Shown: piece after piece, positions 1 through 64,000 of the stretch | Layout of the letters: every line of letters starts with the position of its first letter | Numbering within the stretch: position 1 is the first letter of the stretch | Source: a virus | Virus record (IMG/VR): IMGVR_UViG_3300046557_000419 | Coordinates: 1 to 64,000 of that record | DNA: 64,000 nt | Reading direction: 5' to 3' (one strand) | The notes under the pieces: model-generated | Seen by the model: only the letters and a program-made list of their open reading frames with translations | Databases searched by the model: none | Told to the model about the DNA's origin: nothing | Position numbers and translations under genes: made by a program

Positions 1-428
1 TGTCGGCTGACACCTCAAAACTTCGAACCGCTAAAAGGGCCTTTTCCCAACGGGGGCAGGGACATGGGGCGAAACCCCTCGGCATCAGGGAGGCGCAGGG
101 GCTGTGTGCGTTAAAACGGGCGGCCCGCGTATCGGGAGCCTGGACTGGCAGGCCGCTCCTGGGGCTTCCCTGGCGTTTGCATTGGGGAGGGCTGTCCGAA
201 GAACGTATACAAATTCGGGACAGGGGTGGCCTCGGAAATCGGGCGGCCCTGTTTTGGGGCCCCATCCCGCGCCGCGCCGCCTAAAAGGCCATTTGCTGGC
301 CGATCCTCAGCTCAGGGTCCGGCCTGATATTCCCGGCGGCGGGTGAGGCTGCGGCTTGATCCTGGCCGATCTGCTGGCCGATCTTCGGAGGCCGTGGGTA
401 GCGAGGGCTTCGCCCTGGAGAAGAGTCC
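1..428. other. left-edge region without a supported gene
   Basis: I see no convincing coding region here. The open frames have no ribosome binding site and improbable composition. The stretch contains a small AAAAGGGCCTTTT dyad near 33-45, one TTTGCATT half-site at 176-183, and three copies of CTGGCCGATC at 296-305, 362-371 and 374-383. A hairpin repeat lies at 404-416. It may be the far end of an intergenic or control region that continues off the window. Confidence 0.4.
404..416 (-). repeat. hairpin repeat copy 1 (GAA loop)
   Basis: On the minus strand this reads AGGGC-GAA-GCCCT and is preceded on the plus strand by GTGGGTAGCGAG. It lies just downstream of the minus-strand gene at 429-620. 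The stem differs from the other copies by a compensated base pair. Confidence 0.7.
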
Positions 429-620
429 CTAGTGACCGCGTGGCGTCCCGGGGAATGGGACGACGTCGCCGTCCGCCGCCCGGATCACCGCCTTTGCCAT
501 CGGCATCGGGTCGAACCCGAGATCGGCGACCGCGTCGGCCACGCCCTGGCGCTCCAGCTCGGCGACGATCGCCTCGACCACCTTCATCAGCCTGGCCATG
601 TCGGCCGCGCTGTCGCTCAT
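429..620 (-). CDS. small hypothetical protein (63 aa)
   Basis: Unrecognised small acidic protein. The N-terminal half is amphipathic helix (MARLMKVVEAIVAELERQG), followed by a short tail ending PFPGTPRGH. I chose the ATG at 620 because GAGG lies 8 nt upstream. An in-frame ATG at 626 sits too close to that site. It is the last gene of the leftward set, and its 3' end is followed by a hairpin repeat that could act as a terminator or processing stem. No function can be assigned. Confidence 0.6.
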   Translation of the reverse strand: MSDSAADMARLMKVVEAIVAELERQGVADAVADLGFDPMPMAKAVIRAADGDVVPFPGTPRGH

Positions 621-674
621 GATCATGCCCTCGGTAATACCGAGACCATCGTACCACGGTGGCCGTGGGTAGCG

Positions 675-687
675 AGCGCTCCGCGCT
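675..687 (-). repeat. hairpin repeat copy 2 (GGA loop)
   Basis: Reads AGCGC-GGA-GCGCT on the minus strand, flanked on the plus strand by GTGGGTAGCGAG. A neighbouring dyad CCACGG-TGG-CCGTGG lies at 653-667. It is immediately upstream of the rightward Cys-rich gene. Confidence 0.75.
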
Positions 688-706
688 GATGATAGTCACA
701 CCGGCC

Positions 707-1120
707 ATGACGCCGAAGCAATGCAAGCACTGCCAGCGAGACTTCTACCGGTCCGGCCGCCCCGAGCAGCGGTTCTGCTCTCACGACTGCCACCGCGCCG
801 ATCGCTACAGGGTCCGCCCGACGAGCCGCCGCTGCGAGTGCTGCCCGACCGTGTTCTCGACCGAGGGCCGGCGGAAGCACAAGCGCTTCTGCTCCCCGAG
901 TTGCGTGGCCACCTGGCGCGAGCGCGAGAAGCGCCTGAACCGTCCTTCCCCGCCGCCGAGAACCGGCCGCCGGAAGCCGGGCCGCCTGGAATGGACGCTC
1001 TCCGGCATGCAGCGAAGCCGGGGGATGGCGCCGAGCCCGCGGCCACTGTCGTCACCGCCGGCCTGGGTCGACCTCCTGACCCGCCTCGGCTATGCCCGGG
1101 TTCGAACCGGGCGTGGGTAG
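707..1120 (+). CDS. double zinc-finger-like Cys-rich protein
   Basis: The first about 70 residues hold two copies of a Cys pattern. The first is CKHC followed by CSHDC, the second CECC followed by CSPSC, each with about 14-16 residues between the pairs. This is typical of treble-clef or zinc-ribbon units, so metal binding is likely. The C-terminal half is Arg/Pro rich and low complexity. It is the only rightward gene in a leftward operon. Starts at 689 or GTG 659 are in frame, but the conserved part begins at 707. No good Shine-Dalgarno site is visible. The stop codon TAG lies inside the GTGGGTAGCGAG flank of repeat copy 3. A nucleic-acid-binding role is inference. Confidence 0.6.
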   Translation: MTPKQCKHCQRDFYRSGRPEQRFCSHDCHRADRYRVRPTSRRCECCPTVFSTEGRRKHKRFCSPSCVATWREREKRLNRPSPPPRTGRRKPGRLEWTLSGMQRSRGMAPSPRPLSSPPAWVDLLTRLGYARVRTGRG

Positions 1121-1122
1121 CG

Positions 1123-1135
1123 AGCGCTCCGCGCT
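1123..1135 (-). repeat. hairpin repeat copy 3 (GGA loop)
   Basis: AGCGC-GGA-GCGCT on the minus strand. The outer bases GTAGCG/CGCTAC can extend the stem. Its flank supplies the stop codon of the Cys-rich gene and abuts a T-arm-like dyad at 1094-1112. Confidence 0.75.
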
Positions 1136-1304
1136 ACTGACCTACACCACGGCTGGCGCGGCGCACGCGGCCGGCCTGATGGAGCTTCAGCTTCCGCACC
1201 AGCTCCTGCAGCTTCTCGGCGTCCTCCGGGCTCATCTTCTTCGGGCCGCGATTGGCTCTGATCGGTCCCTCGAAGGGGATGTAGTCGTCATCGTCGATGG
1301 TCAT
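1134..1304 (-). CDS. small basic/acidic hypothetical protein (56 aa)
   Basis: Unrecognised. It starts with an acidic stretch (MTIDDDDYIPFEG) and ends in a basic helix. The ATG at 1304 lies 8 nt after the repeat hairpin at 1313-1325. On the minus strand that hairpin presents GGAG in its loop, about 12 nt before the start. The repeat therefore forms this gene's leader. The next upstream gene in the leftward operon ends at 1330. Confidence 0.6.
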   Translation of the reverse strand: MTIDDDDYIPFEGPIRANRGPKKMSPEDAEKLQELVRKLKLHQAGRVRRASRGVGQ

Positions 1305-1312
1305 GGCCGGCG

Positions 1313-1325
1313 AGCGCTCCGCGCT
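1313..1325 (-). repeat. hairpin repeat copy 4 (GGA loop, gene leader)
   Basis: AGCGC-GGA-GCGCT on the minus strand, 8 nt upstream of the ATG at 1304. The loop carries the only purine-rich sequence near that start. Confidence 0.75.
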
Positions 1326-1329
1326 AGAG

Positions 1330-1668
1330 TCAGACATTGCCGCCGCAGTGCCGGCACTGGCGATGCTCGACCGGCCGGAATGCGTCCTTGATCGGGTGGT
1401 CGGGGTCCTCGTACAGGCCGCCGCTGATGACGCTGATGTTCGTGTCGAACTCGGGGTGCTCCCAGTCGGGGCGGGCCGTGTGCGCGTAGCGGGCGCCCGG
1501 GAAGATGGGCTCGCCTTTCGGGGCCGGCTGCTCCTTCGAGCACGTCGGCTTCATCACCACGCGGTGACGACGGAGGAACTCTTCGGTCGTGCAGCCGGCG
1601 ACGCCCTCGTTCTTGAGCACGATCGGCACGGCGATGATGCGGCTGGTCTTCGGGTCGAAGGTGGTCAT
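1330..1668 (-). CDS. hypothetical protein with C-terminal CxxC (112 aa)
   Basis: Unrecognised phage protein. A C-terminal QCRHCGGNV tail and an internal TCSKE Cys could bind metal or form a disulphide. The start at 1668 is the ATG directly after repeat copy 5, giving MTTFDPKTSR. The longer in-frame version would translate the repeat itself as SSAERS, which I consider unlikely. It is part of the leftward operon. Confidence 0.65.
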   Translation of the reverse strand: MTTFDPKTSRIIAVPIVLKNEGVAGCTTEEFLRRHRVVMKPTCSKEQPAPKGEPIFPGARYAHTARPDWEHPEFDTNISVISGGLYEDPDHPIKDAFRPVEHRQCRHCGGNV

Positions 1669-1676
1669 GGGCAGCG

Positions 1677-1689
1677 AGCGCTCCGCGCT
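1677..1689 (-). repeat. hairpin repeat copy 5 (GGA loop, gene leader)
   Basis: AGCGC-GGA-GCGCT on the minus strand, in the leader of the gene starting at 1668. Its position relative to the ATG matches copy 4. Confidence 0.75.
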
Positions 1690-1789
1690 AGAGAAGAACA
1701 CACAGGACCGCGGCCACGATCCAGATCAAGCCGATCGGGTACACTGTCACCCGGATGGTGCGCTGGCCTACGCGCTTGACACTGATCAC
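1688..1789 (-). CDS. tiny membrane peptide (33 aa)
   Basis: A GTG start at 1789 overlaps the stop of the upstream gene as GTGA, which suggests translational coupling. A short basic N-terminus is followed by one hydrophobic segment (YPIGLIWIVAAVLCVLL) running to the C-terminus. It probably inserts in the inner membrane. The function is unknown. Confidence 0.55.
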   Translation of the reverse strand: MISVKRVGQRTIRVTVYPIGLIWIVAAVLCVLL

Positions 1790-2058
1790 AGCCGCACCAC
1801 GATCAGGTCGTCGACCGAGAAGCCGTCCGTCCAGCCGTGCCGATTGATGATCTCGTCGTCGCTGGCGATGCCGACGTTGATCTCGTGGCCGCTGCCGTCC
1901 TGGTATTCCCAGACCATGGACACGACGACGTACTCGGCGGGCCACTCCGCGGCATACTGGGCGGCCGGCGATACGGTCACGCGGCTGCCGATACGGATCG
2001 GGGAGACCTCGATCATCTGGCGCATCAGGATTTCGTGGCGGGGCAGGGCGGCGTTCAT
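1786..2058 (-). CDS. hypothetical protein (90 aa)
   Basis: Unrecognised soluble protein. It is a mostly beta-rich sequence with a central motif VSMVWEYQDGSG. A similar length and composition are common among phage early proteins. It starts with ATG at 2058 and lies 4 bp from the gene upstream. It is coupled to the 33-aa membrane peptide downstream. Confidence 0.65.
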   Translation of the reverse strand: MNAALPRHEILMRQMIEVSPIRIGSRVTVSPAAQYAAEWPAEYVVVSMVWEYQDGSGHEINVGIASDDEIINRHGWTDGFSVDDLIVVRL

Positions 2059-2062
2059 CAGG

Positions 2063-2188
2063 TCACTCTCCGGAGAAATACCAGTCGGCCGCCTTGCGGA
2101 GGAGGCCAGTGTTGTTGGCGATGACGAGGCTGCCGATCAGCGCCAGCGCCACGACGATGCCGGTGAAGGCAGCGGTCCTGATCGACAT
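2063..2188 (-). CDS. small single-pass membrane protein (41 aa)
   Basis: The ATG at 2188 overlaps the upstream stop as ATGA. Residues about 6-24 are hydrophobic (AAFTGIVVALALIGSLVIA), followed by a short polar tail ending WYFSGE. One transmembrane helix is expected. The function is unknown. Confidence 0.6.
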   Translation of the reverse strand: MSIRTAAFTGIVVALALIGSLVIANNTGLLRKAADWYFSGE

Positions 2189-2508
2189 CACGGCAGCTCC
2201 GTGGGCCGCTTGGTCAGCAGGCCTTGTCGGATCCGCCACCACAGGCCGGCCCCGCTCTCGCATTCCGAGACTGGCGGCACTGCATCGAGGCCGTGCTTGC
2301 GCTGAAGCAGCTTGCCGGTGTCGTGATCGCCGTCCCGCCAGGTGGCTCCCTGGCTCAGCCGGTGAAGCACGAAGGGCCGCGCCAGCTCGGGAGCATCCCT
2401 CAGGGCCGCCATGAGTCCGAACTGGAACTCGAGAGCGTCGACCAGCTCGCGGCGCAGGTCCGCGATCGAGAGCCGGTTGATGTAGGACTCATCGACGAGG
2501 TCGCTCAC
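2188..2508 (-). CDS. hypothetical protein (106 aa)
   Basis: Unrecognised. The N-terminal half is helical (LSIADLRRELVDALEFQFGLMAA). The C-terminus contains WWRIRQGLL. The start at 2508 overlaps the upstream gene's stop by four bases (ATGA), so it is translated in the same leftward operon. Confidence 0.65.
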   Translation of the reverse strand: MSDLVDESYINRLSIADLRRELVDALEFQFGLMAALRDAPELARPFVLHRLSQGATWRDGDHDTGKLLQRKHGLDAVPPVSECESGAGLWWRIRQGLLTKRPTELP

Positions 2509-2855
2509 ATGTGGTCTCCCAGGTTACGCTTGAACTCGCGCAGGAAGGCGTTCGCCTCGTTGAGATCGGCCGGCAGGTCGGTCGCCCACGACACCGAGAC
2601 TCGAGCGATCGGCGTCGGGATCATGCGGAAGAGCCAGAGGAACTGGCGGCGGCTCTGGAACGGACGGAAGGTCCGGCCACGGATCTTGCGCTGCTCACCG
2701 GGGAGGGGATGTCGCCACTGGCGGCTGCTGAGCTGGGCGCCGAAGCCACCGATCCAGGTGTAGAGCCGGCCGCTCAGCCAGTAGAACCGGTCGTCGAAGT
2801 AGGGCGACGCGAGTCCGTGGCCGTTGCCGAAGATCAAATGGTCGAGGAAAAGCAT
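2505..2855 (-). CDS. hypothetical protein (116 aa)
   Basis: Unrecognised. The sequence is rich in aromatic residues and Arg. The N-terminal MLFLDHLIFGNGHGL is followed by a probable beta region with Tyr/Trp. Its ATG lies about 10 bp downstream of a copy of the phage-wide TTTGC-N6-GCAAA dyad (2865-2880). This suggests it heads a transcriptional subunit of the leftward operon. No clear Shine-Dalgarno sequence is present. Confidence 0.6.
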   Translation of the reverse strand: MLFLDHLIFGNGHGLASPYFDDRFYWLSGRLYTWIGGFGAQLSSRQWRHPLPGEQRKIRGRTFRPFQSRRQFLWLFRMIPTPIARVSVSWATDLPADLNEANAFLREFKRNLGDHM

Positions 2856-2864
2856 CCGGCTTGA

Positions 2865-2880
2865 CTAGCACGAATGCAAA
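2865..2880 (-). promoter_or_regulatory. dispersed dyad operator site 1
   Basis: CTAGC-ACGAAT-GCAAA on the plus strand, one of the YTTGC-N6-GCAAA family, with a second GCAAA half-site 9 bp to its right. It lies about 10 bp upstream of the minus-strand ATG at 2855. Confidence 0.6.
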
Positions 2881-2908
2881 TGCGATGCAAATATTCGCGG
2901 GGCCGGCG

Positions 2909-2921
2909 GGCGCTTCGCGCC
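2909..2921 (-). repeat. hairpin repeat copy 6 (GAA loop)
   Basis: GGCGC-GAA-GCGCC on the minus strand, followed on the plus strand by AGAGTCA as in copy 4. It lies between the genes at 2505-2855 and 2949-3221. The outer pair has changed from A-T to G-C on both arms. Confidence 0.7.
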
Positions 2922-2948
2922 AGAGTCATAACCAAACCGCCCGCAGCG

Positions 2949-3221
2949 TCACCCGTCGCGGAGGTTCATCGCTTTGTAGGCCTTGAGCAGCTGGTCCGGA
3001 GGCGTCTTGGCTTTCAGGGCTTCCCAGGCCATCTTGAAGTCGATCTTCGCCTGGTCGAGGCTGCCGGCCGTGCCGATGGGGAGACCTCCGGTGAGGTGGA
3101 CGATGACGTTCCAGATCCAGATCCCGGGCGTGCGCTCGCTGGCGTATCTGATCCGGCCGACCAGCTGCTTGTCGTCGAGCACGGAATAGTCGCGGCGTCC
3201 GATTGGTCGCAGGCTGAGCAC
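2949..3221 (-). CDS. hypothetical protein, first gene of left operon (90 aa)
   Basis: Unrecognised. It is a compact alpha/beta-looking protein with GGLPIGTAGSLDQAKIDFKMAWEA near the middle. The pattern recalls small phage proteins in which a substrate-like GxAxSxxxA loop precedes a helix with AW. The start is GTG 3221, with GAGG 8 nt upstream. It is the first gene to the left of the operator array at 3245-3330 and is presumably controlled by it. Confidence 0.6.
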   Translation of the reverse strand: MLSLRPIGRRDYSVLDDKQLVGRIRYASERTPGIWIWNVIVHLTGGLPIGTAGSLDQAKIDFKMAWEALKAKTPPDQLLKAYKAMNLRDG

Positions 3222-3244
3222 GAAATCGGCCTCGTGAGGGGGGG

Positions 3245-3330
3245 TGTCAACCAGGATGACAGGGGGGGGGGTGTAATCCTGGTTGACAGGGGTGTCATCC
3301 GAGTTGACAGGGGTGTCATCCGAGTTGACA
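3245..3330. promoter_or_regulatory. operator array TGTCA-N7-TGACA x4
   Basis: Four inverted repeats of the form TGTCA-N7-TGACA lie at 3245-3261, 3272-3288 (left arm TGTAA), 3293-3309 and 3314-3330. The last two share the spacer TCCGAGT. Centres are separated by 27, 21 and 21 bp, so three sites lie on the same DNA face. The array ends 24 bp before the GTG of the leftward gene at 3221. It is a plausible binding site for a dimeric repressor that controls the left operon. The regulator is not identified in the window. Confidence 0.7.
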
Positions 3331-3335
3331 CCTTA

Positions 3336-3369
3336 AACCACCACTATAACCACCACTTGAACCACCAAC
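3336..3369. repeat. three 10-bp direct repeats, 12-bp period
   Basis: AACCACCACT at 3336-3345 and 3348-3357 is followed by AACCACCAAC at 3360-3369. The constant 12-bp phase directly beside the operator array resembles iterons or a second regulator's tandem sites. The function is unknown. Confidence 0.6.
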
Positions 3370-3503
3370 TCTTAGACTCTCGTCCCTTTTCGGGCCGAGG
3401 CGCTGGCTTTTGGCTTCGGCCGCAGGTTCCGGTCAGGAACTCCAGCCGGCAAGTTTCCACAGTTCGGGCGGAAAGGTGCCCAGGTGTTGAAACCGGGAAC
3501 CCG

Positions 3504-3519
3504 TTTGCATTTTTGCAGG
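3504..3519. promoter_or_regulatory. dispersed dyad operator site 2
   Basis: TTTGC-ATTTTT-GCAGG, lying 18 bp upstream of the -35 box at 3537. It has a partner at 3578-3593 downstream of the promoter. Confidence 0.6.
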
Positions 3520-3536
3520 GAACAACCAGAGAGGGG

Positions 3537-3565
3537 TTGACAGAACGGGGGTACCTACTGTAGGA
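3537..3565 (+). promoter_or_regulatory. putative rightward promoter (copy A of shared block)
   Basis: A perfect -35 box TTGACA at 3537-3542 lies in a 29-bp block (3528-3556) that is 28/29 identical to 22616-22644. The expected -10 position (GTAGGA at 3560-3565, 17-bp spacing) is poor, so it may need an activator. It would drive the small-gene operon starting at 3762. Confidence 0.5.
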
Positions 3566-3577
3566 CTTGCTGTAGCG

Positions 3578-3593
3578 TTAGCATTCGTGCAAA
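3578..3593. promoter_or_regulatory. dispersed dyad operator site 3
   Basis: TTAGC-ATTCGT-GCAAA, about 13 bp after the presumed -10 of promoter copy A. It is well placed to block or adjust early transcription. Confidence 0.65.
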
Positions 3594-3732
3594 CGTAACC
3601 AAGCCCCCAGGATGCGGCCCGGACAATCAGCCGGGACATTGGGCGGTGCCCGGACCCACTAACCCCATGCTGCGACCCCCGCCTCAGGCGGCGGCGCCCG
3701 GCCAGGCGATAGGAGTTCGGCGTGTCCAGGGG

Positions 3733-3748
3733 CTTGCTTGAATGCAAA
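3733..3748. promoter_or_regulatory. dispersed dyad operator site 4
   Basis: CTTGC-TTGAAT-GCAAA, followed directly by CGGAGG, the Shine-Dalgarno of the gene starting at 3762. The core spacer TTGAAT is shared by the best copies. Confidence 0.75.
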
Positions 3749-3761
3749 CGGAGGAACGCGC

Positions 3762-3887
3762 GTGAGCCATGAGCTGATCCAGTATCTCGCCTATGTGGCC
3801 GCGATCGTCCTGACCCCTGCAGTCGGCTTTGCCGTCCTCGGCCTGTTCTGGTGCGTCCGATCCCTAAAGGAGATCGTCTGGCCATGA
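3762..3887 (+). CDS. small membrane protein (41 aa)
   Basis: The GTG start at 3762 is preceded by GGAGG and by operator site 4. A hydrophobic segment covers about residues 6-28, followed by a basic cytoplasmic-type tail. It is the first of a long series of overlapping small genes, and its stop overlaps the next ATG as ATGA. A membrane role is likely. The specific function is unknown. Confidence 0.6.
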   Translation: MSHELIQYLAYVAAIVLTPAVGFAVLGLFWCVRSLKEIVWP

Positions 3888-4018
3888 CTGCTGACATCGA
3901 ATTTCTCGCCGTGCTCAGCAGAGCCATCCTCGCATTGATGATCCTGAGCGGCGGCGCCATCGCAACGATCCTGGTCGTGATCCTCATCCTGAAGCTCTTT
4001 GGGTGCCTCGATGACTGA
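3884..4018 (+). CDS. small membrane protein (44 aa)
   Basis: The ATG overlaps the previous stop (ATGA). A long hydrophobic helix spans roughly residues 14-38 (ALMILSGGAIATILVVILIL). It is translationally coupled on both sides. No family is recognised. Confidence 0.6.
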   Translation: MTADIEFLAVLSRAILALMILSGGAIATILVVILILKLFGCLDD

Positions 4019-4295
4019 CCGCGCAGACGAAATCATCGCTGCCGCCGAGCAGGCGCTGCGTGAGCGACGCGGGCGCTCCGCGCCAGAGACAAACCAAACA
4101 GCTCCCGACTGGGGCCCGCTGTACCGCTACCTGCAAGGTGTGGTGCTCGGCTGCGTCGCCGGCCTGATCATCGGCTACATCTGCGGCGCCTTCATCGGAC
4201 CGGGTCGTGACACCTGCAAGGTGCGCGCCTCCACGGCTCACATGGCGGTCTGTCTCGATGACTCGATCGCAAAAGCCAAGGGGCTGATGCGGTGA
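4011..4295 (+). CDS. membrane protein carrying an in-frame repeat (94 aa)
   Basis: The ATG at 4011 overlaps the previous gene. The N-terminal 35 residues are helical and charged. A transmembrane segment follows (GVVLGCVAGLIIGYICGAF), then a Cys-containing tail. Repeat hairpin copy 7 lies inside the coding sequence and contributes RGRSAP in frame, a sign that the repeat can insert in genes. The function is unknown. Confidence 0.65.
   Translation: MTDRADEIIAAAEQALRERRGRSAPETNQTAPDWGPLYRYLQGVVLGCVAGLIIGYICGAFIGPGRDTCKVRASTAHMAVCLDDSIAKAKGLMR
4072..4084 (-). repeat. hairpin repeat copy 7 (GGA loop, within a gene)
   Basis: GGCGC-GGA-GCGCC on the minus strand, followed on the plus strand by AGAGACA. 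It is located inside the coding region 4011-4295 without breaking the frame. Confidence 0.7.
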
Positions 4296-4630
4296 GCGAG
4301 AACCCTGGGAAGTGGCGAGACATCGAACAGCACGCTGACAGCATGACGCTCTTCGGCCGCGACTTCACGCTGCTGGTCGACGGCAAGCCGCTCGACAGCA
4401 TCCCGACGAAGCTCTTCGTCAACGAGATCGACGTCGTGACCGGCGCGATCACTGAGGTCACCTACACGACCCAGCTCGCGATCGACGAGCCGATCGAGCC
4501 GCTCAGCGAGACAGAGCAGAAGCTCTGCGATTGGTGGGCCAAGCGGATCGAGGAAGATCTGCTCCGCCAGCTCTGCGGCGCGTCCAGTGAATACGAACAA
4601 AGCCTGCGTGCGGCAGGAGCCAAAGTTTAA
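4292..4630 (+). CDS. hypothetical protein (112 aa)
   Basis: The GTG at 4292 overlaps the previous stop (GTGA). The protein is acidic and soluble-looking, with beta-rich N-terminal segments (MTLFGRDFTLLVDGKPL) and a helical C-terminus (CDWWAKRIEEDLLRQLCG). No family is recognised. Confidence 0.65.
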   Translation: MSENPGKWRDIEQHADSMTLFGRDFTLLVDGKPLDSIPTKLFVNEIDVVTGAITEVTYTTQLAIDEPIEPLSETEQKLCDWWAKRIEEDLLRQLCGASSEYEQSLRAAGAKV

Positions 4631-4682
4631 CCAGAGCCCGTGGTCTGCCCCAGGCAGCACGGCTCACCCTTTCGAGGCCGGA

Positions 4683-4994
4683 ATGTCCAAGATCGTGCCC
4701 GACCAGCTCGTTGACCTCGCGCTCGAACATCTCGACGACGAAGTCAAGCGCTGGCGGCGCGTGCCTTGGGCTCCGGGATACATCCGCCTGATGCGGTGCC
4801 CCGACATGCCGGGCCCGGCAGAGATCACCGCTCAAGCGATGGAACAGGAGATCGTCTGCCACGACGTGCCGGCCGCTCTCGCCGACGACATGATCGTCCG
4901 CTTCGCGATGGAGAAGGCCATTGAGGCCGTCATCGGTGCCATCTCGCTCGCAGTGCCGGCGCCGAAGCCGCGCAAGCGAAAGGCCAAGTCGTGA
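4683..4994 (+). CDS. hypothetical protein with basic tail (103 aa)
   Basis: The start at 4683 has GAGG 6 nt upstream. A longer in-frame start at 4587 would overlap the preceding gene. The body is helical, and the C-terminus is Pro/Lys/Arg rich (APKPRKRKAKS), suggesting nucleic-acid contact. No domain is recognised. Its last bases overlap the next ATG. Confidence 0.6.
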   Translation: MSKIVPDQLVDLALEHLDDEVKRWRRVPWAPGYIRLMRCPDMPGPAEITAQAMEQEIVCHDVPAALADDMIVRFAMEKAIEAVIGAISLAVPAPKPRKRKAKS

Positions 4995-5236
4995 TCGAGT
5001 TCATCGGGCTCGCCTGCTTCTCGCTCGGCGTCGCCACGCTCTACGCCACATGGCGGCTGTGGCTCGACGAGCCTCGCCAGATCCGTTTCACGGACAAGCT
5101 GGCAGAGGCTCTGGAAATGCCACGCTACGTCCAGCGGGCGCAGATGTACTGCCGGCTCTACGGCTATCCCGAGAGCGAGTGGGAACGGTTTCAACACCGC
5201 GCCATCGCCGACATCATCATGGAGGCGTACCGCTAA
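4991..5236 (+). CDS. membrane-anchored hypothetical protein (81 aa)
   Basis: An N-terminal hydrophobic segment (FIGLACFSLGVATLYATW) is followed by a soluble helical part. ATGA overlap with the upstream gene and TAATG overlap with the next gene show a tightly packed operon. No family is recognised. Confidence 0.6.
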   Translation: MIEFIGLACFSLGVATLYATWRLWLDEPRQIRFTDKLAEALEMPRYVQRAQMYCRLYGYPESEWERFQHRAIADIIMEAYR

Positions 5237-5430
5237 TGGAGCAGCTCTTCAGCGCGGCCCACGCTGCATCGCGGATGTACGCCAGTAGCTGGCGCCGTGG
5301 AAACATCGTCCGCGCCCAGAACCAGCTTCGCAAGAACCTGCAGAGCAAGCGCCTCGTGGACTTCTACCTCGACGAAATCGAGCGCGAAGTCGACTTCATC
5401 ATCTTCGAGAAAGACTTCGATGCCGCCTGA
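5236..5430 (+). CDS. small helical protein (64 aa)
   Basis: Starts at the ATG in the TAATG junction. It is a mixed-charge helical sequence ending in a strongly acidic stretch (YLDEIEREVDFIIFEKD). Its 3' end contains the start of the next 26-aa gene in another frame. The function is unknown. Confidence 0.55.
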   Translation: MEQLFSAAHAASRMYASSWRRGNIVRAQNQLRKNLQSKRLVDFYLDEIEREVDFIIFEKDFDAA

Positions 5431-5500
5431 GATCGCCCAAATCCTGATCAGTATCGCGATCTCGATCGCTTTCATGGTCATCGTTGCCGGGGAGGCCTGA
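5420..5500 (+). CDS. tiny membrane peptide (26 aa)
   Basis: ATG at 5420 inside the end of the preceding gene. Nearly the whole peptide is one hydrophobic helix (AQILISIAISIAFMVIVAG). It resembles the other single-helix peptides in this operon. The function is unknown. Confidence 0.45.
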   Translation: MPPEIAQILISIAISIAFMVIVAGEA

Positions 5501-5503
5501 GAC

Positions 5504-5683
5504 ATGCCCAAGAAAATTGCTGAGAAGTCCGCCGCCATCATCACGATCAAGGATGCGCCGGAGATGACCAAGCGCGGCCGGCGCCAGATCGCCGAGTGGA
5601 TGCGCAAGCAGGCGGACTTCCTGGAGTTCGAGGGTAAGGCGCTCTCGAAGCGCTTCACCGCCCGGTACCTGTACCGCGACTGA
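5504..5683 (+). CDS. small basic protein (59 aa)
   Basis: GGAGG lies 8 nt before the ATG. The protein is Lys/Arg rich (MTKRGRRQIAEWMRKQADFL) and probably helical, so it may bind nucleic acid. It is joined to the next gene by TGATG. Confidence 0.55.
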   Translation: MPKKIAEKSAAIITIKDAPEMTKRGRRQIAEWMRKQADFLEFEGKALSKRFTARYLYRD

Positions 5684-5937
5684 TGGTTACTGACCCGATC
5701 TCAACCAGCCCGAAGGCCATGATCGCCTTCGAGCTGATGAAAATTCTGGACCCGCTCGTCGGTGTTGCTGAGGCCGCATTCTTCATGCAGCGCAGCAACG
5801 ACCTCCTCGGCGGCACGACCCCTGTCACGGCAATCAAGGATGGCCGGATCGACGAGGTGCGCCGTGCCGTCCAGGCGGTCGCGATGGAGAAGGGCGTTTT
5901 CGGCGAGCCATGGCTGCCGCCGAAGACCCGACGCTGA
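5683..5937 (+). CDS. hypothetical protein (84 aa)
   Basis: ATG in the TGATG junction. The sequence is mostly helical with no recognised motif. Its stop lies 4 bp before the tRNA-Gly gene, so the transcript must be processed at the tRNA 5' end. Confidence 0.6.
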   Translation: MVTDPISTSPKAMIAFELMKILDPLVGVAEAAFFMQRSNDLLGGTTPVTAIKDGRIDEVRRAVQAVAMEKGVFGEPWLPPKTRR

Positions 5938-5941
5938 AATT

Positions 5942-6017
5942 GCTGGGGTAGCTCAGATGGTAGAGCGCCGGATTTCCAATCCGTTGGTCGTGGGTTCGAA
6001 CCCCACCCCTCGCTCCA
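5942..6017 (+). tRNA. tRNA-Gly (TCC)
   Basis: A cloverleaf can be drawn. The acceptor strands are GCTGGGG and CCCTCGC (one T-C mismatch at pair 3-70), and the D arm is GCTC/GAGC. The anticodon loop is TTTCCAA, giving TCC for GGA codons. The T arm is GTGGG-TTCGAAC-CCCAC, with T discriminator and encoded CCA. It is the first of five tRNAs in the window. Confidence 0.9.
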
Positions 6018-6029
6018 AAGGAACCGAAC

Positions 6030-6311
6030 ATGGGTGAATACGACTACGTCCGCCTTGAGCGGGCAAAGCCGAACGTCATCGTCGCCTACAGCCGCGACGT
6101 CGCGATCCAGTACCGCGAGGCGTTCAACCTCGACGCCAGCCAGTGGGCCTGTCTTGGATATGGCGAGCGTCTTCCAGGCAAGTGGTGGCAGCGCATCGTG
6201 ATGATGCGACCGCACTGGGCGCAGTCTGTGTCTGAAGCAATCGACTTCGAGATGCGTGTGGATGACTGGCGATGCGCCACGGTCACCGACAGCGTCTTCA
6301 AGCTCATCTGA
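6030..6311 (+). CDS. hypothetical protein (93 aa)
   Basis: Unrecognised soluble protein of mixed alpha/beta character, with WACLGYGERLPGKWWQR in the middle. It has the same composition and size as the 87-aa protein at 7812, which also carries a HEWQAVTYGQP-type segment, so the two may be distant relatives. The stop overlaps the next ATG. Confidence 0.6.
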   Translation: MGEYDYVRLERAKPNVIVAYSRDVAIQYREAFNLDASQWACLGYGERLPGKWWQRIVMMRPHWAQSVSEAIDFEMRVDDWRCATVTDSVFKLI

Positions 6312-6433
6312 TGCTGCGCCTGGCCTGCATCTACATCACGGTCGCACTCGCAGCTGCGACCATCTTCTTCGTCGTCGCCACCGCTTGGTGGGAACTGACC
6401 ACATCGCCTCACGGCCTGCCGCCGGGTTGGTAA
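6311..6433 (+). CDS. small membrane protein (40 aa)
   Basis: TGATG coupling with the previous gene. A hydrophobic helix covers residues 4-25 (LACIYITVALAAATIFFVVA), followed by a short Trp/Pro tail. The function is unknown. Confidence 0.55.
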   Translation: MLRLACIYITVALAAATIFFVVATAWWELTTSPHGLPPGW

Positions 6434-6443
6434 AGGACATCCA

Positions 6444-6629
6444 ATGCCGTTTCGCGCTCGCGTTCTTCTCTTTCAGTTCAGCTGCATGATGGTCGCGTTC
6501 TGCGCCTGGCTGACCCACGTCGTCACCTGCATCCAGTCAGGTCGCTTCCTGCTGCTCATCGCGGGTGCCATCGCCTTTCCGATCGGCGTGATCCACGGCT
6601 GGGGCATCTGGCTCGGCTTTTGGCCGTGA
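6444..6629 (+). CDS. two-helix membrane protein (61 aa)
   Basis: Two hydrophobic segments at about residues 8-28 and 36-57 are separated by a short loop with Cys. It has holin-like size and topology but no recognised family. GTGA overlap with the following gene. Confidence 0.55.
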   Translation: MPFRARVLLFQFSCMMVAFCAWLTHVVTCIQSGRFLLLIAGAIAFPIGVIHGWGIWLGFWP

Positions 6630-6766
6630 TTAGCTGGGACGCAATACTCATCGTTGCCGCCATCATCGCCGCGTCGGCGATCATCTCCAACACCATCGAG
6701 AACGTCGTGTGCGACTTCGCCGAAGACCTCTTCGAGCGATGGGACGCCATGGATGACGAGGACTGA
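6626..6766 (+). CDS. small membrane-anchored acidic protein (46 aa)
   Basis: GTG start overlapping the previous stop. Residues 5-20 are hydrophobic (DAILIVAAIIAASAII), and the tail is acidic (ERWDAMDDED). The function is unknown. Confidence 0.5.
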   Translation: MISWDAILIVAAIIAASAIISNTIENVVCDFAEDLFERWDAMDDED

Positions 6767-6880
6767 ATGCCGTTTCCCTTCTGCTTCCTGATGTTCAGCT
6801 ATGCCATCTGGCAGGCGTCCATCGAGCGGGCTTTCGATTTGAACCCGTTCGAGGTGCGCTATGAGGACAAGAACCTTTGA
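6767..6880 (+). CDS. small hypothetical protein (37 aa)
   Basis: ATG directly after the previous stop. The N-terminus is aromatic and hydrophobic (PFPFCFLMFSYAIW), and the rest is charged. It overlaps the next tiny gene in another frame. Confidence 0.45.
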   Translation: MPFPFCFLMFSYAIWQASIERAFDLNPFEVRYEDKNL

Positions 6881-6944
6881 TCTAGTCCTGGTGCCCGTGC
6901 TGTTCGTCATCTTCCTCGTTGCGATGGCGCACCTCTTTACCTGA
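6861..6944 (+). CDS. tiny membrane peptide (27 aa)
   Basis: ATG within the preceding gene. Basic residues MRTRT precede a hydrophobic helix (LVLVPVLFVIFLVAMAHLF). It belongs to the same class of single-helix peptides. Confidence 0.45.
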   Translation: MRTRTFDLVLVPVLFVIFLVAMAHLFT

Positions 6945-6979
6945 CGACCAGCCGGCTCCCAAAAAACCCGAGCACGAAA

Positions 6980-7462
6980 ATGAAGGCTCTCAAAGCACTG
7001 GCCCTTGCGGGCCTGGTGATGATCTCTGCTGTGTCGCCATCACACGCACTGGTCATCACAGACGATCCCGGCGGTGTCATCGTCAACTTCGTCAAGAAGT
7101 ATGCAGACATCCGAGACAGCGGAGAGAAGGTTGTTGTCGACGGCGAGTGCGACTCGTCCTGCACGCTCTTCCTCGGCCTCGTTCCGCCGAAGAATTATTG
7201 CATCACGCTGAATGCGAAGCTTGGCTTCCACACGGCGTCGCTCAAGGTGCCTCAGTCGGATGGCACCGCCAAATACACTCACGCCGCCGAGTTCTCGGAG
7301 CTGATGTGGAACATCTACCCCGGCAACATCCGCGCGCTCATCAAGCGCATCGGCTGGAACGGTGACGATCCCAACCTCGCGCACCCGCAGATCGTCTACG
7401 TCGGCCCTCGCCAGTTGCACAAGGCCGGCGTGCGTTACTGCGAACCGGGAGACTTATCGTGA
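6980..7462 (+). CDS. secreted Clp/crotonase-like protein (COG3904-like)
   Basis: A signal peptide (MKALKALALAGLVMISAVSPSHA) is followed by a core seen in alphaproteobacterial periplasmic ClpP/crotonase-fold proteins. That core includes a GGVIVNFVKKYADIR helix and then VDGECDSSCTLFLGLVP, with a Ser-Cys nucleophile-elbow-like turn. It continues with YCITLNAKLGFH and a late segment with YPGNIRALIKRIGW. The length, 160 aa, is near the family norm. It would act in the periplasm, perhaps as a hydrolase or a peptide-binding relative. The catalytic role is inferred from the family pattern only. Confidence 0.65.
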   Translation: MKALKALALAGLVMISAVSPSHALVITDDPGGVIVNFVKKYADIRDSGEKVVVDGECDSSCTLFLGLVPPKNYCITLNAKLGFHTASLKVPQSDGTAKYTHAAEFSELMWNIYPGNIRALIKRIGWNGDDPNLAHPQIVYVGPRQLHKAGVRYCEPGDLS

Positions 7463-7809
7463 GCCGGAAGCTGCGTGATCGAACCAAGCTTCCGAAGATC
7501 ATCAAGATCGGGGTCCACGAGTACGAACTGATCCACCTTGATCCAGTCGTGGCGGAAGAGAAGGAGGTCTTCGGCCTCTGCAACCGCATGACGCTGAAAA
7601 TCTCAGTCCGGTCAGATCTGCCGGACTCTTCGTTCGCCGAGACCCTTGAACACGAGATCAACCATGGCTGCTGGCATGCAGCTTCTCTCGGTGACGAAGA
7701 GACGGAAGAAGAAGTCGTCCTCCGTCTGACGCCCATCATGATCATGGCGCGCCGCGACAACCCGGAAATCTACGCCTGGATCGACCGGGCTATCGCCCAG
7801 AAAGACTGA
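7459..7809 (+). CDS. HExxH-type putative metalloprotease (116 aa)
   Basis: The GTG start overlaps the previous stop. Residues about 62-90 contain LEHEINHGCWHAA followed by EETEEEVVLRL. This matches a zinc-metallopeptidase helix (HEINH) with a downstream Glu helix, as in small SprT/ImmA-like phage proteins. The N-terminal part forms beta strands (IIKIGVHEYELIHLD). Protease activity is inferred from the motif. The substrate is unknown. Confidence 0.65.
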   Translation: MSRKLRDRTKLPKIIKIGVHEYELIHLDPVVAEEKEVFGLCNRMTLKISVRSDLPDSSFAETLEHEINHGCWHAASLGDEETEEEVVLRLTPIMIMARRDNPEIYAWIDRAIAQKD

Positions 7810-7811
7810 CC

Positions 7812-8075
7812 ATGCTCAACGCAATGGTTGCCGCCACCAAGCGGCAAGCAGAGGCGATGATTGCCCTGCTCAAACTCAACCCGCACGAATGGCAGGCCGT
7901 CACGTACGGCCAGCCGATCAAGCAACTCTTCGGCCACGCCAAACTCATCCGCCCAAGCGAGGGCGTCGAGAAGTCGCACTGCGACTGGGTGTTGGGGAGT
8001 CTCGTCCCAAACCTGTGCCTGACGGTGACCACGGTGCCCCCGCACTGGAAGATCCCGCAAGAGCACGTCGACTAA
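7812..8075 (+). CDS. hypothetical protein (87 aa)
   Basis: Unrecognised. It has a helical N-terminus, then HEWQAVTYGQPIKQLFG and a beta-rich end. It is the last gene before the adhesion cluster. An A-rich stretch (8078-8090) separates it from the next GTG start. Confidence 0.6.
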   Translation: MLNAMVAATKRQAEAMIALLKLNPHEWQAVTYGQPIKQLFGHAKLIRPSEGVEKSHCDWVLGSLVPNLCLTVTTVPPHWKIPQEHVD

Positions 8076-8097
8076 TCAAAAAAAAGAAAGAACAGAC

Positions 8098-9390
8098 GTG
8101 ACCAGCAAAGCTCGCGACCTCGTCAAGCGGCTCGGCCGCCTTGGCGTTCCTACCAACTTGCGCCGTCATCCGAACACTGTCGTTGCCCTCGGCGATAGCC
8201 GCGCCGCCCAGATCCATGCGGATGGCATCTTCAAGAACAAGTCCGGCTACAACCACTTCAGTGTGGGCAACGCGCTGGCCGGCAACCGCGCCATTCTTCT
8301 GAAGAATTTCGGCGTCAGCGGCGATCGCTCCGACCAGATCCTCACCCGGCTCAAGCCGGCGATCGATACGGGCGCCTACGTCCTCTACATCATCGCTGGC
8401 GTCAACGACATCGCCCAGAACTATCCGACCGCGACCACGTCCGGTGTCACCGCCTTCGCGAACATCAAGACGATGATCGACGCTGCCGTCTCGAACGGCA
8501 TGTTGCCGCTCGTCGTCCTGGATCCCGGCGCCAACAACATGACGCCGGCCCAGATCGCCCAGCTCTACATCTTGCAGGAGTTGCTGCGAGAGTACGCTGA
8601 GATCTGCCCGCACATGGTCCTCTTCGACCTGCCGTCTGCGATCTACAACATGGCCGCCACGTCGACGACTGCGCTGGCCCTGATTGGCACGATCGACGGC
8701 GTCCATGAGGGCAGCCTTGGCGGCTATCTCGGCGGGAAGTTGTTCGCCCAGATCTTGATGGCGATCATGCCCCCGCGACCGCACGGCTTCCGCAGTGCTG
8801 TCGAGAACCCGACCACCTCGCTCATCAACCTGACCGCCAATCCGATGTTCACGGGCGGAGAGACCGGCACGGTCGGCACTGGGTTCACCGGCAAGATCGC
8901 GACAAGCTTCGTCGGCGCTCGATCTGGCGCGGCGACTGCTGTCGGATCTGTGGCGCTGTCCAATGACGGCTCCGGTCTCTGGGAGCAAGTGCTGCAGTGT
9001 ACGTTCGCGGCGGCCGGCGACGAGGTCAACCTCCACCAGGATATCCCGACCACTCTTTGGAACGCGGGCGATGTCCTTCAGTCTCACGCGGAAGTCGTCG
9101 TCGACGCCGGCAGTGTGAACCTCTGTGGTGCCTACCTCTACCTGCAGGCCAACGGCACGATTGGTGGTTCGAGCGTCGCTACCACCGCGATGGACGGTTA
9201 CGTCAACGGCACGCAGCATGGTGTCACGACCACCGAGGGCTTCAAGCTCAACTACTCGACCGAGAAGCTCTTGGTTCCGAACTACGACGTGAAGAGCTGG
9301 GTCACCGCCCATGTCAAGGTCGTCGGCGCTGGCATTGGGTCGGCAACCGTCCGTGTTCGACGCTTCGGTGTCCGCAAGCGGTTCGCCTAA
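8098..9390 (+). CDS. SGNH/GDSL-type esterase tail protein
   Basis: The N-terminal 230 residues show the SGNH hydrolase blocks. These are GDSRAAQ near residue 32 (nucleophile Ser), a Gly in FGVSGDRS, GVNDIAQ (block III Asn), and DGVHEG near residue 201 (Asp/His pair). The C-terminal about 200 residues form a beta-rich domain resembling a carbohydrate-binding or tail-fibre attachment module. Such proteins deacetylate capsule or LPS sugars at the cell surface. It is followed immediately by the tail-spike genes. GTG start at 8098. Confidence 0.8.
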   Translation: MTSKARDLVKRLGRLGVPTNLRRHPNTVVALGDSRAAQIHADGIFKNKSGYNHFSVGNALAGNRAILLKNFGVSGDRSDQILTRLKPAIDTGAYVLYIIAGVNDIAQNYPTATTSGVTAFANIKTMIDAAVSNGMLPLVVLDPGANNMTPAQIAQLYILQELLREYAEICPHMVLFDLPSAIYNMAATSTTALALIGTIDGVHEGSLGGYLGGKLFAQILMAIMPPRPHGFRSAVENPTTSLINLTANPMFTGGETGTVGTGFTGKIATSFVGARSGAATAVGSVALSNDGSGLWEQVLQCTFAAAGDEVNLHQDIPTTLWNAGDVLQSHAEVVVDAGSVNLCGAYLYLQANGTIGGSSVATTAMDGYVNGTQHGVTTTEGFKLNYSTEKLLVPNYDVKSWVTAHVKVVGAGIGSATVRVRRFGVRKRFA

Positions 9391-9393
9391 GCC

Positions 9394-9591
9394 ATGGCGA
9401 AGAAGTGGACCCGTCGCATGTGGACCGCGATGCGGATCCACGAACATAACCAAAAGCGCCGTGCGGCCATCGCGCCAACGCCACCGGTTGGGCACTTCTC
9501 ACTGTACGTGAGCCCCAGCGAGGGGACGAAAGTAATCCTGCGCGGAAAGGCCACTGACGGCACCTACTTCACCCTGGTCGGGCACCAATGA
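9394..9591 (+). CDS. small tail-associated hypothetical protein (65 aa)
   Basis: A basic N-terminus (MAKKWTRRMW) is followed by a C-terminal motif KVILRGKATDGTYFTLVG. The motif recurs in the next gene as TIFRGKTSDNTYTKISG. The shared beta-hairpin-like unit suggests the two are related accessories of the tail spike. The function is unknown. Confidence 0.55.
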   Translation: MAKKWTRRMWTAMRIHEHNQKRRAAIAPTPPVGHFSLYVSPSEGTKVILRGKATDGTYFTLVGHQ

Positions 9592-9863
9592 GCTCTCGAT
9601 CTCGGGTGAAGCTGTCGACGCAGCTCGATCCGACGCACGCGACATATCGCAAGAAGTCGCTTGACGTCGCCTTTCGCAGTCCGGGCAGGCCGATGCAGCT
9701 GCAATTCTACCAGCTGAAATACCCATTCCCCATCCCCGACCAGAACCCAGTCGCCCCAGTCGGGCGCGTGTTCCTGGTCGGGAGGAATGCGGACGGCTCC
9801 GCAACAATCTTCAGAGGCAAGACCTCTGACAACACCTACACGAAGATTTCAGGAAAAAAATGA
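9588..9863 (+). CDS. small tail-associated hypothetical protein (91 aa)
   Basis: It overlaps both neighbours by four bases. The C-terminal RGKTSDNTYTKIS unit is a second copy of the motif in 9394-9591. The N-terminal part is basic, and the central YQLKYPFPIPDQNP is Pro-rich. It is probably a virion or tail-spike accessory, by context only. Confidence 0.55.
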   Translation: MSSRSRVKLSTQLDPTHATYRKKSLDVAFRSPGRPMQLQFYQLKYPFPIPDQNPVAPVGRVFLVGRNADGSATIFRGKTSDNTYTKISGKK

Positions 9864-12800
9864 CAGGTGAAATCGAACTTCTTCCGACGCGCTTGCTCGA
9901 CTATGTGATCGGGCATGATGCGGCCGGGCTCGCCGGTCGTCAGTGGCGCACCGACTTTCAGACCCTCTACAACGCAAAGCGATACGGCGCCATCGGCGAC
10001 GGCGCAGCACACCCGCTCAGCGAACGATATGCGACGCTTGCTATCGCGCAGGCAGATTATCCGAAGGCCACGGCGCTCACTGAGTCGATCGATTGGCACG
10101 CCCATCAGAAGGCTATCGACGCCGCCACCTCAGATGGAGGCGGTATCGTCCATACGCCTCGCGGCAAATTCATAATGTCGCCCTGTCCGGGGCCTCTGAA
10201 GTTCCCGCTGTCGCGCGATGAAGCCCTCACTCCGAACGGGCCGAACAATGCCCAGGTCAACTGGATGGGTGACGGCGACCTTATCTCCGTCCTCCAGTGG
10301 ACCGAAGATATGGGTGCGACACCGAACTCTGCCTATGCCGTCATGTGCGGTCAGCAGGCTGGTGACGCCATCAATCTGCAAGCTGACAGCCGCTACGGCA
10401 CCACCAACGCGAACGTCAGCTCTGGCTGGTTCAGCAATCTCTCGCTGGTCGGCCCGGCTTACACGAACCTCGGCGGTGTTCATCGCGTAGGTCAGACTGG
10501 CTGCAACATGAGCGCCATCTGCTGGGCGTCTCATCGCATGCTGCTCGACGTGAAGATCTCGTGGTTCTATGCCGGCCTCGACATCGTTGGCGATCACACG
10601 ACTCTGAAGCACGTTCAGCTTAATCGCAACTACTACGGCATGTATATCAACCACAATTCGCCGTACCTCTACGGCGACTTGACCATCGACGACAAGTTTG
10701 CGAACGGCAACAACCGGTTCGCCTGTGTCGGCTTCGCCTATGGCGGCGCGATGGGAACTTGGCACATCCGTGGACGACCCTTCTTCGGTACCTCGCCATT
10801 CGTCTTCTTCAAGGAGGCGACGCCGTCAAACTGGTCTTCCGGCACCATGCCGCCGCCCCAGCCGGGCTTCCTGTCCGGCTGTCAGGTGGACAGCCTGTTC
10901 ACGGAAGGCGTGGGCAACGCCGTCATCTGGGACGACAACATCCGCGCCTACGGGTCGACGAATACCTCGACGATCGACAGGTGCAGCTTCAAGCATTTGA
11001 CCCTCCCGGGTTGGAATGACCAGCTGCGTCTGCCGGCCTACGACCGCTGCTTCATGCTGGTCTGCAATCTCAACGGCGTGACGTTCGAGAACATCACGAA
11101 GTGGGAGGCGACGGGCTGCACCCGACCGCTGTTCGACGTCGTTGGAACGATGTACGGCGAGAGCAAGATCACGGGCAACATCGAAGCGCTGATCACCAGC
11201 GCGGCGAACGCCGGCCAAGCGCTGCTCTATGCGACGGTTGCGAACGGCGGCTCCGGTCATGCTGTTGGCGACGTGTTGCCGATCTCTGGCGGAACGCCAT
11301 ACGCGGCTGCCACAGTGGCGACCGTTAAGGTGACTGCCGTCAGTGCCGGCGTCATCACCGGCATCGCGGTGCTTAGCAACGGCCTCTATTCGGCTTCGCC
11401 GTCTGCAACGTCTGGACAGGGTGTCAGCTCCGGCACAGGCACGGGCGCGACCTTCAACCTGACGATGGCGCCGCAGCAGATCTTCCGCGCGTCGAGCGAC
11501 TCGAACCTCAAGCGCATGGCGGTTGAGCATATCGGTGGCGACGGCTCAGTTGGCTGCTGGAAGGGACGTTTCTACAGCGTCTACAACGGCAACCCCGTTG
11601 TGTCTGGCCACGCCCTGTGCGAGGTGTTCAACGGCGCCAAGCCGGGTCGCGAAAGCGACAACAGTCCGTTCCTGGGCTTCTGCCGCATCACCGCGACCAG
11701 CCCGACCAGTGCGATCAACGTTTCGACGATCGCCGCGGATGAGGGAGAGGATCTGCCGTACTTCCCGGCCGGCCCGACGACCCTTCAGACGCTGCACAAG
11801 CTGTCAGAGGTCGGTGGCTGCATCACCAACGCCCAGAACATGGGTGACGGTCGTGTCGTCGCTTACCGAACCAGCTCGCTCATGTCCACCCACAAGGGGT
11901 ATCGTGGCAGCACGTCTCCCAACGGGCGGACCCGCTTCGCCGAAGCTACTGGCGGACCGGCCTATACGTTGGTCTCCAACGACCGCGGTAAGATCAAGCG
12001 TCTGAACAGCGCGTCAGTGCAGGTCGCAGGTGGCGGCTTGGGCTCTGGTGGAACCGGTCATTCGGCCGGAGACATTCTGACTGTTGTCGGAGGCACGCTT
12101 GCTTCTGGCGGTACCGCCGCGACCCTTATCGTCAAGACGGTATCTGCTGGAGTCGTGACCGAGACGGCTGTCCTCAGCCCCGGAAACTACACCGCGTTGC
12201 CGGCCAACCCGGCTGCAACGACCAGCTCCGGCGCAGGAACTGGCGCAACTATCTTCCTGGTGTCGGAGTCTGCTCCGATCGTCGTCACGCTGCCGTCAAC
12301 CTTTCTGGTCGGGTTCGAAACCGAGCTGTGGCAGGGCTACCTCGGCTCGGTGAGCTGGGTCGGCGCGGCCGGAGCGACCGTTACGGCTGCGGCTGGCGTC
12401 ACCTCGACCGATGGTCCGAACACGTCAGTGATTGCGACCGTGGTGAACTACGGCGTCGCGGGTATCACGATCGTCAACGGCGGCTCAGGCCACGCTGTCA
12501 ACGATATCGTGACGATCGGCGGCGGCACGACCGCGCTTAACGGCGTGGCTGCACAGGGCAAGGTCACGAGCGTCAGTGGCGGCGTCATCACGGGTATCGT
12601 TCCGTTCACGATGGGCAACTACTGGACCGGTCCGACCGGAACCGTTGCGCAGTCCGCAACGACCGGCTCTGGCACGGGCTTCACCTGCACGGTGACGCTG
12701 GGCAACGAGTGGTTCATCCGCCCGTCAGCTCCGCGTCGGCGGACGGTGAACAACCAGACCGCGCCCTACACGCTGCAGCTGGCTGACGATGCCAACACGG

Positions 12801-13042
12801 TCAATGTGAACGTGGCAGCAGCGGCCAAGGTCTACGTTCGTCCGGATGCTCCGGTCGGGTTCAAGGTCACGATCATCCAGGGCGGCGCAGGTCAGATTAC
12901 GCCTGCACTGGTCAACGGCGGATCGATCGTCAGCTACACGGGTCTGACGAAGACTGCCGGCCAGTACGCCAAGATCGAACTGGAAGTCTTGAGCAATCCC
13001 GGCTCCGCGCCGGTTGTCCAGATTTCCGGGCAGCTCGCCTAA
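9860..13042 (+). CDS. beta-helix tail spike protein (1060 aa)
   Basis: Residues about 25-110 match the start of pectate-lyase-like phage spikes: YGAIGDGAAHPLS, then HQKAIDAATSDGGGIVHTPRG. A long beta-helix region follows. Three repeats of about 75 residues then occur (nt 11240-11470, 12026-12275, 12469-12700). They carry G-G-S/T-G-H-A/S, VITGIAVLS-type and GTGTGAT segments. The last about 90 residues resemble a common fibre tip domain. The likely role is receptor binding with polysaccharide depolymerase activity. Catalytic residues cannot be assigned from sequence alone. Confidence 0.8.
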   Translation: MTGEIELLPTRLLDYVIGHDAAGLAGRQWRTDFQTLYNAKRYGAIGDGAAHPLSERYATLAIAQADYPKATALTESIDWHAHQKAIDAATSDGGGIVHTPRGKFIMSPCPGPLKFPLSRDEALTPNGPNNAQVNWMGDGDLISVLQWTEDMGATPNSAYAVMCGQQAGDAINLQADSRYGTTNANVSSGWFSNLSLVGPAYTNLGGVHRVGQTGCNMSAICWASHRMLLDVKISWFYAGLDIVGDHTTLKHVQLNRNYYGMYINHNSPYLYGDLTIDDKFANGNNRFACVGFAYGGAMGTWHIRGRPFFGTSPFVFFKEATPSNWSSGTMPPPQPGFLSGCQVDSLFTEGVGNAVIWDDNIRAYGSTNTSTIDRCSFKHLTLPGWNDQLRLPAYDRCFMLVCNLNGVTFENITKWEATGCTRPLFDVVGTMYGESKITGNIEALITSAANAGQALLYATVANGGSGHAVGDVLPISGGTPYAAATVATVKVTAVSAGVITGIAVLSNGLYSASPSATSGQGVSSGTGTGATFNLTMAPQQIFRASSDSNLKRMAVEHIGGDGSVGCWKGRFYSVYNGNPVVSGHALCEVFNGAKPGRESDNSPFLGFCRITATSPTSAINVSTIAADEGEDLPYFPAGPTTLQTLHKLSEVGGCITNAQNMGDGRVVAYRTSSLMSTHKGYRGSTSPNGRTRFAEATGGPAYTLVSNDRGKIKRLNSASVQVAGGGLGSGGTGHSAGDILTVVGGTLASGGTAATLIVKTVSAGVVTETAVLSPGNYTALPANPAATTSSGAGTGATIFLVSESAPIVVTLPSTFLVGFETELWQGYLGSVSWVGAAGATVTAAAGVTSTDGPNTSVIATVVNYGVAGITIVNGGSGHAVNDIVTIGGGTTALNGVAAQGKVTSVSGGVITGIVPFTMGNYWTGPTGTVAQSATTGSGTGFTCTVTLGNEWFIRPSAPRRRTVNNQTAPYTLQLADDANTVNVNVAAAAKVYVRPDAPVGFKVTIIQGGAGQITPALVNGGSIVSYTGLTKTAGQYAKIELEVLSNPGSAPVVQISGQLA

Positions 13043-13047
13043 CGGCA

Positions 13048-13155
13048 ATGGCCAAGAAGCAGAAGCACGTCAAGCAGGTGTCTAAGAGCACCAAGCTGAC
13101 CGAGCTGCGGCTTGAGCGCAAGCGGCGACGCAAGCGCAAAGCCGCGGCCGGCTAA
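13048..13155 (+). CDS. small highly basic protein (35 aa)
   Basis: ATG 5 bp after the tail-spike stop. Nearly half the residues are Lys or Arg (LERKRRRKRKAAAG). It could bind nucleic acid or be a translated tail of the operon. There is no known family. Confidence 0.4.
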   Translation: MAKKQKHVKQVSKSTKLTELRLERKRRRKRKAAAG

Positions 13156-13223
13156 CCACACCATCCCGGAGCACAGAACAGGGAGCAGGGTAATGAAGCC
13201 CTGACCGTCTGCTAGGCCCGGCT

Positions 13224-13260
13224 GCCAGCGGGGAGTTTCCCTCCTTTCCTTCCCGCTGGC
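13224..13260 (+). terminator. strong hairpin after tail spike genes
   Basis: GCCAGCGGG (13224-13232) pairs perfectly with CCCGCTGGC (13252-13260), with a 19-nt pyrimidine-rich loop. No T-run follows, so it may be an RNA-processing or rho-related element rather than an intrinsic terminator. Confidence 0.5.
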
Positions 13261-13335
13261 GCCCGACGACAAATCAGCAAGCTGCAAAACGTCGGGCACC
13301 ATTTCCTTTTCACATACACGAAAGGCCCAGGGCCA

Positions 13336-13902
13336 ATGAAACTCCAATACCTCATCACTCCTGTTGCAGGTCCATCCATTGCCAATCGCTGGATCTTCTC
13401 GATCCTGAAGGACGCCGAGGGGAAGCGCCGCATCAGCTTGCTGCCAGAAGTGGCGCAGGATTACGTCGATCGTGGCTGGCTTGTTCTCGATGACGCTTCT
13501 CCGCCCGTTGTCATCCCCCCGGCAGAGCAGGCTCCGGAATACGACTTCAAGGGATCGACCGTCCGGAACGCGCGACCGCCGATCAATCGCTACTCCGCAA
13601 ACCACACCTTGGCGAGTCCGACTGTCGGATCGGACAAGGGCGCCATACTCATCTTCAACAGCGCCTCGGCTGTTGTCGCCACTCTCCCGAAGGATTGGAA
13701 AGAGGGCGACGGGTGCGTCATCCGCCGCGCCGGGGCCGGCGATGTTTCCTTCGCGCTTGAGAGCGGAGCCACCAAGGTTCTTCCAGCGTCCCGGAGCGCA
13801 CACACCAAGGTCGCCGAGCAGCATGGCGAGGTGATGGTTCGCGTCCTCGGCAACGCGGACGGCGCCTCTGCAGTTTGGTCCATCGAAGGGGCGACGGCAT
13901 GA
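13336..13902 (+). CDS. tail fibre-like protein with tip domain (188 aa)
   Basis: The N-terminal 50 residues look like a small virion-attachment or capsid-decoration domain. The C-terminal about 100 residues (from ANHTLASPTVG to VWSIEG) follow the pattern of the fibre tip domain seen at the end of the tail spike. That pattern is a leading LAS/ADDA strand, a VATLPKDW-type segment, GAGDVSF and a final strand. It is probably a minor receptor-binding component. AGGG precedes the ATG. Confidence 0.6.
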   Translation: MKLQYLITPVAGPSIANRWIFSILKDAEGKRRISLLPEVAQDYVDRGWLVLDDASPPVVIPPAEQAPEYDFKGSTVRNARPPINRYSANHTLASPTVGSDKGAILIFNSASAVVATLPKDWKEGDGCVIRRAGAGDVSFALESGATKVLPASRSAHTKVAEQHGEVMVRVLGNADGASAVWSIEGATA

Positions 13903-15029
13903 TCATCTTGCCGAACTTTGGGATATCCCGGAGCGCAGGCAATCTGGCACCGGCTATCGCACTCACCTACATGACGCGCCTACAGGACAGCCCGGCTGCG
14001 CCGTCCGTCAACCTGGATATCGTGGGGAACTATCTCTACACGATCAACCAGAACAAGAAGCTGCTGATCTATGATCTCTCGACGCCGGCAAACCCGACGC
14101 TCGTGGGATCAGTGACCGACACCACTAACCTGAATGGAGCAGGCGGCGTCCGCGTCTCGCCGGACGGCACTCGTGCCTACGTGAGCAACGAAGCCGGCGC
14201 CTCGATGACTGTCTGGAACGTCAGCAACAAGGCTGCGCCAACGTTCGTTGCCACCCAGCGCGGCCCGACTCCCGGCACCTCGCTCGCTGGTGCATCAAAC
14301 CTTCGCCTGAACGCCGCCGGCACGCTGTGCCTTGTGACTACGATCACCCGCAACTCGCTCGCTCTGATCAACGTCTCAAACCCGGCAGTTCCAACCTGGC
14401 TCGCTGAAGTGACCGGCCTCAACGGCGCCCGTGACGTCTACCTCTCGAAGGATGAGAAGACGGCGTACGTGACCTGCGACTCGTCCGGCGTCATGGGCGT
14501 GGTCGACATCACGAACCCGGCTGCTCCGGTGCTGGTCCGAACCGTCACTGACGCGGCTTACGGCACGTTTGCACGCGGCATCACCATGAACGCGGCCGGG
14601 ACCAGGCTCTACACCATGGGTCCGAGCACCGCAGGCCTTGGTTGGAAGGGTTCGATCGGCATCTGGGATATCTTGGGCGCCAAGCAGAACAGTCCAACAC
14701 AAATCTCGGCGTACGTCGGCACTGCCAGCGGCACGCCCGGATATCTTGCAGGCGGTCGCGGAATGGTGCTCTCGCCTGACGAGAAGTATCTGTATGCGGC
14801 CTCCGAAGCCGGTGACAGCTTCTCGCTGTTCAACATCAGCAATGAGGCCGCAATTCAGCTCATCGAGATCAATAGGGGCGCTGTGCCTGGAACTGACCTG
14901 GACGCGGCGATGGGTCTGAAGGTCAAGGCCGGATACGCCTACATCTCGTGCTACGGGCAGGCGGCTTCTCCGGCTGGCCGCGGCATCGCAATCGTCAAGG
15001 TGGACCCGTACTACGGGACGCCAAACTAA
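13899..15029 (+). CDS. LVIVD-repeat beta-propeller protein (376 aa)
   Basis: Six to seven repeats of about 45 residues have the form LxIYDLSTPANPTLVGSV, WNVSNKAAPTFVA, INVSNPAVPTWLAEV and VDITNPAAPVLV. These are the LVIVD propeller signature. Each blade also carries an SPDGTRAYV-type strand. The ATG overlaps the previous stop. In phages such propellers sit with adhesion proteins. Here it closes the SGNH/spike cluster, so a surface-binding role is inferred. Confidence 0.8.
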   Translation: MIILPNFGISRSAGNLAPAIALTYMTRLQDSPAAPSVNLDIVGNYLYTINQNKKLLIYDLSTPANPTLVGSVTDTTNLNGAGGVRVSPDGTRAYVSNEAGASMTVWNVSNKAAPTFVATQRGPTPGTSLAGASNLRLNAAGTLCLVTTITRNSLALINVSNPAVPTWLAEVTGLNGARDVYLSKDEKTAYVTCDSSGVMGVVDITNPAAPVLVRTVTDAAYGTFARGITMNAAGTRLYTMGPSTAGLGWKGSIGIWDILGAKQNSPTQISAYVGTASGTPGYLAGGRGMVLSPDEKYLYAASEAGDSFSLFNISNEAAIQLIEINRGAVPGTDLDAAMGLKVKAGYAYISCYGQAASPAGRGIAIVKVDPYYGTPN

Positions 15030-15401
15030 TAGGTGGCATACGGCTCCGGTAACGGATGTCCGCTCTAACGGGTAAGCCAGCAGTCCCGTAGTCCTCGTAA
15101 TTCCGCACCCGCGCAAACCCGACTGATCCTCGGAACGCATGCGGTCGAGGCATAGGATGATCGACTTCTGGATTGGATCATCCCCACCTCAGCGCCGTCC
15201 GTAGCAGGCATCCCCAGCGACCGTAAGGGCAGGGGACCAAAGCGCGGACGGCGCGCTACTTTCCTCGGTCCAGCCGAACGTCACCTGATGACATAGGGGT
15301 GGCTGGTTAAACAGGAGCCATGCGTCCAACCGAGCGCTCGCGCGAGCGAGCATCGCCCGTCATCGTATTCCGGTGACGGGCACCAATTCAGGAGACATCT
15401 C
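15030..15401 (+). other. structured non-coding interval upstream of tRNA cluster
   Basis: No gene is apparent. GCGCCGTCCG (15192-15201) pairs with CGGACGGCGC (15245-15254), closing a 63-nt element that has an internal CCCC/GGGG pairing. An 11-bp stem, GCCCGTCATCG with CGGTGACGGGC, lies at 15355-15381, just before the ribosome binding site of the next gene. These look like structured leader or non-coding RNA. Confidence 0.5.
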
Positions 15402-15581
15402 ATGGGGCGCAGAGCCCGCGGACGCTATCGATGCAAGTGCGCTCACTGCCTCGGCATCGATCGCACGAAGCTCATAAAGCGCTTCGAAGCAAAACTCGTC
15501 GAAGAGGCTCTCCTCCCCGACGAAGAGAACATCTTCGACTCCTGGTACGACTGGGAGAAACACTACGATCTGCCTGGGTAG
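15402..15581 (+). CDS. small protein with CxxC, stop inside tRNA (59 aa)
   Basis: AGGAG precedes the ATG. The N-terminus is basic with CKCAHC (possible zinc site), and the C-terminus is acidic and Trp-rich (IFDSWYDWEKHY). Its TAG stop is nucleotides 8-10 of tRNA-Met, so translation and tRNA maturation compete for the same transcript. The function is unknown. Confidence 0.6.
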   Translation: MGRRARGRYRCKCAHCLGIDRTKLIKRFEAKLVEEALLPDEENIFDSWYDWEKHYDLPG

Positions 15582-15646
15582 CTCAGTGGTAGAGCAGCGG
15601 GGTCATAATCCGCATGTCGCAAGTTCAACTCTTGCCCCCGGCACCA
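15572..15646 (+). tRNA. tRNA-Met (CAT)
   Basis: Acceptor GCCTGGG/CCCCGGC (one T-C mismatch at pair 4-69), D arm GCTC/GAGC. The anticodon arm is GCGGG-GTCATAA-TCCGC and the T arm GCAAG-TTCAACT-CTTGC, with encoded CCA. The CAT anticodon could be elongator Met or lysidine-modified Ile. I cannot tell which. Confidence 0.85.
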
Positions 15647-15801
15647 TCTACGGCTCCCCGATAGGCTCTGCCTGGGGGATGGAAAAAGGCGCACCGTATG
15701 GGCGCCGGCCGCATCTAAGCCGCAAGGCGCACGCTCCCCGCGTCCCGACGACTGGTCAGTCCGTCGCTTGAAGAAATCGGGTGGGGACAAATTCAACTTG
15801 C

Positions 15802-15874
15802 GTCGGTGAGCCCGCGGGGGTGGCCTGGTCTCCAAAACCAAGGTCCGAGAGTTCAACTCCCTACACCGGCGCCA
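15802..15874 (+). tRNA. tRNA-Trp (CCA), imperfect
   Basis: The acceptor GTCGGTG pairs with CACCGGC (one G-T). The anticodon loop CTCCAAA gives CCA, and encoded CCA follows. The T stem has a mismatch and the anticodon stem a terminal C-A, so the gene may be degenerate or need host modification. Confidence 0.7.
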
Positions 15875-15889
15875 ACATTCAGGACCGTC

Positions 15890-16306
15890 ATGTTTTTCTC
15901 TATCCTGCTGGGCCTCGTGCCCAAGCTCGGGTCGTGGTTTGTCGACTATCTGGGTAAGCGGTCCGACAACGAACTCGAGAAAATCAAGGCCACGATCGGC
16001 GGCGACGTCCAGCTGAACGTTGCCGAGCTGCGCTACAAAGTCGAGATCGCCCGGATGGCGGCCGACATGCGCAAGGACGATCGCGAGCACTGGTTCACCG
16101 CGTGGATGGTGCCGTGCGCCTTCTCGATCTTCATCATCCACATCGCCGCTGTCGTGTTCGATAGCATCCCTCTGTTCGGTCACGAGGTCGGAAGCTGGCA
16201 GGTCGCCAAGCTGCCGGGCCTGTATGCCGACATGCAGTACAACATCGTGATGACGATCTGCGGCGTCGCCGGGGTCGCGTCAATCAAGAAGATTTTCTCC
16301 CGATGA
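15890..16306 (+). CDS. putative holin (3TM GTA-type)
   Basis: The 138-aa protein has a hydrophobic N-terminus, a charged amphipathic middle (LRYKVEIARMAADMRKDDREHW) and two C-terminal membrane segments (WMVPCAFSIFIIHIAAVV and YNIVMTICGVAGVASI). This order matches the 3TM holins of gene transfer agents and related alphaproteobacterial phages. It would form the inner-membrane lysis pore. It is far from the endolysin at 44611, so the assignment stays moderate. Confidence 0.6.
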   Translation: MFFSILLGLVPKLGSWFVDYLGKRSDNELEKIKATIGGDVQLNVAELRYKVEIARMAADMRKDDREHWFTAWMVPCAFSIFIIHIAAVVFDSIPLFGHEVGSWQVAKLPGLYADMQYNIVMTICGVAGVASIKKIFSR

Positions 16307-16638
16307 AAGCCATCACCGACTCCACCGCGGTCTCCGACGTATTCGAGGCCGGAAGGCCTGTGGTCATCAAGTTCGAAGCAAAGTGGTGTGCGCCATGCAA
16401 GGCAATGACTCCCGTCCTCCTCGACATCGAGAAGGAATACGGCCAGCGCGTTCCATTCTTCACGGCCAACGTGGAGCATTGCCAGAGCGTGGCACAGCTG
16501 CTGCAGGTCTCCCAAATCCCGGCTCTTTTGGTGGTCGCAAACAGAACAGTCCTGGCCAAGCGCGTCGGCTCCGCTTCCAAGCAGGAAATCGTGCAGTGGC
16601 TACGTCAGGCAATTCCAGGCCTAAGAGATGACCGCTGA
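16303..16638 (+). CDS. phage thioredoxin
   Basis: 111 aa with the active site KWCAPCKAM near residue 29, FFTANVE and the cis-Pro motif QIPALLVV. These are the full thioredoxin fold landmarks. The ATG overlaps the previous stop by four bases. It reduces disulphides in the cytoplasm. In phages it can supply electrons to ribonucleotide reductase or act as a polymerase processivity factor, but the role here is not shown. Confidence 0.9.
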   Translation: MKAITDSTAVSDVFEAGRPVVIKFEAKWCAPCKAMTPVLLDIEKEYGQRVPFFTANVEHCQSVAQLLQVSQIPALLVVANRTVLAKRVGSASKQEIVQWLRQAIPGLRDDR

Positions 16639-16858
16639 GCACAGGGAGAGGTTCGTCGTCGACTTCGAGTCGATGTCGATCGTCTACGAGGGCGGCTTCT
16701 CGGTTCCGATCGTCGGCATGATCGACCGGTTCGACATGGAAACCGACGACCCCGATGAAGCTGAGGAAATCCTCATCAAGATGCCGCCCGATGGGTTGGT
16801 CTTCGTCATGCTGATGGACGACATCAACGCGGTGATCGACCGCACCGGAACGGCCTAA
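16628..16858 (+). CDS. acidic hypothetical protein (76 aa)
   Basis: Overlaps the thioredoxin gene by 11 bp. It is an acidic sequence with beta-strand-like segments (RFVVDFESMSIVYEGGF) and a DDPDEAEEI helix. Similar-sized acidic proteins occur next to packaging genes. No function is recognised. Confidence 0.6.
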   Translation: MTAEHRERFVVDFESMSIVYEGGFSVPIVGMIDRFDMETDDPDEAEEILIKMPPDGLVFVMLMDDINAVIDRTGTA

Positions 16859-16876
16859 CAAACAAGAAGAAGAACA

Positions 16877-17434
16877 ATGACCGATTTACCGCCGCGTCGC
16901 CGAGGACGGCCGACGAATGAGGAGAAGGCTGCCCGCGAGGCTGCAGTCAAGGCGAAGTCCGAAAAGGACGCTCAGGAAACTGAGTTCCTGGACGATGTTC
17001 TCGCCCAACCAATCAAGCGCCGCGCCCCGCAGGCGAGGATCCAGCCGGACGACGAAACGCTCCGCACCATCGGTGAGCTTGGCAAGTTGTTCTGTACCCA
17101 AGAGGAGGTTGCCGCGGTGCTCGGCGTGTCCCGGCGGACATTCCAGACGTTCATCTCGGAGTGCCAAGAGGCTCGTGACGTTTGGGATGACGGCCTGATG
17201 CACGCCAAGGTCTCGCTGCGCCGCAAGCAGCTCGCGCTCGCCGACAAGAACGCGCCGGCCGCGATCTTCCTCGGCAAGAACTACCTCGGCCAGAAGGACG
17301 AGAGCACCACCAACATGAACATCTCCAAGCCCGTCGCGGAAATGAGCGAAGCGGAGCTGATGGAAATCGCCATGCGAAAGTCTGGCTCGGCGCCGCCGTC
17401 CAAGCCTGAGACCAAGACGGAGCGCGTCCACTGA
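16877..17434 (+). CDS. terS: terminase small subunit
   Basis: 185 aa. A charged N-terminus with an RRRGRPTNEEK stretch precedes a helix-turn-helix (CTQEEVAAVLGVSRRTFQTFI, around residues 75-95). It is followed by KVSLRRKQLALADKNAPAAIFLGKNYLGQKDE, the oligomerisation segment typical of phage small terminases. It recognises packaging sites in phage DNA. The large subunit is at 18979, separated by a ParA-like gene, a tRNA and a short gene. Confidence 0.85.
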   Translation: MTDLPPRRRGRPTNEEKAAREAAVKAKSEKDAQETEFLDDVLAQPIKRRAPQARIQPDDETLRTIGELGKLFCTQEEVAAVLGVSRRTFQTFISECQEARDVWDDGLMHAKVSLRRKQLALADKNAPAAIFLGKNYLGQKDESTTNMNISKPVAEMSEAELMEIAMRKSGSAPPSKPETKTERVH

Positions 17435-17453
17435 CAATGCAAGGGACTGACCG

Positions 17454-18365
17454 ATGATCAAAGACCAGAAGCGGTCCCGCGCAATGATCGAGGATATCCG
17501 AAGACAACGCCAGGGGGTGATTGAGCAACGCCTTTGGCAGTCGAAAAACTTCTCTGAGGGCAAGCGTGAGGTTCCGGTTGATCCGGCGCCCGCGCCTGCA
17601 CCGGAGTCGGAGCTACCCGAACCAGACCTCGTCGAGGTCGAACCACCGAAAGAGGAAAAATTCACCATGGGTCTCCCCCATCTCGTTATCGTCGGCGCTG
17701 ACAAAGGCGGCGTTGGCAAGACCACCGTTTCTGACACCGTTCTCGGCTACTTCGCCGCACAGGGCGTGGACGCTCGCGCGATCGACACCCAGATGCCCGC
17801 TGGCAATCTGATCCGCCGCTACCCCGCCGTCACCGAGGTCATCGACCTGGCCAGCTCAGACGGCCAGATCAAGGTCTTCGACTCTCTTGGCAAACATGCC
17901 GTCACCGTGATCGACATCCAGGCGGGCTTGCTCTCGCCGACGCTGACCCTGCTCAGCGAGATCGGTCTGCTGTCCATGGTCCAGGACGGCAAGATGAATG
18001 TGACCGTGATGCACGTCATCGGCAGCACGGTGCAGTCGCTCAGCGAGATCGAAGGCGCCGCCAAGATCATCGCCGGCTCGCGCCACTTCATCGTCAAGAA
18101 CCACTCGAACGACGCCGCGTTCTTCGACGGCCTCAACGTGTCGACCGAAGCTCTGAAGATCGGCACAGCTCTGATCGACATCCCGAAGCTCGACCCCCGC
18201 GCCACCGAGTACGTGGACGCCGCAGTCGAGAAGGGACTGACCGACGCGACCTCATTCGCCGGCTACGCCAAGAGCGGAGACTCCTTCGTGATGAAGGGCA
18301 AGGTCGGTCACTGGCTGAAGGGCGTGTTCGCCCAATACGATACGGCCAAGCTGAACATCGCTTAA
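17454..18365 (+). CDS. ParA/MinD-like P-loop ATPase
   Basis: 303 aa. An about 70-residue Pro/Glu-rich N-terminal extension precedes the ATPase core. The deviant Walker A is KGGVGKTT at about residues 84-91, followed by ARAIDTQMP and a VTVIDIQAG strand. The core is about 215 residues, short for ParA. No ParB-like gene or obvious centromere repeats lie next to it. Its position between the two terminase subunits suggests a role in packaging or virion DNA handling, or a relic of plasmid partition. An internal ATG at 17668 could give a core-only product. Confidence 0.8.
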   Translation: MIKDQKRSRAMIEDIRRQRQGVIEQRLWQSKNFSEGKREVPVDPAPAPAPESELPEPDLVEVEPPKEEKFTMGLPHLVIVGADKGGVGKTTVSDTVLGYFAAQGVDARAIDTQMPAGNLIRRYPAVTEVIDLASSDGQIKVFDSLGKHAVTVIDIQAGLLSPTLTLLSEIGLLSMVQDGKMNVTVMHVIGSTVQSLSEIEGAAKIIAGSRHFIVKNHSNDAAFFDGLNVSTEALKIGTALIDIPKLDPRATEYVDAAVEKGLTDATSFAGYAKSGDSFVMKGKVGHWLKGVFAQYDTAKLNIA

Positions 18366-18451
18366 GCCTTAACGAGAACAAGCCCCCTGACGGGATCGAC
18401 CGCGGCAGCCGGAAGCGCAAGTTACCCGGTGGCGGTCGACCGCAACACTAA

Positions 18452-18561
18452 GTCCTGAATTAACAGGACGATCCGCTAGGCCAGCGGGCGTGGGGTCCTC
18501 CTTTTCGCGCTTCGGCGCACGCACGGGTGAAAGCCCGTGGGCTGCTCCTGTGGGACAGCCC
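18452..18561 (+). ncRNA. string of five hairpins before tRNA-Cys
   Basis: Consecutive stems are GTCCTG/CAGGAC (18452-18469), CCGCT/AGCGG (18473-18487), GCGC-TTCG-GCGC (18507-18518), CACGGG/CCCGTG (18522-18539) and GGGCTG/CAGCCC (18539-18561). There is no coding potential. It could be a structured leader or small RNA released when the tRNA is processed. The class is unknown. Confidence 0.45.
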
Positions 18562-18568
18562 TCAAACT

Positions 18569-18642
18569 GACGCGGTGGCCGAGCGGCCAGGCAGCGGATT
18601 GCAACCCCGCGGAGGCTGGTTCGACTCCGGCCCGCGTCTCCA
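18569..18642 (+). tRNA. tRNA-Cys (GCA)
   Basis: Perfect acceptor GACGCGG/CCGCGTC. The anticodon loop is TTGCAAC (anticodon GCA), the T arm is built around GGTTCGACTCC, the discriminator is T and CCA is encoded. Confidence 0.85.
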
Positions 18643-18673
18643 GTCACACCCAACAACAAGAAGAACAAAGAGC

Positions 18674-18895
18674 ATGTCAACGCTGACGACGCAGTACCAA
18701 AAGATGCAGATCGACGACGCCCGACTGATCACCGTGTCTGACCTGGTTCAGGGTACGGATGGCGTCTGGGTTCGCACCATCCGCTTCTATGGCGATCCCA
18801 TCACCAACGGCGCGCCCACTGCGTTCGCCGAGATCGTGATGCGCTCGGACAACCAGGTGGACCTGGAGATCCAGGCCCCGGGCTTCAAGTACTGA
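18674..18895 (+). CDS. small beta-rich hypothetical protein (73 aa)
   Basis: The ATG at 18674 follows AAAGAG. Alternating hydrophobic and polar residues (GVWVRTIRFYGDPI, FAEIVMRSDNQVDLEI) suggest an all-beta fold. It lies between the ParA-like and large terminase genes. The function is unknown. Confidence 0.6.
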   Translation: MSTLTTQYQKMQIDDARLITVSDLVQGTDGVWVRTIRFYGDPITNGAPTAFAEIVMRSDNQVDLEIQAPGFKY

Positions 18896-18978
18896 TCCTT
18901 TTTCACTCTGGTCGAGTTGCCGCTTCGGGGGCATTAGCGCGCAGCGCCTCGACCGGAGTCTAAACTCCGGAAATCATT

Positions 18979-20442
18979 GTGAACGACCTAATCGACGTGT
19001 CCCCTGAGGATGCGGCGGCCGAAATCCTGCGTCGTAGGAGGGGCCGCGAACGCCTCATCCCCTTCACAGAATACACGCTACCCAAATACAAGGCTGACCC
19101 CTTCCACAATCTCGTTGCCGACAAGCTTGAGGCTGTCGAGCGCGGCGAGATCAAGCGGCTGATGCTGTTCGCTCCGCCGCGGCACGGCAAGTCGGAACTG
19201 TCGACCAGGCGTTTCCCGGCCTACTTCATGGCCAGGAACCCAGACAAGAACGTGATCTCGGCGTCGTACAACGGCGACTTCGCGACCACGTTCGGACGCG
19301 ACGTCCGCAACATCGTCAAGGGCAAGGAGTTCGCGACACTCTTTCCGGACACCAAGATCCGCAGCGACAACCGCGCTGCTGACGAGTGGGAGCTGGAGCA
19401 GGGCGGCAAATACTTCGCGGTCGGCGTCGGCACCGGCACCACTGGTAAGGGCGCCCATCTCTTCCTGATCGACGATCCGATCAAGGACCGCAAAGAGGTC
19501 AACTCCGCCAACTTCCGTCAGGACCAGTGGGACTGGTACCGCGACGTCGTTTACACCCGTCTCGAAGAGGACGCCGCAATCGTCCTCACGCTGACGCGGT
19601 GGCACTACGACGACATCGCCGGCCGCCTCATCGAGCTGATGAACGACAAGAAGGGTCTCCCTTGGGAAATCCTCTATCTTCCGGCGCTGCCCTACACCAC
19701 CAAGATCAAACGCGAAGATGGCACTGAAGAGCTGATCCTCAACGAGGATGGCACGGTCCCTGGCGATCCTCTCGGCCGAAAGCCGAAAGAGCCGCTCGCG
19801 CCGCGACGCTTCTCCTACAACGCGCTGATGGACCGCCAGGACGTTCTTGGCGAGAGGTCATTCGCTGCGCTGTATCAGCAGAAGCCGATGGCTGACGACG
19901 GCGGCATGTTCAACGCCGCGTGGTTCGAGAACCCGGCTGAGCTGCCCGCCAAGCGTGTCCGCGTGCGTGCGTGGGATTTGGCGGCATCAGCTGATGGCGA
20001 CTACACGGTCGGCGTCCTGATGTCGAAGGACTCCAACGGCATCTTCTACATCGAGAACGTGGTCCGCATGCGCGGCACCCCACTCGAAGTCGAGAAACTG
20101 ATCTTCGACACCGCCAAGAACGACGGCCGGTCTGTCCAGATCATCCTCCCGCAAGACCCTGGCCAGGCTGGCAAAGCCCAGGTGCAGAGCTTCATTCGCC
20201 GGCTCGCCGGCTACATCGTCAAGGCCGTCCGCCCTACCGGACCAAAGGAAACCCGTGCTGCCGCATTCGCTGCGCAGTGCGAGGCAAAGAACGTGAAGAT
20301 GGTGAAGGCTCGTTGGAACGACTGTTTCACCGATGAGCTGGAGACGTTTCCGCTTGGTGTCAATGACGACCAAGTGGACGCAGCCGCCGACGCATTCAAC
20401 GCACTCCTCGGTCCGCGCAAGGCCGCGGTCCTTGACTGGTAA
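18979..20442 (+). CDS. terL: terminase large subunit
   Basis: 487 aa. The ATPase Walker A-like APPRHGKSE lies near residue 66 and Walker B LFLIDDP near residue 160. The coupling motif is TLTRWHYDD. The RNase H-like nuclease has its first Asp in WDLAAS (about residue 331), then DPGQAGKAQ and the final DDQVDAAADAF. All catalytic acids appear intact. It translocates DNA into the prohead and cuts it. GTG start at 18979. Confidence 0.93.
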   Translation: MNDLIDVSPEDAAAEILRRRRGRERLIPFTEYTLPKYKADPFHNLVADKLEAVERGEIKRLMLFAPPRHGKSELSTRRFPAYFMARNPDKNVISASYNGDFATTFGRDVRNIVKGKEFATLFPDTKIRSDNRAADEWELEQGGKYFAVGVGTGTTGKGAHLFLIDDPIKDRKEVNSANFRQDQWDWYRDVVYTRLEEDAAIVLTLTRWHYDDIAGRLIELMNDKKGLPWEILYLPALPYTTKIKREDGTEELILNEDGTVPGDPLGRKPKEPLAPRRFSYNALMDRQDVLGERSFAALYQQKPMADDGGMFNAAWFENPAELPAKRVRVRAWDLAASADGDYTVGVLMSKDSNGIFYIENVVRMRGTPLEVEKLIFDTAKNDGRSVQIILPQDPGQAGKAQVQSFIRRLAGYIVKAVRPTGPKETRAAAFAAQCEAKNVKMVKARWNDCFTDELETFPLGVNDDQVDAAADAFNALLGPRKAAVLDW

Positions 20443-20462
20443 CGTCAGGACCACCCCGCCAA

Positions 20463-22076
20463 ATGGCTGCTACCCAACAGATCAAATACACCCCGTCCCC
20501 CAAGACGGGTAACCCCGGCATTTTGTCTTCGGCTGCCGACACGATGCAGACGCGGACGGCCATGCTGCGTGCCGTCTATGGCGGCACCGAGACCATGCGT
20601 GCAAAGGGCGCAGAGTTCCTTCCGCAGTACGAGAAGGAGTCGGACACCCGATACGCTGCGCGCCTGGCTTCGACCTTCGCGTTGAACAAGCTGCGTGAGG
20701 CCGTCGACGCTGCGTCGGCGAAGCCGTTCCGCACGCTGCTCAAGCTGGTCGACAACACCGACCAGAACCTCGACGCCTGGGTGCAGGACATCGACTTGCA
20801 GGGCAATCACCTGCACGTCTTTGCCCACCAATTCTTCAACAACGCTCTGCTCGACGGCATGTGCCACATCATGGTGGACCATCCGGATACCTACAACATG
20901 AAGAGCCTCGCCGACCAGAAGGCGTCCGGCGCTCGCCCGTTCATGAAGATGTACAAGGTCGACGATGTGGCCGCTGCCTATGACATGTATGTCGGCGGCG
21001 ACACCAAGACCGTCCACGTCCGCATCCGCAGCCAGCGCGCTGACCGCGAGGGCTTCAAGGAGGTCCTCTACAATCAGATCCGAGTGATCGAGATTGACCC
21101 CGGAAAGACGTCCGGCATCGTGCAGCTCTGGGAGCAGAAGGCTACCTCGGGTGGTTCGAACTGGGACTTCGTCGAAGAGACCCCTCTGCCGAACATGGCG
21201 GAAGTGCCGTTCGTGACCATGTTTGCCGGTGAAAAGGAAGCCGACTATCAGGTCCGGCCGACCTTCATCGATCTCGCCTACAAGCAGATCGAGCACTGGA
21301 TCTCTTCCTCGGACCAGCGTTCGATCCTCTCGGCGGCGCGCTTCCCGATGCTCGCTTGCTCGGGCGTGCAGATCGACCCCGATGAAGAGTCGCAGTTCGC
21401 GATCGGACCGTACAAGGTGCTCTACTCGCCGGAGGCCAATGGTCGCTGGTATTACGTCGAGCCCCGCGGCACGGCGATCGAGAGCGGCTTCAAGGATCTC
21501 GACCGGCTCGAAATGCAGATGGACATGATGGCGCTCAACCCGGTCACGGGCACGCACCGTCAGTACGTTCCGCAGAACGAGCGAGACATCCAGGAGACCC
21601 GCGTTCACTCGGTCGTCCACGACTTGGCGATCGGCTGCCAGGACGCGCTCGAACGCTGCATCCAGTTCATGGGGCAGTGGACCGGCTCCGACTACAGCCA
21701 GGTCAAGGCCATCCTGAACACCGAGTTCTCGAACACAAAGGACCGCCTGCTCGAAGTCGCTCAGCTGGTCAAAATGTGGGAGGAGCGCGGTCTGTCCCGT
21801 GAAGTGCTGCTCACCGAGGTTCGCAATCGCAACCTCTTGGGCGACGACTTCAATCTGCAGGACGAGCTGGCATTCTGGAAGGTCGTCGACGAGGCGAATA
21901 TGTCCGCGGCGGACGGCATGCTGCCCGGCCGGTGGACCCAGGCCGACCCGACGAAGGAGCCGGCTGGCGGATCGACACCCGCGACCCCTGCAAATGCAAA
22001 GGGCACCGGAACTCCGGCCGCTCCCAAGACGTTCGACTTCCCGAACGGCCAGACCCGGCCCACGAAGCAGATCTAG
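20463..22076 (+). CDS. portal protein (DUF4055-type)
   Basis: 537 aa. The N-terminal AMLRAVYGGTETMRAKGAEFLPQ, then YAARLASTFALNKLREAVD and the LVDNTDQNLDAWVQDID segment, match the pattern of DUF4055 phage proteins that act as portals. The position after terL and before scaffold and capsid supports this. It forms the dodecameric vertex ring for DNA passage. The C-terminal 40 residues are Pro/Gly/Thr rich. Confidence 0.8.
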   Translation: MAATQQIKYTPSPKTGNPGILSSAADTMQTRTAMLRAVYGGTETMRAKGAEFLPQYEKESDTRYAARLASTFALNKLREAVDAASAKPFRTLLKLVDNTDQNLDAWVQDIDLQGNHLHVFAHQFFNNALLDGMCHIMVDHPDTYNMKSLADQKASGARPFMKMYKVDDVAAAYDMYVGGDTKTVHVRIRSQRADREGFKEVLYNQIRVIEIDPGKTSGIVQLWEQKATSGGSNWDFVEETPLPNMAEVPFVTMFAGEKEADYQVRPTFIDLAYKQIEHWISSSDQRSILSAARFPMLACSGVQIDPDEESQFAIGPYKVLYSPEANGRWYYVEPRGTAIESGFKDLDRLEMQMDMMALNPVTGTHRQYVPQNERDIQETRVHSVVHDLAIGCQDALERCIQFMGQWTGSDYSQVKAILNTEFSNTKDRLLEVAQLVKMWEERGLSREVLLTEVRNRNLLGDDFNLQDELAFWKVVDEANMSAADGMLPGRWTQADPTKEPAGGSTPATPANAKGTGTPAAPKTFDFPNGQTRPTKQI

Positions 22077-22155
22077 CTTCGTTTCCACCAAGTTTGCACT
22101 GCGAAAGCAAATATCGTTGACTCAGTGCAAACGATCATGCTACCAGCCCCGTCCC

Positions 22156-22431
22156 ATGGCCGACCTGACCCTGAAGCTCGAAGCGACCGAATACCGGTGC
22201 GAACCCTGCACGTTGCAGCAGGGCACGCCCGTGCGGGAACTCGTGCGGATGATCCCCAAGTCGGTTGTGGTTTTCGGGAAGCTGGTAGGGCCGGAGTATT
22301 TCTGTTGCCCGATCTGCTTCGAGCCCAAGTTCGACGTGAAGACGAGGAAGCCGGTCAGTGCAAAAGCCAAGGTGGCAGAGGATTCTGGAGCTGGAGGACG
22401 CGGCAAGGAACGGATCCATGTCGTCAAGTGA
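22156..22431 (+). CDS. zinc-ribbon-like small protein (91 aa)
   Basis: CEPC (residues 15-18) and CCPIC (about 55-59) form a possible four-Cys metal site. The C-terminus is Lys-rich. Upstream (22093-22128) are a widely spaced variant of the TTTGC/GCAAA dyad and a TTGACT box. The function is unknown. Confidence 0.6.
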   Translation: MADLTLKLEATEYRCEPCTLQQGTPVRELVRMIPKSVVVFGKLVGPEYFCCPICFEPKFDVKTRKPVSAKAKVAEDSGAGGRGKERIHVVK

Positions 22432-22582
22432 CATCCCCCCGCCGATGCCGGCTCAGTCGCTTGTGCCGCAGACCGATCCCGTCGTTCGTCTGGCGGCTAA
22501 GGTCTACCTGGCCCAAGCTCTGGCTCCTGTCATAACGCTGGTCCTGGTCGCGGGCTTAGTGATCTGGTTCCTCCGCTCCTGA
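22418..22582 (+). CDS. small tail-anchored membrane protein (54 aa)
   Basis: AAGGA lies 7 nt before the ATG, inside the previous gene. A Pro-rich N-terminus is followed by a C-terminal hydrophobic helix (APVITLVLVAGLVIWFLRS). The topology resembles small phage membrane proteins, including spanin or holin accessories. The role is unknown. Confidence 0.55.
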   Translation: MSSSDIPPPMPAQSLVPQTDPVVRLAAKVYLAQALAPVITLVLVAGLVIWFLRS

Positions 22583-22600
22583 AGGGGCCGAACCGGCCCA

Positions 22601-22608
22601 TTTGCATT
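22601..22608. promoter_or_regulatory. dyad half-site upstream of promoter B
   Basis: TTTGCATT, followed by TTCTTGAA rather than a GCAAA arm. Its placement relative to TTGACA mirrors operator site 2 at the homologous promoter A. Confidence 0.45.
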
Positions 22609-22624
22609 TTCTTGAAGAGAGGGG

Positions 22625-22653
22625 TTGACAGAAGGGGGGTACCTGTGCTTAAT
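22625..22653 (+). promoter_or_regulatory. sigma70-type promoter (copy B of shared block)
   Basis: TTGACA (22625-22630), 17-bp spacer, then CTTAAT (22648-22653). It lies in the 29-bp block nearly identical to 3528-3556. Transcription would start inside or just before operator site 5 and lead into the gene at 22682. Confidence 0.65.
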
Positions 22654-22655
22654 CA

Positions 22656-22671
22656 TTTGCTTGAATGCAAA
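22656..22671. promoter_or_regulatory. dispersed dyad operator site 5
   Basis: A consensus copy TTTGC-TTGAAT-GCAAA that begins 2 bp after the -10 box of promoter B and ends just before the ribosome binding site of the gene at 22682. Confidence 0.8.
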
Positions 22672-22681
22672 TGGAGTGACC

Positions 22682-22975
22682 GTGAAGCTCTTCACCCGCC
22701 GCAGCGCCCTCGCCGAAGCATTTCACCTGCCTCTTTGGGGTCAGGCGGCTGAGGAGGTTCCGCCCCATTGGCTGATCTCGCGACTGCAAACGGGTGATCT
22801 GGCGATCAATCGCCTGGGCGGCATGACCATGCACACGCAGTGGGGCGTGCAAGAGAGCGCCGCAGGAGACTACGTGCTCCTGTTTGCCGACAATTCCATC
22901 GGGTTCGAAAAGCCCGAGACGTTCGAACGAGACTTCGAACCCTTCACGTCCGAGCAGCTCAAAGCCGCCGCGTGA
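22682..22975 (+). CDS. hypothetical protein under operator/promoter B (97 aa)
   Basis: The GTG at 22682 has GGAG 5 nt upstream. The earlier ATG inside the operator runs into a stop. The protein has a helical start (RRSALAEAFHLPLWG), a W/H-rich middle and an acidic end (FERDFEPFTSEQLKAA). It is the only gene between promoter B and the terminator at 23022, so it is a monocistronic, regulated unit. It could be a regulator or moron. No family is recognised. Confidence 0.65.
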   Translation: MKLFTRRSALAEAFHLPLWGQAAEEVPPHWLISRLQTGDLAINRLGGMTMHTQWGVQESAAGDYVLLFADNSIGFEKPETFERDFEPFTSEQLKAAA

Positions 22976-23021
22976 CCACACACTGACAGCACCGTCGCAA
23001 GGCGCTGCTTCCCCTACAGAG

Positions 23022-23054
23022 CCCGCTCAGGACCGTCCTGGGCGGGTTTTTCTT
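23022..23054 (+). terminator. intrinsic terminator
   Basis: CCCGCTCAGGA-CCG-TCCTGGGCGGG is an 11-bp stem followed by TTTTTCTTT. It ends the single-gene unit that starts at promoter B. Confidence 0.85.
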
Positions 23055-23213
23055 TGGGCCTGCGCCTTCGTGGCTGCGGCCGAGAACCCTATCCAATCGC
23101 GCTCCCACTTCGGTAGAGCGCGGTTTCAGCGGTCTCAGTTCGCATCCCGCACAAGACGAACAGAGATACCCAAGAGCGCGCCGCACGCCCGCGCCACCGC
23201 AGAACAATTCCTT

Positions 23214-23289
23214 TGGAGAGTAGCCAAGTAGGTAAGGCAGCGCACTGTTACTGCGCCTACCGCAGGTTCGAATCCTGCCTCTTCAGCCA
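23214..23289 (+). tRNA. tRNA-Asn (GTT)
   Basis: Acceptor TGGAGAG/CTCTTCA with one G-T pair. The anticodon arm is GCGCA-CTGTTAC-TGCGC (anticodon GTT) and the T arm GCAGG-TTCGAAT-CCTGC, with encoded CCA. Confidence 0.85.
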
Positions 23290-23461
23290 CCAACACCAAT
23301 TCGCCAGCAATGACCAACCGACGCCGGGACGGCTTCGGACGGTCGCTGCCGGCAACTCTGATTCCCCGAGTCCTCGGGGATATCACCGGCCCACCAGGCG
23401 GGACGCTTGGACGGGCCTTTTATCACGAGGGGCGGGATGCCCCGCATTTCCCGGGATGGGT

Positions 23462-24349
23462 ATGCTCAAAGCAGTCGTTAAAGATCTCAATGAACTCGAT
23501 GAGGGCCTCCGCGGCTATTACGTGCAGAAGGACAACCAGTTCTTCCTGAACGTGACGGCGGTCGACGGTTTCCAACTCGACAACACCACCGGCCTGAAAA
23601 CCGCCTTGGGCAACGAGCGTAACAACGTCTCGATCCTCAAGGAGCAGCTCAAGCCGTATGAAGGCCTGGACGCTACCGCGGCTCGCACCGCGATCGAGCG
23701 TATCGGCGCTTTCGGTGAAATCACGCCCGAGGCCGCCAAGACGGCGCTCGAAACGGCACAACGACTGTCAGCTCTCGATCCCACGAAAGAGGCTGAGACG
23801 ATCGCTGCCACCAAGGTCGAGACCCTGAAAGGTCAGCTCACCGCGCAGTTCAATCTGCGTGAGACCGAGCTGGTCGGACAGGTCAACGGCCAGAAGGCGA
23901 CGATCGAAAGCCTGACGGGGCAGCTTCAGACGGTGATGGCCGATGGCCAGATCAAGTCCGAAGTCGCCAAATCCAACCCACTGGACGACGCGCGGGATGC
24001 CGTCGAGCTTCTGGTGAGCAAGTACGTCCGCACGTCCATGAAGGACGGGAAGGTCGTCGTCGAGGTCATTGACCAGAACGGCGTCCCCCGCATCAAGGAC
24101 CACACGGGCGCCGCGTTCGAAGTCGCCGATCTCGTCGCTGAGATCCGCGAGAGCCGCGCAGGTCTCTTCAAGCCTGACGAGAAGCGCGGTCTGGGGACCA
24201 ACCCCGGTTCGGGTACCAATCCGCCGGCAGGTGGGGTCGTGAACCCCTGGGCCGCGGAGACCCGAAACATGACCCAGCAAATGTTGCTGGAAAACACCAA
24301 ACCCGAATTGGCCAAGCAGCTCAAAGCAGCGGCCGGCGTGAAGGACTAA
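23462..24349 (+). CDS. scaffold-like protein (295 aa)
   Basis: Placed directly before the capsid gene. The N-terminus MLKAVVKDLNELDEGLRGYY, long charged helices with ETELVGQVNGQKATIESLTG coiled coil, and a low-complexity Gly/Asn/Pro linker before a C-terminal helix are typical of phage scaffolding proteins. It would guide prohead assembly and be absent from mature virions. The start could also be ATG 23456. No strong ribosome site is seen. Confidence 0.75.
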   Translation: MLKAVVKDLNELDEGLRGYYVQKDNQFFLNVTAVDGFQLDNTTGLKTALGNERNNVSILKEQLKPYEGLDATAARTAIERIGAFGEITPEAAKTALETAQRLSALDPTKEAETIAATKVETLKGQLTAQFNLRETELVGQVNGQKATIESLTGQLQTVMADGQIKSEVAKSNPLDDARDAVELLVSKYVRTSMKDGKVVVEVIDQNGVPRIKDHTGAAFEVADLVAEIRESRAGLFKPDEKRGLGTNPGSGTNPPAGGVVNPWAAETRNMTQQMLLENTKPELAKQLKAAAGVKD

Positions 24350-24375
24350 GTCCTCCCGCCTTCCCAACATGCAGG

Positions 24376-24400
24376 CGCCCGGATTCTGTCCGGGCGTTTG
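24376..24400 (+). terminator. terminator-like hairpin fused to operator
   Basis: CGCCCGGA-TTCTG-TCCGGGCG is an 8-bp stem directly followed by TTTG, the left arm of operator site 6. It could attenuate transcription from the scaffold gene into the capsid gene. Confidence 0.6.
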
Positions 24401-24412
24401 CTTGAATGCAAA
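24397..24412. promoter_or_regulatory. dispersed dyad operator site 6
   Basis: Consensus TTTGC-TTGAAT-GCAAA, 35 bp upstream of the capsid ATG. Its internal ATG opens a 14-codon leader frame. Confidence 0.8.
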
Positions 24413-24450
24413 AGCTGCAGCCAGTCCACAACAACAAGAGTGAGAAATGA
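24406..24450 (+). CDS. possible leader peptide (14 aa)
   Basis: ATG inside operator site 6 opens the frame MQKLQPVHNNKSEK, whose stop TGA overlaps the capsid ATG (ATGA). No Shine-Dalgarno site is obvious. It would couple translation to the capsid gene if it is used. Confidence 0.3.
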   Translation: MQKLQPVHNNKSEK

Positions 24451-25427
24451 CTGCAACTGCTCTCGCGGACATGATCGTCCCGACCAAGTTCAACAAGTAC
24501 GTCCAGGTTCTTTCGACGCAGAAGTCGGAACTGTTCACGTCGGGGATCATCACCGACCTGTCCAGCGTCATCGACGCCGAGATCGAAGGCAAGACGGTCA
24601 ACATGCCGTTCTTCAACGACCTCGACGCCTCCGACGCCGAGCAGGTGCTCGACGACACCACCGACCTGACCGTTGGTCACATGACGACCGGCCAGGACGT
24701 GGCCGTGAAGCTGCTGCGCGGTAAGGCCTTCGGCTCGACCGACCTGGCGGCCGACCTGTCCGGCGCCGACCCGATCGATGCCATCGCGAACCGTTTCGCC
24801 GACTGGTGGAACAAGCGCATGCAGACCGCTCTGCTCTCGACCCTCACGGGCGCGATGGGCTCGGCCGGCATGGCTGCGAACGTCAACGACATCTCCGCGC
24901 TGACCGGTGGTGCCCAGTACTTCGACGCCGACTCCTTCATCGACGCGGCCTTCTTGCTCGGTGACGAGCAGGGCGGTCTGAACGCCGTCGCGGTCCACTC
25001 CCTGACCCTCAAGGCGATGGTGAAGGCCGACCTGATCGACTTCGTGCCCGACAGCCAGGGCAAGCTGACGGTCCCGACCTACCTCGGCAAGACTGTCATC
25101 GTCGACGACGGCATGCCCGTCTCGGGTTCGGGCGCGACCCGCGTGTTCACCTCCTACATCTTCGGCCCCGGCGCGATCGGCTACGGCGAGCGCTCCCCGA
25201 AGGTTCCGGTGGAGGTCGAGCGCCAGGCTCTGAAGGGCATGGGCCAGGAGTACATCGTGAACCGCCGTCAGTGGGTCATGCATCCCCGCGGCGTGAAGTG
25301 GCTGGGCGGCACCCAGGCCGGCGTGACGCCGTCCAACGCCGAGCTGGCGACCACGACCAACTGGCAGCGCGTCTACGATCCGAAGATCGTCCGCATCGTC
25401 GCCTTCAAGCACATGCTGGCGTCGTAA
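24447..25427 (+). CDS. major capsid protein
   Basis: 326 aa, following the scaffold. MTATALADMIVPTKFNKYVQ, GKTVNMPFFNDLD and KVPVEVERQALKGMGQEYIVNRRQWVMHP match the pattern of HK97-fold coat proteins of myo- and siphophages (Gp13-like). Codon choice is strongly biased to C-ending codons, consistent with very high expression. An upstream operator and terminator-like hairpin and a downstream terminator isolate it as its own unit. Confidence 0.85.
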   Translation: MTATALADMIVPTKFNKYVQVLSTQKSELFTSGIITDLSSVIDAEIEGKTVNMPFFNDLDASDAEQVLDDTTDLTVGHMTTGQDVAVKLLRGKAFGSTDLAADLSGADPIDAIANRFADWWNKRMQTALLSTLTGAMGSAGMAANVNDISALTGGAQYFDADSFIDAAFLLGDEQGGLNAVAVHSLTLKAMVKADLIDFVPDSQGKLTVPTYLGKTVIVDDGMPVSGSGATRVFTSYIFGPGAIGYGERSPKVPVEVERQALKGMGQEYIVNRRQWVMHPRGVKWLGGTQAGVTPSNAELATTTNWQRVYDPKIVRIVAFKHMLAS

Positions 25428-25457
25428 TCGTCTCTGACGGTTAGCTGAAACACAAGA

Positions 25458-25487
25458 CCCTCCTCGGGAAACCGGGGAGGGCTCTTT
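25458..25487 (+). terminator. intrinsic terminator after capsid gene
   Basis: CCCTCCTCGG-GAAA-CCGGGGAGGG is a 10-bp stem with a GAAA loop, followed by CTCTTTG. It limits read-through from the capsid gene. Confidence 0.8.
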
Positions 25488-25505
25488 GTGACTCTGGAGA
25501 CATTC

Positions 25506-25907
25506 ATGATTGGAACGAAGGGTTTTCGCACCCGCGAGGCAGCTGCGTATCGCAAGAACCGAACGCATCGGCTGACTTCGGAAGAGGTCAGAGAGGCCCG
25601 CTTCGCCAACCTGCACGGCAATGTCGAGCAGTCTGAAGCGACGGTAGCGCCCGCCGCTGAGCCGGTCGAACCCAAAACGGCCGAGGTCGTGGAAGCGACC
25701 GATCAGACCGAGCAGACCGACACCACTGACGAAGTGGCCGGCGACGAGAACGCCGACGAAGCTGGTGACGAAGCCGGCGACGAAACCGGTGACGAGGCTG
25801 GCGACGAAGACGGGGACGAAGACGAAGGCGAGGCTGATGCCGGCGCCGACAAGTCCAAGACGACCGCTTCGAAGAAGAAGAAGGCCAAAGGCAAGGCCAA
25901 GAAGTAA
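25506..25907 (+). CDS. acidic-repeat structural-module protein (133 aa)
   Basis: CTGGAGA lies before the ATG at 25506. The N-terminal 35 residues are basic. The middle is a run of DEAGDE-type acidic repeats with alternating Asp-Glu and Gly/Ala, and the tail is KKKKAKGKAKK. Similar low-complexity proteins follow capsid genes in some phages. A head-decoration or head-tail connector accessory role is possible but unproven. Confidence 0.6.
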   Translation: MIGTKGFRTREAAAYRKNRTHRLTSEEVREARFANLHGNVEQSEATVAPAAEPVEPKTAEVVEATDQTEQTDTTDEVAGDENADEAGDEAGDETGDEAGDEDGDEDEGEADAGADKSKTTASKKKKAKGKAKK

Positions 25908-25916
25908 GGACCTGTG

Positions 25917-26345
25917 ATGGGCTACGCGACCAAAGAGGACATCGACGAGCTTTACGGCACCGACCTCCTAGTGCGCGTAGCCGATTACGACCGAGACGGA
26001 ACGCCGGACCCTGCCGTTGTGGCGAAGGGGCTGGAGGGCGCCGACGAGATCTGCGACGCCTATCTGTCCGCTCAGTATACGATCCCAGTCGTCCCCACGC
26101 CCGGCGTGGTGAGGAACTGTGCGATCGACATCGCCATCTACAAGATGGCGCTGGGCCGCACCAGCCGCACCGACGAGATGCGGGTGCGATATGAGGACGC
26201 TCTGGCTCTGCTGGAGAAGATTTCAACCGGCAAGGTTGGCCTCGGCCTGCCGCCGACGACCGTCGACAATGGCGACGGCACGACCACAACGACCGATCCG
26301 AACGTCAAGCGCTCGGGAGGCTCGTTCGACTGCGGGAGGGCCTGA
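25917..26345 (+). CDS. Mu gp36-like head-tail protein (DUF1320)
   Basis: 143 aa with YATKEDIDELYGTDLLVRVAD, AKGLEGADEICDAYLSAQYTIPV and RNCAIDIAIYKMALG. This is the signature of the DUF1320/Mu gp36 family, a head-completion component. It overlaps the next gene by one base, in the same order as in Mu. Confidence 0.85.
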   Translation: MGYATKEDIDELYGTDLLVRVADYDRDGTPDPAVVAKGLEGADEICDAYLSAQYTIPVVPTPGVVRNCAIDIAIYKMALGRTSRTDEMRVRYEDALALLEKISTGKVGLGLPPTTVDNGDGTTTTTDPNVKRSGGSFDCGRA

Positions 26346-26833
26346 TGGCCGACCTGCAAGTCAAGATCGACTCCGGCGACCTCCGCAAGCTCAACAAGCG
26401 GATCGCCGGCCTGCTGCATGACACGCTCCACCTGGAGGAAGTCTACGCAGCAGCTGCCGAGTACATGAAGCGATCAACGGTCAACCGCATCGTGCGGAGC
26501 AAGACCGGGCCTGACGGCGAACGTTGGGCGGCGCTCCGCGACGTCACCATCAAGCTCCGGAACGGAAGCGACAGCGTCCTGTTCGACAGCGGTGAGTTGT
26601 CCAGGGGCATTCAGATCCAAGACATCAGCCACGACGGCTTCGTGCTCAGCTCCACGGCCCTGAACAAGCAAGGCGAGTCCTACTCGTCCTACCTGCAGGA
26701 CGGTGTGAAGCGGACGCGAGGCATGATCAAGGGCAAGCGGATCCCGCCGCGCCCGTTCATGGGCTTCTCGGACGAGAACAAGCGACGGATCTCCAAGATG
26801 ATCCGCGATTATCTGGCGCATGGAGGCGACTGA
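26345..26833 (+). CDS. tail completion / virion morphogenesis protein (gpS/gpG-like)
   Basis: 162 aa with VKIDSGDLRKLNKRIAGL, KTGPDGERWAALRD, LFDSGELSRGI and a PPRPFMGFSDENKRRI end. The IPPRPFxG motif is diagnostic of the P2 gpS/Mu gpG family that finishes tail-head joining. It lies between the gp36 and gp37 homologues. Confidence 0.85.
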   Translation: MADLQVKIDSGDLRKLNKRIAGLLHDTLHLEEVYAAAAEYMKRSTVNRIVRSKTGPDGERWAALRDVTIKLRNGSDSVLFDSGELSRGIQIQDISHDGFVLSSTALNKQGESYSSYLQDGVKRTRGMIKGKRIPPRPFMGFSDENKRRISKMIRDYLAHGGD

Positions 26834-27417
26834 TGAGCAAGATCGTCGACTTCCGCAACCGGATCATCGACTTTGTCAAAGCCCTGTACCCCGACATGGA
26901 TGTCGACTGGTACGACGGCCAATTCGACGAGCACGACATCGCAGAGTGGACGGTAAAGACGCCGTCCGCCCGTGTCGCTGTGATGAACTCGACCGGAGAC
27001 CACGAGGTTACCGGAGAGTTGAACGCGCGGCTCCGTGTCGTGATCGTCATCATCGACGAGAACAGGTTTGTCGCCCTTGATGGCGACGCCCGTGCCTGGG
27101 AATACGTCGAGACCATCGCCATCGAGGCGAACCTCAATAAATTCGGCGACCCGAATGCGGCGCCGGCAACCATGGTCAAGTTCCGCAGGCTCAGCCAGCC
27201 AGTCCTCCGCCGCGAAGGCGTGTCGATCGGCGTCGTGGAATGGGAGAGCGATCTCACCATCGGCCATAACCGAGTCCTCGCCCGCGACTTTTTCTACGAC
27301 CCTGCCACCGGACAGCGCATCAACCAGCTGCCGCGGTCCAATCACACGCGCGGCCACGTCCACATGGCGGACGGCAAGCAGAACGACGAGCAGACGGACT
27401 TCACTGTCGAGGAGTAA
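26833..27417 (+). CDS. Mu gp37-like protein (DUF1834)
   Basis: 194 aa, with an N-terminal helix (RNRIIDFVKALYPDMDVDWYDG) and beta strands including LRVVIVIIDENR. Its size and position after the gpS homologue fit DUF1834/Mu gp37, a head-tail connector. The C-terminal 50 residues extend beyond the core. Confidence 0.7.
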   Translation: MSKIVDFRNRIIDFVKALYPDMDVDWYDGQFDEHDIAEWTVKTPSARVAVMNSTGDHEVTGELNARLRVVIVIIDENRFVALDGDARAWEYVETIAIEANLNKFGDPNAAPATMVKFRRLSQPVLRREGVSIGVVEWESDLTIGHNRVLARDFFYDPATGQRINQLPRSNHTRGHVHMADGKQNDEQTDFTVEE

Positions 27418-27419
27418 CA

Positions 27420-28847
27420 ATGAGGGCACTTCTGTCGATCGAGCGACGCATGCAGGATCTCGAACGCAAGTTCGAGAACAAGGAGCGCCTCGGTAAGGTC
27501 GTCCAAGTCAAGTACGAGAAGGACCGCTGGTACGTCAAAATGAATGACGGCCAGGACCAGACCCCGAGCGGGTCTCAGTCCAACGCTGACCCCATGGGCG
27601 GCGAGGGCACTGTCCGCAGCGACTGGCAGCCGTGGCAGAGCTTCTCTCACGGCACTATGAAGTTCTCCGTGCCCCCGAAGGTTGGTCAGGAAGTCCTGAT
27701 GCGGTCTGTCGGCGGACAGGCTGAGCTATCGACCGTCGAGCCCTTCCACTACGGTCCGAAGACCCCGTCCCCGCACGGCAAGCAGGACGAGTCAGTCGGC
27801 CTGATCCACGAGAAAGAGGATCAGCAGCACTGGCAGCACCAGACCAAAGACACCAATCATCTGATCATCAAGTCCAAGAAGAAGTCCGGCGGCATTGGCG
27901 GCCTGGGCGACATCGGCGGGCTCGGTGACCTGGCCGGCATGGGTCAGCTGGCAGGCCTGAGCGGCATGGACTTCTCCAGCATGCTCAGCGGCCTCGGCGG
28001 CCTGGACCTCGGTGCGCTTGGCAACATCGCCTCGCTTTCCAGCCTGGGCAACCTCGCGAACCTCGATATCTCGAGCCTGGCGAACCTCTCGCAGCTGGCG
28101 AGTGTTGTGCCGCAGCTCGGCAATCTGTCGCAGCTCACCAACATCGCCAGCATCGGCAACATCGCGAAAATGTCGGGCCTCCCCGACCTCGCCCAGCTCG
28201 GCAACATCCAGGGCATCGCAAGCCAAGTCACTTCCGGCAACCTTCTAGGTTCGGTCGGGAGCATGATTGGCGGCGGCGCTGGTGGCGGTGCCGGAGTCCC
28301 GGCGGCGATGGGCGGCCAGCAGAAAGAAGACGCGCCCAAGCTTCCCGAAGTGCCGGAAGAGGGCGACGACGGCGTCACGCAGATCAAGTCGACAAAGGAG
28401 TTCATCCTCAAGACGGTCGGCAAGAGCAAGTCGTACTACCGGCAGGACGAGAAGCTGGTCCACATTCGGTTCGGTGAGGACAAGGCCAAGGCCGACATTC
28501 TCATGGACGAGAACCAGGTCAAGATCCAGTTCAAGGACAAGAAGGCCGTCGTCACCTGGAAAGAGGACCAGCTGAACGTCACCTACGGCGAAGACCAGTC
28601 GAACATCAAACTGTCCGACGAGGAGATCGTCATCACCCAGGGCAAGGACGCCTCACGGGTCACGATCCAGCAGGAATACGTCGAAGTGAAGGGCGCCAAT
28701 GAGTGCGCTGTCGGCGTGGACGGTCGCTGGGTCAACATCAGTCAAACGCGAGTCAATCTCGGAGTGAGCGGCCCGAAAGAGCAGGCTCAATTCAAGGTCA
28801 TGACGGAGGGTGGTCCATCCGAAAGGGTCTGGGCCAACATCTCCTAA
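27420..28847 (+). CDS. baseplate spike protein V with Leu/Gly-rich insertion
   Basis: 475 aa. Residues 1-140 are a gpV OB-type domain (GKVVQVKYEKDRWYVKMNDGQ, FSVPPKVGQEVLMRSVGG). Residues about 155-290 are an unusual tract of short Leu/Gly/Asn/Ser repeats of the LGNLxxL type. Residues 330-475 form the beta-strand spike stem (KADILMDENQVKIQF and similar). The protein tips the tail tube and pierces the outer membrane. The insertion is not part of canonical gpV. Confidence 0.8.
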   Translation: MRALLSIERRMQDLERKFENKERLGKVVQVKYEKDRWYVKMNDGQDQTPSGSQSNADPMGGEGTVRSDWQPWQSFSHGTMKFSVPPKVGQEVLMRSVGGQAELSTVEPFHYGPKTPSPHGKQDESVGLIHEKEDQQHWQHQTKDTNHLIIKSKKKSGGIGGLGDIGGLGDLAGMGQLAGLSGMDFSSMLSGLGGLDLGALGNIASLSSLGNLANLDISSLANLSQLASVVPQLGNLSQLTNIASIGNIAKMSGLPDLAQLGNIQGIASQVTSGNLLGSVGSMIGGGAGGGAGVPAAMGGQQKEDAPKLPEVPEEGDDGVTQIKSTKEFILKTVGKSKSYYRQDEKLVHIRFGEDKAKADILMDENQVKIQFKDKKAVVTWKEDQLNVTYGEDQSNIKLSDEEIVITQGKDASRVTIQQEYVEVKGANECAVGVDGRWVNISQTRVNLGVSGPKEQAQFKVMTEGGPSERVWANIS

Positions 28848-28859
28848 CGAAAGAGACCA

Positions 28860-29114
28860 ATGATCAAGAAAAAGAAAAAGTACGTGGTCGCTGCGCCGTT
28901 TTGGCACGACGGCATCCTTCTCGCGAAGGACTCCGTTATCTGGCTCTTCCCCAAGGAAGCCAAGTACCGGGCGCACGCGCTGACCGAGGAGCAGACGACC
29001 GCATCCTCGGAGCCCGCCGCTCCCGCTGCCGAGGCCAAGCCAGTCAAGCGCAAGCCCTCCACGGCTGTTGTTGTGGAGGAGGCGCCGGCCAATGGCGACG
29101 ACAACGTCAACTGA
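28860..29114 (+). CDS. small tail-module hypothetical protein (84 aa)
   Basis: A basic N-terminus (MIKKKKKYVV) is followed by an APFWHDGILLAKDSVIWLF segment and a Pro/Ala/Lys-rich tail. Its last 23 bp overlap the baseplate W gene. It lies where P2-like phages carry baseplate accessories. No family is recognised. Confidence 0.55.
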   Translation: MIKKKKKYVVAAPFWHDGILLAKDSVIWLFPKEAKYRAHALTEEQTTASSEPAAPAAEAKPVKRKPSTAVVVEEAPANGDDNVN

Positions 29115-29454
29115 GCACCTCATCGACGTCGACCGCTTCACAGGGGCGTTGATCCAAGGCTGGGATCGTATCAGCCAGAGCATTTACGTCATCCTCACCA
29201 CCAGGCTGCGCACCAGGTTGATGCGCCAGTGGTGGGGATCGAAGTTCATCGACATGCAGGACAAGCCTGGCAACCAGGAAGTCCTGATGGCCGGCATGAT
29301 GGCGGCGATTGCCGCGATCAACAGCTATGAGCCCGAGTTCAAGGTGACGCGGGTCTCGATCGATGAGTTCGATGCTTCAGGGGAGATCACGATCACCATC
29401 GAGGGTGTCGACCTCGTTGATGCCGCACTCAAGCGGGTCAAAGTAAACATCTAG
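29092..29454 (+). CDS. baseplate assembly protein W (gp25-like)
   Basis: 120 aa. LIQGWDRISQSIYVILTTRLRTRLMRQWWGSKFID matches the GPW/gp25 signature, in which an iLtT-G-R-mR segment precedes the FG-S strand. GGAGG lies 9 nt before the ATG at 29092. It initiates wedge assembly, next to protein J. Confidence 0.85.
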   Translation: MATTTSTEHLIDVDRFTGALIQGWDRISQSIYVILTTRLRTRLMRQWWGSKFIDMQDKPGNQEVLMAGMMAAIAAINSYEPEFKVTRVSIDEFDASGEITITIEGVDLVDAALKRVKVNI

Positions 29455-29464
29455 CGAGGGTCCA

Positions 29465-30343
29465 ATGCCCAACTACACGTCGCCCGCGCTGTACATCGAC
29501 TTCGCGCGACTGCCGCCCCCGGACGTCATTGAGACGATCGAATACGAGAGCCTGGTCCAAACCTATAAGGACCAGGTCCTCGCCAAGAACAGCAAGCTCG
29601 CGGCGGCTCTGAACCTGGAGCAGTCACCCACCAACATCATCCTGGAGGCTGAGGCCTACGGCGAAATGCTGGTGCGGGCCCGCGTCAACGCGGCGGCTCG
29701 CGCCGTCATGCTGGCCTTCTCCAAGGGGGCAGACCTCGACAATCTTTCCGCATTCTTCGGCGTCGAGCGCGCCGCGGGCGAGACTGACGACAGCCTCCGC
29801 CGCCGCGCGCAGATGGCCCCTGAGGCCTTCACGACCGCCGGCTCGGAAGGTGCCTACATCTTTCAGGGCCTGACCGCCGATCCCGTCAATGTTCGGGACA
29901 TCACCGCGGTCAAGATGAACGACAAGGGCGGCGTCAGGATCTGCGTAATGGCCTCCGGAAGCAATCCGGTGCCGGCCACCGACGTCATCCTGAAGGTCCG
30001 CGACCGCCTCAATTCGAAGGGCATCAAGCCGCTCACCGACGTGATCAGCGTCGTGCCGGTCAAGGTGATCCGTACAAAGATCGTCGCGAACATCTCGCTC
30101 TATCCCGGCCCGGACGCAGCATTGGTCATGGCAGACATCGGCACCGCCCTGAGCAAGGTGCGCGCTAACGTCTCGCTGATCGGCCGCGATCTCACCCGGT
30201 CCGCAGTCATTTCAGCCCTCAACCAGGAGGGTGTTCAGTCCGTCGATCTGATCTCGCCGGCCGAAAACGTCGTGATCGACACTGACCAGTGCGCCCTCAT
30301 CGAGAGCGCCGCGATTACGCCGCTTCAGCTCAGGGTGGAGTAA
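29465..30343 (+). CDS. baseplate assembly protein J
   Basis: 292 aa, with LPPPDVIETIEYESLVQTYKDQV, a QLAYxE-like ILEAEAYGEMLVRARVNAAARAVMLAFSKGADLDNLSAFFGVER, and SDDSLRRR-type ETDDSLRRRAQ. These are standard gpJ landmarks. It forms the baseplate periphery with W and I. Confidence 0.9.
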   Translation: MPNYTSPALYIDFARLPPPDVIETIEYESLVQTYKDQVLAKNSKLAAALNLEQSPTNIILEAEAYGEMLVRARVNAAARAVMLAFSKGADLDNLSAFFGVERAAGETDDSLRRRAQMAPEAFTTAGSEGAYIFQGLTADPVNVRDITAVKMNDKGGVRICVMASGSNPVPATDVILKVRDRLNSKGIKPLTDVISVVPVKVIRTKIVANISLYPGPDAALVMADIGTALSKVRANVSLIGRDLTRSAVISALNQEGVQSVDLISPAENVVIDTDQCALIESAAITPLQLRVE

Positions 30344-30346
30344 GTC

Positions 30347-31564
30347 ATGGCGACGTTTCCGACGCGCCGGATGGATCACATCCTGGCGCCGAACGCTACC
30401 GAGTACGAGCGCACGCTGGCTTCTCAGGTCGATCGTCTGCTCGATCTGAACATTCCGATCCGGCTCCTTTGGAACCCTTGGGAATGTCCGGAGCACCTGC
30501 TGCCTTATCTGGCATGGGCTCTCTCGGTCGATCTCTGGGACTCTTCTTGGCCGATCACCAAACGTCGAAGCGTCGTCGCGAACGCCATCAAGCATCATCG
30601 CCTGAAGGGCACGCTGCAAGGCATTGAGACCTATCTCGATCTCGTGGACAGCAAGCTGCTGAAAGCAACCACGCCGCCGGCCACACTGTTCTCCGGCCCG
30701 TCGCTGACGAAAGATCAGCGCGAAGCCTGGCTCGCCAAGCTGCCGCAGGTGAGGGTGTGGAATGAGTACGAAAATTCGACTGACGGCTATCGGATGTTCA
30801 TGGGCGGTCAACGCGCCCATCGCTTCCTGAACGGCAAGTTCCCATATCCGAATGGAGCTGAAAGCCGCGCCGCTCGCCGAGCGCGTTGGGTCGTTAACGG
30901 CACAGAGACAGACACCAAGGTCGACAATTTCGGGGCCTACTTCCGGCTCTTCATCAAGACCCGGTTGCCTTACTCTCTCTTCTGCAACACTCCAATGCGG
31001 CAGAAGAAGAAGTTCCCGATCCCGTCCACCGCTTTCAAGCGGGTGGTGACGATCGAGCCGATCCAAACGGCGCCATGGCGTAGCACGGTCGGCCCTCAAT
31101 TGGAGCCGGTCCAGGCGCAAGCCGAAATGGTCACGCAGCCCGGTCACGACACCGGGGTCGCAGTTTACTCCAACAGGGTGAACTACAAGAAGCATTTCGT
31201 CCCGTCTCGCGCCGGCACCCGCGTTTTCCTGCGCTACCCGGTGTACGACGCTTCGGTCGAATACCCGGCAAAACGACCCTCGATCCAGTTCATGGGCGTT
31301 GGCCGATACGGCATCAAGCCGAAGACGGCCGAGTTGAAGGTCGCGATGTCAACGAAGTGGAGCCGGTACAAGGCTCGCCTCAACGACACCTTCGTGCCCA
31401 GGTCCCGCTTCTGGACTCCGCATGATGGAACGCTGATGGCGAAGAACAGGCAGGCGATCATCGCCGCCAAGCGCCTCTCCGACCAGATCGTGCTCGACAC
31501 CAACACCAAGCCTGGGTTTATCGCCGGCCTGCCTCGCTGGGCAGGCGATCCCATCGTCATCTGA
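30347..31564 (+). CDS. tail protein I (extended)
   Basis: 405 aa. The N-terminal 180 residues match P2 gpI: NIPIRLLWNPWECPEHLLPYLAWALSVDLWD, then HRLKGTLQGIETYL. P2 gpI is about 176 aa, so the C-terminal 220 residues, rich in Lys/Pro/Tyr, are an extra domain. That domain is perhaps for fibre attachment. It follows J as in P2. Confidence 0.85.
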   Translation: MATFPTRRMDHILAPNATEYERTLASQVDRLLDLNIPIRLLWNPWECPEHLLPYLAWALSVDLWDSSWPITKRRSVVANAIKHHRLKGTLQGIETYLDLVDSKLLKATTPPATLFSGPSLTKDQREAWLAKLPQVRVWNEYENSTDGYRMFMGGQRAHRFLNGKFPYPNGAESRAARRARWVVNGTETDTKVDNFGAYFRLFIKTRLPYSLFCNTPMRQKKKFPIPSTAFKRVVTIEPIQTAPWRSTVGPQLEPVQAQAEMVTQPGHDTGVAVYSNRVNYKKHFVPSRAGTRVFLRYPVYDASVEYPAKRPSIQFMGVGRYGIKPKTAELKVAMSTKWSRYKARLNDTFVPRSRFWTPHDGTLMAKNRQAIIAAKRLSDQIVLDTNTKPGFIAGLPRWAGDPIVI

Positions 31565-31585
31565 TCATAAACCGATGCACATAGG

Positions 31586-31611
31586 CCCATCCTTCCGCGG
31601 GGGAGGGTGGG
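31586..31611 (+). terminator. hairpin after gene I
   Basis: CCCATCCTTCC-GCGG-GGGAGGGTGGG forms an 11-bp stem with two G-T pairs. There is no T-run, so it may be a processing stem or weak terminator. Confidence 0.5.
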
Positions 31612-31639
31612 CGTCTTCGTGCGCAACGAGAGACCTTCA

Positions 31640-33907
31640 ATGGACCGCAAAGTAATCTTCCGCGACTATCAGGAGCAGGTCGCGACCGACCACAATAACC
31701 TGCAGGACTACGTGCAGGCGGCGATGGACAACATCGTTTCCGACGCGGTGAGCGCCAGCCGGAAGTATTCCGGCCTGATGGTCTCCAAGACCGGCCAGGT
31801 CGAAGTCACCATCGGTGCAGGTCGCATTTACGACATGGGCGCAGTCTACGGACGCCGCTCTGTCCTGACGCAGTCGCTCGCCACCTACGTGGCCGCCGCT
31901 GCCCGCCGCATCGTCACCGTCTCGGCCTTTGGCCAGGAAACGGAGACGGACATCGAGACGCGAGACTACCTGACCGACGTCGACACCGGCACGGTTGAGC
32001 CGCGCGCTGTGTCCATGACGGACTCCCGCGACGTCCAGTTGGTCTTCACGGCCGGCGCAGAGGCTGCTGACCCGGTCCCCCCGGCAATTCCCGCGACCCA
32101 CGTCGTGATCGCCAATGTGATGCTGGACACCACGCAGGTCATCTCGATCGACATGCAGGACCAGAACGCGGTCGTTTCGACCGACGCTCTCGACCTCCGC
32201 ACCGATCTGCTGGAAGCCTTCCGCTCCATCATCGAGCCGCGCGTTACCTCGCTTGCGTCCGATCTTGCGGACCTCGCCAACCGCGTCACCGGCCTGAGCA
32301 GCCAATCCGATCTGTCCCGCGTGTACCTCGATCTGGCGCGCGTGAAGGAGAGCCTGCGCTATCCGGACGACGCTTCCGGCTTCGACGCTGACTTCTTCCT
32401 GCTGCCGAACAAGTCGGACTACAACAACACCAAGCTGCTCGGATACGACGCGAAGGTCCAGGAGGGCATTCGCTTCAACGATGCCAACGCCAACCAGTTC
32501 GAAATTTCGCTGTTCTCGGCGAACGACCCGAACGCGGCGGCGGCCGGCGGCTATCTGATGCCGAAGTACAGCAACGTGCTGAAGATCCAGACCGGTTCCT
32601 ACACCGAGTCGCTCGGCATCGCGCAGTACGGCTACCAGGTGCATTCGATGAAGGTGGGCTACATGGCCCGCTCGCGCATCCGCTACGGCGGCAGCTACAC
32701 GGTCTGCACCAACGGCAACAGCTACGGCACGCCCGGTGAAGCTGTCCCGGCGACCAATTTGTACGACTTCTCCTCGGTGGAGTTCTCGACGGTTCAGAAC
32801 AACGGCGCGACCTGGGATCATCCCTACGCCTGGTCCCGCACCGACTACTACTGGCTCGACACCTGGCAAGAGCCGTTCATGTACGAGGTCACCACGAACC
32901 TCAACATCACGGGCGCCCAGGTTGCGCAGACCTTCCTGGTCTCGAACGACATCATCGCGACCCAGATCGGCTTCTACATCTCGGCCAAGGCCGCGAACGA
33001 AGACATCCACATCGCGCTGTGCGAAGTGACTGCCGGTCAGCCTGACCTCGAAAAGGTCTGTCTGAAGACGACCTACGCTCAGGCAAACATCGTCACGGGT
33101 TGGAACCTGTGCCCGATCCAGCCGACCTTCCTCGCGAAGGGCAAGCGGTATGCCTTCGTGTTCATTTCGAACGCGAACCACCAGATCGGCATGACCTCGG
33201 GTCAGTCCTATCTGGACGGCACGTTCTTCTACTCGACCGATGGCATCTACTACATGGGCGACCTGACCAAGGACATGATGCTCCAGGTCTACGGCGCTCA
33301 GTTCGCTTCGTCTCAGGTCGCGATCGAGTTCGCTCCGATCAACCTCGATGGCGGCTTCCGGGATATCGACATCCTGGCTGAACAGTGGGTGCCCGGATCG
33401 TGCGAGCTGATCTACGAAATGCGGCCGAACGGTACCGGTCAGTGGCAGCCTCTGATCTCCGACAATGCCGGAGTTCTCGCAGTCGCTCCGCCGCTCGCTC
33501 AGTTCAGGGCTCGCTTCGTCGGCACCACCGACATGATGCCGATCCTGCATCTGACCGGATCGCGCGTCAGCGTGTCGCGGCCGAAGACGGTGTTCAAGCA
33601 CGTCTCGACCACGATGACCGTGCCGGCGATGTCTGCCGTCGCGAACAACCTGACCTTCGTCAACTTGCTCGAAATGTTCGATCCGACGCCGCACACCTAC
33701 GGCATCACGGTTCGAGTCGGATCGACGGATTACAACCCCGTCACGACCGTTTCGAAGGTCAAGGACACGACGGCGAAGCGCTACGAGAAGACCTACACGT
33801 TCAGTCTTCCCGGAGGCACCACGCAGTTCACGGTCTCGCAGACGGGAACCACCAACTCTCCGCAGGTGACGTACCACGTCGCCGAGCGGACCTTCTACAC
33901 CAAGTAA
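31640..33907 (+). CDS. baseplate/tail fibre-network protein (DUF4815-like)
   Basis: 755 aa. The N-terminus MDRKVIFRDYQEQVATDHNNLQDYVQAAMDNIV, followed by SGLMVSKTGQVEVTIGAGRIYDMGAVYG, fits the DUF4815 pattern of large phage tail proteins. The rest is beta-rich with repeated FLVSNDIIATQIGFYI-type strands. Position between gene I and the fibres suggests it links fibres to the baseplate. The ATG at 31640 is preferred over an upstream GTG. Confidence 0.65.
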   Translation: MDRKVIFRDYQEQVATDHNNLQDYVQAAMDNIVSDAVSASRKYSGLMVSKTGQVEVTIGAGRIYDMGAVYGRRSVLTQSLATYVAAAARRIVTVSAFGQETETDIETRDYLTDVDTGTVEPRAVSMTDSRDVQLVFTAGAEAADPVPPAIPATHVVIANVMLDTTQVISIDMQDQNAVVSTDALDLRTDLLEAFRSIIEPRVTSLASDLADLANRVTGLSSQSDLSRVYLDLARVKESLRYPDDASGFDADFFLLPNKSDYNNTKLLGYDAKVQEGIRFNDANANQFEISLFSANDPNAAAAGGYLMPKYSNVLKIQTGSYTESLGIAQYGYQVHSMKVGYMARSRIRYGGSYTVCTNGNSYGTPGEAVPATNLYDFSSVEFSTVQNNGATWDHPYAWSRTDYYWLDTWQEPFMYEVTTNLNITGAQVAQTFLVSNDIIATQIGFYISAKAANEDIHIALCEVTAGQPDLEKVCLKTTYAQANIVTGWNLCPIQPTFLAKGKRYAFVFISNANHQIGMTSGQSYLDGTFFYSTDGIYYMGDLTKDMMLQVYGAQFASSQVAIEFAPINLDGGFRDIDILAEQWVPGSCELIYEMRPNGTGQWQPLISDNAGVLAVAPPLAQFRARFVGTTDMMPILHLTGSRVSVSRPKTVFKHVSTTMTVPAMSAVANNLTFVNLLEMFDPTPHTYGITVRVGSTDYNPVTTVSKVKDTTAKRYEKTYTFSLPGGTTQFTVSQTGTTNSPQVTYHVAERTFYTK

Positions 33908-33916
33908 GAGGCCACC

Positions 33917-34093
33917 ATGGCAGACACCCAAACGACCCCGCAGATCGATCCGGACAAGCAGTATCGCATCAAGCTGGCTCGCGCGGTCGAGGTCGCTCCC
34001 AAGATTTGGGCGCGCCCCGGCAACGAGGTCACCCTCAAGGGCTCCGAGATCGCCCAGCACGGGGACGCAATCACCAGCTTCGAAGAGGTCTAA
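33917..34093 (+). CDS. small tail-module protein (58 aa)
   Basis: AGAGG precedes the ATG. The sequence is YRIKLARAVEVAPKIWARPGNEVTLKG, with a compact beta-like pattern and an acidic end. It may be a chaperone or minor baseplate part. No family is recognised. Confidence 0.6.
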   Translation: MADTQTTPQIDPDKQYRIKLARAVEVAPKIWARPGNEVTLKGSEIAQHGDAITSFEEV

Positions 34094-34096
34094 GCC

Positions 34097-35422
34097 ATGG
34101 CGCGCCGGTACGATCAGTACTACCGGGTAAAGCCGAGGGATAACCTCGGCGACCCCGATTATTGGAACCGGCGTTTCGAGGATATCGATCGTCGAGTTTC
34201 TTTCAACGAAGATGGGCTCGACGCCATCGACGGATTGACGGCGTACATTGAGGGCCTCGCCCTTAACCGCCTCGATCTCGTCCTGGCGCCGGCCCTCGAC
34301 AAGATCACGTTGGTGTCCGAGCAGGGGTTCCTGCTCGCTCACTCCAACTCCACGGTAACGCTCGACCTTGCCACGTCGCAGACGTTTGCAATCAGCAACG
34401 CCGCCGAGCGCGAGCTGTTTGCGCCGTCGCCGTATCTGACGATCTGCCGGGAAGGAAGCATGACGGACTATGCGTTCGCCAAGCTTCTGTCATGGGACAG
34501 GAACAGTGGCCAGCTCGTCGTTCAGCCACTGCAGATCTATGGCAGCGCAGGCCCGTTCTCGGACTGGATCATCTATGTCGGAACGGCAGTCTCTCAGGCT
34601 GTTGCTGACGCTCTGACCCAGGCTAAAGCCGCGCGTGACGCAGCGCTCGGTTATCGCGATCAGGCCAGTACGAACGCCGGTCTCACTTCGGCTGATAAGA
34701 CTGACATTGCCCAAATGAAGGCTGACACCCTCGCGGCTCGCGATGCGGCACAGCTTGCAGCGGACAACGCCGGGACGTTCGATCCGACCAACTACGCGAA
34801 CAAGACGTACGTCGACGGGAAGATCGCCAACCTGATCAATGCTGCGCCTGCCGCACTCGATACGCTCAAGGAGCTGTCTGACGCACTCGGTGGCGACGCA
34901 AGCTTCTCTGCAACCATCACGGCATCGCTTGGCAATCGACTCCGCGTCGACGTCAACACGCAGGGTCTGACCACGACCCAACAGGGGAATGGCCGGACTA
35001 ACCTTGGTCTCGGAACGATCTCGACGAAGAACGTCGCAACCACTGCTGAAATTCGCAGCAATACCAACGCTGGTGCTGTGACGGTCGACGGAGCATGGGC
35101 CGCGGCTGGCTTCGTCGAACTTGGAAACAGTGGTTCGGGCAACCTGAACATCGACTGTAGCCAGGGCAGCCGCTTCAGGGTTTTCCTGACTGGCAACGTG
35201 ACGGTGAATTTCATCAACGCGAAGGATGGTCAGACCGTCGATATCCACTTCATCCAAGACGCGACTGGCTCTCGCACGTTGAGCTGGAACGGGAACATTC
35301 AGTTTCCGAACGGGGTGGTCCCCACCGTGTACACGTCGGCTAGTGCCTACGCGCTAATCTTCACGGGCATCTATTCTGCGATCAATACGCGGTGGCTCGC
35401 CGCGGGCTGGAAGGTCAACTGA
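34097..35422 (+). CDS. tail fibre protein (441 aa)
   Basis: An N-terminal attachment region (YWNRRFEDIDRRVS) is followed by a helical Ala-rich shaft (ALTQAKAARDAALGYRDQAS). A classical fibre repeat TYVDGKIANLINAAPAALDTLKELSDALGGD then occurs, and the tip domain ends in RWLAAGWKVN. The TYVD...LDTLKELADALG motif is typical of alpha- and gammaproteobacterial phage fibres. It binds the host surface receptor. Confidence 0.85.
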   Translation: MARRYDQYYRVKPRDNLGDPDYWNRRFEDIDRRVSFNEDGLDAIDGLTAYIEGLALNRLDLVLAPALDKITLVSEQGFLLAHSNSTVTLDLATSQTFAISNAAERELFAPSPYLTICREGSMTDYAFAKLLSWDRNSGQLVVQPLQIYGSAGPFSDWIIYVGTAVSQAVADALTQAKAARDAALGYRDQASTNAGLTSADKTDIAQMKADTLAARDAAQLAADNAGTFDPTNYANKTYVDGKIANLINAAPAALDTLKELSDALGGDASFSATITASLGNRLRVDVNTQGLTTTQQGNGRTNLGLGTISTKNVATTAEIRSNTNAGAVTVDGAWAAAGFVELGNSGSGNLNIDCSQGSRFRVFLTGNVTVNFINAKDGQTVDIHFIQDATGSRTLSWNGNIQFPNGVVPTVYTSASAYALIFTGIYSAINTRWLAAGWKVN

Positions 35423-36000
35423 TGCTGCTTCCATTCCTCAACCGTCTTCGGGTCGGGTCACTGAAGCCGCAGGTTTTCCCTGGCAGCCAGAGCTTCGGCT
35501 ATGGCTCCTATGCTCCTGTCATCCAGGAATACAACACTCTGGTGTTGGAAATCTGGGGTGCAGGCGGTGGCGGCGGCAGATCCACCTACGGGCCCGGAAG
35601 CGCCGCAACGGCTGGCGGAACAAGTTACTTCGCTGGCCCCTCGACGATCTACGCCTATGGCGGACAGCCTGGCAGCGACGGTTATGATCGAGGCGATGGC
35701 AGCGTTTATGGAGACCCTGGTGCTGCCGGTGGAGCAAGCGGTGGCGACATCAACACCGCGGGCGCCGGCAATCCTGGTGGCGCCGGAGGTGCGTACAACG
35801 ACTCCTTCTTCGGAGGAGCTGGTGGTTACGGCGGCTACGTCAGAAAGACGTGGACGTGGGGACAGCCAGGCGCACCGGTCGTCGGAGTTGCCTACGGCCT
35901 TGTCTGTCAGGCAGGCGGCGCGGGCGGAATCTACGACATTAACGGGCAGCTGAACGGCTACGGCGGCGCAAACGCTTCCGCCAGACTCACATGGAGCTAA
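35422..36000 (+). CDS. glycine-rich tail adhesin (192 aa)
   Basis: The ATG overlaps the fibre gene's stop. After about 45 residues the motif TLVLEIWGAGGGGG begins a Gly-rich region with many GGxGG loops. This resembles phage Gly-rich tip domains and the polyglycine sandwich of T-even gp38 adhesins. It is probably a receptor-specificity protein at the fibre tip. This is inferred from composition and position. Confidence 0.7.
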   Translation: MLLPFLNRLRVGSLKPQVFPGSQSFGYGSYAPVIQEYNTLVLEIWGAGGGGGRSTYGPGSAATAGGTSYFAGPSTIYAYGGQPGSDGYDRGDGSVYGDPGAAGGASGGDINTAGAGNPGGAGGAYNDSFFGGAGGYGGYVRKTWTWGQPGAPVVGVAYGLVCQAGGAGGIYDINGQLNGYGGANASARLTWS

Positions 36001-36001
36001 C

Positions 36002-36481
36002 GTGGAAATCATAGTTGTCCGCGAGACGTCATCCAACGTTTTCGAGGAGCTGCCTTGGGGTGCAACCATCGTCAATGGCGATGTTCTGCACCCGTGGCAG
36101 ATCATTGAACTTTGGAGTGATGCAGATCTCGCTGCCGAAAATATCTACCGGGTCGAACGAGCCCCGGTCCCATCGGACAAGAAGCTGATCAGCTCGACCT
36201 TTGTGCGAAACGCGCAAGGCGTCGTCGAAAATGTGTTGACGCTGGAGGACTTGCCTCCGCCGTCTGTCTCTCCTTGGCAGATCCGGAAGGCGTTGACTGC
36301 AACTGGGCTCAGGCAAGCCGTCGAAGACTTCGTCGCCAGCCAAGATCAGGACGTGCAGGACGCTTGGCAGTACGCCTCTTCGTTCGAGTTCGACAACCCG
36401 TTCTGGGAAGCGGGAATGGCGGCGCTCGGCAAGACCCACGACGACCTCGTGGCTCTCTTCCGCTTGGCCGCATCGCTCTGA
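36002..36481 (+). CDS. fibre-associated protein, possible assembly factor (159 aa)
   Basis: GTG start 2 bp after the adhesin. The protein is acidic. The C-terminal half has SPWQIRKALTATGLRQAVEDFV and FWEAGMAALGKTHDDLVALFRLA, a pattern seen in small phage proteins encoded after fibres. A chaperone role is plausible but unproven. Confidence 0.6.
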   Translation: MEIIVVRETSSNVFEELPWGATIVNGDVLHPWQIIELWSDADLAAENIYRVERAPVPSDKKLISSTFVRNAQGVVENVLTLEDLPPPSVSPWQIRKALTATGLRQAVEDFVASQDQDVQDAWQYASSFEFDNPFWEAGMAALGKTHDDLVALFRLAASL

Positions 36482-36521
36482 CCTGATCCTCCGCCCGTAA
36501 CCATCAACATCCACCCCTTCG

Positions 36522-36547
36522 GCCGCCCCTAACCGGGCGGCTTTTTT
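36522..36547 (+). terminator. intrinsic terminator before sheath gene
   Basis: GCCGCCC-CTAACC-GGGCGGC followed by TTTTTT. It separates the fibre operon from the sheath gene. Confidence 0.9.
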
Positions 36548-36565
36548 CGTTTGGGAGAACCCTAC

Positions 36566-38002
36566 GTGACTGTTCAATATCTCCACGGCATCGAGACGAT
36601 CGAGCTCGATAGCCCCTCCGGCCCGGTCGAGACCGTCAAGTCCAACGTGATCGGCCTCGTCGGCACGGCGCCGGATGCTGACCCGGATATCTTCCCGCTC
36701 AACACTCCGGTGCCGGTGTTCGCCGACGCACTGAAGGCGGGTCAGCTGAAGTCGACCGGCACGCTGCTGGACGGCGTCGACGCGATCTACAGCCAGAAGT
36801 CGGCTGTCGTGGTCGTGGTCCGCGTCGCTGAAGGCGAGAGCCAGGAAGAGACCTGGTCCAATGCCGTGGGCTCGCCCAGCGGCAAGACCGGCATCTGGTC
36901 CCTGCTCAAGTCCCGTCCGATGCTCGGCCTCGTGCCGAAGCTTCTGGTCGCCCCCGGCCTCACCTCCGGCCGCCCGACCAATGGCGTGAAGGGCTTCGTC
37001 ATCGGCACCCAGGGCGCCGGCTACGTGCTCTCCACCACGAGCGTGACCATCGCTGCTCCCCCGACCGGTGGTCGTCAGGCAACGGCTGTGCCCCAGGTTG
37101 TCGGCGGCAAGCTGACCGGCATCATCCTCACCGACCCGGGTTACGGCTACGACACCGTTCCGGCGATCACCATCACGGGCGCGGGCACGGGCGCTGCGGC
37201 GACCGCAACCCTCGGCCACGTTGCCAACCCCGTTGGCGTCGCCTTCGCCTCGATCGTCGACCGCCTCCGCGCGGTGGCGTTCCTCGACGGCCCCGGCACC
37301 TCGTATGAGGACGCGGTCGAGTACCGCCAGGACTACGGCAGCCAGCGTATCTCGATCGTCGACCCCGGCGTTCTGAGCTGGGATACCGAGAACTCCATCT
37401 ACACGACCAAGCCCGCCTCCGCTTACGCGGCCGGCATCCAGGCTCGGATCGATGAGGAGAAGGGCTTCTGGTACTCGTTCTCGAACGAGCTGATCCAGAA
37501 CATCGGTGGCCCCGGCCGCCCGGTGGACTTCATGCCGAACGATCGCGACTGCGAAGCCAACCAGCTGAACAGCCAGCAGATCACGACCATCATCCACGAT
37601 GACGGTTTCCGGTTCTGGGGTCTGCGTGGCACCGGTACCGATCCGCTCTGGGCCCAGCTCTCCGTGCGCCGCACGGCGGACATGGTCTACGAGAGCTTGG
37701 AGCGCGCTGAGCGTTCGCGCCTCGACAAGCCGTTCAGCCTTCAGCTGCTGTCGGGCATCGAGGGCGACGTCAACAAGTACCTCCGCTTGCTCCGCGCTCG
37801 CGGCGCTCTGATCGGTGGCAAGGCCTGGATCGACCCGACCATCAACACCCCGGCGACGTTCGCTGCGGGCGAGTTGACCGTGGACTTCGATCTCGAGCCC
37901 CCGGCGTGCTTGGAGCACCTCCAGTTCCGCGCCTCGCGAAATCCGAACTACTACACGGACTTCATCGAGGAGTTCAACCGCACGATCGCCAACAACGGCT
38001 AA
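36566..38002 (+). CDS. tail sheath protein (FI-like) with inserted beta domain
   Basis: 478 aa. GTG start with GGGAG upstream. P2 FI landmarks include VIGLVGTAPDADP, PKLLVAPGLTSG, IVDRLRAVAFLDGPGT and QRISIVDPGV, with a C-terminal DFDLEPPACLEHLQF. Between LLVAPGLTSG and the DRLRAVA strand lies an about 70-residue Gly-rich insertion (nt 37010-37220). It is similar to the repeats in the tail spike at 9860. The sheath contracts to drive the tube through the envelope. Confidence 0.9.
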   Translation: MTVQYLHGIETIELDSPSGPVETVKSNVIGLVGTAPDADPDIFPLNTPVPVFADALKAGQLKSTGTLLDGVDAIYSQKSAVVVVVRVAEGESQEETWSNAVGSPSGKTGIWSLLKSRPMLGLVPKLLVAPGLTSGRPTNGVKGFVIGTQGAGYVLSTTSVTIAAPPTGGRQATAVPQVVGGKLTGIILTDPGYGYDTVPAITITGAGTGAAATATLGHVANPVGVAFASIVDRLRAVAFLDGPGTSYEDAVEYRQDYGSQRISIVDPGVLSWDTENSIYTTKPASAYAAGIQARIDEEKGFWYSFSNELIQNIGGPGRPVDFMPNDRDCEANQLNSQQITTIIHDDGFRFWGLRGTGTDPLWAQLSVRRTADMVYESLERAERSRLDKPFSLQLLSGIEGDVNKYLRLLRARGALIGGKAWIDPTINTPATFAAGELTVDFDLEPPACLEHLQFRASRNPNYYTDFIEEFNRTIANNG

Positions 38003-38098
38003 GGCCGCGGCGCTCCACGGCATCCACAACAACAAAGCTAGTCATGAGCCGCTCGGTCCATATGGGTCGGGCGCGCTCTGGCTTGGCCGGAGACCTAC

Positions 38099-38623
38099 AT
38101 GGCAAACCTTCGCGACAGCAACATTTTCCAGGACTTCACGGTCTGGATCGACGACATCGGCAAGATCGGCGAAGCGCCGAACTTCCAGCCGCCCGAAATC
38201 AACATCCAGACGGAAGAGTTCCGCGGTGGTGGTATGGACGGCACGGCTGAGATCCCGATGGGGATCGACAAGATCGAGTTCGACTTCAGCCTTCACACCT
38301 GGGACGAGCAGATCTGGCAGAACCTCGGCTACGGCCCGGGCTCGCTCGATGTGCCGATCACTTTCCGCGGCTATCTGCTCACCGCGAGCGGCGCCGAGAA
38401 GGGCGTCGTCATCGACACCCACTGCCTGATCAAGGCCATCAAGCCGAGCAAAGTCGAAGCCGGCAAGAAGGCTGACGTCACGGTCAGCCTGGTGGCGAAC
38501 TATTACAAGCATACCATCGACGGCACCGTCGTCACCGAGATCGACGTGTTCAACAAGATCACGATCATCGGCGGTACGGACCAGAGCGCAAACGCTCGGC
38601 GGATCCTCGGCTTCACCTACTAA
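38099..38623 (+). CDS. major tail tube protein (FII-like)
   Basis: 174 aa. NIFQDFTVWIDDIGKIGEAP, PPEINIQTEEFRGGGMDGTAEIPMG and KADVTVSLVANYYKHTIDG match the P2 FII family. It follows the sheath as in P2 and forms the inner tube. Confidence 0.92.
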   Translation: MANLRDSNIFQDFTVWIDDIGKIGEAPNFQPPEINIQTEEFRGGGMDGTAEIPMGIDKIEFDFSLHTWDEQIWQNLGYGPGSLDVPITFRGYLLTASGAEKGVVIDTHCLIKAIKPSKVEAGKKADVTVSLVANYYKHTIDGTVVTEIDVFNKITIIGGTDQSANARRILGFTY

Positions 38624-38653
38624 GGCGTAGCCGGAGAGATCATTCTACCCACT

Positions 38654-38686
38654 GGCCTCGCCCTAACCGGCGGGGCCTTTTTCTTT
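38654..38686 (+). terminator. intrinsic terminator after tube gene
   Basis: GGCCTCGCC-CTAACC-GGCGGGGCC followed by TTTTTCTTTC. It ends the sheath-tube unit. Confidence 0.9.
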
Positions 38687-38716
38687 CTGTGCAAGATACA
38701 AGGCGTGCAAACCAAA

Positions 38717-38998
38717 ATGGCTACCGAGAAAAAGAAGTTCGACCTCAAGTTCCCCTTCGAATACCGCGGCGCGACCTACGTCGAGTTCAATGCTCGTCGT
38801 CCGAAGGTCCGCGACATCCGCAACTTCATCAAGAACGTCGAGAAAGACGGCATGGGCGCGATGGAGAAGGCGCTGGCCGACCTGTTCGAGGTCGACAACG
38901 TCATCATCGCCGAGATCGACTCCGAAGACTTCGGCCCGATGAAGATCTGGTTCGAAAGTTTTTTGGAGAAAATGACGAACGGATCGGACGAATCCTAA
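38717..38998 (+). CDS. tail assembly chaperone E (zero-frame product)
   Basis: 93 aa: KKFDLKFPFEYRGATYVEFNARRPKVRDIR is the FETUD gpE type. It ends shortly after the slippery site. It acts as a chaperone for tube assembly on the tape measure and is not found in virions in P2. The start at 38717 is chosen over an upstream ATG at 38705. Confidence 0.85.
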   Translation: MATEKKKFDLKFPFEYRGATYVEFNARRPKVRDIRNFIKNVEKDGMGAMEKALADLFEVDNVIIAEIDSEDFGPMKIWFESFLEKMTNGSDES

Positions 38999-39156
38999 TC
39001 GACAGCTTCCCGATCTTCGAGCGCTTCCACTGGACGCTCGAAGACGTGGAGCAGTTGGAATGGGACGACTTCGTCCTCATCGCTGAAGGCGTCAAGGCGC
39101 TCAACCAGCGAGACGCTGACGAAATAGCGCGGCTACGCGCGGCTCAGGGCAAATAG
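38717..39156 (+). CDS. tail assembly chaperone E-E' (-1 frameshift product)
   Basis: The heptamer T TTT TTG at 38959-38965 is in the exact zero frame for a -1 shift. After slipping, translation continues GENDERIGRILIDSFPIFERFHW to the TAG at 39154-39156, adding about 63 residues. The same heptamer is the known P2 E/E' slip site. The extension has the acidic ELQWDDF-like segment (LEQLEWDDF type) common to such fusions. Confidence 0.85.
38959..38965 (+). promoter_or_regulatory. programmed -1 frameshift site
   Basis: T TTT TTG in the zero frame of gene E. The downstream -1 frame is open for 64 codons and has no start of its own. Confidence 0.85.
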
Positions 39157-39176
39157 CCCTGGGCCTTCTTTTTTTT
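39143..39176 (+). terminator. intrinsic terminator after E-E'
   Basis: CTCAGGGC-AAATA-GCCCTGGG then CCTTCTTTTTTTT. The TAG stop of the frameshift product lies in the loop. Confidence 0.85.
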
Positions 39177-39195
39177 GTGACTCCGGGGAGCGGCA

Positions 39196-42100
39196 ATGTC
39201 CGACAACAATCTCGACATCAGGGCCCGCCTTACTGGCGAAGATCGGCTGTCCCCGACCGTCGTGAAGCTCATGGCCAAGATCAAGAGCCTCGAAGACCAG
39301 ATGAAGCGGTTCGGTGACAAGGCGCGGGCCTCGATCACCGACATCCCTATGGAAGGCTACGTCAAGAAGCTCACCAAGGCCGGGACCGAGCTGAATGGTC
39401 TGACGAAAAAGCACATGGAGTGGGCCAAGGCGAACGGCGTCGGCAACAAGGATGCCGCCCTGTCCTGGGGCAAGCTCACCAACGAAATCATCCGCCTGAA
39501 GGGCGAGCACGAGAAATTCACCAACTCTTCGGCGAAGGGCGCCAAGACGCGAGCGGCGAACGCCGAGAAGGAGCTGAAGCTCCAGTACAAGAACGCGGTC
39601 GCGTTCAAGTATCTCTACAACAAGGTCGGCGACCAGCGCCTCGACATTGCTCGCCGCGTGACCGAGCAAGAGGGCAACCTCGAAGCGGCCCACCTGCGCA
39701 ACCAGGAGCGCCGGCACCAGCGCTACCTTGGAAATGTCGCCAAGATGCGCCGCGATGCGATGCGCAGCTTTGGCATGATGTCAAACATCGGCAGTCGAGC
39801 CGGTCCATACGCGGCTGCCACAGCTGCTGCGACCGGATACGCCGGAGTCAGCGCCTTCAAGGCTCGTATGAAGGTCGACACGGCCGAGACGAACATGCGG
39901 ATGTTCGCGGAAATGTCTCAGGACCAGGTCAAAGACCTGCGCAAGAACTGGGGCAACAAGGCCGCCATCCGGTACGGCATGGGTCCGGCTGAGACGCTCG
40001 ACGCCTACACGGAAACCCGGAAAGCAGGCATCCCGGAGAAGTACGCCCAGAGCGTCACTGACACCATTATGAAGGCTGGTGCTGGCCTCGATCTGGATCT
40101 CAAGGAGACGACCCGCTTCGCCACCAGATTGGCGACCCTGACGCAGGATATGACCAACCTCGATCCTGCAAAGCTGAAGTCGATGCTCAACTCGGTTGCC
40201 ATCGCTGGTATCGCGACAGCTGCCGACCCGAACGAAATCATCGCCGCCAACCGGCGCGCGTCGGGCGCATTCTCATCTTCCAAGATGAGCCCGAATGACC
40301 TGTCTGCGTTCACTGGCGCCGGCATCTCGGCCGGTTTGCCTTCGTCCAAAACCGGCACCTTCATAGGCTTCCTCGTCAACGAATTGGTCGGCGGCAAGTT
40401 TGCCCGCGGCCAGCGAGCCCAAGACCTTGGCAAGGCTTCGAACATGCTCGGCCTCGGTGGTCGTCAGGCGATGTCTTCCAAGATGGCATCCAACCCGACC
40501 GAAACGCTGCTCCAAATCTTCGAAAAGATGGGCGGCATGTCTGAGGAGAAGAGGTCTCAGGTTGCGACGTTGCTCGGTATGAGGGAGTGGCGCGACGAGT
40601 TGCAAACCTTCGTTCAGGTCCGCGACGACGTGCGTCGCACGCTGACGGAGATCCAAGACCCGAAGAATGCGAACAGGCTCGACGATATCAGCGACTCGAA
40701 GCTGAAGTCGTTGTCTGGCCGTTGGAAGTCGCTCGTTGCAGCTCTCACCATCGTGTGGGAGTCGGTCGGCGCCGGCTTCGAGAAGGCGTTCGGTCAGATC
40801 ACCGACTTCTTCACCGACTATCTCGGCAGGCTTGACACCAAAAAGATCAGCGACACCGTCGAGGCGTTCACGGACGGCCTGGTGGAAGGTCTCGGCTTTA
40901 ACAATTGGACCGAGATGCTCAAGGCAGCCTTCGGTGATCCCTCGACCGTTAAGGGTGCTGCCAAGGAGGTCGGAGGCTTCACGAAGGGTTTCATGACCTC
41001 AATGAAGGACATGTGGACCACCTTCAAGATGATCTGGGAGGGCATGATGAAGGTCGCAGGCGTTGTGCCTGGCGACCCGGAGTCGATCGGCCGTTTCACC
41101 GGCAAGATGGTCGAGCTGGCTGTGGCAATGAAGGCGATCGGCACGTTGGCCGACTCGCTTGCAGGCATCGTGACCTTCGTAAAGGGTCTCGTTTCTGCTG
41201 TCATGGTTGCTCCGGAGTTCTTTGCTGCCATCTCTGGCGGCACTCTCGGAGCCTACCTCGGCAAGAAGGCCCGTGAGTACGTGGATGGCGGCGGCTCCGC
41301 TCCGGAGCGCAAGCCCGGCGAGCGCCATATGGGGAGCACTCCTCCCTCCATGCAGAAAAGGATCGACGATTATACGCTCAAGCAGCTGTATCACCCGTCG
41401 AACTACACCGGGGCGACTGACTTCTCGGGTCGGCGCCGCACGGGCGATCTGTCTGACAGCCTGAACAAGTTCACCGGCAAGGTCGAGCTTGCTGCTTTCC
41501 GCAACGGAAGCGGCGGGCTGCAATACGCGGCGGTCGGCGGCGGCTCAGGACGCGGTCTGTCCTCCTCTGGAGGCGGCGGCTTCAGCGGCGGCCTTCTCGG
41601 TGGTGTCCCGAGTTTGCTCAAGAGCACGCCGGGTTCGGCTCTCCCCGATTTCGGGGTGGGTCGAAGCGGCAGCATCATCGGTCGCGACAAGGTCGGCGCT
41701 CTCACGGGCGCGAACAAGTCCCCGTCCTTCGGAGCCTCTCCTGGCGGTGTTGCCGACATGAGCGTTGGGCAAGGACTCGCTGGAAATGCGTTCCTCGCTG
41801 CGCGTCGTGCCAAGTTTGCTGAGGAGATCAAGAACGATCCGACCTTGGCGATGCACCTTGCTGCCATGCAGGCGACTGAGGGCGCGAGCAAGGGTGGGAC
41901 GATCGAGAGTCTGATGAACCGTGCAGACATGCAGGGCAAGTCTCTCCGGCAAATGCTCGGCTACAGCGCTGATGGCGTAAGCAGCACGGACAGCAGGGGC
42001 CGGCAGAACAGCTTCTACGGTCCCATTCGTCGTCAAGAACTGCCGGCTGCGATCCGCAGACTGCAGAACAACCCGAAAGAGTTCGCGAAGTACAACGCGC

Positions 42101-42561
42101 TCACTCAGAGGGCTCTTGCTGGCGGTCACGTCATCGGTGGCTATACCGACCAAGGCTTGCCCACCGATCCCAACGGATCGGCAAGGACCGGCATCGCGGG
42201 CTTCAAGATCAGCCCGAAGGATGGCAACGAGTTCACGGACTGGGTTGGTCCCGGATCGAAATTCGGTCGCGGACGCAACGGTGCGATGAACTATCGCAAG
42301 TTCATCGAGCAGGGCATTGCTGGAAGTAACAGCAGCCCGATCGGCAACGTTCCGACGCCGAGTCAGTCCATCCAGAACGTTCCATTGCCTTCGTCAGGTG
42401 CTGGAGCAGGGGCGGGCGACGTCAGGTCCTCCTCGGGACCGGTGGCGATCCACATCAATGGAAGCAGCCACGATCCGGAAGCACTGGCAACCCTGGTGCA
42501 GCGTCGGATCGACGAGAGCATGAACTGGCGCACTCACGACACCAGCAGCGAATACACCTAA
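39196..42561 (+). CDS. tail tape measure protein (1121 aa)
   Basis: Long helical N-terminal region (SPTVVKLMAKIKSLEDQMKR) and a P2 gpT-like block (KARMKVDTAETNMRMFAEMSQDQV) that matches the 'tape measure, TP901 core' pattern. Hydrophobic membrane-like segments lie near the middle. The C-terminal half is Gly/Ser rich, and residues about 860-1030 contain a domain resembling lysozyme or transglycosylase regions (EEIKNDPTLAMHLAAMQATEGASKGG). It sets tail length and is ejected first. The position after E/E' supports the call. Confidence 0.9.
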   Translation: MSDNNLDIRARLTGEDRLSPTVVKLMAKIKSLEDQMKRFGDKARASITDIPMEGYVKKLTKAGTELNGLTKKHMEWAKANGVGNKDAALSWGKLTNEIIRLKGEHEKFTNSSAKGAKTRAANAEKELKLQYKNAVAFKYLYNKVGDQRLDIARRVTEQEGNLEAAHLRNQERRHQRYLGNVAKMRRDAMRSFGMMSNIGSRAGPYAAATAAATGYAGVSAFKARMKVDTAETNMRMFAEMSQDQVKDLRKNWGNKAAIRYGMGPAETLDAYTETRKAGIPEKYAQSVTDTIMKAGAGLDLDLKETTRFATRLATLTQDMTNLDPAKLKSMLNSVAIAGIATAADPNEIIAANRRASGAFSSSKMSPNDLSAFTGAGISAGLPSSKTGTFIGFLVNELVGGKFARGQRAQDLGKASNMLGLGGRQAMSSKMASNPTETLLQIFEKMGGMSEEKRSQVATLLGMREWRDELQTFVQVRDDVRRTLTEIQDPKNANRLDDISDSKLKSLSGRWKSLVAALTIVWESVGAGFEKAFGQITDFFTDYLGRLDTKKISDTVEAFTDGLVEGLGFNNWTEMLKAAFGDPSTVKGAAKEVGGFTKGFMTSMKDMWTTFKMIWEGMMKVAGVVPGDPESIGRFTGKMVELAVAMKAIGTLADSLAGIVTFVKGLVSAVMVAPEFFAAISGGTLGAYLGKKAREYVDGGGSAPERKPGERHMGSTPPSMQKRIDDYTLKQLYHPSNYTGATDFSGRRRTGDLSDSLNKFTGKVELAAFRNGSGGLQYAAVGGGSGRGLSSSGGGGFSGGLLGGVPSLLKSTPGSALPDFGVGRSGSIIGRDKVGALTGANKSPSFGASPGGVADMSVGQGLAGNAFLAARRAKFAEEIKNDPTLAMHLAAMQATEGASKGGTIESLMNRADMQGKSLRQMLGYSADGVSSTDSRGRQNSFYGPIRRQELPAAIRRLQNNPKEFAKYNALTQRALAGGHVIGGYTDQGLPTDPNGSARTGIAGFKISPKDGNEFTDWVGPGSKFGRGRNGAMNYRKFIEQGIAGSNSSPIGNVPTPSQSIQNVPLPSSGAGAGAGDVRSSSGPVAIHINGSSHDPEALATLVQRRIDESMNWRTHDTSSEYT

Positions 42562-42570
42562 CAAACTCAA

Positions 42571-42600
42571 CCCTGGCCCTACGGGGCCGGGGCTTCTTTC
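42571..42600 (+). terminator. intrinsic terminator after tape measure
   Basis: CCCTGGCCC-TACG-GGGCCGGGG stem followed by CTTCTTTC. Confidence 0.75.
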
Positions 42601-42620
42601 CCCAACATCAGAGGAAATCA

Positions 42621-43127
42621 ATGGCTGACGTTCTACTCGGGCTTGGCTCGCAAGACCCCAATGCGACTGACGAGACCGGTCTGATCCTCTTCTACGTGCC
42701 AGCGAAGGGCATCGACACCCCAAACTTCGAGTCAATTCAGCGCGACGCGCAATACACCTGGACCTCGGCCGATCGCCTCTCGCGCGATCCTGCGATGCAG
42801 TTCACCGGCCCGGGCGAAGATAACGTGGTCATCGATGGCCGCATGTTCCCCTACCACTTCGGTGGCCTCTCCACGCTGGAGCGACTGCGTGCGGCCGGCC
42901 GCGCCGGCAAGCCGATGCTCCTGGTGCGCTTCTATCCGCTGACCAATCCGGACGGGTACGGCTCCGAGGTCATCGGCAACTACGCGATCAAGCGGGTCCG
43001 CACCGTGGAGTCGAAGATCGGCAGGATCGGTATCGCTCACAAAGTCGAGTTCACCGTCGAGCTTCAGCGCTATGGCGACGATCTCTCCTCGACAACCGAT
43101 CTGCTCCAGGAAGTGGTGAACAGCTAA
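42621..43127 (+). CDS. tail protein U
   Basis: 168 aa. FNPTYWTSADRL-like QYTWTSADRLSRDPAMQFTG, PYHFGGLSTLERLRAAGRAGKPMLLV and GYGSEVIGNYAIKRV match P2 gpU, the tail terminator/completion protein. Followed directly by X and D, as in P2. Confidence 0.88.
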   Translation: MADVLLGLGSQDPNATDETGLILFYVPAKGIDTPNFESIQRDAQYTWTSADRLSRDPAMQFTGPGEDNVVIDGRMFPYHFGGLSTLERLRAAGRAGKPMLLVRFYPLTNPDGYGSEVIGNYAIKRVRTVESKIGRIGIAHKVEFTVELQRYGDDLSSTTDLLQEVVNS

Positions 43128-43348
43128 TGTCGACGTACATCACCAAGCTCTACGATCGGCTCGATAAGATCTGCTACGCCCGATACGGTTCCACCGACAA
43201 CGACATTGTCGAGTGGGTCATCGAGCAGAATTACGGCATCGAGCTGCATGGGGTCCTGCTGCCAATTGGCGTCACGATCAATCTGCCGGAAGCGCCGCGA
43301 CAGCTGACGCAGGCTCCGGTCGTCCCACAGCTCTTCCTCTGGAAATAA
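43127..43348 (+). CDS. tail protein X (LysM-like)
   Basis: 73 aa. YDRLDKICYARYGSTDNDIVEWVIEQN and GVLLPIGVTINLPE are the P2 gpX/LysM-like signature. It helps join the baseplate hub. It starts on the last base of gene U. Confidence 0.88.
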   Translation: MSTYITKLYDRLDKICYARYGSTDNDIVEWVIEQNYGIELHGVLLPIGVTINLPEAPRQLTQAPVVPQLFLWK

Positions 43349-43377
43349 TTCCCCCTGGCTCCGAGAGAGTCAGACAG

Positions 43378-43407
43378 GGCCGTCCTTCGGGGCGGCCTTT
43401 TGCTTTT
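43378..43407 (+). terminator. intrinsic terminator after gene X
   Basis: GGCCGTCC-TTCG-GGGCGGCC followed by TTTTGCTTTTT. Confidence 0.88.
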
Positions 43408-43419
43408 TAGGAGGCATGC

Positions 43420-44595
43420 GTGACCACCGGCTACACCCCGATCTTCCGGGTATTCAAGGGCGGAGAGGATATCACTGGTCGACTCAATGACCGGACGCTC
43501 CAGATCAAGGTCGACCTCCAGTCCGGCAATGGCAACGACGACCAATGCACCATCCTCCTCGACGACCGCGACTGGCGCATCGCTCGGCCGCTGGTTGGTG
43601 AGGATCTTCAGATCTGGCTCGGCTACACCGAGGTCGGGCTCGCTTATATGGGGACGTTCGAGATTGACGACGTCACGTTCCTTGGGCCGCCCAGGAACAT
43701 CAAGCTGGTCGGCAAATCGACCGGGTCCAGCAACATCCAGAAGGCTCCCGCGATCCGGGAGTTTGCCAACGCGACGGTTAGCCAAATCCTTGGTCACATG
43801 GCTGGGCAGACCGGACTCGGCACGGCGATCTCTGGCGGGCTCGGAGACATCCAAATCCCGTTCAAGAACCAGATCACCAGCAACCTGCACATGATCCACG
43901 AGCTGGAGCGCCTCACGGGCGCGGTAGCCAAGGTCGTGGATGGCAAGCTGATGTTCGTCAAGCGCGACGGTGCCGAGTCGGCAAGCGGAGTGGCCATGCC
44001 CACGCTCGTCCTGCACCCGGAACACTTCGGCACCTGGCAGGTCCGCTACACCAGCAAGCCTGGTTACGGAGAGGTCAAGGCCGCGTGGTTCGACAAAGAC
44101 GAGATGGTCCGGAAATGGGTCGGCTCGGCCGTGAGCAGCGGCGATGGTGGCGTCGGTCTGGCTAAGAAATTCGGCGGCGCATTCAACATTGGCCAGCTCT
44201 TCAACTCTGAAGCGGAGGCGAAGGCCGCTGCTGGATCACAGGCAGAGAATTTCAAGCGTGCAGAAGTTCAGGCGACCTTCGATCTCGCCAAGGGAGACCC
44301 TTGGATCAGGGATCAGCAGACGCTGCTGGTGACCGGAATGCGCGACGGCATCGACGGATCGTACGTCATCGACAAAGTCACCCACACCTACATCAAGAGC
44401 ACCGGCATTAAATCTCAGATGGAGTGCAAGGCGCCGGGTGACGGCTCGAATTACGAGGAAGCGTCCAAGGAGTTCATGCGGCCAGGTCCGGGCGAGTTGC
44501 TCGGCGAATACCTCCGCACCCACCCCAACATCAACCCCGGCGATCTGTCGCAGAGCGACATCGATGCGATCAGCCAGGGCGGGTTCGCCCGATAA
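43420..44595 (+). CDS. tail protein D (late control/hub)
   Basis: 391 aa. YTPIFRVFKGGEDITGRLNDRTLQIKVDLQSGNGNDDQCTILLDD and the GTFEIDDVTFLGPP segment match P2 gpD, with KYVVTSVTHTYxxxGF-like YVIDKVTHTYIKSTGI near the end. It is a baseplate hub component. GTG start with AGGAGG upstream. Confidence 0.9.
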   Translation: MTTGYTPIFRVFKGGEDITGRLNDRTLQIKVDLQSGNGNDDQCTILLDDRDWRIARPLVGEDLQIWLGYTEVGLAYMGTFEIDDVTFLGPPRNIKLVGKSTGSSNIQKAPAIREFANATVSQILGHMAGQTGLGTAISGGLGDIQIPFKNQITSNLHMIHELERLTGAVAKVVDGKLMFVKRDGAESASGVAMPTLVLHPEHFGTWQVRYTSKPGYGEVKAAWFDKDEMVRKWVGSAVSSGDGGVGLAKKFGGAFNIGQLFNSEAEAKAAAGSQAENFKRAEVQATFDLAKGDPWIRDQQTLLVTGMRDGIDGSYVIDKVTHTYIKSTGIKSQMECKAPGDGSNYEEASKEFMRPGPGELLGEYLRTHPNINPGDLSQSDIDAISQGGFAR

Positions 44596-44610
44596 ACCAA
44601 CGAGTATCAC

Positions 44611-45783
44611 ATGTTCAGTCAAGAGATCATCGACGCCATCGTGCAGGCGGCGAAGGCCAAGGGTTGGCCTGCTTCTGCGCTGCTTGCGGTCGTGGAATGC
44701 GAGACGTCCGGCAAGCCGTTCGAGCAGGACAATCACACGCCCTCGCTGCTGTTCGAGCGCCACAAGTTCTATTCGGAACTCACGAAGCATCAGCCCAGCA
44801 AGCTGAAGGCCGCCATCATGGCAGGTCTCGCGATCCCGAAGTGGAGTCGCAACACCCAGTACAAGGACCAGGGCACGTCGGCCGGCCGCCTGAACGTCAT
44901 CGCCAAAGCGCGAGCGATCGACGAGGAGGTCGCCAACCGCGCGGCATCCTGGGGCCTCGGTCAGACCATGGGCTTCAACGCCGAGAGTCTGCACTATCCC
45001 AACGCGACCGAAATGGTCGACGAGCTGTCGAAAGGCATCGCCGAGCAGGTCGACGCGCTGGTGCGGGAGATCTCGGTGAACCACCTGGACAAGTTCCTGG
45101 TGGCCAAGAACTTCGCCTCGTTTGCTCGCGGCTACAATGGCGCCGGCTACAAGCAGAACAACTACGACACCCGCATGAAGACTGCAGATGAGCGCTGGCA
45201 GCGGCGCCTGGAGCAGATCGCGGGCGGCGAGTTCTATCCCAAGCCCGGCAAGACCATCACGCTGGTCTACCAGACCAAACTGAAGGAGCTGGGGTTCAGC
45301 ATCGGCAAGGTCGATGGCGATTGGGGTGACCTGACCACGGGTGCTTGCTCCGCCTTCCAGCGGCGTGAGGGCCTGAAGATCACGGGCCATCCGAACGATG
45401 AGACCACTGCTGTCCTCGACAAGACCGAGGACAAGCGTGAGGTCTCCCCCGAGCGATCCTCGGCCACTGTCGATGACCTGCGCTCTGCGGGCTCGCAGAC
45501 GGTCGCCACGGCCGACAAGGGTTCGCTGATGTCGAAGATCATGGTCGGCGCGGGCGCACTCGGCGGCGCGTCGCAAAGCGGCCTGCTCGATAAGGCGCAG
45601 GGTGTGGTCGACAAGGTCCAGCAGTTCCAGGGGATCATGGACAGCGTCCACAACCTAGCAACTGCGCTGGCTCCCTACTGGTGGGTCGGAGTGATCGTGG
45701 TCGGCTTCGTCACCTGGAAGCTCTACGGCGACGTCATCAAGCATCGCCTGCAAGACCACCAAACCGGAGTTCATCTTGGATAA
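44611..45783 (+). CDS. endolysin: N-acetylmuramidase + PG-binding + membrane anchor
   Basis: 390 aa. Residues 1-190 match the DUF3380-type N-acetylmuramidase (ASALLAVVECETSGKPF, PSLLFERHKFY, AASWGLGQTMGFN). Residues about 210-280 match a peptidoglycan-binding repeat (KELGFSIGKVDGDWGDLTTGACSAFQRREGL). A C-terminal TM (WWVGVIVVGFVTWKLYG) is unusual for an endolysin, which normally has an N-terminal anchor. It degrades host peptidoglycan. Rz/Rz1 follow. Confidence 0.88.
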   Translation: MFSQEIIDAIVQAAKAKGWPASALLAVVECETSGKPFEQDNHTPSLLFERHKFYSELTKHQPSKLKAAIMAGLAIPKWSRNTQYKDQGTSAGRLNVIAKARAIDEEVANRAASWGLGQTMGFNAESLHYPNATEMVDELSKGIAEQVDALVREISVNHLDKFLVAKNFASFARGYNGAGYKQNNYDTRMKTADERWQRRLEQIAGGEFYPKPGKTITLVYQTKLKELGFSIGKVDGDWGDLTTGACSAFQRREGLKITGHPNDETTAVLDKTEDKREVSPERSSATVDDLRSAGSQTVATADKGSLMSKIMVGAGALGGASQSGLLDKAQGVVDKVQQFQGIMDSVHNLATALAPYWWVGVIVVGFVTWKLYGDVIKHRLQDHQTGVHLG

Positions 45784-45787
45784 CGTA

Positions 45788-46267
45788 ATGGAGAAAGCCG
45801 CAGCCCTCAGGGCAGCGGTCGGGTTCTATTGGGCAAAAGCCCAGGGACTGTTCATCGGCTGGAAGGGCAAGGCCATCGCGGCCTCGCTCGTTCTGGTCAT
45901 CGTCGCTGGCTACGCTCACCACCTGGGCGCCGCCGGCAAGGCCGACCTGAAGGCTCAGGTCAGGCAGCTCAAAGAAGATCTCGCTCAAGCTGACGAGAGG
46001 GCGGCCAAACCGGCCCCGCAGCCCGAGATCCCGTACTGGCAGTGCAATGGTCCGAAAGAGACCCGCCACCCGAAGTGTCCGGACGACAGCGCAGCCGATC
46101 AGCGCGCAGTCGAGCTGAAAACCCAGCTCGCTGAGTCCGAAGAGGCGAAAGCCAATCTCGAAAAAAAGGTCAAGGACTATGAAACGCAGCTGGCTCACCG
46201 GCCTGCGAAGGGCGGCTCTCATAAGCTGTCTCCCGCTGACGCTCGCAGCCTGTCAAACATCCGGTAA
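45788..46267 (+). CDS. i-spanin (Rz-like)
   Basis: 159 aa. A TM helix (AIAASLVLVIVAGYA) near residues 30-45 is followed by coiled-coil segments (LKAQVRQLKEDLAQADE and VELKTQLAESEEAKANLEKK), the i-spanin layout. The o-spanin gene is nested in its 3' end. A TTG at 45776 is an alternative start. Confidence 0.75.
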   Translation: MEKAAALRAAVGFYWAKAQGLFIGWKGKAIAASLVLVIVAGYAHHLGAAGKADLKAQVRQLKEDLAQADERAAKPAPQPEIPYWQCNGPKETRHPKCPDDSAADQRAVELKTQLAESEEAKANLEKKVKDYETQLAHRPAKGGSHKLSPADARSLSNIR

Positions 46268-46475
46268 CAAAGCTCCCATCGAGAGCCGGATGGACGTCAC
46301 GCCCTGTCTGAGGGTCGCACAGACGGTCCCCATGCCACCCATCAAGGCCGGCATGGACTCCCGCGCTGTGCTCGCCCGGTATCGACAGGCGCTCATCAAC
46401 GCAAACACAAACATCGACGACACGAAGGCCTGCATGGCCATGCTCGATCGAGCGGAACAGGAAGGCTACTTCTAA
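46179..46475 (+). CDS. o-spanin lipoprotein (Rz1-like)
   Basis: 98 aa in another frame, beginning inside the Rz-like gene. Its signal sequence has the lipobox LAAC (ALISCLPLTLAACQTSG). The mature part contains short Pro motifs. The nested arrangement is classical Rz/Rz1. It spans the periplasm with the i-spanin to fuse membranes during lysis. Confidence 0.8.
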   Translation: MKRSWLTGLRRAALISCLPLTLAACQTSGNKAPIESRMDVTPCLRVAQTVPMPPIKAGMDSRAVLARYRQALINANTNIDDTKACMAMLDRAEQEGYF

Positions 46476-46810
46476 TGGACTTCACGCAAGCACTCCCTTA
46501 CGTGATGCCCTTCGTGGGTCTATTCGGCCTCATCTCGGGCATCTGGTACCGGGTCGAGGGCAAGATCAACGCTGGCGTCGCTGACGCCAAGGCCGCAGGC
46601 CTCGCTGCTCAGAAGCGGGCAGAGGAGGCTGACAAGGCTCTCTCCAGCTTCAAGCTGGAAGTCGTGCGAGAGTACGCCTCCTGGGACACCGTCAAGGCGA
46701 TCGAGTCCAGGTTGACCGAGCGCATGGACAATCTCTCGGAGCAGGTGATGAAGATGCCCGACCAGATCGTCAACCGAATGGTGGACATGATCAAGCTCTC
46801 CAACAAATAA
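46475..46810 (+). CDS. membrane-anchored coiled-coil protein (111 aa)
   Basis: The ATG overlaps the Rz1 stop. An N-terminal TM (YVMPFVGLFGLISGIWYR) is followed by about 80 residues of helix. It could be a holin or antiholin-type accessory in this lysis cassette. No family is recognised. Confidence 0.6.
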   Translation: MDFTQALPYVMPFVGLFGLISGIWYRVEGKINAGVADAKAAGLAAQKRAEEADKALSSFKLEVVREYASWDTVKAIESRLTERMDNLSEQVMKMPDQIVNRMVDMIKLSNK

Positions 46811-46813
46811 GGC

Positions 46814-46841
46814 TTGACCGTCTCGTTTGCATTCTGATATT
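46814..46841 (+). promoter_or_regulatory. putative promoter for transfer-protein gene
   Basis: TTGACC (46814-46819), then GATATT (46836-46841, 16-bp spacer). The -10 overlaps operator site 7. A TTTGCATT half-site at 46826-46833 lies in the spacer. Confidence 0.5.
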
Positions 46842-46855
46842 TGCATGAATGCAAA
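46840..46855. promoter_or_regulatory. dispersed dyad operator site 7
   Basis: TTTGC-ATGAAT-GCAAA overlapping the -10 region of the promoter at 46814. Confidence 0.75.
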
Positions 46856-46936
46856 AGTTGTGCTATCCCCGAGGCCGAAATCTCGGGGGTAGGCACTCCC
46901 TCGTGGTTCCGGGTTCCCAACCAACCACAGGGCAAA

Positions 46937-48928
46937 ATGACTTTTCAACCGCTCGCCACCGAAGAACGCGCTCGCAGAAAGCAGGTCATCGAAGATCTGC
47001 TGAAGCAGGGCTATCATCCGCAGGGCTCGCGTGGAGGCATTGCCTCCGCGACCAAGACTGCGGAGCGCGTCGAAGGCCTGAACTATCCGAACTGGGTCCG
47101 CGCCGAAGAGGCGCTGAAGCGCAAGCGCAAAGAGAACTTCGCGATCGACTGGTCGCTGTACGTTCCGCCTGTCCCGCAGGCTACCGTCACCTCAGGTGGC
47201 GAAGAACTGTCCGCCGAAGAAGTCGACCCATTGATCCGGGCGAAGACGCTCTCGGCCGAGGTTACCCAACTCATCACCCGATCGAAATACCCCGTCATCA
47301 ACCCGGAAGCCGTCATCGTCGACACGCCGATGCTGCGACGCTGGTCCACGAAGCATCGTCGCTACGAGGAGACCGAAGGCAAGCCGCGGACCTGGATGGT
47401 CGACACCCTGAAGGTCGAGGCCATTAAGGACTCGCGGAATCGGAACTTCATCTTCACGGGCGCGCAGAACGATGCGCTCCTGCACGAGGAGTTCTGGGTC
47501 AATCTCCAGGCCTATGCCGCCTATATCGACGCCGAGATCATCGTCGGCCCCTGGACCTACGAGACCCAGTGGTGGTCCGAGAACGACCCGCAGGCGCGCG
47601 AGTATGCCCCTGAGCTGGCTGAGCACCTGTGCTTCGGCCAGATGAAGATCGGCACCAACTTCATGTTCTGCGGCGAGATGAACACGCTGCCGACCGCGTC
47701 GCAGCCGATCTCGGACCTGGTGACCTACAGCCGGGGCCGCTGGGCCGTGTTCCCGCACGCCAAGCGCCAGCTGAAGTCCGTCCCCTCGACCGATCCCAAC
47801 ATCCAGGCCCACCAGGTCATGACGTCGGGCGCCTGCACGCGGCCGAAGATCATCCCCCGCAAGGCGGGCGTGAAGTCGATCTTCCATCAGATCATCGGCG
47901 CCACCGTGGTGCAGTTCGACGAGGATGGCGACATCTTCTGTCGGCAGATCACGGCCAACGACGACGACGGCTCGTTCTACGACCTCGACGCCTATGTGGC
48001 GAACGCTGAGGTCACGACCGGTCACCGCGTCAAGGCGATCACCATGCCGGACCTCCACGTCCGCAAGATGGACCAGACCAACTGCATGGCCATCTTCGGG
48101 TGGGATATGCGGGGCGGCCGGGCGCAGTACCGCAACAGCATCATGGATGTCCTCGATCCCGAGAACGTCATCGGTCACGACATCTTCGACAACGAAGCGC
48201 GGAACCACCATCACGTCCACGACAACGCCTACAGCTACGAGATGGCCATCCGTGGCCGCGACAGCGTGGAGGAGGAAGTCGACCAGTGCGGCCGATTCCT
48301 GCTGACGGCTGTCGGTCTGAGCGACCTTCTGCCGATGGTCACGGTCGGCGACCGCACCTTCATCGTTGCTGAGGGCAACCACGATATCGCGCTTGAGAAG
48401 TACGCCCGAGAAGGCCGGTACCGGAACGACGGCCGGAACGTCCGCTTCGGTCTGCAGCTCGAAGACGCATACCTGGATCACGTCGAGCGTCGCTCATTCG
48501 CGATCGACAACGAGCTGCCGGTGCCGCGTTTCTCGCTGCTGGAGCACGCCATCCGGATGAAATATCCGCAGCTCGGCAACAAGGTGGTCTGGTGCCATGA
48601 CGGCTACAGCCACCTGCTCGACGGCATCGAGGTCGGCAACCACGGCTTCCGCGGCGCGAACGGCGCCAAGGGAACGGTGGCGGGCTTCGCGCGGGCAGGG
48701 CGCAAGATGTCGATCGGCGACAAGCACAGCCCCGAGATCATGGAGGGTGTGTACGTGGCCGGCGTCATCAACCTGCGCCACGGCTACAACAAGGGCCTGT
48801 CGGGTTGGGCGGTCACCGTGATCATCCAGTATCCGGACGGGAAGCGCTCGCTGTTGACCCTGCAGAAGGGCAAGTGGCGTCCGGGACGGCGGGTCATCCG
48901 CGTGCCGGCCCCGTCTTTGGCTGCCTGA
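46937..48928 (+). CDS. T5 A1-like DNA transfer protein
   Basis: 663 aa. The second half has a metallophosphoesterase-like series: NEARNHHHVHDNA, then EGNHDIALEKY, an HGFRGANGAKGT loop, and GDKHSPEIMEGVYVAG followed by HGYNKGLSGW. These are the landmarks of the T5 first-step transfer protein A1 family. In T5 it is needed for second-step DNA transfer and host DNA breakdown. The ATG at 46937 is preceded by AGGG. It is unusual in a P2-like myophage. The role here is inferred from family resemblance. Confidence 0.75.
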   Translation: MTFQPLATEERARRKQVIEDLLKQGYHPQGSRGGIASATKTAERVEGLNYPNWVRAEEALKRKRKENFAIDWSLYVPPVPQATVTSGGEELSAEEVDPLIRAKTLSAEVTQLITRSKYPVINPEAVIVDTPMLRRWSTKHRRYEETEGKPRTWMVDTLKVEAIKDSRNRNFIFTGAQNDALLHEEFWVNLQAYAAYIDAEIIVGPWTYETQWWSENDPQAREYAPELAEHLCFGQMKIGTNFMFCGEMNTLPTASQPISDLVTYSRGRWAVFPHAKRQLKSVPSTDPNIQAHQVMTSGACTRPKIIPRKAGVKSIFHQIIGATVVQFDEDGDIFCRQITANDDDGSFYDLDAYVANAEVTTGHRVKAITMPDLHVRKMDQTNCMAIFGWDMRGGRAQYRNSIMDVLDPENVIGHDIFDNEARNHHHVHDNAYSYEMAIRGRDSVEEEVDQCGRFLLTAVGLSDLLPMVTVGDRTFIVAEGNHDIALEKYAREGRYRNDGRNVRFGLQLEDAYLDHVERRSFAIDNELPVPRFSLLEHAIRMKYPQLGNKVVWCHDGYSHLLDGIEVGNHGFRGANGAKGTVAGFARAGRKMSIGDKHSPEIMEGVYVAGVINLRHGYNKGLSGWAVTVIIQYPDGKRSLLTLQKGKWRPGRRVIRVPAPSLAA

Positions 48929-48931
48929 TCG

Positions 48932-48947
48932 CTTGCACGAATGCAAA
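48932..48947. promoter_or_regulatory. dispersed dyad operator site 8
   Basis: CTTGC-ACGAAT-GCAAA, directly followed by the GGGGGAG ribosome site of the next gene. Its ATG is in frame with that gene. Confidence 0.7.
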
Positions 48948-48958
48948 GGGGGAGTTCC

Positions 48959-49420
48959 ATGCTCGTCTATCTCGCCGGTCCGATTTCGGGCCTGAACTTC
49001 GACGGCGCAACCAACTGGCGCGAATACGCGAAGGCGGAACTCGGCCAGTTCAGCATCAAGGCGCTCTCGCCCCTGCGCGAGCAGGAGCACATGCGCGAGA
49101 TCGGGGTCTTCACCGACGCCTCGAAAGAGACGGCCAGGCTGAAGTCTCCGATGTCGACCCCGAAGGGGCTCACGATCCGTGACCGTTGGGACGCGCGGCG
49201 CTGCAACGTCCTGCTGGTGAACCTGCTTGGCGCCACGAAGGTCTCGGTCGGCACGGTGATGGAGGTCGCCTGGGCTGACGGCGAGGGCATCCCGATCGTC
49301 TGCGCGATCGAGCCGGAGGGAAACATCCACGAGCACGCCATGCTGATGCACTGCATCGGCTACCGCGTCCCGACGCTCTGGGACGCCTGCGACATCACCC
49401 GGCAGCTGCTGGCTGTCTGA
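48959..49420 (+). CDS. nucleoside 2-deoxyribosyltransferase-like protein
   Basis: 153 aa. MLVYLAGPISGLNFDGATNWREYAKAEL is the family's substrate-binding start. RDRWDARRCNVLLVNLLGATKVSVGTVMEVAWADGEGIPIV gives the Asp/Glu region that holds the catalytic Glu. It may swap bases on deoxynucleosides or hydrolyse dNMPs. It is followed by a dNMP kinase. Start 48959 follows GGGGGAG. An in-frame ATG at 48941 lies inside operator site 8. Confidence 0.8.
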   Translation: MLVYLAGPISGLNFDGATNWREYAKAELGQFSIKALSPLREQEHMREIGVFTDASKETARLKSPMSTPKGLTIRDRWDARRCNVLLVNLLGATKVSVGTVMEVAWADGEGIPIVCAIEPEGNIHEHAMLMHCIGYRVPTLWDACDITRQLLAV

Positions 49421-49423
49421 ACG

Positions 49424-49439
49424 TTTGTTTGAATGCAAA
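49424..49439. promoter_or_regulatory. dispersed dyad operator site 9
   Basis: TTTGT-TTGAAT-GCAAA, followed by AGGAGA and the start at 49451. The ATG inside the site is in frame with the gene. Confidence 0.7.
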
Positions 49440-49450
49440 AGGAGAATGCA

Positions 49451-50131
49451 ATGACGGTTATCGGTCTCGGGGGGTTCGCGCAGTCGGGCAAGACGACGGC
49501 GGCGCTGTACCTGGAGAAGAAGTACGGCGTGCGGCGCAAGCACATCGCCGAGCCGCTGCGGGCCATGCTCGCGGTGTTGCTGACGGCGAACGGCATGAAG
49601 GCCGACGAGATCACCGACTATCTGGAGGGCTCGAAGAAGGAGCAGGTCATCCCCTGCCTGGGCGTCACCTCGCGCTACGCGCAGATCACCATCGGCACCG
49701 AGTGGGGTCGTGAGCTGATCGGCGAGGACCTGTGGGCCAACACCTGGGCTGCCGGCGTCAAGGACGGCGAGTCCGTGATGAACGACTCCGTGCGCTTCCC
49801 GAACGAGGCGGCTGCGATCCGCGGTCTCGGCGGCGTGGTCATCATGATCAAGCGCCCAGGCACGCGGCCGGCGAAGTTCAAGAACAAGCTGGGCGAGTTC
49901 CTGTTCGACAAGTTCGGCATCATGTGGGGGGTGCATCCGAGCGAGCGCATCGACCTGATCAAGCCGGACTTCATCATCCACAACGATGCGGACGTGGAGA
50001 CGCTCTACGCTGACCTGGACAAGGCCATGGCCGCGCATTTCAGCCGCGTCCAGCAGACGAGCTTCGCCAACTCCAAGAAGGCCGTCGCAGCGGCCACGGG
50101 GCTGGCGCTGGCGGTGGGGCTCGGCCGCTGA
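49451..50131 (+). CDS. deoxynucleoside monophosphate kinase-like
   Basis: 226 aa. P-loop GLGGFAQSGKTTAAL at residues 5-19, then EPLRAMLAVLL, TIGTEWGRELIGEDLWANTW and NDSVRFPNEAAAI. This is the dNMP kinase pattern of T4/T5-type phages. It phosphorylates dNMPs for DNA synthesis. GGAGA precedes the ATG. It overlaps the next gene by one base. Confidence 0.85.
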   Translation: MTVIGLGGFAQSGKTTAALYLEKKYGVRRKHIAEPLRAMLAVLLTANGMKADEITDYLEGSKKEQVIPCLGVTSRYAQITIGTEWGRELIGEDLWANTWAAGVKDGESVMNDSVRFPNEAAAIRGLGGVVIMIKRPGTRPAKFKNKLGEFLFDKFGIMWGVHPSERIDLIKPDFIIHNDADVETLYADLDKAMAAHFSRVQQTSFANSKKAVAAATGLALAVGLGR

Positions 50132-50409
50132 TGGAGCTTCGCTGGAAGGACGACAAGCGGCCCCAGCGCTTCGGCTGGGCGCCAGGGGGATATCTGAACC
50201 ACTGTCACGGCGCGGGGTGCAAGGAGCTGGAAGACAAGACCTTCATCGGCGACAAGCGGGCGGTCATCTGCGCCGACTGTGCCTACGCGCTGCCGGACCC
50301 GGAGCCGGAGCCGCCATTCGAGGTGACCATGCGCGCGAAGGTCAGGGACATGCTCCGGCGCATCAGGGAGCTGGAGATCGAGCTGGAAAAGCACCAGGAG
50401 GGGAAATGA
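50131..50409 (+). CDS. small Cys-containing protein with C-terminal helix (92 aa)
   Basis: CHGAGC and ICADC form a potential four-ligand zinc site within the first 55 residues. The C-terminus is coiled coil (KVRDMLRRIRELEIELEKHQ). The function is unknown. It is coupled to the kinase gene upstream and the next small gene. Confidence 0.6.
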   Translation: MELRWKDDKRPQRFGWAPGGYLNHCHGAGCKELEDKTFIGDKRAVICADCAYALPDPEPEPPFEVTMRAKVRDMLRRIRELEIELEKHQEGK

Positions 50410-50585
50410 GGCTGATCAACATGAAGCTGACCCGGGGTGACGCAGAGGTCATCACCCCGGAGCAGGTATGGGCAGAGATCGGCAAGATCTTCGTGCAGCG
50501 CGCGACCGGAGAGCTGAAGCCCACGGGACCGGTCAGAAGCAACCGGCCCCAGGTCGACGTGCGGGAGCTGTTGAAGGACCTGTAG
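50406..50585 (+). CDS. small hypothetical protein (59 aa)
   Basis: Overlaps the previous gene by ATGA. Basic and helical, with RGDAEVITPEQVWAEIGKIFVQ. It is the last rightward gene before the strand switch. No family is recognised. Confidence 0.55.
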   Translation: MRLINMKLTRGDAEVITPEQVWAEIGKIFVQRATGELKPTGPVRSNRPQVDVRELLKDL

Positions 50586-50590
50586 GAAGA

Positions 50591-50854
50591 TCAGGCGTAG
50601 ATGGAGGGGGCGGTGACCTGCGGCTTCACGGTCGTCCGCACCCCGGCCCGGACATGCCGGCCGCCGATCTCTTCAACGACAGCACGCACCTCCTTGCCGA
50701 ACAGGCGGCGCATGCCGTGCGAGAGAACACCGAAACGGTCGGTGATCAAGAGGTCAAGTTCACGCAACGGCGAGCGATTCTGCCGGCGAGATGCCTCGAT
50801 GATCGTGAGGCAAGCGGTCTCACGGAGGAAGGCGCGAATTTGCAGAGACGTCAT
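50591..50854 (-). CDS. hypothetical protein (87 aa)
   Basis: Last gene of the leftward early cluster. A basic helical sequence (FLRETACLTIIEASRRQNRSPLRELDLLI) suggests a small DNA-interacting protein. It converges with the rightward gene ending at 50585. Confidence 0.6.
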   Translation of the reverse strand: MTSLQIRAFLRETACLTIIEASRRQNRSPLRELDLLITDRFGVLSHGMRRLFGKEVRAVVEEIGGRHVRAGVRTTVKPQVTAPSIYA

Positions 50855-50887
50855 GGGGGGGGATTCCTTGTGGCGGGACGCTCACAT

Positions 50888-50916
50888 ACCCCTTTTCAAG
50901 ATGCGTAAAAGGGGGT
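50888..50916. terminator. bidirectional terminator-like dyad
   Basis: CCCCTTTT (50889-50896) pairs with AAAAGGGG (50907-50914) around a 10-nt loop. The A and T runs on each arm suit termination in both directions or an operator role. It lies between two leftward genes. Confidence 0.6.
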
Positions 50917-50963
50917 CAGCCAAGTATTTCAGCTAGAACCCCCACCGTTTGCCCGCGCGGAGC

Positions 50964-51206
50964 CTACACCGCCGTCACTTCAAGGCCCTTTTCCAGCATC
51001 TCGATGGCATATTTCCGGTCGCGGGTGTGAGCGCCGCTCGCCTCGCTGTCCTTGAAGGTCTTGACCACGGTCTCGACCCACCAGCGGAGTCCGCCGTGCC
51101 TGGTTCGCGAGACCTCGTAGCCGTGATCCCCCAGGATCTTGATCACGTCGACCAGCGGGTAGCCGTAGACGGTCTTGCGATGCTCTCCGTTTCGTTCGGT
51201 GCTCAT
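50964..51206 (-). CDS. hypothetical protein (80 aa)
   Basis: Unrecognised. RKTVYGYPLVDVIKILGDHGYEVSRTRHGGLRWWVETVVK looks like a compact alpha/beta unit. ATGA overlap with the next upstream gene. Confidence 0.6.
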   Translation of the reverse strand: MSTERNGEHRKTVYGYPLVDVIKILGDHGYEVSRTRHGGLRWWVETVVKTFKDSEASGAHTRDRKYAIEMLEKGLEVTAV

Positions 51207-51451
51207 GCTGCTAGGTTCCATTTTTCGATTGCGGTGATGTGCCGGTGGTAATAGTCGTCGGGCCCCCGCGTCCGTGAGAGCGGACCATCGGCGCCGCAGG
51301 CCAGACAGGTGACGTGCGGGTGCGGCCCCATATAGAGTCCGACGTGGGACGTTTTGCAGAACGGGCACCACTTGATCTTCCGGCCGAAGCGGTGCTCGAC
51401 CTCCTCGGGTCTCATGACGTTGCGGGCGTCGTATTGGGTCCAGCTGCTCAT
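51203..51451 (-). CDS. Lar-like zinc-ribbon protein (82 aa)
   Basis: WCPFC then CLACGADGPLS, followed by AIEKWN. The four-Cys zinc ribbon with the CGA-GP and W-N end is the pattern of Lar/restriction-alleviation-like and related phage proteins. Restriction alleviation itself is not demonstrated. The same pattern occurs in many phage proteins of unknown role. Confidence 0.65.
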   Translation of the reverse strand: MSSWTQYDARNVMRPEEVEHRFGRKIKWCPFCKTSHVGLYMGPHPHVTCLACGADGPLSRTRGPDDYYHRHITAIEKWNLAA

Positions 51452-51624
51452 GACAGTTTCAAAATCCCCATCTCGTAAAGCTCGCGACGGTCCATGCTGT
51501 TGTGGACCAGAACATCAATCCATTTGCTCGGGTTGCACCAGCACGGCTTGTCGGAGTCCGTGCTGTGCGGTTTCAGGTCGTCGATCGGGACGACGTGGTG
51601 TTCATCCGACTCCCAGCCGATCAA
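51448..51624 (-). CDS. conserved small phage protein, CWC motif (58 aa)
   Basis: TTG start at 51624 overlapping the upstream stop, with AAGGAG 8 nt upstream. HVVPIDDLKPHSTDSDKPCWCNP and VLVHNSMDRRELYE is a pattern I know from many phage small proteins without a known role. The CWC may bind metal. Confidence 0.6.
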   Translation of the reverse strand: MIGWESDEHHVVPIDDLKPHSTDSDKPCWCNPSKWIDVLVHNSMDRRELYEMGILKLS

Positions 51625-51998
51625 GCTGCGCGCTCCTTGAACCAGGCCTTGATGAAGGCATCGAGCTTCGGAGCCCGGCGCGGCAGCTGAGCCAGGCCGG
51701 TCCCTATCCCGTCTTCCGGGACCACGACGGTGTGGCCAACTGCGAGAAGCAGGTCGATCTTCCCCAGATCGAATCCGACATGAGCCCAACAGTCGGGCTC
51801 GTCGTCGAGAAAGAAGGCGCTGTTGTCATTGCTCGGCGCCCATTTGGTCACGACGCCGATCGCGTTCGGCTCCCCCCGCATTTCTCGAGCCTGGCCGCCG
51901 TAGCCGACGCGCTGCATGTTGTCGCCGAAGACGTAGAATTGATCGCGGTTGTTGCGCAGGTCCTGCCTGCGGATGAACTTCTGGTAACGAATGCCCAT
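51621..51998 (-). CDS. conserved phage protein, VFGDN/RGEPNA family (125 aa)
   Basis: QFYVFGDNMQRVGYGGQAREMRGEPNAIGVVTKWAP and VVVPEDGIGTGLAQLPRRAPKLD form a well-conserved set of Gly/Asn loops. They recall nucleotide- or ADP-ribose-binding folds. GGAGG lies directly before the ATG at 51998. The biochemical role is unknown. Confidence 0.65.
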   Translation of the reverse strand: MGIRYQKFIRRQDLRNNRDQFYVFGDNMQRVGYGGQAREMRGEPNAIGVVTKWAPSNDNSAFFLDDEPDCWAHVGFDLGKIDLLLAVGHTVVVPEDGIGTGLAQLPRRAPKLDAFIKAWFKERAA

Positions 51999-52633
51999 CA
52001 CGCCTCCGCTGTCGTGTGGTTGCGCTCGACGCTGCGGGGCACGTACTTCCAACTCGGGAAGGCGTGATTGATCGAGTTGCCTTCGAGGTTGTAGCGGGAC
52101 TCGGAAATCGAGATCTTCACGAAGGTGCGGACACCCGGCGTCTGCTCGGCGACGCGATGGATGACAGCCTCGTCCAGGCGCAGCAGGTGCTTGTCGGGGT
52201 AGGTCACGATCGGCCCGCTGGATGCGACTTCCATCTCAGCCAGGGAAGCGTGATGGTGCTGCGTGAACTCGATCAGATCAGCCGGCTGCCAGAACTCGGT
52301 GCCGTTGCGGTCAGACCAGACGTAGTTGAGGTCTTCGGTCATGAAGCCATCAGAGTGCCAGCCCGGGCGATTGCCGGGGCTCTCCTTGCAGACCCACAGC
52401 GTCTTGGCCGTGACGTAGACGTAGCTGTCCAGCCACAGCGAGACGTTGCCAGCAATGTTCTGCAGGTCGCGGAACACAGCCTCGACAATCGGCTGAAACT
52501 GCCGGAGGTTGCTCGGGATCCTCTCTCCGTACTGTCCCGGCTCCTTGATCGGGCAGTACATCCAGAACATCATCTCCTTCGGAGACAGGTCGACGAGTCC
52601 GAGATCGACGGGTGGGGTGCCGTAAAGCGTCAT
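51998..52633 (-). CDS. putative Fe(II)/2-oxoglutarate-type oxygenase-like protein (211 aa)
   Basis: The central GWHSDGF (H-x-D), a later VIHRVAE (His) and RTFVKISIS (Arg about 10 residues on) follow the HxD...H...R facial triad order of double-stranded beta-helix oxygenases. The C-terminus ends with a conserved-looking HAFPSWKYVPR. The assignment rests on residue order only. It overlaps the neighbouring genes by single bases. Confidence 0.45.
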   Translation of the reverse strand: MTLYGTPPVDLGLVDLSPKEMMFWMYCPIKEPGQYGERIPSNLRQFQPIVEAVFRDLQNIAGNVSLWLDSYVYVTAKTLWVCKESPGNRPGWHSDGFMTEDLNYVWSDRNGTEFWQPADLIEFTQHHHASLAEMEVASSGPIVTYPDKHLLRLDEAVIHRVAEQTPGVRTFVKISISESRYNLEGNSINHAFPSWKYVPRSVERNHTTAEA

Positions 52634-53187
52634 CGGACGATCTCCTCGAAGATGTAGAGGCCCAGCTCCTGCTGGACGAACACGGCGCAGAAGCCGACGT
52701 ACGTGAGGTTCAGGTCGTCGGGAATCTTGCCGCCGCACTTGAAGGCATAGAACTTGCGCTCCTCGTCCGGCACGTCGGTCCGCACCATGGCCCACATCCA
52801 GAACATGCCGCCCTGGTCCTGCACGCGGAGGATCTCGGCGCCCTTCGGCAGCTTCATCGTGAAGCTCTCCAGCACCGGCATCTGGTATTTGAAGATCACG
52901 CGGCCCGTTGCGTCGGACATCTTCTTGCCGCGGGTCTTTTCGTCCCACTGGTCGACCTGAACGGTCTCGCGTCGGGCCGATCCATCGAGATTTTCGCCGC
53001 GCTGTCGCGCCTGAGCGTCCATCGTCAGAAGCTGCTCCTTGCAACGCCGACACTTGCCGCAGCCGCTGCCGATGCTCATGTCGCCCTTGCACATTGCTGT
53101 GCCCTCTTCGAGGCTGTCCTTGCGGACTTCCCCGGTCAGCCCGTATCCCGACTTGTCCCGCAGGTCATCGTGATCCCAGCTCGCCAT
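52630..53187 (-). CDS. hypothetical protein with Cys-rich N-terminus (185 aa)
   Basis: Residues 30-50 carry CKGDMSIGSGCGKCRRC, a possible zinc or redox site. Residues 90-185 form a beta domain (VIFKYQMPVLESFTMKLPKGAEILRVQDQ, GLYIFEEI) found as stand-alone proteins in other phages. It may therefore be a fusion. GGAGGG upstream and TGATG overlap set the start at 53187. An ATG 3 nt earlier is possible. Confidence 0.55.
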   Translation of the reverse strand: MASWDHDDLRDKSGYGLTGEVRKDSLEEGTAMCKGDMSIGSGCGKCRRCKEQLLTMDAQARQRGENLDGSARRETVQVDQWDEKTRGKKMSDATGRVIFKYQMPVLESFTMKLPKGAEILRVQDQGGMFWMWAMVRTDVPDEERKFYAFKCGGKIPDDLNLTYVGFCAVFVQQELGLYIFEEIVR

Positions 53188-53189
53188 CA

Positions 53190-53420
53190 TCACCCTCCAA
53201 ATTCGTCTTTGAGTTTCTCTCTGGCCTCGTCCCGGAAAGCCTCTGCTGCCGACAGCGCCTCTCTGCTGGTGCGGTAGCAGTGCTCTTCTTCTTCCGAGAG
53301 TTGGCAGATCATCCCGCCGATCGAGGGCAGGAACTTTGTCCGCCCCTCGAAGCTGCGTGCCACAGAGCGAACTTTGCCCTGTGACACGATCCGCAAGCGT
53401 GCTTCTCGCGAGTCCGTCAC
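53190..53420 (-). CDS. small hypothetical protein (76 aa)
   Basis: Unrecognised. It has a basic N-terminal half and a helical acidic C-terminus (SAAEAFRDEAREKLKDEFG). It overlaps the upstream gene by four bases. Confidence 0.55.
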   Translation of the reverse strand: MTDSREARLRIVSQGKVRSVARSFEGRTKFLPSIGGMICQLSEEEEHCYRTSREALSAAEAFRDEAREKLKDEFGG

Positions 53421-53920
53421 GTCGGCGACAGCCAGGCGCGAATGCGGGAGCGCGGATAGACGCTCTCGGCCACACGGTGACCGTGGTTGCCGCTGATCAC
53501 GATCGGGTCGCCCTTGGCGGTGAAGCCAGAGACGACGCCGACATGTCCGCCACCGCGACGACCCATGGTCACGACTGCGCCGACCTGCGGAGCAATGTGC
53601 TGATGCTTCTCCCAGGAGAGAGCACGGTCATCGACGTCCTGAGCACCTGTGACCTTGCGCAGGAATGCGGAGCACCACAGGGTCGAACGCACACCGACCT
53701 GGTGCGCCGACTCTCCAACGAATTGGCGAGCGCGACCGACGACGTCGCTGCTGGCGCTCCGGAAGCTGCCGAAGAACGACTGCTCCTGGGGCTCGGTGAC
53801 GTTGATCTTGGCCACGCGGGCGTGGTGGTGATGATGGTGGTGCCTCGGTCGGGCCTCAGCAGCCGAAAAGGACAAAGCGAGGATCGCGGCGCCAATGAGC
53901 GCCGTGTTCAGGTTCTTCAA
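53417..53920 (-). CDS. secreted CHAP/NlpC-like hydrolase with His-rich linker (167 aa)
   Basis: TTG start at 53920 with AGGAG 7 nt upstream. The signal peptide (LNTALIGAAILALSFSAAEA) is followed by a natural run of seven His (RPRHHHHHHHARV). STLWCSAFLRKVTG, then GGGHVGVVSGFTAKGDPIVISGN gives a Cys/His pair typical of TIGR02594/CHAP-type peptidases. It would cleave peptidoglycan or another cell-wall bond in the periplasm. The location in the early cluster rather than the lysis cassette is notable. Confidence 0.7.
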   Translation of the reverse strand: MKNLNTALIGAAILALSFSAAEARPRHHHHHHHARVAKINVTEPQEQSFFGSFRSASSDVVGRARQFVGESAHQVGVRSTLWCSAFLRKVTGAQDVDDRALSWEKHQHIAPQVGAVVTMGRRGGGHVGVVSGFTAKGDPIVISGNHGHRVAESVYPRSRIRAWLSPT

Positions 53921-53933
53921 GATACTTCTCCTG

Positions 53934-54254
53934 TTATGCGAGGTGGTCGGGCCAGCCGGCCTGCGATGCCGCCTCGTTGGATTGGCGCCGTGCAGCGACG
54001 GCGCGACGATCAGCCTCGACGGCTGCGTAGGTCGGCAGACGGGTCCACTCGTCGTCGTATTCGCGAGCGAGGGTCTGCTGGACCTGGGAGGCAAAGAAGC
54101 GCGCGGCTTCTTCACCCATGTCTGCGAGGACGGTGTCCCCGAAGACCATTCGGAATTTGATGTTGGTCTGCTCGCCCTCGTTCTCGATCTTCGTGGCGGC
54201 GAAGGCGATCGGACCCGCGCGGACGACGGTGAGGTTCGTAATCTTCTGGGTCAT
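53934..54254 (-). CDS. hypothetical protein (106 aa)
   Basis: Unrecognised. N-terminal beta strands (KITNLTVVRAGPIAFAATKIEN) are followed by a helical C-terminus. It overlaps the methyltransferase gene's stop. The fold might be a small beta-sandwich. Confidence 0.55.
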   Translation of the reverse strand: MTQKITNLTVVRAGPIAFAATKIENEGEQTNIKFRMVFGDTVLADMGEEAARFFASQVQQTLAREYDDEWTRLPTYAAVEADRRAVAARRQSNEAASQAGWPDHLA

Positions 54255-54886
54255 GCTGCGATCTCCGTGGCTTGGACGTTGTCGTTGTCGAACTTGCTTA
54301 TCTCGTTGCCCCAGGCGTCCCAGCCGGGGCGCTGCACGCGGGCGAAGATGTCGGCCTTCGGATATGGCCCAGCCATCTTCGCGGCATCGACGTAGCCTTG
54401 CTCGGGCTTGCGCGAGTGCTCGCGGCGCGTCTCAAGGATTGCGGAGCGGATGTTGCGAGAGTGAATGCGGGGCTTGCCGATCTTCCCGATCAGGAAAGGC
54501 TCATGGCAGTTGCGCAGGACGTAGCCCGTGCCGAAGGTCGGCCGGCTCATATCCTTGACCATCTTCACCCACACGCCCTGGGTCACGTAGGTGACGTTCC
54601 ACTGGCGGAAGCACTCGCGAGCGGCGTCGTACATCGGCGCGGTGGCGTAGAGCCAAACCCACATGCCATCGCGATGGGCGAGGCGATCAACGTCGAGCGC
54701 GAAGATGTCGTCGAGCGTCATGCAGTCGTAGTGCTGCTCAGCCGACTTGCCCTTGCCGGCGTCGGAGTAGGTCTTGAAGGTCCACGGCGGGTCGATCTTC
54801 GCGAGGCCGTAATGGTTCTCCTTCAGCGGAGCGAGATTGAATGTCGGTGCCGGGATGATCGGCATGGGGCTGACGAGCATTTGCAT
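54251..54886 (-). CDS. MT-A70-type DNA/RNA adenine methyltransferase
   Basis: 211 aa. The catalytic DPPW motif (AKIDPPWTFKTYSD) lies in the first third. MWVWLYATAPMYDAARECFRQW and NCHEPFLIGKIGKP follow, the MT-A70/Ime4 order. It probably methylates adenine N6 in phage DNA, protecting it from host restriction. GGAGG lies 9 nt before ATG 54886, which is inside operator site 10. Later in-frame ATGs exist at 54880 and 54865. Confidence 0.85.
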   Translation of the reverse strand: MQMLVSPMPIIPAPTFNLAPLKENHYGLAKIDPPWTFKTYSDAGKGKSAEQHYDCMTLDDIFALDVDRLAHRDGMWVWLYATAPMYDAARECFRQWNVTYVTQGVWVKMVKDMSRPTFGTGYVLRNCHEPFLIGKIGKPRIHSRNIRSAILETRREHSRKPEQGYVDAAKMAGPYPKADIFARVQRPGWDAWGNEISKFDNDNVQATEIAA

Positions 54887-54895
54887 TCAAGCAAG
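54880..54895. promoter_or_regulatory. dispersed dyad operator site 10 (minus orientation)
   Basis: On the minus strand this reads CTTGC-TTGAAT-GCAAA. It spans the TGA stop of the upstream gene and the ATG of the methyltransferase (TGAATG), so operator and coding junction coincide. Confidence 0.75.
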
Positions 54896-55114
54896 CCTCC
54901 GGGTACGACTCGACTTCACCTCGTCCTTCGTGGCTTCGAGGTAAGCGGCCATGCCGGACTCGGTGATCTTGAATTGGTCGCCGTAGGAGGGGTGCTTCTC
55001 CTTCACGAAGAGGCCTTGCTCCGCCAGCTTCTCGGTCGTCTTGCGCATGAAGAGGCCCCAACCACCGGGGCGGGTTGCCGCATCTCTCAGCGCGTCGATC
55101 TCTCTCTTCTTCAT
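54887..55114 (-). CDS. small winged-helix-like protein (75 aa)
   Basis: ATG in the TGATG junction. KKREIDALRDAATRPGGWGLFMRKTTEKLAEQGLF reads as a helix-turn-helix followed by a wing (VKEKHPSYGDQFKITESGMAAY), a common layout in phage regulators. The DNA target is unknown. It could bind one of the operator families described here. Confidence 0.6.
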   Translation of the reverse strand: MKKREIDALRDAATRPGGWGLFMRKTTEKLAEQGLFVKEKHPSYGDQFKITESGMAAYLEATKDEVKSSRTRRLA

Positions 55115-55413
55115 CACTTCCCCGATTTCTCTTTCCACTCGCGGGCCTCAGCCAGCAGTCGTTGGTCGATCACCTTGGTCTCGTCCGTCTCCATGATCGC
55201 CTGCACCAGCAGGGCGTCAGGCAGGATGGACATGCACGGCTGCTTCTTGTCCGGCCGCTTGCACGAGGTCTCGGTCAGCTTCTCGCGGACGACGAACATC
55301 TCGCGATCGGCGCCGAAGCGCTCAATCAGGCCGTCGATCTTCAGACGGCCCTCTCGATCACAGTTGCCGCACTTCACGCGCACATAGGGCAGGGGCCATT
55401 CAGCGAGCCGCAT
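55114..55413 (-). CDS. zinc-binding-like protein (99 aa)
   Basis: VKCGNCDREGRLKIDGLIERFG, then SCKRPDKKQPCMSIL: four Cys in CxxC...C...C order with a conserved GR-K-GL core common in alphaproteobacterial and phage proteins. The role is unknown. Confidence 0.6.
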   Translation of the reverse strand: MRLAEWPLPYVRVKCGNCDREGRLKIDGLIERFGADREMFVVREKLTETSCKRPDKKQPCMSILPDALLVQAIMETDETKVIDQRLLAEAREWKEKSGK

Positions 55414-55883
55414 CAGACCTCGGCCGGCTTGGTCGTATCGATCAGGTCGCAGGTCACGCCAACCTCGGCGTAGACAGCCTGAGCCTCAGCAAGCGAGTCC
55501 TTCCATCTCTCCTTCAGCTCCTCGGGCAGCTCCGGCGCGACCACGCGGGTGATGCCGGTCTGGATGACGTGGAGAGAGCAGCGCTTGCAGGTCAGGAACG
55601 GCCAGGTGTAGAGCGTGTAGCCATGCAGGGGCTCGCGAGCGGTCAGGATCGCGTTGATCTCGCCGTGGATCACGAGGTCGTACTTGATCTCGCGGGTCGT
55701 CAGGCGGTGCTCCGTGTCCGCAATGCCGCGGGGAAAGCCGTTGTAGCCGAGCGACGCCACTGTGCGGTCCGGCCGGGTGATGACGGCGCCGACCTTGGTG
55801 CTCGGGTCCTTGGAGGCCGCTGCGGTCGACTTCGCCAGACCCAGGAAATACTGGTCCCACCAGAGCTGAGAACGCTTCGTCAT
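55413..55883 (-). CDS. dCMP deaminase
   Basis: 156 aa. The Zn site VIHGEINAI (HxE) pairs with a FLTCKRCSLHVIQTGI motif carrying the two Cys. KDPSTKVGAVI and YNGFPRGIAD are standard dCMP deaminase landmarks. It makes dUMP from dCMP and feeds thymidylate synthesis, consistent with thyX at the window's right edge. Confidence 0.9.
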   Translation of the reverse strand: MTKRSQLWWDQYFLGLAKSTAAASKDPSTKVGAVITRPDRTVASLGYNGFPRGIADTEHRLTTREIKYDLVIHGEINAILTAREPLHGYTLYTWPFLTCKRCSLHVIQTGITRVVAPELPEELKERWKDSLAEAQAVYAEVGVTCDLIDTTKPAEV

Positions 55884-56146
55884 GCGATCACCTTCAGGCT
55901 GAGGATGCAGTAGCCGGGCGACAGGACTGCGCTGGAGAACGCGCACGGCACGGTGCGATTGGTGATGTAGGTGACTTCCACGTTGATCTCCTCGCCCGTG
56001 TAGAGGCCGTTGATGTTGTCGTATTCCTGGAGCACCAGGACGTCGCCGATCTGGAAGCCTTCATCCTCGCGCACGTCGTGGAGCTTGCGGCCGGCCTTGA
56101 TCGCCTGGAAGAAATGGGTCCAGGACTTCTTGCGGTGGACCGCCAT
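55880..56146 (-). CDS. ASCH/DUF3850-like protein (88 aa)
   Basis: KKSWTHFFQAIKAGRKLHDVREDEGFQIGDVLVLQEYDN and YTGEEINVEVTYI match the DUF3850/ASCH pattern, a PUA-like RNA-binding fold. It may modulate RNA in the early programme. The target is unknown. ATGA overlap with the deaminase gene. Confidence 0.75.
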   Translation of the reverse strand: MAVHRKKSWTHFFQAIKAGRKLHDVREDEGFQIGDVLVLQEYDNINGLYTGEEINVEVTYITNRTVPCAFSSAVLSPGYCILSLKVIA

Positions 56147-56829
56147 TACTTGGCGTCCTCCTGCGTAAAGTGGTTGAAGCCATCAGCGCCGACGAAGGGC
56201 TCGCACTTGGTGACCTTGCCCTCCTTCACCGCGCGCTCGACCAGATCGAGCATCTCGGAGGTGACCACGCCCTGATGCCCCTTGGCGCGGTAGCTCGAAA
56301 CAGCACGAGCCCGGAGCTGGATGCGGGGCGAGAGCGTCTCGATCAGGTTGTCGGTCTTGACGGGCTGAACCTCGACCTTGCGCTCGACGTAGATCTTCTT
56401 GGGCTGCTGCGGCGCGGAGACTGCGACGCCACGGGCTGCCGCTGCCTGCTCGATGGAGAGACCGGCCTCGATCTCCGCAGGCGTGCGACGGAACCGCTTC
56501 GCCTTAATCTCGACGGGTTTCTCCGCTTTCACGGTCCTCGGCCGACCGCGGGCCTTCTTCACCTTCTGTGGCAAGCTGGCACGAGCTGCCATGGCCTGCT
56601 CGATGGTGAGGCCGAGTTCGATCTCCTGCATGTTCCGCTTGAACCGCTTCGTGGCGGCCTGCGGAGCAATGATCGTTGCGAGTTCGTTAACAACTTGGGT
56701 TGTCACGACCGGGGCCGTCATGGCGATCGGCGCAGCGGTATCCTTTGCCGGAAAAACAGGCAAAACCCTCTTAAAAAAAGCTCTCAGGCTCGATCCAAGC
56801 ACGTTCGGAAATCCCTTCATCGTTTGCAT
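56146..56829 (-). CDS. AT-hook-like DNA-binding protein with duplicated motif (227 aa)
   Basis: Two copies of a 23-residue unit occur, in part KRFKRNMQEIELGLTIEQA and KRFRRTPAEIEAGLSIEQA. They flank a basic KKARGRPRTVKAEK with an AT-hook-like GRP core. The C-terminus is helical. It is probably a nucleoid- or DNA-binding regulator. The start at 56829 lies near operator site 11, and ATG 56820 is an alternative. It heads the leftward cluster. Confidence 0.6.
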   Translation of the reverse strand: MQTMKGFPNVLGSSLRAFFKRVLPVFPAKDTAAPIAMTAPVVTTQVVNELATIIAPQAATKRFKRNMQEIELGLTIEQAMAARASLPQKVKKARGRPRTVKAEKPVEIKAKRFRRTPAEIEAGLSIEQAAAARGVAVSAPQQPKKIYVERKVEVQPVKTDNLIETLSPRIQLRARAVSSYRAKGHQGVVTSEMLDLVERAVKEGKVTKCEPFVGADGFNHFTQEDAK

Positions 56830-56835
56830 TCGGCA

Positions 56836-56851
56836 TTTGCATTAAAGCAAA
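56836..56851. promoter_or_regulatory. dispersed dyad operator site 11 (minus orientation)
   Basis: Minus strand TTTGC-TTTAAT-GCAAA, followed toward the gene by a second GCAAA half-site. The pair is 7 bp upstream of the ATG at 56829. The arrangement parallels the double site at 46826-46855. Confidence 0.7.
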
Positions 56852-57069
56852 TAGAGAGGAAAAGCAAGAAGTAGGAGGGGAGCCCACTCCGTTCCATTTT
56901 GAACGGTTGTTCAGGCGCCAACCCTGCGCGGAATAGAAGGTTTTGCTATCTGGTTAATCCAATTGCCGTATTTCTACGGAACCGAAATCAGGCTTGCATT
57001 TTGATGCAAATAGCGTTAGCTCACGGTCAAGAGGCGCCTGGCGGCAGGCTGCAGGGAATGAGAACAATA

Positions 57070-57378
57070 ATGAACACGTCCTTCGAGTATCGGTCCTATC
57101 AAGTCAGCCACGACGGCGTCGCTTTCACCGCCGAACCCCAGGACGGGGAACCCTTCCAGCTCAGATCGAAGAACATGCTTCGCGTCACTCGGGCGATCGA
57201 TACCCTTTGGAATGCCCTCGAAGGAACCGTTGCCGCCCCGGCCTGGCTGTTTGAAGAGACCAGTTCCGTCGATCTCGATGCGGCCTCGGAGGCTATGCTG
57301 ATCGTTGACCGTCCGAAGTCGGTGACCTACTTCCCTTTAGGGCCCATGGCTGGGATGCCCGCCCGCGCCGCAGCCTGA
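57070..57378 (+). CDS. hypothetical protein, paralogue of next gene's N-terminus (102 aa)
   Basis: FEYRSYQVSHDGVAFTAEPQDGEPFQLRSK and RVTRAIDTLWNALEG align by pattern with the first 75 residues of the next gene. Both have YR-Y-V, KF/FTAE-D, and AIDDLWDSLE followed by APAW-F and SSAIDLD. It starts a short rightward island in a leftward region. GAGA lies before the ATG. An N8-spaced variant of the dispersed dyad (56993-57010) is upstream. The function is unknown. Confidence 0.65.
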   Translation: MNTSFEYRSYQVSHDGVAFTAEPQDGEPFQLRSKNMLRVTRAIDTLWNALEGTVAAPAWLFEETSSVDLDAASEAMLIVDRPKSVTYFPLGPMAGMPARAAA

Positions 57379-57386
57379 GGCTCGTG

Positions 57387-57995
57387 ATGACGACGATCTA
57401 CCGGAACTACGTTGTCGCTCGTGTGGGCGACAAGTTTGTTGCTAAGTCGCCGGATGATGAATGCCTGCTGGTGTCATCACAGCAGCAACGCCTTCACGCA
57501 GCGATCGACGACCTCTGGGATTCTTTGGAGAAGGGGGGCGAGCCTGCGTGGTTCTCCGGCAGCTCTGCCATCGATCTCGACACATTCGGGCCGGAAGCGG
57601 TGCCGTCGAGTTCTGACCCCCCTGAGTCGACGCCGAGGCCGGTTCTGAGGATCAGCTACGTCGCCTTCGTCGCCACGGCGGTAGCTGTGTCTGCGCCGGT
57701 CTCTTATTTCATGGAGACGATGTGCTGGCCGATGCGGGTCGACGTCCTGTTGACCCTCGGGGTTTGTGCGGTCGCGGTGGCCTTCGGTAGGCGCTACGCA
57801 CTGATCGCGGCCGGGATCGCAGCAGTCGTATTCAACTTTTGCGCCGTGGAGCCTCTATTGGCGTTCACGGTTCCTACGACGAGTGAGATTGTCCTGATGG
57901 CGTTCAATCTCATCGCCGCTCTCGGCATTCCCGAGTTGCTCAAGCTGCGATGTCTTCAGGCCGCACAAGGGAAAGGCCGAACTCGGCGCATCTGA
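57387..57995 (+). CDS. membrane protein: paralogous N-domain + KdpD-like TM domain (202 aa)
   Basis: Residues 1-75 repeat the previous gene's fold. Residues about 95-190 are four hydrophobic segments. The VAVAFGRRYALIAAGIAAVVFNFCAVEPLLAFTV segment is the hallmark of the DUF4118/KdpD membrane region. There is no kinase domain. It may be a lysogenic-conversion or sensor-like protein in the inner membrane. GAGG lies 6 nt before ATG 57387. The 3' end overlaps a convergent gene by 56 bp. Confidence 0.75.
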   Translation: MTTIYRNYVVARVGDKFVAKSPDDECLLVSSQQQRLHAAIDDLWDSLEKGGEPAWFSGSSAIDLDTFGPEAVPSSSDPPESTPRPVLRISYVAFVATAVAVSAPVSYFMETMCWPMRVDVLLTLGVCAVAVAFGRRYALIAAGIAAVVFNFCAVEPLLAFTVPTTSEIVLMAFNLIAALGIPELLKLRCLQAAQGKGRTRRI

Positions 57996-58593
57996 TCATC
58001 ATGTCTTGTGTCCCTGTCCCGCCAGGACACGCGACAGCAAGCTGCGGGCGACCTTCGCGCAGCATTTGTTCATTTCGTACGTGGCCGGCAAGCACATCGT
58101 AGAGCTTGCCATATTTGTTCTTTTTCACCACGGCGCCCGGCCGATCGATGTTATCCCAGTCGGCCGGGTAGGGATCAAACGCGACACCACGATCCTCAGC
58201 CCATTTGCGAGCCAGCCTGTCAGCTCCAGACGCCTCCCCCTCAACGATGCATGTGATCCGCCTACGCGCATCGAGCGCGTCCAGACCGCGATACAGCGTA
58301 TCTCTGTCGGCGTAGTTGCGGCCACCGAACACGACCACGCGGAAGTTCGCCTTCAGCAGGATCGAGTCACCGTGGCAGCGGTGCGGCGCGCAGTAGCACT
58401 TCAGGTTACTGCCGGTCAGCGCCGAGACATCCATGTCCGGCAGCTGCTCGCAGTCGAACATATTGCAGACCTGGTCGCGGTCGCCGTGCGCCCCGATGAC
58501 GAACCGGTTGCCATAGGGCGAGCCGCGGCCGATGTAGACCGCGTCTGCTGGGGCGTCCTGGTGGTGGACGTTGTAGACTCGAGGCGCCGGCAT
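57940..58593 (-). CDS. DUF4326 + SLOG/YspA-like fusion protein (217 aa)
   Basis: Residues 1-85: DAVYIGRGSPYGNRFVIG, GSNLKCYCAPHRCHGDSIL (DUF4326). Residues 86-217: RVVVFGGRNYADRDTLYRGLDALD, VEGEASGADRLARKWA, PADWD and CPGGTGTQDM (DUF2493/YspA, SLOG-type Rossmann). These two families usually occur as adjacent genes, and here they are fused. SLOG proteins bind nucleotide-derived signals. The ligand is not known. Confidence 0.85.
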   Translation of the reverse strand: MPAPRVYNVHHQDAPADAVYIGRGSPYGNRFVIGAHGDRDQVCNMFDCEQLPDMDVSALTGSNLKCYCAPHRCHGDSILLKANFRVVVFGGRNYADRDTLYRGLDALDARRRITCIVEGEASGADRLARKWAEDRGVAFDPYPADWDNIDRPGAVVKKNKYGKLYDVLAGHVRNEQMLREGRPQLAVACPGGTGTQDMMIRCAEFGLSLVRPEDIAA

Positions 58594-58946
58594 CAGTTCA
58601 TACCCTTTGGTCCGATCCCGATCGCGGTCAGCCTTGCCTTGAGCTGCTCATCGGTCTCGCCATCCTGCCGCTCCGTGAGGTAGCACTTCGCGGCATAGTT
58701 CAGCTTCTCGTCACGCAACGGTTCGAGCTGCCCCTGAATAGTCTCGGGCTTGATCTGTTGCAAAAGCTGCTCCGCCGGGATGGTGCGGGTCAGGCTTGCC
58801 ATGCCTGGATTGGTGCAGACTGCCTTCAGTTGGCCTGGACCTTCGACGGAGGTGATCTTGAAGTACACCCCGTGAGCAAACCCCACCCCGTTGAACTGGG
58901 TCATCGCAATGCCGGCAATCCGGCCGATCAGATCATCATCGTTCAT
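58593..58946 (-). CDS. hypothetical protein (117 aa)
   Basis: Unrecognised. IGRIAGIAMTQFNGVGFAHGVYFKITSVEGPG is followed by a helical end. AGGAAAG precedes the ATG at 58946. It overlaps both neighbours. Confidence 0.6.
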   Translation of the reverse strand: MNDDDLIGRIAGIAMTQFNGVGFAHGVYFKITSVEGPGQLKAVCTNPGMASLTRTIPAEQLLQQIKPETIQGQLEPLRDEKLNYAAKCYLTERQDGETDEQLKARLTAIGIGPKGMN

Positions 58947-59362
58947 GTCGTCTTTCCTTTCATCCAGCTCAGCTGCTGGCCCATCATCAGACCTTCCATA
59001 GGCACCTCGACATCCCCGAACAAGAGTCTGAAGGTCGGCATCAGGAACTCGCGATAGCTGACGCCTGCGAGCACGATCGCCTTCGTGCCCATGATGCGTT
59101 GGCGCTCCAGTTGTTCCTGGACCATGGCCGTCCAGTCCTTTCGGAGTTTGACGCCGAGGCCATTGAGCGTGAGATCGTACGGGTCCGTGACACGGTACGG
59201 ATGGAGCAGGCCAGCGCTGGCCGACAGGATGAACCACCGGTCGGCGTTGCGGCGGGCGTACTCCTTCGCCATCTGGAACCACGGGGAGATGTAGAGGTCC
59301 TGCGCCGGAAGCGGTCGGTCCGCCTTGGTCTTCACGCAGGATACGAATGCGACTCGGGTCAT
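58943..59362 (-). CDS. DUF6884-like phage protein (139 aa)
   Basis: VAFVSCVKTKADRPLPAQDLYISPWFQMAKEYA and WFILSASAGLLHPYRVTDPYD match the DUF6884 pattern (VSC-K-K..pA-dLY-Sp-F, LSA-hGLl-P). Proteins of this family are often near queuosine/7-deazaguanine-type modification genes, but none is visible here. ATGA overlap with its neighbours. Confidence 0.75.
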   Translation of the reverse strand: MTRVAFVSCVKTKADRPLPAQDLYISPWFQMAKEYARRNADRWFILSASAGLLHPYRVTDPYDLTLNGLGVKLRKDWTAMVQEQLERQRIMGTKAIVLAGVSYREFLMPTFRLLFGDVEVPMEGLMMGQQLSWMKGKTT

Positions 59363-59745
59363 GATGCCAATCCTGCCCAGTGAAGTTGATGGGTGTCGTC
59401 GAAGATCCAGCCGGAGATGCGGCCGACCTGCGATGGCGACGCGCGGTTCTGACGCATCCAGGCGTAGGCGCCGTTCTCGGCCGCGTGCGTGACCTTCACA
59501 TGGTAGCCGCTCGACCTGATCTCGCCCGGCGAGCCCAACATGAACTTCCGCAGAGGCGAGAGCCCGCTCCAGGCGCCTGCAACACGGCTGCACATCAGGT
59601 CGAAGGTTTCGTCGGTCATGAACGACTGGTCGTGGCGATAGTAGAGCAGGGACGCGACGACGATCTGCCGAGCACAGAGGTCGAGCGATGGCCCAGCCTC
59701 CTTCGCGGGCGGCAGGTCGGCAAACAGATCCAGCGTCTCGCTCAT
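59359..59745 (-). CDS. hypothetical phage protein (128 aa)
   Basis: VASLLYYRHDQSFMTDETFDLMCSRVAGAW and MLGSPGEIRSSGYHV resemble stretches of the DNA ligase N-terminal domain, where SPxxxIxDxxYD precedes LGSP. The catalytic Lys region is absent. It is a widespread phage small protein of unknown role. Confidence 0.55.
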   Translation of the reverse strand: MSETLDLFADLPPAKEAGPSLDLCARQIVVASLLYYRHDQSFMTDETFDLMCSRVAGAWSGLSPLRKFMLGSPGEIRSSGYHVKVTHAAENGAYAWMRQNRASPSQVGRISGWIFDDTHQLHWAGLAS

Positions 59746-60047
59746 TGTGACCTCTTCGGCGGTGCCGGCCGGCGCATCCAGTGCGTCGCCTTAACCTCTG
59801 GGGATAGCGCGTAGCCGGGAGGCAGACCTCCGGACGGGTACCAGCCCGGTCGGTTCGGCGGGAAGTGCCGCCACCGCACGTCTGTCACCCGGCCCTGGAG
59901 CATCGGCTGACCACGCTTCACCTGGTAGGCACCGGGGCAGTAGAACTTGACCATGCTGTGGTCGACGTCCGGGCCGGCGCTCTCGATCCAGAGATCCACC
60001 ACTGACCCATCTGTCGGCGCGCTGTCGATCGCCTCCCACTCGCTCAT
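59742..60047 (-). CDS. small phage protein (101 aa, DUF551-like)
   Basis: WEAIDSAPTDGSVVDLWIES, then VTDVRWRHFPPNRPGWYPSGG and THWMRRPAPP, the W-I-sAPtDG...THWMpLP order common in phage proteins. The function is unknown. Confidence 0.7.
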   Translation of the reverse strand: MSEWEAIDSAPTDGSVVDLWIESAGPDVDHSMVKFYCPGAYQVKRGQPMLQGRVTDVRWRHFPPNRPGWYPSGGLPPGYALSPEVKATHWMRRPAPPKRSQ

Positions 60048-60298
60048 CGGAACGCCTTGCATGCGTCGCCGCTCCGGAAGGTGCCGGAGGGGCAGGCCGT
60101 GCCGGGGATGTACGGGTATGCGCGCGGGGTGTCCTTGTGGAGCGCCTCGCACTTGTCGCCGAGTCCGACGTAACCCGTGGGGCACGTTCCAGTGCGCTGG
60201 ATGCGCTCCCTGCCATCTGGAGTCGGTGTGGGATATTTGGTCTCGGCGAGCGCAGGGGCTGCCAGGGTAAGCAAGACGAGGGCGATGATCTTCTTCAT
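60044..60298 (-). CDS. secreted Cys-containing small protein (84 aa)
   Basis: Signal peptide (MKKIIALVLLTLAAPALA) followed by a polar mature domain. Its two paired-Cys blocks (TCPTGYVGLGDKC, ACPSGTFRSGDAC) are repeats of one unit. It is probably exported and disulphide-bonded. The function is unknown. It lies beside the integrase and may be expressed from the prophage. Confidence 0.65.
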   Translation of the reverse strand: MKKIIALVLLTLAAPALAETKYPTPTPDGRERIQRTGTCPTGYVGLGDKCEALHKDTPRAYPYIPGTACPSGTFRSGDACKAFR

Positions 60299-61536
60299 GG
60301 CTGATCTCCAATGATCTTTTTCAGTTCCTGACTGAGCAGTATTGAAACCGCCCGCTTCTCGGGCAGCATGTCGTATTTGTCGTAGACGGCGGTGACGTCG
60401 CCATCGATGTGGTCGAGCATTGCCTTGACGTCCGGTCGCGGGGCGCCGCAGCGCCGGGCAAGAGTGGCCGCGGTGCGCCGGAGGTCGTGCGGGGTGAAGT
60501 GTTCCATCTTGAGGAATGACCGAATGCCGACCCGGTTCGAGCGCTCCTTGTCGTTCAAAGCCTGAGACAAAGAGCTGCGCTTGATCTCGACCTTCTCCCC
60601 GTACTTGGATGGGAAAAGACAGACCTGCTTCTCGTCCTTGATGGCGGCCTTGATGACCTCCGTTGCCAGCGGCGAGACAGGCACGATCACCTCGCGCCGG
60701 CCCTTCACCCTGATAGGAGGCATCTGGTACTGGGCATGCTCCGTGCCGAGCCCGCTGATCTCCGACAGGAGGGCGCCGGCCGCCTGGTATGGTCGGACCA
60801 TGGTGGCCAGAACCATCTTCAGCGCGAGCGCCACCTGGCGATCACAGGGCACGTCCGGATGCTCCAGACCCCACCAGAGCGTCCTAATCTCGTCGTCGGA
60901 TAGGACCCTGTTCCGAGCCTTCTCCGATCCGCCGCGGCGCTCCATGCCGGTGATCGGATTGGAGGGCACGTATTTCCGGCCGGGCTGCCTGGCCCATTCG
61001 AACATCTTGTGGATAACCGACTGCGTCCGGTTGGCGCTGATCGGGGCATCCTCGGCGATCTCGTCGAGGACATCGGCAATGTCGTCGTCCGTCACCGTGT
61101 GCGCTGGCATGTGCCCCAGGGCGACCTTGGGGCGTTTCAGGTAGCCCTCGTCGTTCTTCCAGGAGGACTTGTTCGGCTTTGCGTACTCCTCCATGTAGGC
61201 GTCGCAGAGAGCTTCGAACGAGAGATCCTCTGCACGGGCCGCAGCACGCCGCTCGCGCCGCTGTTCGGATCGGGGGTCCTTGTCGTCGCCGATCTTCTTG
61301 CGCTGCTCGGCGGCCTTCTCTCGGGCCAAGGCGAGGGAAATGTCCGGATACCGACCGAGCGATATCCGGACCGCCCGCGAGAGCAGGGGCGACCAATAGG
61401 TGAGCGCGAAGGACTTGGCGCCGGACTTGAACACCCGGACCTTGAGCCCGGGGCAGGCATCGTCCGCGACGTCGATCTGCTCTTTTTCTTGGGGGCATTT
61501 GAGCCCTGTGATATGCTTGTCAGTGAGCCTTGGCAC
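60295..61536 (-). CDS. int: tyrosine-type integrase (413 aa)
   Basis: The N-terminal arm-binding domain (LTDKHITGLKCPQEKEQIDVAD, LGRYPDISLALAREKA) is of the P4/DUF4102 type. The catalytic residues are an Arg in MVRPYQ, a Lys in IRVKGRREVIVPV, HDLRRTAATL, and the Tyr in VYDKYDM. The start GTG 61536 has GGAG 6 nt upstream. A TTG at 61548 is also possible. It integrates the phage at the tRNA-Pro gene whose 3' part lies 160 bp upstream. Confidence 0.92.
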   Translation of the reverse strand: MPRLTDKHITGLKCPQEKEQIDVADDACPGLKVRVFKSGAKSFALTYWSPLLSRAVRISLGRYPDISLALAREKAAEQRKKIGDDKDPRSEQRRERRAAARAEDLSFEALCDAYMEEYAKPNKSSWKNDEGYLKRPKVALGHMPAHTVTDDDIADVLDEIAEDAPISANRTQSVIHKMFEWARQPGRKYVPSNPITGMERRGGSEKARNRVLSDDEIRTLWWGLEHPDVPCDRQVALALKMVLATMVRPYQAAGALLSEISGLGTEHAQYQMPPIRVKGRREVIVPVSPLATEVIKAAIKDEKQVCLFPSKYGEKVEIKRSSLSQALNDKERSNRVGIRSFLKMEHFTPHDLRRTAATLARRCGAPRPDVKAMLDHIDGDVTAVYDKYDMLPEKRAVSILLSQELKKIIGDQP

Positions 61537-61612
61537 CCTAGTCTCCAACTTCGAAAATCCAGCAGTTTGCCTTACCTACAGTGAAGGAAAGCCTGATGCT
61601 TGGTGGACCATA

Positions 61613-61628
61613 TTTGCATCCGTGCAAG
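61613..61628. promoter_or_regulatory. dispersed dyad operator site 12 (minus orientation)
   Basis: Minus strand CTTGC-ACGGAT-GCAAA, about 75 bp upstream of the integrase start. Another GTGCAAG half-site lies at 61630-61636. It may control int or bind near the attachment site. Confidence 0.65.
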
Positions 61629-61674
61629 CGTGCAAGTAGAAAGATCAATGACTTGACCTCACTCATGCGGTCCA

Positions 61675-61692
61675 CTTGCACCATAAAGCAAA
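61675..61692. repeat. N8-spaced dyad next to attP
   Basis: CTTGC-ACCATAAA-GCAAA, followed directly by ATGCAAAT. It lies 9 bp from the tRNA fragment. It might be an integrase arm site rather than the same regulator's operator. Confidence 0.4.
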
Positions 61693-61701
61693 TGCAAATC
61701 A

Positions 61702-61747
61702 GCCTGGGAGACTAGGGGTCGGAGGTTCAAATCCTCTCGCTCCGACC
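61702..61747 (+). other. attP core: 3' part of tRNA-Pro(GGG)
   Basis: The sequence holds the anticodon-loop end (CTGGGAGACTAG), the T arm GGAGG-TTCAAAT-CCTCT, and the acceptor 3' strand CGCTCCG with A and encoded CCA. The 5' half of the tRNA is missing. Integrases of this type recombine at such fragments and restore the host tRNA on integration. Phage genes on both sides make attP the best reading. Confidence 0.75.
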
Positions 61748-61925
61748 AAAATAACCAAGTAATAACAGATACTTGGCAACTCGGTCAGAAACCCAATCTT
61801 CTCCCAAGCCGATCAAAGGTAAGGTATAGGTAAGGAAATCTCAAGACCCAGGTGAGAACGCCTGACATCGTCTGCTCCTGCCTCAACGAAAAATCGCCGG
61901 CTCTGAGGCCGACGATCCTTCAGTT
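61748..61925. other. non-coding interval right of attP
   Basis: No gene seen. GCCGGCTCTGAGGCCGACGATCC near 61897-61919 can form a weak stem before the stop of the AlpA-like gene. Confidence 0.4.
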
Positions 61926-62138
61926 CTAAGCAGCATTACTGAGCTGCTTCTGCCATTCGATCACCTCGTCCAGGTACCAGGCGATCCTCCCATCGGTAAT
62001 CTTCTTGGCCTTGGGGAAGGAGCCGTCGCCCGCCTTACGCAGCAGGGTGGCTTTGCTGAACGGGACCTTCCCCAGCACCTCCTTGACGCTGATCATCTGT
62101 CTCAGCTCGTTGTCCTGGGTCGTCGTCTCGGTGGTCAT
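61926..62138 (-). CDS. AlpA-like excisionase/regulator (70 aa)
   Basis: MISVKEVLGKVPFSKATLLRKAGDGSFPKAKKI, then IAWYLDEVIEWQKQ: the AlpA/MerR-like winged helix pattern. Small proteins of this type act as excisionases or activators of integrase genes. The start at 62138 has GAGGA 8 nt upstream. Its location beside attP supports a directionality-factor role. Confidence 0.85.
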   Translation of the reverse strand: MTTETTTQDNELRQMISVKEVLGKVPFSKATLLRKAGDGSFPKAKKITDGRIAWYLDEVIEWQKQLSNAA

Positions 62139-62415
62139 TCTGGTCGTCCTCAAAGAGTGGGTCTCGGGTCAGCTTGCAGGTCCGCCGGACCTCCTCAGCC
62201 TCGTCATTTTCGCCATAGTCGCAGTCGCCGCAGCGGGTGCATGTGTTGACCGGGATGGAGCAGCTGCAGAGGCCGCGCTCGCCATCGCAGCTGGCGCTAC
62301 ACCCGCCGATGGACTTCATGTCGCAGCCCAGCTCTCGGCAGGTAGCGGTGGCCGCGATCCTCTCCAGGTGGGCGACATGCGCCCGGGCTGTCTCCAGTTG
62401 ATCAGTCAGATTCAC
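62035..62415 (-). CDS. Cys-rich phage protein overlapping the AlpA-like gene (126 aa)
   Basis: Residues 25-70 carry CRELGCDMKSIGGCSASC, then CSCSIPVNTCTRCGDCDYGEN. This is a dense Cys cluster seen in small phage proteins (GGC.AgC..., CGDCDYG). The C-terminal 40 residues are low complexity where it overlaps the AlpA-like gene by 104 bp. GTG start at 62415. Metal binding is likely. The role is unknown. Confidence 0.65.
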   Translation of the reverse strand: MNLTDQLETARAHVAHLERIAATATCRELGCDMKSIGGCSASCDGERGLCSCSIPVNTCTRCGDCDYGENDEAEEVRRTCKLTRDPLFEDDQNDHRDDDPGQRAETDDQRQGGAGEGPVQQSHPAA

Positions 62416-62788
62416 GGCCGGTCCCCGGGATCATCCAGATGCTGAACGACGGATCGCCGCAGCCGGCGCCCGATCCATTCCGTCCATAGATGACGATGTC
62501 GCCATCCACGGGATCGCCCAACCTCGGGTGATTGGGATAGAAATCAGTCTTCCAGATATTCGTCCGGTACGGACCGTTCGGCGGTCGTCCCGGCCTCCAG
62601 GCCGCAGTCAGGCCCATCATGCTGAGGGGGCGGTGGCGGTACGAGCTTTCCTTACTCATGTCGCCGCGAACATCCAGTTCCACATCCCAGCTGTCGTGGA
62701 CCGTGGTCACGTCGATCCACTCCCTGTCGTCATCGAAGTCTCGACTCGGCGCGGGTCGGCGGAGGATCATCATCGTGTCCGGTCTCAT
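62402..62788 (-). CDS. hypothetical protein (128 aa)
   Basis: Unrecognised, beta-rich. HDSWDVELDVRGDMSKESSYRHRPLS and GDIVIYGRNGSGAGCGDP occur in it. ATGA overlap with the upstream gene. Confidence 0.55.
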   Translation of the reverse strand: MRPDTMMILRRPAPSRDFDDDREWIDVTTVHDSWDVELDVRGDMSKESSYRHRPLSMMGLTAAWRPGRPPNGPYRTNIWKTDFYPNHPRLGDPVDGDIVIYGRNGSGAGCGDPSFSIWMIPGTGRESD

Positions 62789-62967
62789 GCCGCTGCTCCA
62801 ATCAGGATGCGGCTCTCGTCGCGGGTGTTGCCGATCCAGCAGTTCGTGATGCCGGTGTAGCTCTTGATGTCCTGGTGATGCAGCTCGGCCTCGGCCTGAG
62901 ACTGATACGGACCAGCCTGGTAGTCCTTGCCCATGACGGTGTAGTTGACGAAGTGCTGTTTGCTCAT
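62785..62967 (-). CDS. small phage protein (60 aa)
   Basis: NYTVMGKDYQAGPYQSQAEAELHHQDIKSYTGITNCWIG resembles DUF-type small phage proteins in which a GPY-S-eEA-.HR.DI...GV...W motif recurs. The role is unknown. Confidence 0.6.
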   Translation of the reverse strand: MSKQHFVNYTVMGKDYQAGPYQSQAEAELHHQDIKSYTGITNCWIGNTRDESRILIGAAA

Positions 62968-63287
62968 TGCTTTTTCCCAAAGACGCTGTCGACGGTCGGC
63001 GCCCGCTCATCGCTGGGGGCTATCCAGACCCTCGTCTGCCGGTTGCCGTGATTGTTGCCCTTGACGTGAAAGTCCTGCTCGTGTCGGGCTCGGTTCAGTT
63101 TTGAAACCATGACACGGAAGCCGGCGAGCATCGCTTGATCGTGATCTCGAAATGTCTCCGGCTTCCCGTCCTTGCCATTCACCCACTCTGGCGAAGATCC
63201 CGGGATGCCGTAGGTCGCGTGGTAGAGACCATCGATTTCCTTGTGGGGTACAACTGCCGAATAGTAGGAGTTGGCAATCTTGGTCAT
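62964..63287 (-). CDS. hypothetical protein (107 aa)
   Basis: Unrecognised. The middle has GKPETFRDHDQAMLAGFRVMVSKLNRARHEQDF, and the end is basic. It overlaps thyX by four bases. Confidence 0.6.
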   Translation of the reverse strand: MTKIANSYYSAVVPHKEIDGLYHATYGIPGSSPEWVNGKDGKPETFRDHDQAMLAGFRVMVSKLNRARHEQDFHVKGNNHGNRQTRVWIAPSDERAPTVDSVFGKKQ

Positions 63288-64000
63288 GCAGCTTTCCTTA
63301 AGACGTCTAGCTCGATGAATTTGCGGTTCTGGCTCCAGCCGCGGAAATTTCCGTGAAGGTGCGACTGCTGCCAGTATCCGACGCGGAACTCGCCATACGG
63401 CCCGATCTGACCCGGCACTCGGACGTCTGGCGTGGCCTGATGCTCAGCCGGTGAGGCGTGAAGCGGCCGGGCACCGACGAGGTCGTTGAACAGCGCGAGA
63501 TCCTTGTGGACCTGCGGCTGCTTGCCTTCGTGGGTCAGGTAGGAGGTGCGAGCGCAACGGGCGACGGAGATTTTCTTCTGCGTATCCAGGTCGAGCCACT
63601 CCTGCTCGAACTCCGAGACGAACGGCAAATGCCATTGGCCCGGCTGCAACAGCTGTGGCTTGCTGTCGGCAAACGCTGCCTTGATCGCGATAGCCAGCGC
63701 CTGGATCTCCGGCTGTGCATCCTTGTGGTCACGCAGCTCGAAGAAGTTGTCCCAATCGGTCGCTGTGATCAGGACGTTGATGTGGGCGTAGGGCTCGAGA
63801 ATGCGGTTGACGACCTGTTTGTGATAGCCGGCCTGGTCGTAGGCTCGTGCGAATGCGATGGCGTGGTCACGAGCCTCGCACCACATCTGCTGCGGCGACA
63901 GCAGCGATCCCATGAGGACGTTGTCGTTCGCGAAGGGATTCTTGATGTAGTCGGTCAGCTCGATGTCGGCCTGCATGCCCTTCTGGTTTTTGCCCCAGTG
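63284..64000 (-). CDS. thyX: flavin-dependent thymidylate synthase (5' end off window)
   Basis: The visible part begins HWGKNQKGMQADIEL at the window edge. It continues with ITATDWDNFFELRDHKDAQPEIQALA, SVARCARTSYLTHEGK, LHASPAEHQA and NFRGWSQNRKFIEL. These are landmarks of phage ThyX proteins. It methylates dUMP to dTMP using FAD and methylene-folate. The reading frame is open through position 64000, so the N-terminus lies outside. An internal ATG at 63976 is not the start. Confidence 0.88.
   Translation of the reverse strand, partial: HWGKNQKGMQADIELTDYIKNPFANDNVLMGSLLSPQQMWCEARDHAIAFARAYDQAGYHKQVVNRILEPYAHINVLITATDWDNFFELRDHKDAQPEIQALAIAIKAAFADSKPQLLQPGQWHLPFVSEFEQEWLDLDTQKKISVARCARTSYLTHEGKQPQVHKDLALFNDLVGARPLHASPAEHQATPDVRVPGQIGPYGEFRVGYWQQSHLHGNFRGWSQNRKFIELDVLRKAA

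Follow-up and report, generated by a model that had tools for sequence, protein, structure and literature searches.

The window analysed here, a 64,000-nt stretch of DNA with a coding fraction of 0.893 (our gene calls), belongs to a Bradyrhizobium myovirus that is a relative of BDU-MI-1 and is represented by a 72-kb fragment. Dispersed over it is a DNA dyad, YTTGCWYGAATGCAAA, directed with the genes (Table 1). The first-pass annotation had listed twelve sites with an exact layout; the 5-6-5 spacing was upheld, but YTTGC-N6-GCAAA is exact at only eight of the twelve places (3733, 22656, 24397, 46840, 48932, 54880, 56836 and 61613). One or two arm bases are off at 2865 (CTAGC..GCAAA), 3578 (TTAGC..GCAAA), 49424 (TTTGT..GCAAA) and 3504 (TTTGC..GCAGG), the last of which is doubtful as a site. 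The motif itself is genuine and the observation is confirmed: the window contains 12 strand-wise matches to YTTGC-N6-GCAAA versus 0.11 expected, a count that was reached in none of 100 shuffles.

Table 1. Dyads, half-sites and predicted promoter elements in the window, with their recurrence in related phages
Feature	Sequence	Position	Strand	Bits	Context	Related phages
Dyad	CTAGCACGAATGCAAA	2865..2880	+	23.0	Antisense; start of leftward gene 2505-2855 is 9 nt away	Identical place in G001 and G003
Doubtful weak dyad	CCTGCAAAAATGCAAA	3504..3519	-	below 13		Retained in G001
Dyad	TTTGCACGAATGCTAA	3578..3593	-	24.5	Within divergent control region; predicted promoter (TTGACA at 3537-3542) lies upstream	Variant shared with divergent regions of BDU-MI-1, G001, G002, G003 and G014
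Dyad	CTTGCTTGAATGCAAA	3733..3748	+	29.9	13 nt ahead of first rightward gene (3762)	
Predicted promoter	TTGACA-N18-TTAATC	22625..22654	+		Directly upstream of the 22656 dyad	Similar arrangement in BDU-MI-1 and several relatives
Dyad	TTTGCTTGAATGCAAA	22656..22671	+	31.9	Over expected transcription start, 10 nt ahead of gene 22682	10 of 11 phages
Dyad	TTTGCTTGAATGCAAA	24397..24412	+	31.9	34 nt ahead of capsid gene (24447)	9 of 11 phages
Additional half-site	TTTGCATTC	46826..46834			14 nt ahead of the 46840 dyad	
Perfect dyad	TTTGCATGAATGCAAA	46840..46855	+	30.9	Ahead of DNA transfer protein gene (46937); left arm usable as -35 with TGCTA at 46861-46865	6 of 10 phages
Dyad	CTTGCACGAATGCAAA	48932..48947	+	26.8	Fills 30-nt gap, stop 48928 to start 48959	6 of 6 phages having the downstream gene
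Dyad	TTTGTTTGAATGCAAA	49424..49439	+	29.7	Fills 30-nt gap, stop 49420 to start 49451	8 of 10 phages
Dyad	CTTGCTTGAATGCAAA	54880..54895	-	29.9	TGA-ATG junction ahead of MT-A70 methyltransferase gene	6 of 8 phages
Additional half-site	TTTGCATTC	56823..56831			Adjoins the 56836 dyad	
Dyad	TTTGCTTTAATGCAAA	56836..56851	-	28.3	Heads leftward unit 56146-54251 (RNA-binding-like, dCMP deaminase, methyltransferase)	
Integrase head	CTTGCACGGATGCAAA	61607..61635	-	19.8	Predicted -35 TTGCAC (61635-61630), dyad (61628-61613), predicted -10 TATGGT (61612-61607)	

We scanned the window with an outside matrix built from 107 sites of BDU-MI-1, G003, G006 and G011; these phages are relatives, so that the matrix is independent of the original choice of sites, though not of shared ancestry. 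It recovered 11 of the 12 sites, each at 19.8 bits or more, and missed site 3504 at the 13-bit threshold. The single added match is coding (40335, 13.5 bits). Across 40 order-1 Markov shuffles, the mean number of matches scoring at least 13 bits was 0.28, falling to 0.03 for at least 17 bits and to 0 for at least 20, and the top score was 19.7 bits. Ten of the 11 matrix-found sites are intergenic by our gene calls and the remaining one, at 54880, lies across a TGA-ATG junction, which bears out the earlier statements that no site is buried deep in a long gene and that 54880 spans such a junction; the gene there may start within the site, with GGAGG just upstream. The proposal that orientation follows the downstream gene holds generally but fails at 2865 (antisense) and 3578 (divergent control region). 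The in-frame ATG codons pointed out within the sites at 48932 and 49424 are probably incidental, because an SD and a further ATG (48959 and 49451, respectively) come after them; no promoter word was seen at either junction.

Eight near-complete relatives (100-128 kb) carry 23-37 strong sites per record, and many of these fall at the same gene junctions. One record, G012, was excluded from the counts of position, orientation and promoters since the motif is poorly defined there, and two sites at record ends were also left out. The ratio of sense to antisense sites is 56:1 in same-direction junctions of up to 60 nt and 186:17 in all same-direction intergenic places (score of at least 19). In many genes the site lies just ahead of the SD, with the gap peaking at 10-13 nt. 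Predicted promoters overlap some copies, in which the dyad covers either the -35 or the start or else falls within the spacer; the positions near -41 and -61 that activators usually occupy are used in no layout, and a promoter word was not seen at 61 of the 81 tight sites. A read-backwards control pattern gave no match in 16 phage records and one match each in G075, G149, G039 and G171. Match density is far lower in shuffled and in coding sequence, and sites recur at identical junctions in related phages; the motif survives both checks. A literature search of partial coverage found no title or abstract on this dyad.

A CI-like protein is encoded in nine of nine near-complete records (in BDU-MI-1 it is ARQ95258.1, at 15009-15698); in the phage studied here, the likely repressor gene lies outside the 72-kb fragment record. 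The protein has a Cro/C1-type HTH (HTH_26 at 27.3 and 22.1 bits in the two proteins scanned, cut-off 22). Lambda repressor is its top Foldseek match, with LexA and UmuD also matched, at a low full-length TM of 0.35-0.44. Pfam S24 scored 12.2 bits, below the cut-off of 23.3, in one of the two scanned proteins. By eye, the presumed self-cleavage Ser is Thr in three of eight proteins, and an invariant Arg stands at the place of the expected Lys; G013 has Ala. A PDB sequence search with the CI alignment gave 0 matches, and searching the whole order for CI homologues brought in no genome other than the centre itself. Under a relaxed consensus, an antisense dyad lies upstream of the CI-like gene in 21 of 23 regions, and a second dyad lies 35-37 nt further in 16 of 23; those ahead of the repressor gene score mostly 14-20 bits. 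G144 encodes a lone CI-like homologue with TTTGCATGCAAA where its gene begins; no other copy occurs in 40 kb.

Other candidate binders were considered. For the gene at 54887-55114, which had been suggested to encode an HTH protein acting on the dyad, neither Pfam nor PHROG assigned a family at E 0.001. A Cro-like HTH protein and a D5-like protein are each present in seven of nine records (our clusters). HTH_Crp_2 matches, which might have indicated a phage CRP/FNR protein, were weak in 12 of 13 records and over the cut-off in two; the strongest belong to a replication initiator family with HTH_36, not to CRP/FNR. The host regulator PhaR was rejected, since its motif as given in the available portion of one report, NGCN(3)GC[GA]N(3) (PMC10888616), is unlike the dyad.

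The two arms of the dyad vary independently, as DNA half-sites do: single changes outnumber double ones 173 to 8, and at every arm position the paired counts are the same as the mean of the shuffles. Compensated changes number only three, all C-G at the outermost pair, and stem-breaking forms are common (53 of 212 sites have C-A as their outer pair and 18 have C-T beside the loop). The arms do not covary, and the dyad is therefore not an RNA stem. The 5-nt arms are able to pair and often sit directly before the SD, but a hairpin governing translation or mRNA stability is extremely improbable given this pattern, and in one layout transcription would begin inside the dyad. The core TTGC-N6-GCAA also fits the FixK2 box of Bradyrhizobium (TTGA/C-N6-T/GCAA), and changes seen in G013 and G014 remain within that consensus, as would be expected if host CRP/FNR-type regulators (FixK2, NnrR) bound the sites and linked the phage to oxygen state. 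The phage dyad, however, is longer than the FixK2 box and oriented, and its centre, GAAT, and its outer bases are fixed and absent from the consensus. Moreover, 16 of 16, 24 of 25, 16 of 17 and 25 of 28 matches to the 16-mer lie in or beside the prophage in four lysogens, whereas 11 prophage-free host genomes contain six matches in all, and use of the full 16-mer across host promoters was not found in those 11. Copies are nearly confined to the prophage and the dyad is therefore not a host operator; on this distribution FixK2 and NnrR were set aside as very unlikely binders.

Dispersed dyads with adjoining half-sites could also serve DNA segregation, packaging or replication (through a ParB-like or similar protein) and be intergenic by chance, but their strict link to gene junctions and transcription direction, together with the location of the prophage in chromosomal contigs, makes this highly improbable. 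A further alternative is a lytic promoter or activator element, through which a phage factor (D5-like, Cro-like or other) would turn on middle or late genes. Orientation with the gene, a fixed place ahead of genes, the left arm serving as -35 in one layout and the presence of D5-like and Cro-like genes all fit such an element. We nevertheless regard it as unlikely: conservation is highest in the right arm, which would fall in the spacer, the dyad takes several registers relative to predicted promoter boxes, with none at the usual activator place, transcription would have no space to start between a tight site and the SD, and neither candidate gene was found in every record.

With a probability of about two in three, the dyads are genome-wide DNA operators, or stoperator-like sites, of the phage's own conserved CI/LexA-fold repressor. 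The excess of sites, their intergenic place, their recurrence at the same junctions and their sense orientation argue for this, as do the promoter layouts described above, which suit a repressor, the confinement of copies to the prophage, and the conservation of a CI-like gene with dyads upstream of it. Against it, the dyads that precede the repressor gene score low and are reversed, a Cro-like or D5-like protein could be the binder, the orientation dependence has no obvious reason for a dimer on a dyad, the fold match has a low TM with S24 below cut-off, and G012 combines a repressor with a drifted motif. We infer both binding by the repressor and a block of elongation at the dyads. The repressor would occupy the 16 bp in lysogenic cells, with one of its subunits contacting the strong half, GAATGCAAA, and the other the weaker half, YTTGCWY. 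Judging from position, a dyad on a promoter would block initiation, and within operons, at the tight stop-site-SD-ATG junctions lacking a visible promoter, it would halt RNA polymerase arriving from upstream; the asymmetric sites would point with transcription because of this block. The weaker dyads upstream of the repressor gene may tune the repressor's own level. It is possible, and we put it forward tentatively, that these phages have a stoperator system with a lambda-type repressor and an origin separate from that of the mycobacteriophages, in which a CI/LexA-fold protein whose self-cleavage site is degenerate keeps a 120-kb proteobacterial myovirus silent through direction-dependent RNA polymerase block at dozens of genome-wide dyads. 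If repression through the dyads is true, control of the stoperator kind extends beyond actinobacteriophages and can employ an ordinary CI-type fold, and one-direction stopping of RNA polymerase by a bound repressor becomes open to study in a well-known protein class. The motif is a marker of these prophages in Bradyrhizobium genomes and would predict which gene junctions respond to immunity.

The earlier description of the dyad as dispersed, oriented and stoperator-like, though unrelated in sequence, is supported, and by analogy the dyads may work as L5 stoperators and P1 C1 operators do, the site and the repressor being different. The candidate repressor resembles lambda CI and LexA in its Cro/C1-type HTH and fold; lambda CI uses few operators, whereas dozens of sites occur here, and the S24 domain is degenerate. 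Dispersed intergenic repeats in temperate phages also include the phiC31 conserved inverted repeats and the Cluster K start-associated sequences. Cluster A stoperators (L5-type Rep), as described in the available parts of two reports, number 20-30 genome-wide, lie mostly in one orientation with transcription and are located in promoters and short intergenic gaps (PMC6550527, PMC9283540). The 23-37 strong, mostly sense sites in short gaps are similar; on the same partial descriptions, however, the Cluster A site is 13 bp and asymmetric, unlike the two-armed 16-bp near-palindrome with an asymmetric centre of the Bradyrhizobium phages, and the monomeric Rep has an HTH and a Stoperator domain, in contrast to the HTH and LexA/CI-like C-terminal domain here. 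P1 is a temperate myovirus whose genome has 22 scattered C1 operators, according to the part of PMC8546580 available. Like the dyads, these operators map to promoters or their vicinity in the stretches of P1 inspected. P1 C1 and the CI-like protein have no similarity (best E 12). The C1 operator is 17 bp and asymmetric, ATTGCTCTAATAAATTT, unlike the 16-bp dyad, and the longest block the two share is 10 nt, in 2 of 212 sites.

Twelve places in the window had been listed in the first-pass annotation as having the exact 5-6-5 layout of a 16-bp dyad, YTTGC-N6-GCAAA. Eight of them match the pattern exactly, and four carry one or two substitutions in the arms; 0.11 strand-wise matches are expected in the window by chance. 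With a matrix trained on four related phages (107 sites), 11 of the 12 were recovered at 19.8 bits or more (3504 was missed), together with one additional, coding match at 13.5 bits. In forty shuffles the mean number of matches was 0.28 at a threshold of 13 bits and 0.03 at one of 17 bits. The claim that no site lies deep inside a long gene held: 10 of the 11 recovered sites are intergenic and one lies across a stop-start junction, in a window that is 89% coding. The IMG/VR virus record extends beyond the window (bases 1-64000) to 72,276 bp, and more dyads are found at 66001, 66557, and 68621.

The nearest named relative found for the window is the Bradyrhizobium phage BDU-MI-1 (KY940711, 121,342 bp). 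The related record G001 (119,289 bp), which is circularly permuted, aligns with the window's record in two main blocks, at 97.8 and 99.2% identity. The capsid protein as query retrieved 39 distinct IMG/VR loci. BDU-MI-1, G001, G002, G003, G006, G009, G011, G012, G013, and G014 were read as whole records with genes called anew; gene starts throughout are our own calls. In the window, tRNA genes for Gly, Met, Cys, and Asn lie at 5942, 15572, 18569, and 23214, and an Rfam scan of the window at gathering score gave nothing beyond these four.

The dyad pattern, with at most one mismatch, is present in all 16 records scanned, with a single match apiece in G015 and G016, and the pattern read backwards, used as a control, had 0 matches in the same records. 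Eight records of 100–128 kb hold 23 to 37 sites each at a score of at least 19, with 0 to 3 intragenic. Dyads recur ahead of the same genes, in totals of up to 11 phages that include G012, whose sites went unscored.

Genes preceded by a dyad in the phages compared
Gene	Coordinates	Phages with dyad ahead
Small gene	window 22682	10/11
Capsid		9/11
SSB		8/9
BDU-MI-1 27115 gene	BDU-MI-1 27115	8/9
DNA transfer protein		6/10
Methyltransferase		6/8

Read in gene sense, the site consensus is YTTGCWYGAATGCAAA, with a nearly invariant right half and a looser left one. Sites were said to follow the downstream gene, and most do: at a score of at least 19, same-direction intergenic places hold 186 sense and 17 antisense sites, with 49 further sites in divergent regions and 12 intragenic (orthologues counted separately, as in site counts generally unless stated). 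Removing near-duplicates at a score of at least 21 left 212 sites (161 sense, 10 antisense, 41 divergent). At junctions of up to 60 nt, 56 sites are sense versus 1 antisense, orthologues counted. The commonest distance from site to start codon is 10–13 nt. The motif varies among phages: of the 54 matrix matches in G013 that score at least 10 bits, some of them background, 23 have shifted to GAATTCAAA; G014 often has TTTGATCG; and in G012 the motif has drifted and is poorly definable. The G013 shift offers a natural test case for repressor/site co-evolution.

The phage is temperate. In the host genome G075 (9.09-Mb contig), all 16 pattern matches (at most one mismatch) fall within 3,466,904-3,553,969, which also holds a capsid gene with 77% identity to that of the window and a gene for a CI-like protein, a candidate phage repressor. 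In Bradyrhizobium hipponense aSej3, 24 of 25 matches are on the prophage contig (144,687 bp). A single 111-kb interval around the CI-like gene of G471 holds 16 of 17 matches, and one of 119 kb around that of G485 holds 25 of 28, with two at the contig start and one elsewhere. Searches of the genus, family, and order samples gave CI-like genes in 4 of 146, 3 of 391, and 1 of 397 genomes, respectively. A host regulator of the FixK2 type is unlikely to act at the dyads: their core is compatible with the FixK2 consensus given by PMC6710368, but matches lie nearly all within or beside the prophage in the four genomes and number six altogether in 11 other family genomes, and this distribution is evidence against host control.

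A function as an RNA element is likewise unlikely, because covariation between the arms is absent: at each of the five arm positions, paired counts are the same as the mean of the shuffles or slightly under it, and arm changes are single in 173 cases versus double in 8, 3 of which retain a pair. Hence each half is constrained separately, like protein-bound DNA. The best account is that the dyads serve a phage immunity repressor, which would use those at promoters as operators and those inside operons as stoperator-like sites; an activator role is possible. The dyads share number, intergenic place, and orientation with L5-type stoperators as presented in PMC6550527 and PMC9283540, where reversing the site abolishes repression. 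In P1, the C1 operators, 22 in number, are asymmetric and dispersed (PMC8546580); C1 itself shows no similarity to the CI-like protein. The dyad system may work like either, yet we do not claim membership in the L5-type or P1 system, since neither its site nor its candidate protein corresponds to theirs. Sites TTTGCTCTAATGCAAA at BDU-MI-1 42199 and G003 4400 have the block TTGCTCTAAT in common with the P1 C1 operator consensus, perhaps by chance.

The CI-like protein (229 aa; BDU-MI-1 15009-15698, annotated hypothetical) is our candidate dyad binder, chosen on conservation, fold, dyads ahead of its gene, and one distant homologue. All 9 near-complete records have an orthologue (for G013, gene calling lost the HTH part, which is present in the same open frame); the gene was not found in the fragments G014 and the window's record. 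Pfam HTH_26 scored above cut-off in both proteins scanned, and S24 below it. An AlphaFold2 model (mean pLDDT 76.3, pTM 0.50) retrieved lambda repressor as top fold match (E 1.5e-4) and LexA second, with low full-length TM. With a relaxed consensus, 21 of 23 upstream regions, several from near relatives, carry a TTTGCGYGGATGCTAA-type dyad antisense to the gene, and 16 of 23 a second one 35–37 nt beyond. At the start of a lone CI homologue (G144:C1:8537426) lies the palindrome TTTGCATGCAAA, the sole copy in 40 kb; the contig of this homologue (9,207,384 bp) gave no dyad-pattern or capsid match. The phages also encode Cro-like and D5-like proteins as well as a replication initiator. In the G002 protein at 18311-19159, a CI-like HTH domain (E about 1e-22 by hmmsearch) is fused to one that stands alone in eight other phages; possibly this protein is an antagonist sharing the repressor's DNA-binding part.

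Four recurring promoter layouts are predicted. In layout A (e.g., 46840) the left arm would be the -35; 20 of 212 sites have TGNTA at a distance of 21 nt from their start, versus 0.39 per position elsewhere. Layout B (22656) would place TTGACA and a -10 immediately upstream, the dyad spanning the start point, and layout C (integrase, 61613) a -35 directly ahead of the dyad and a -10 directly behind. Layout D has TTG[AC] at -11 (37 of 212 versus 1.5). Sites with a start codon no more than 20 nt away were classed as tight; 61 of these 81, including 48932 and 49424, lack any layout A–D word. Ahead of the capsid gene, G012 and G014 have a hairpin and then a T-run but no good dyad. A GC-rich inverted repeat, CGCCCGG-ATTCTGT-CCGGGCG (window 24376-24396), abuts the capsid dyad, and several relatives have a similar repeat. 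The window holds two copies of a promoter-like stretch, AGAGAGGGGTTGACAGAA..GGGGGTACCT, one at ~3529-3560 in the divergent control region and the other at ~22616-22650 ahead of gene 22682.
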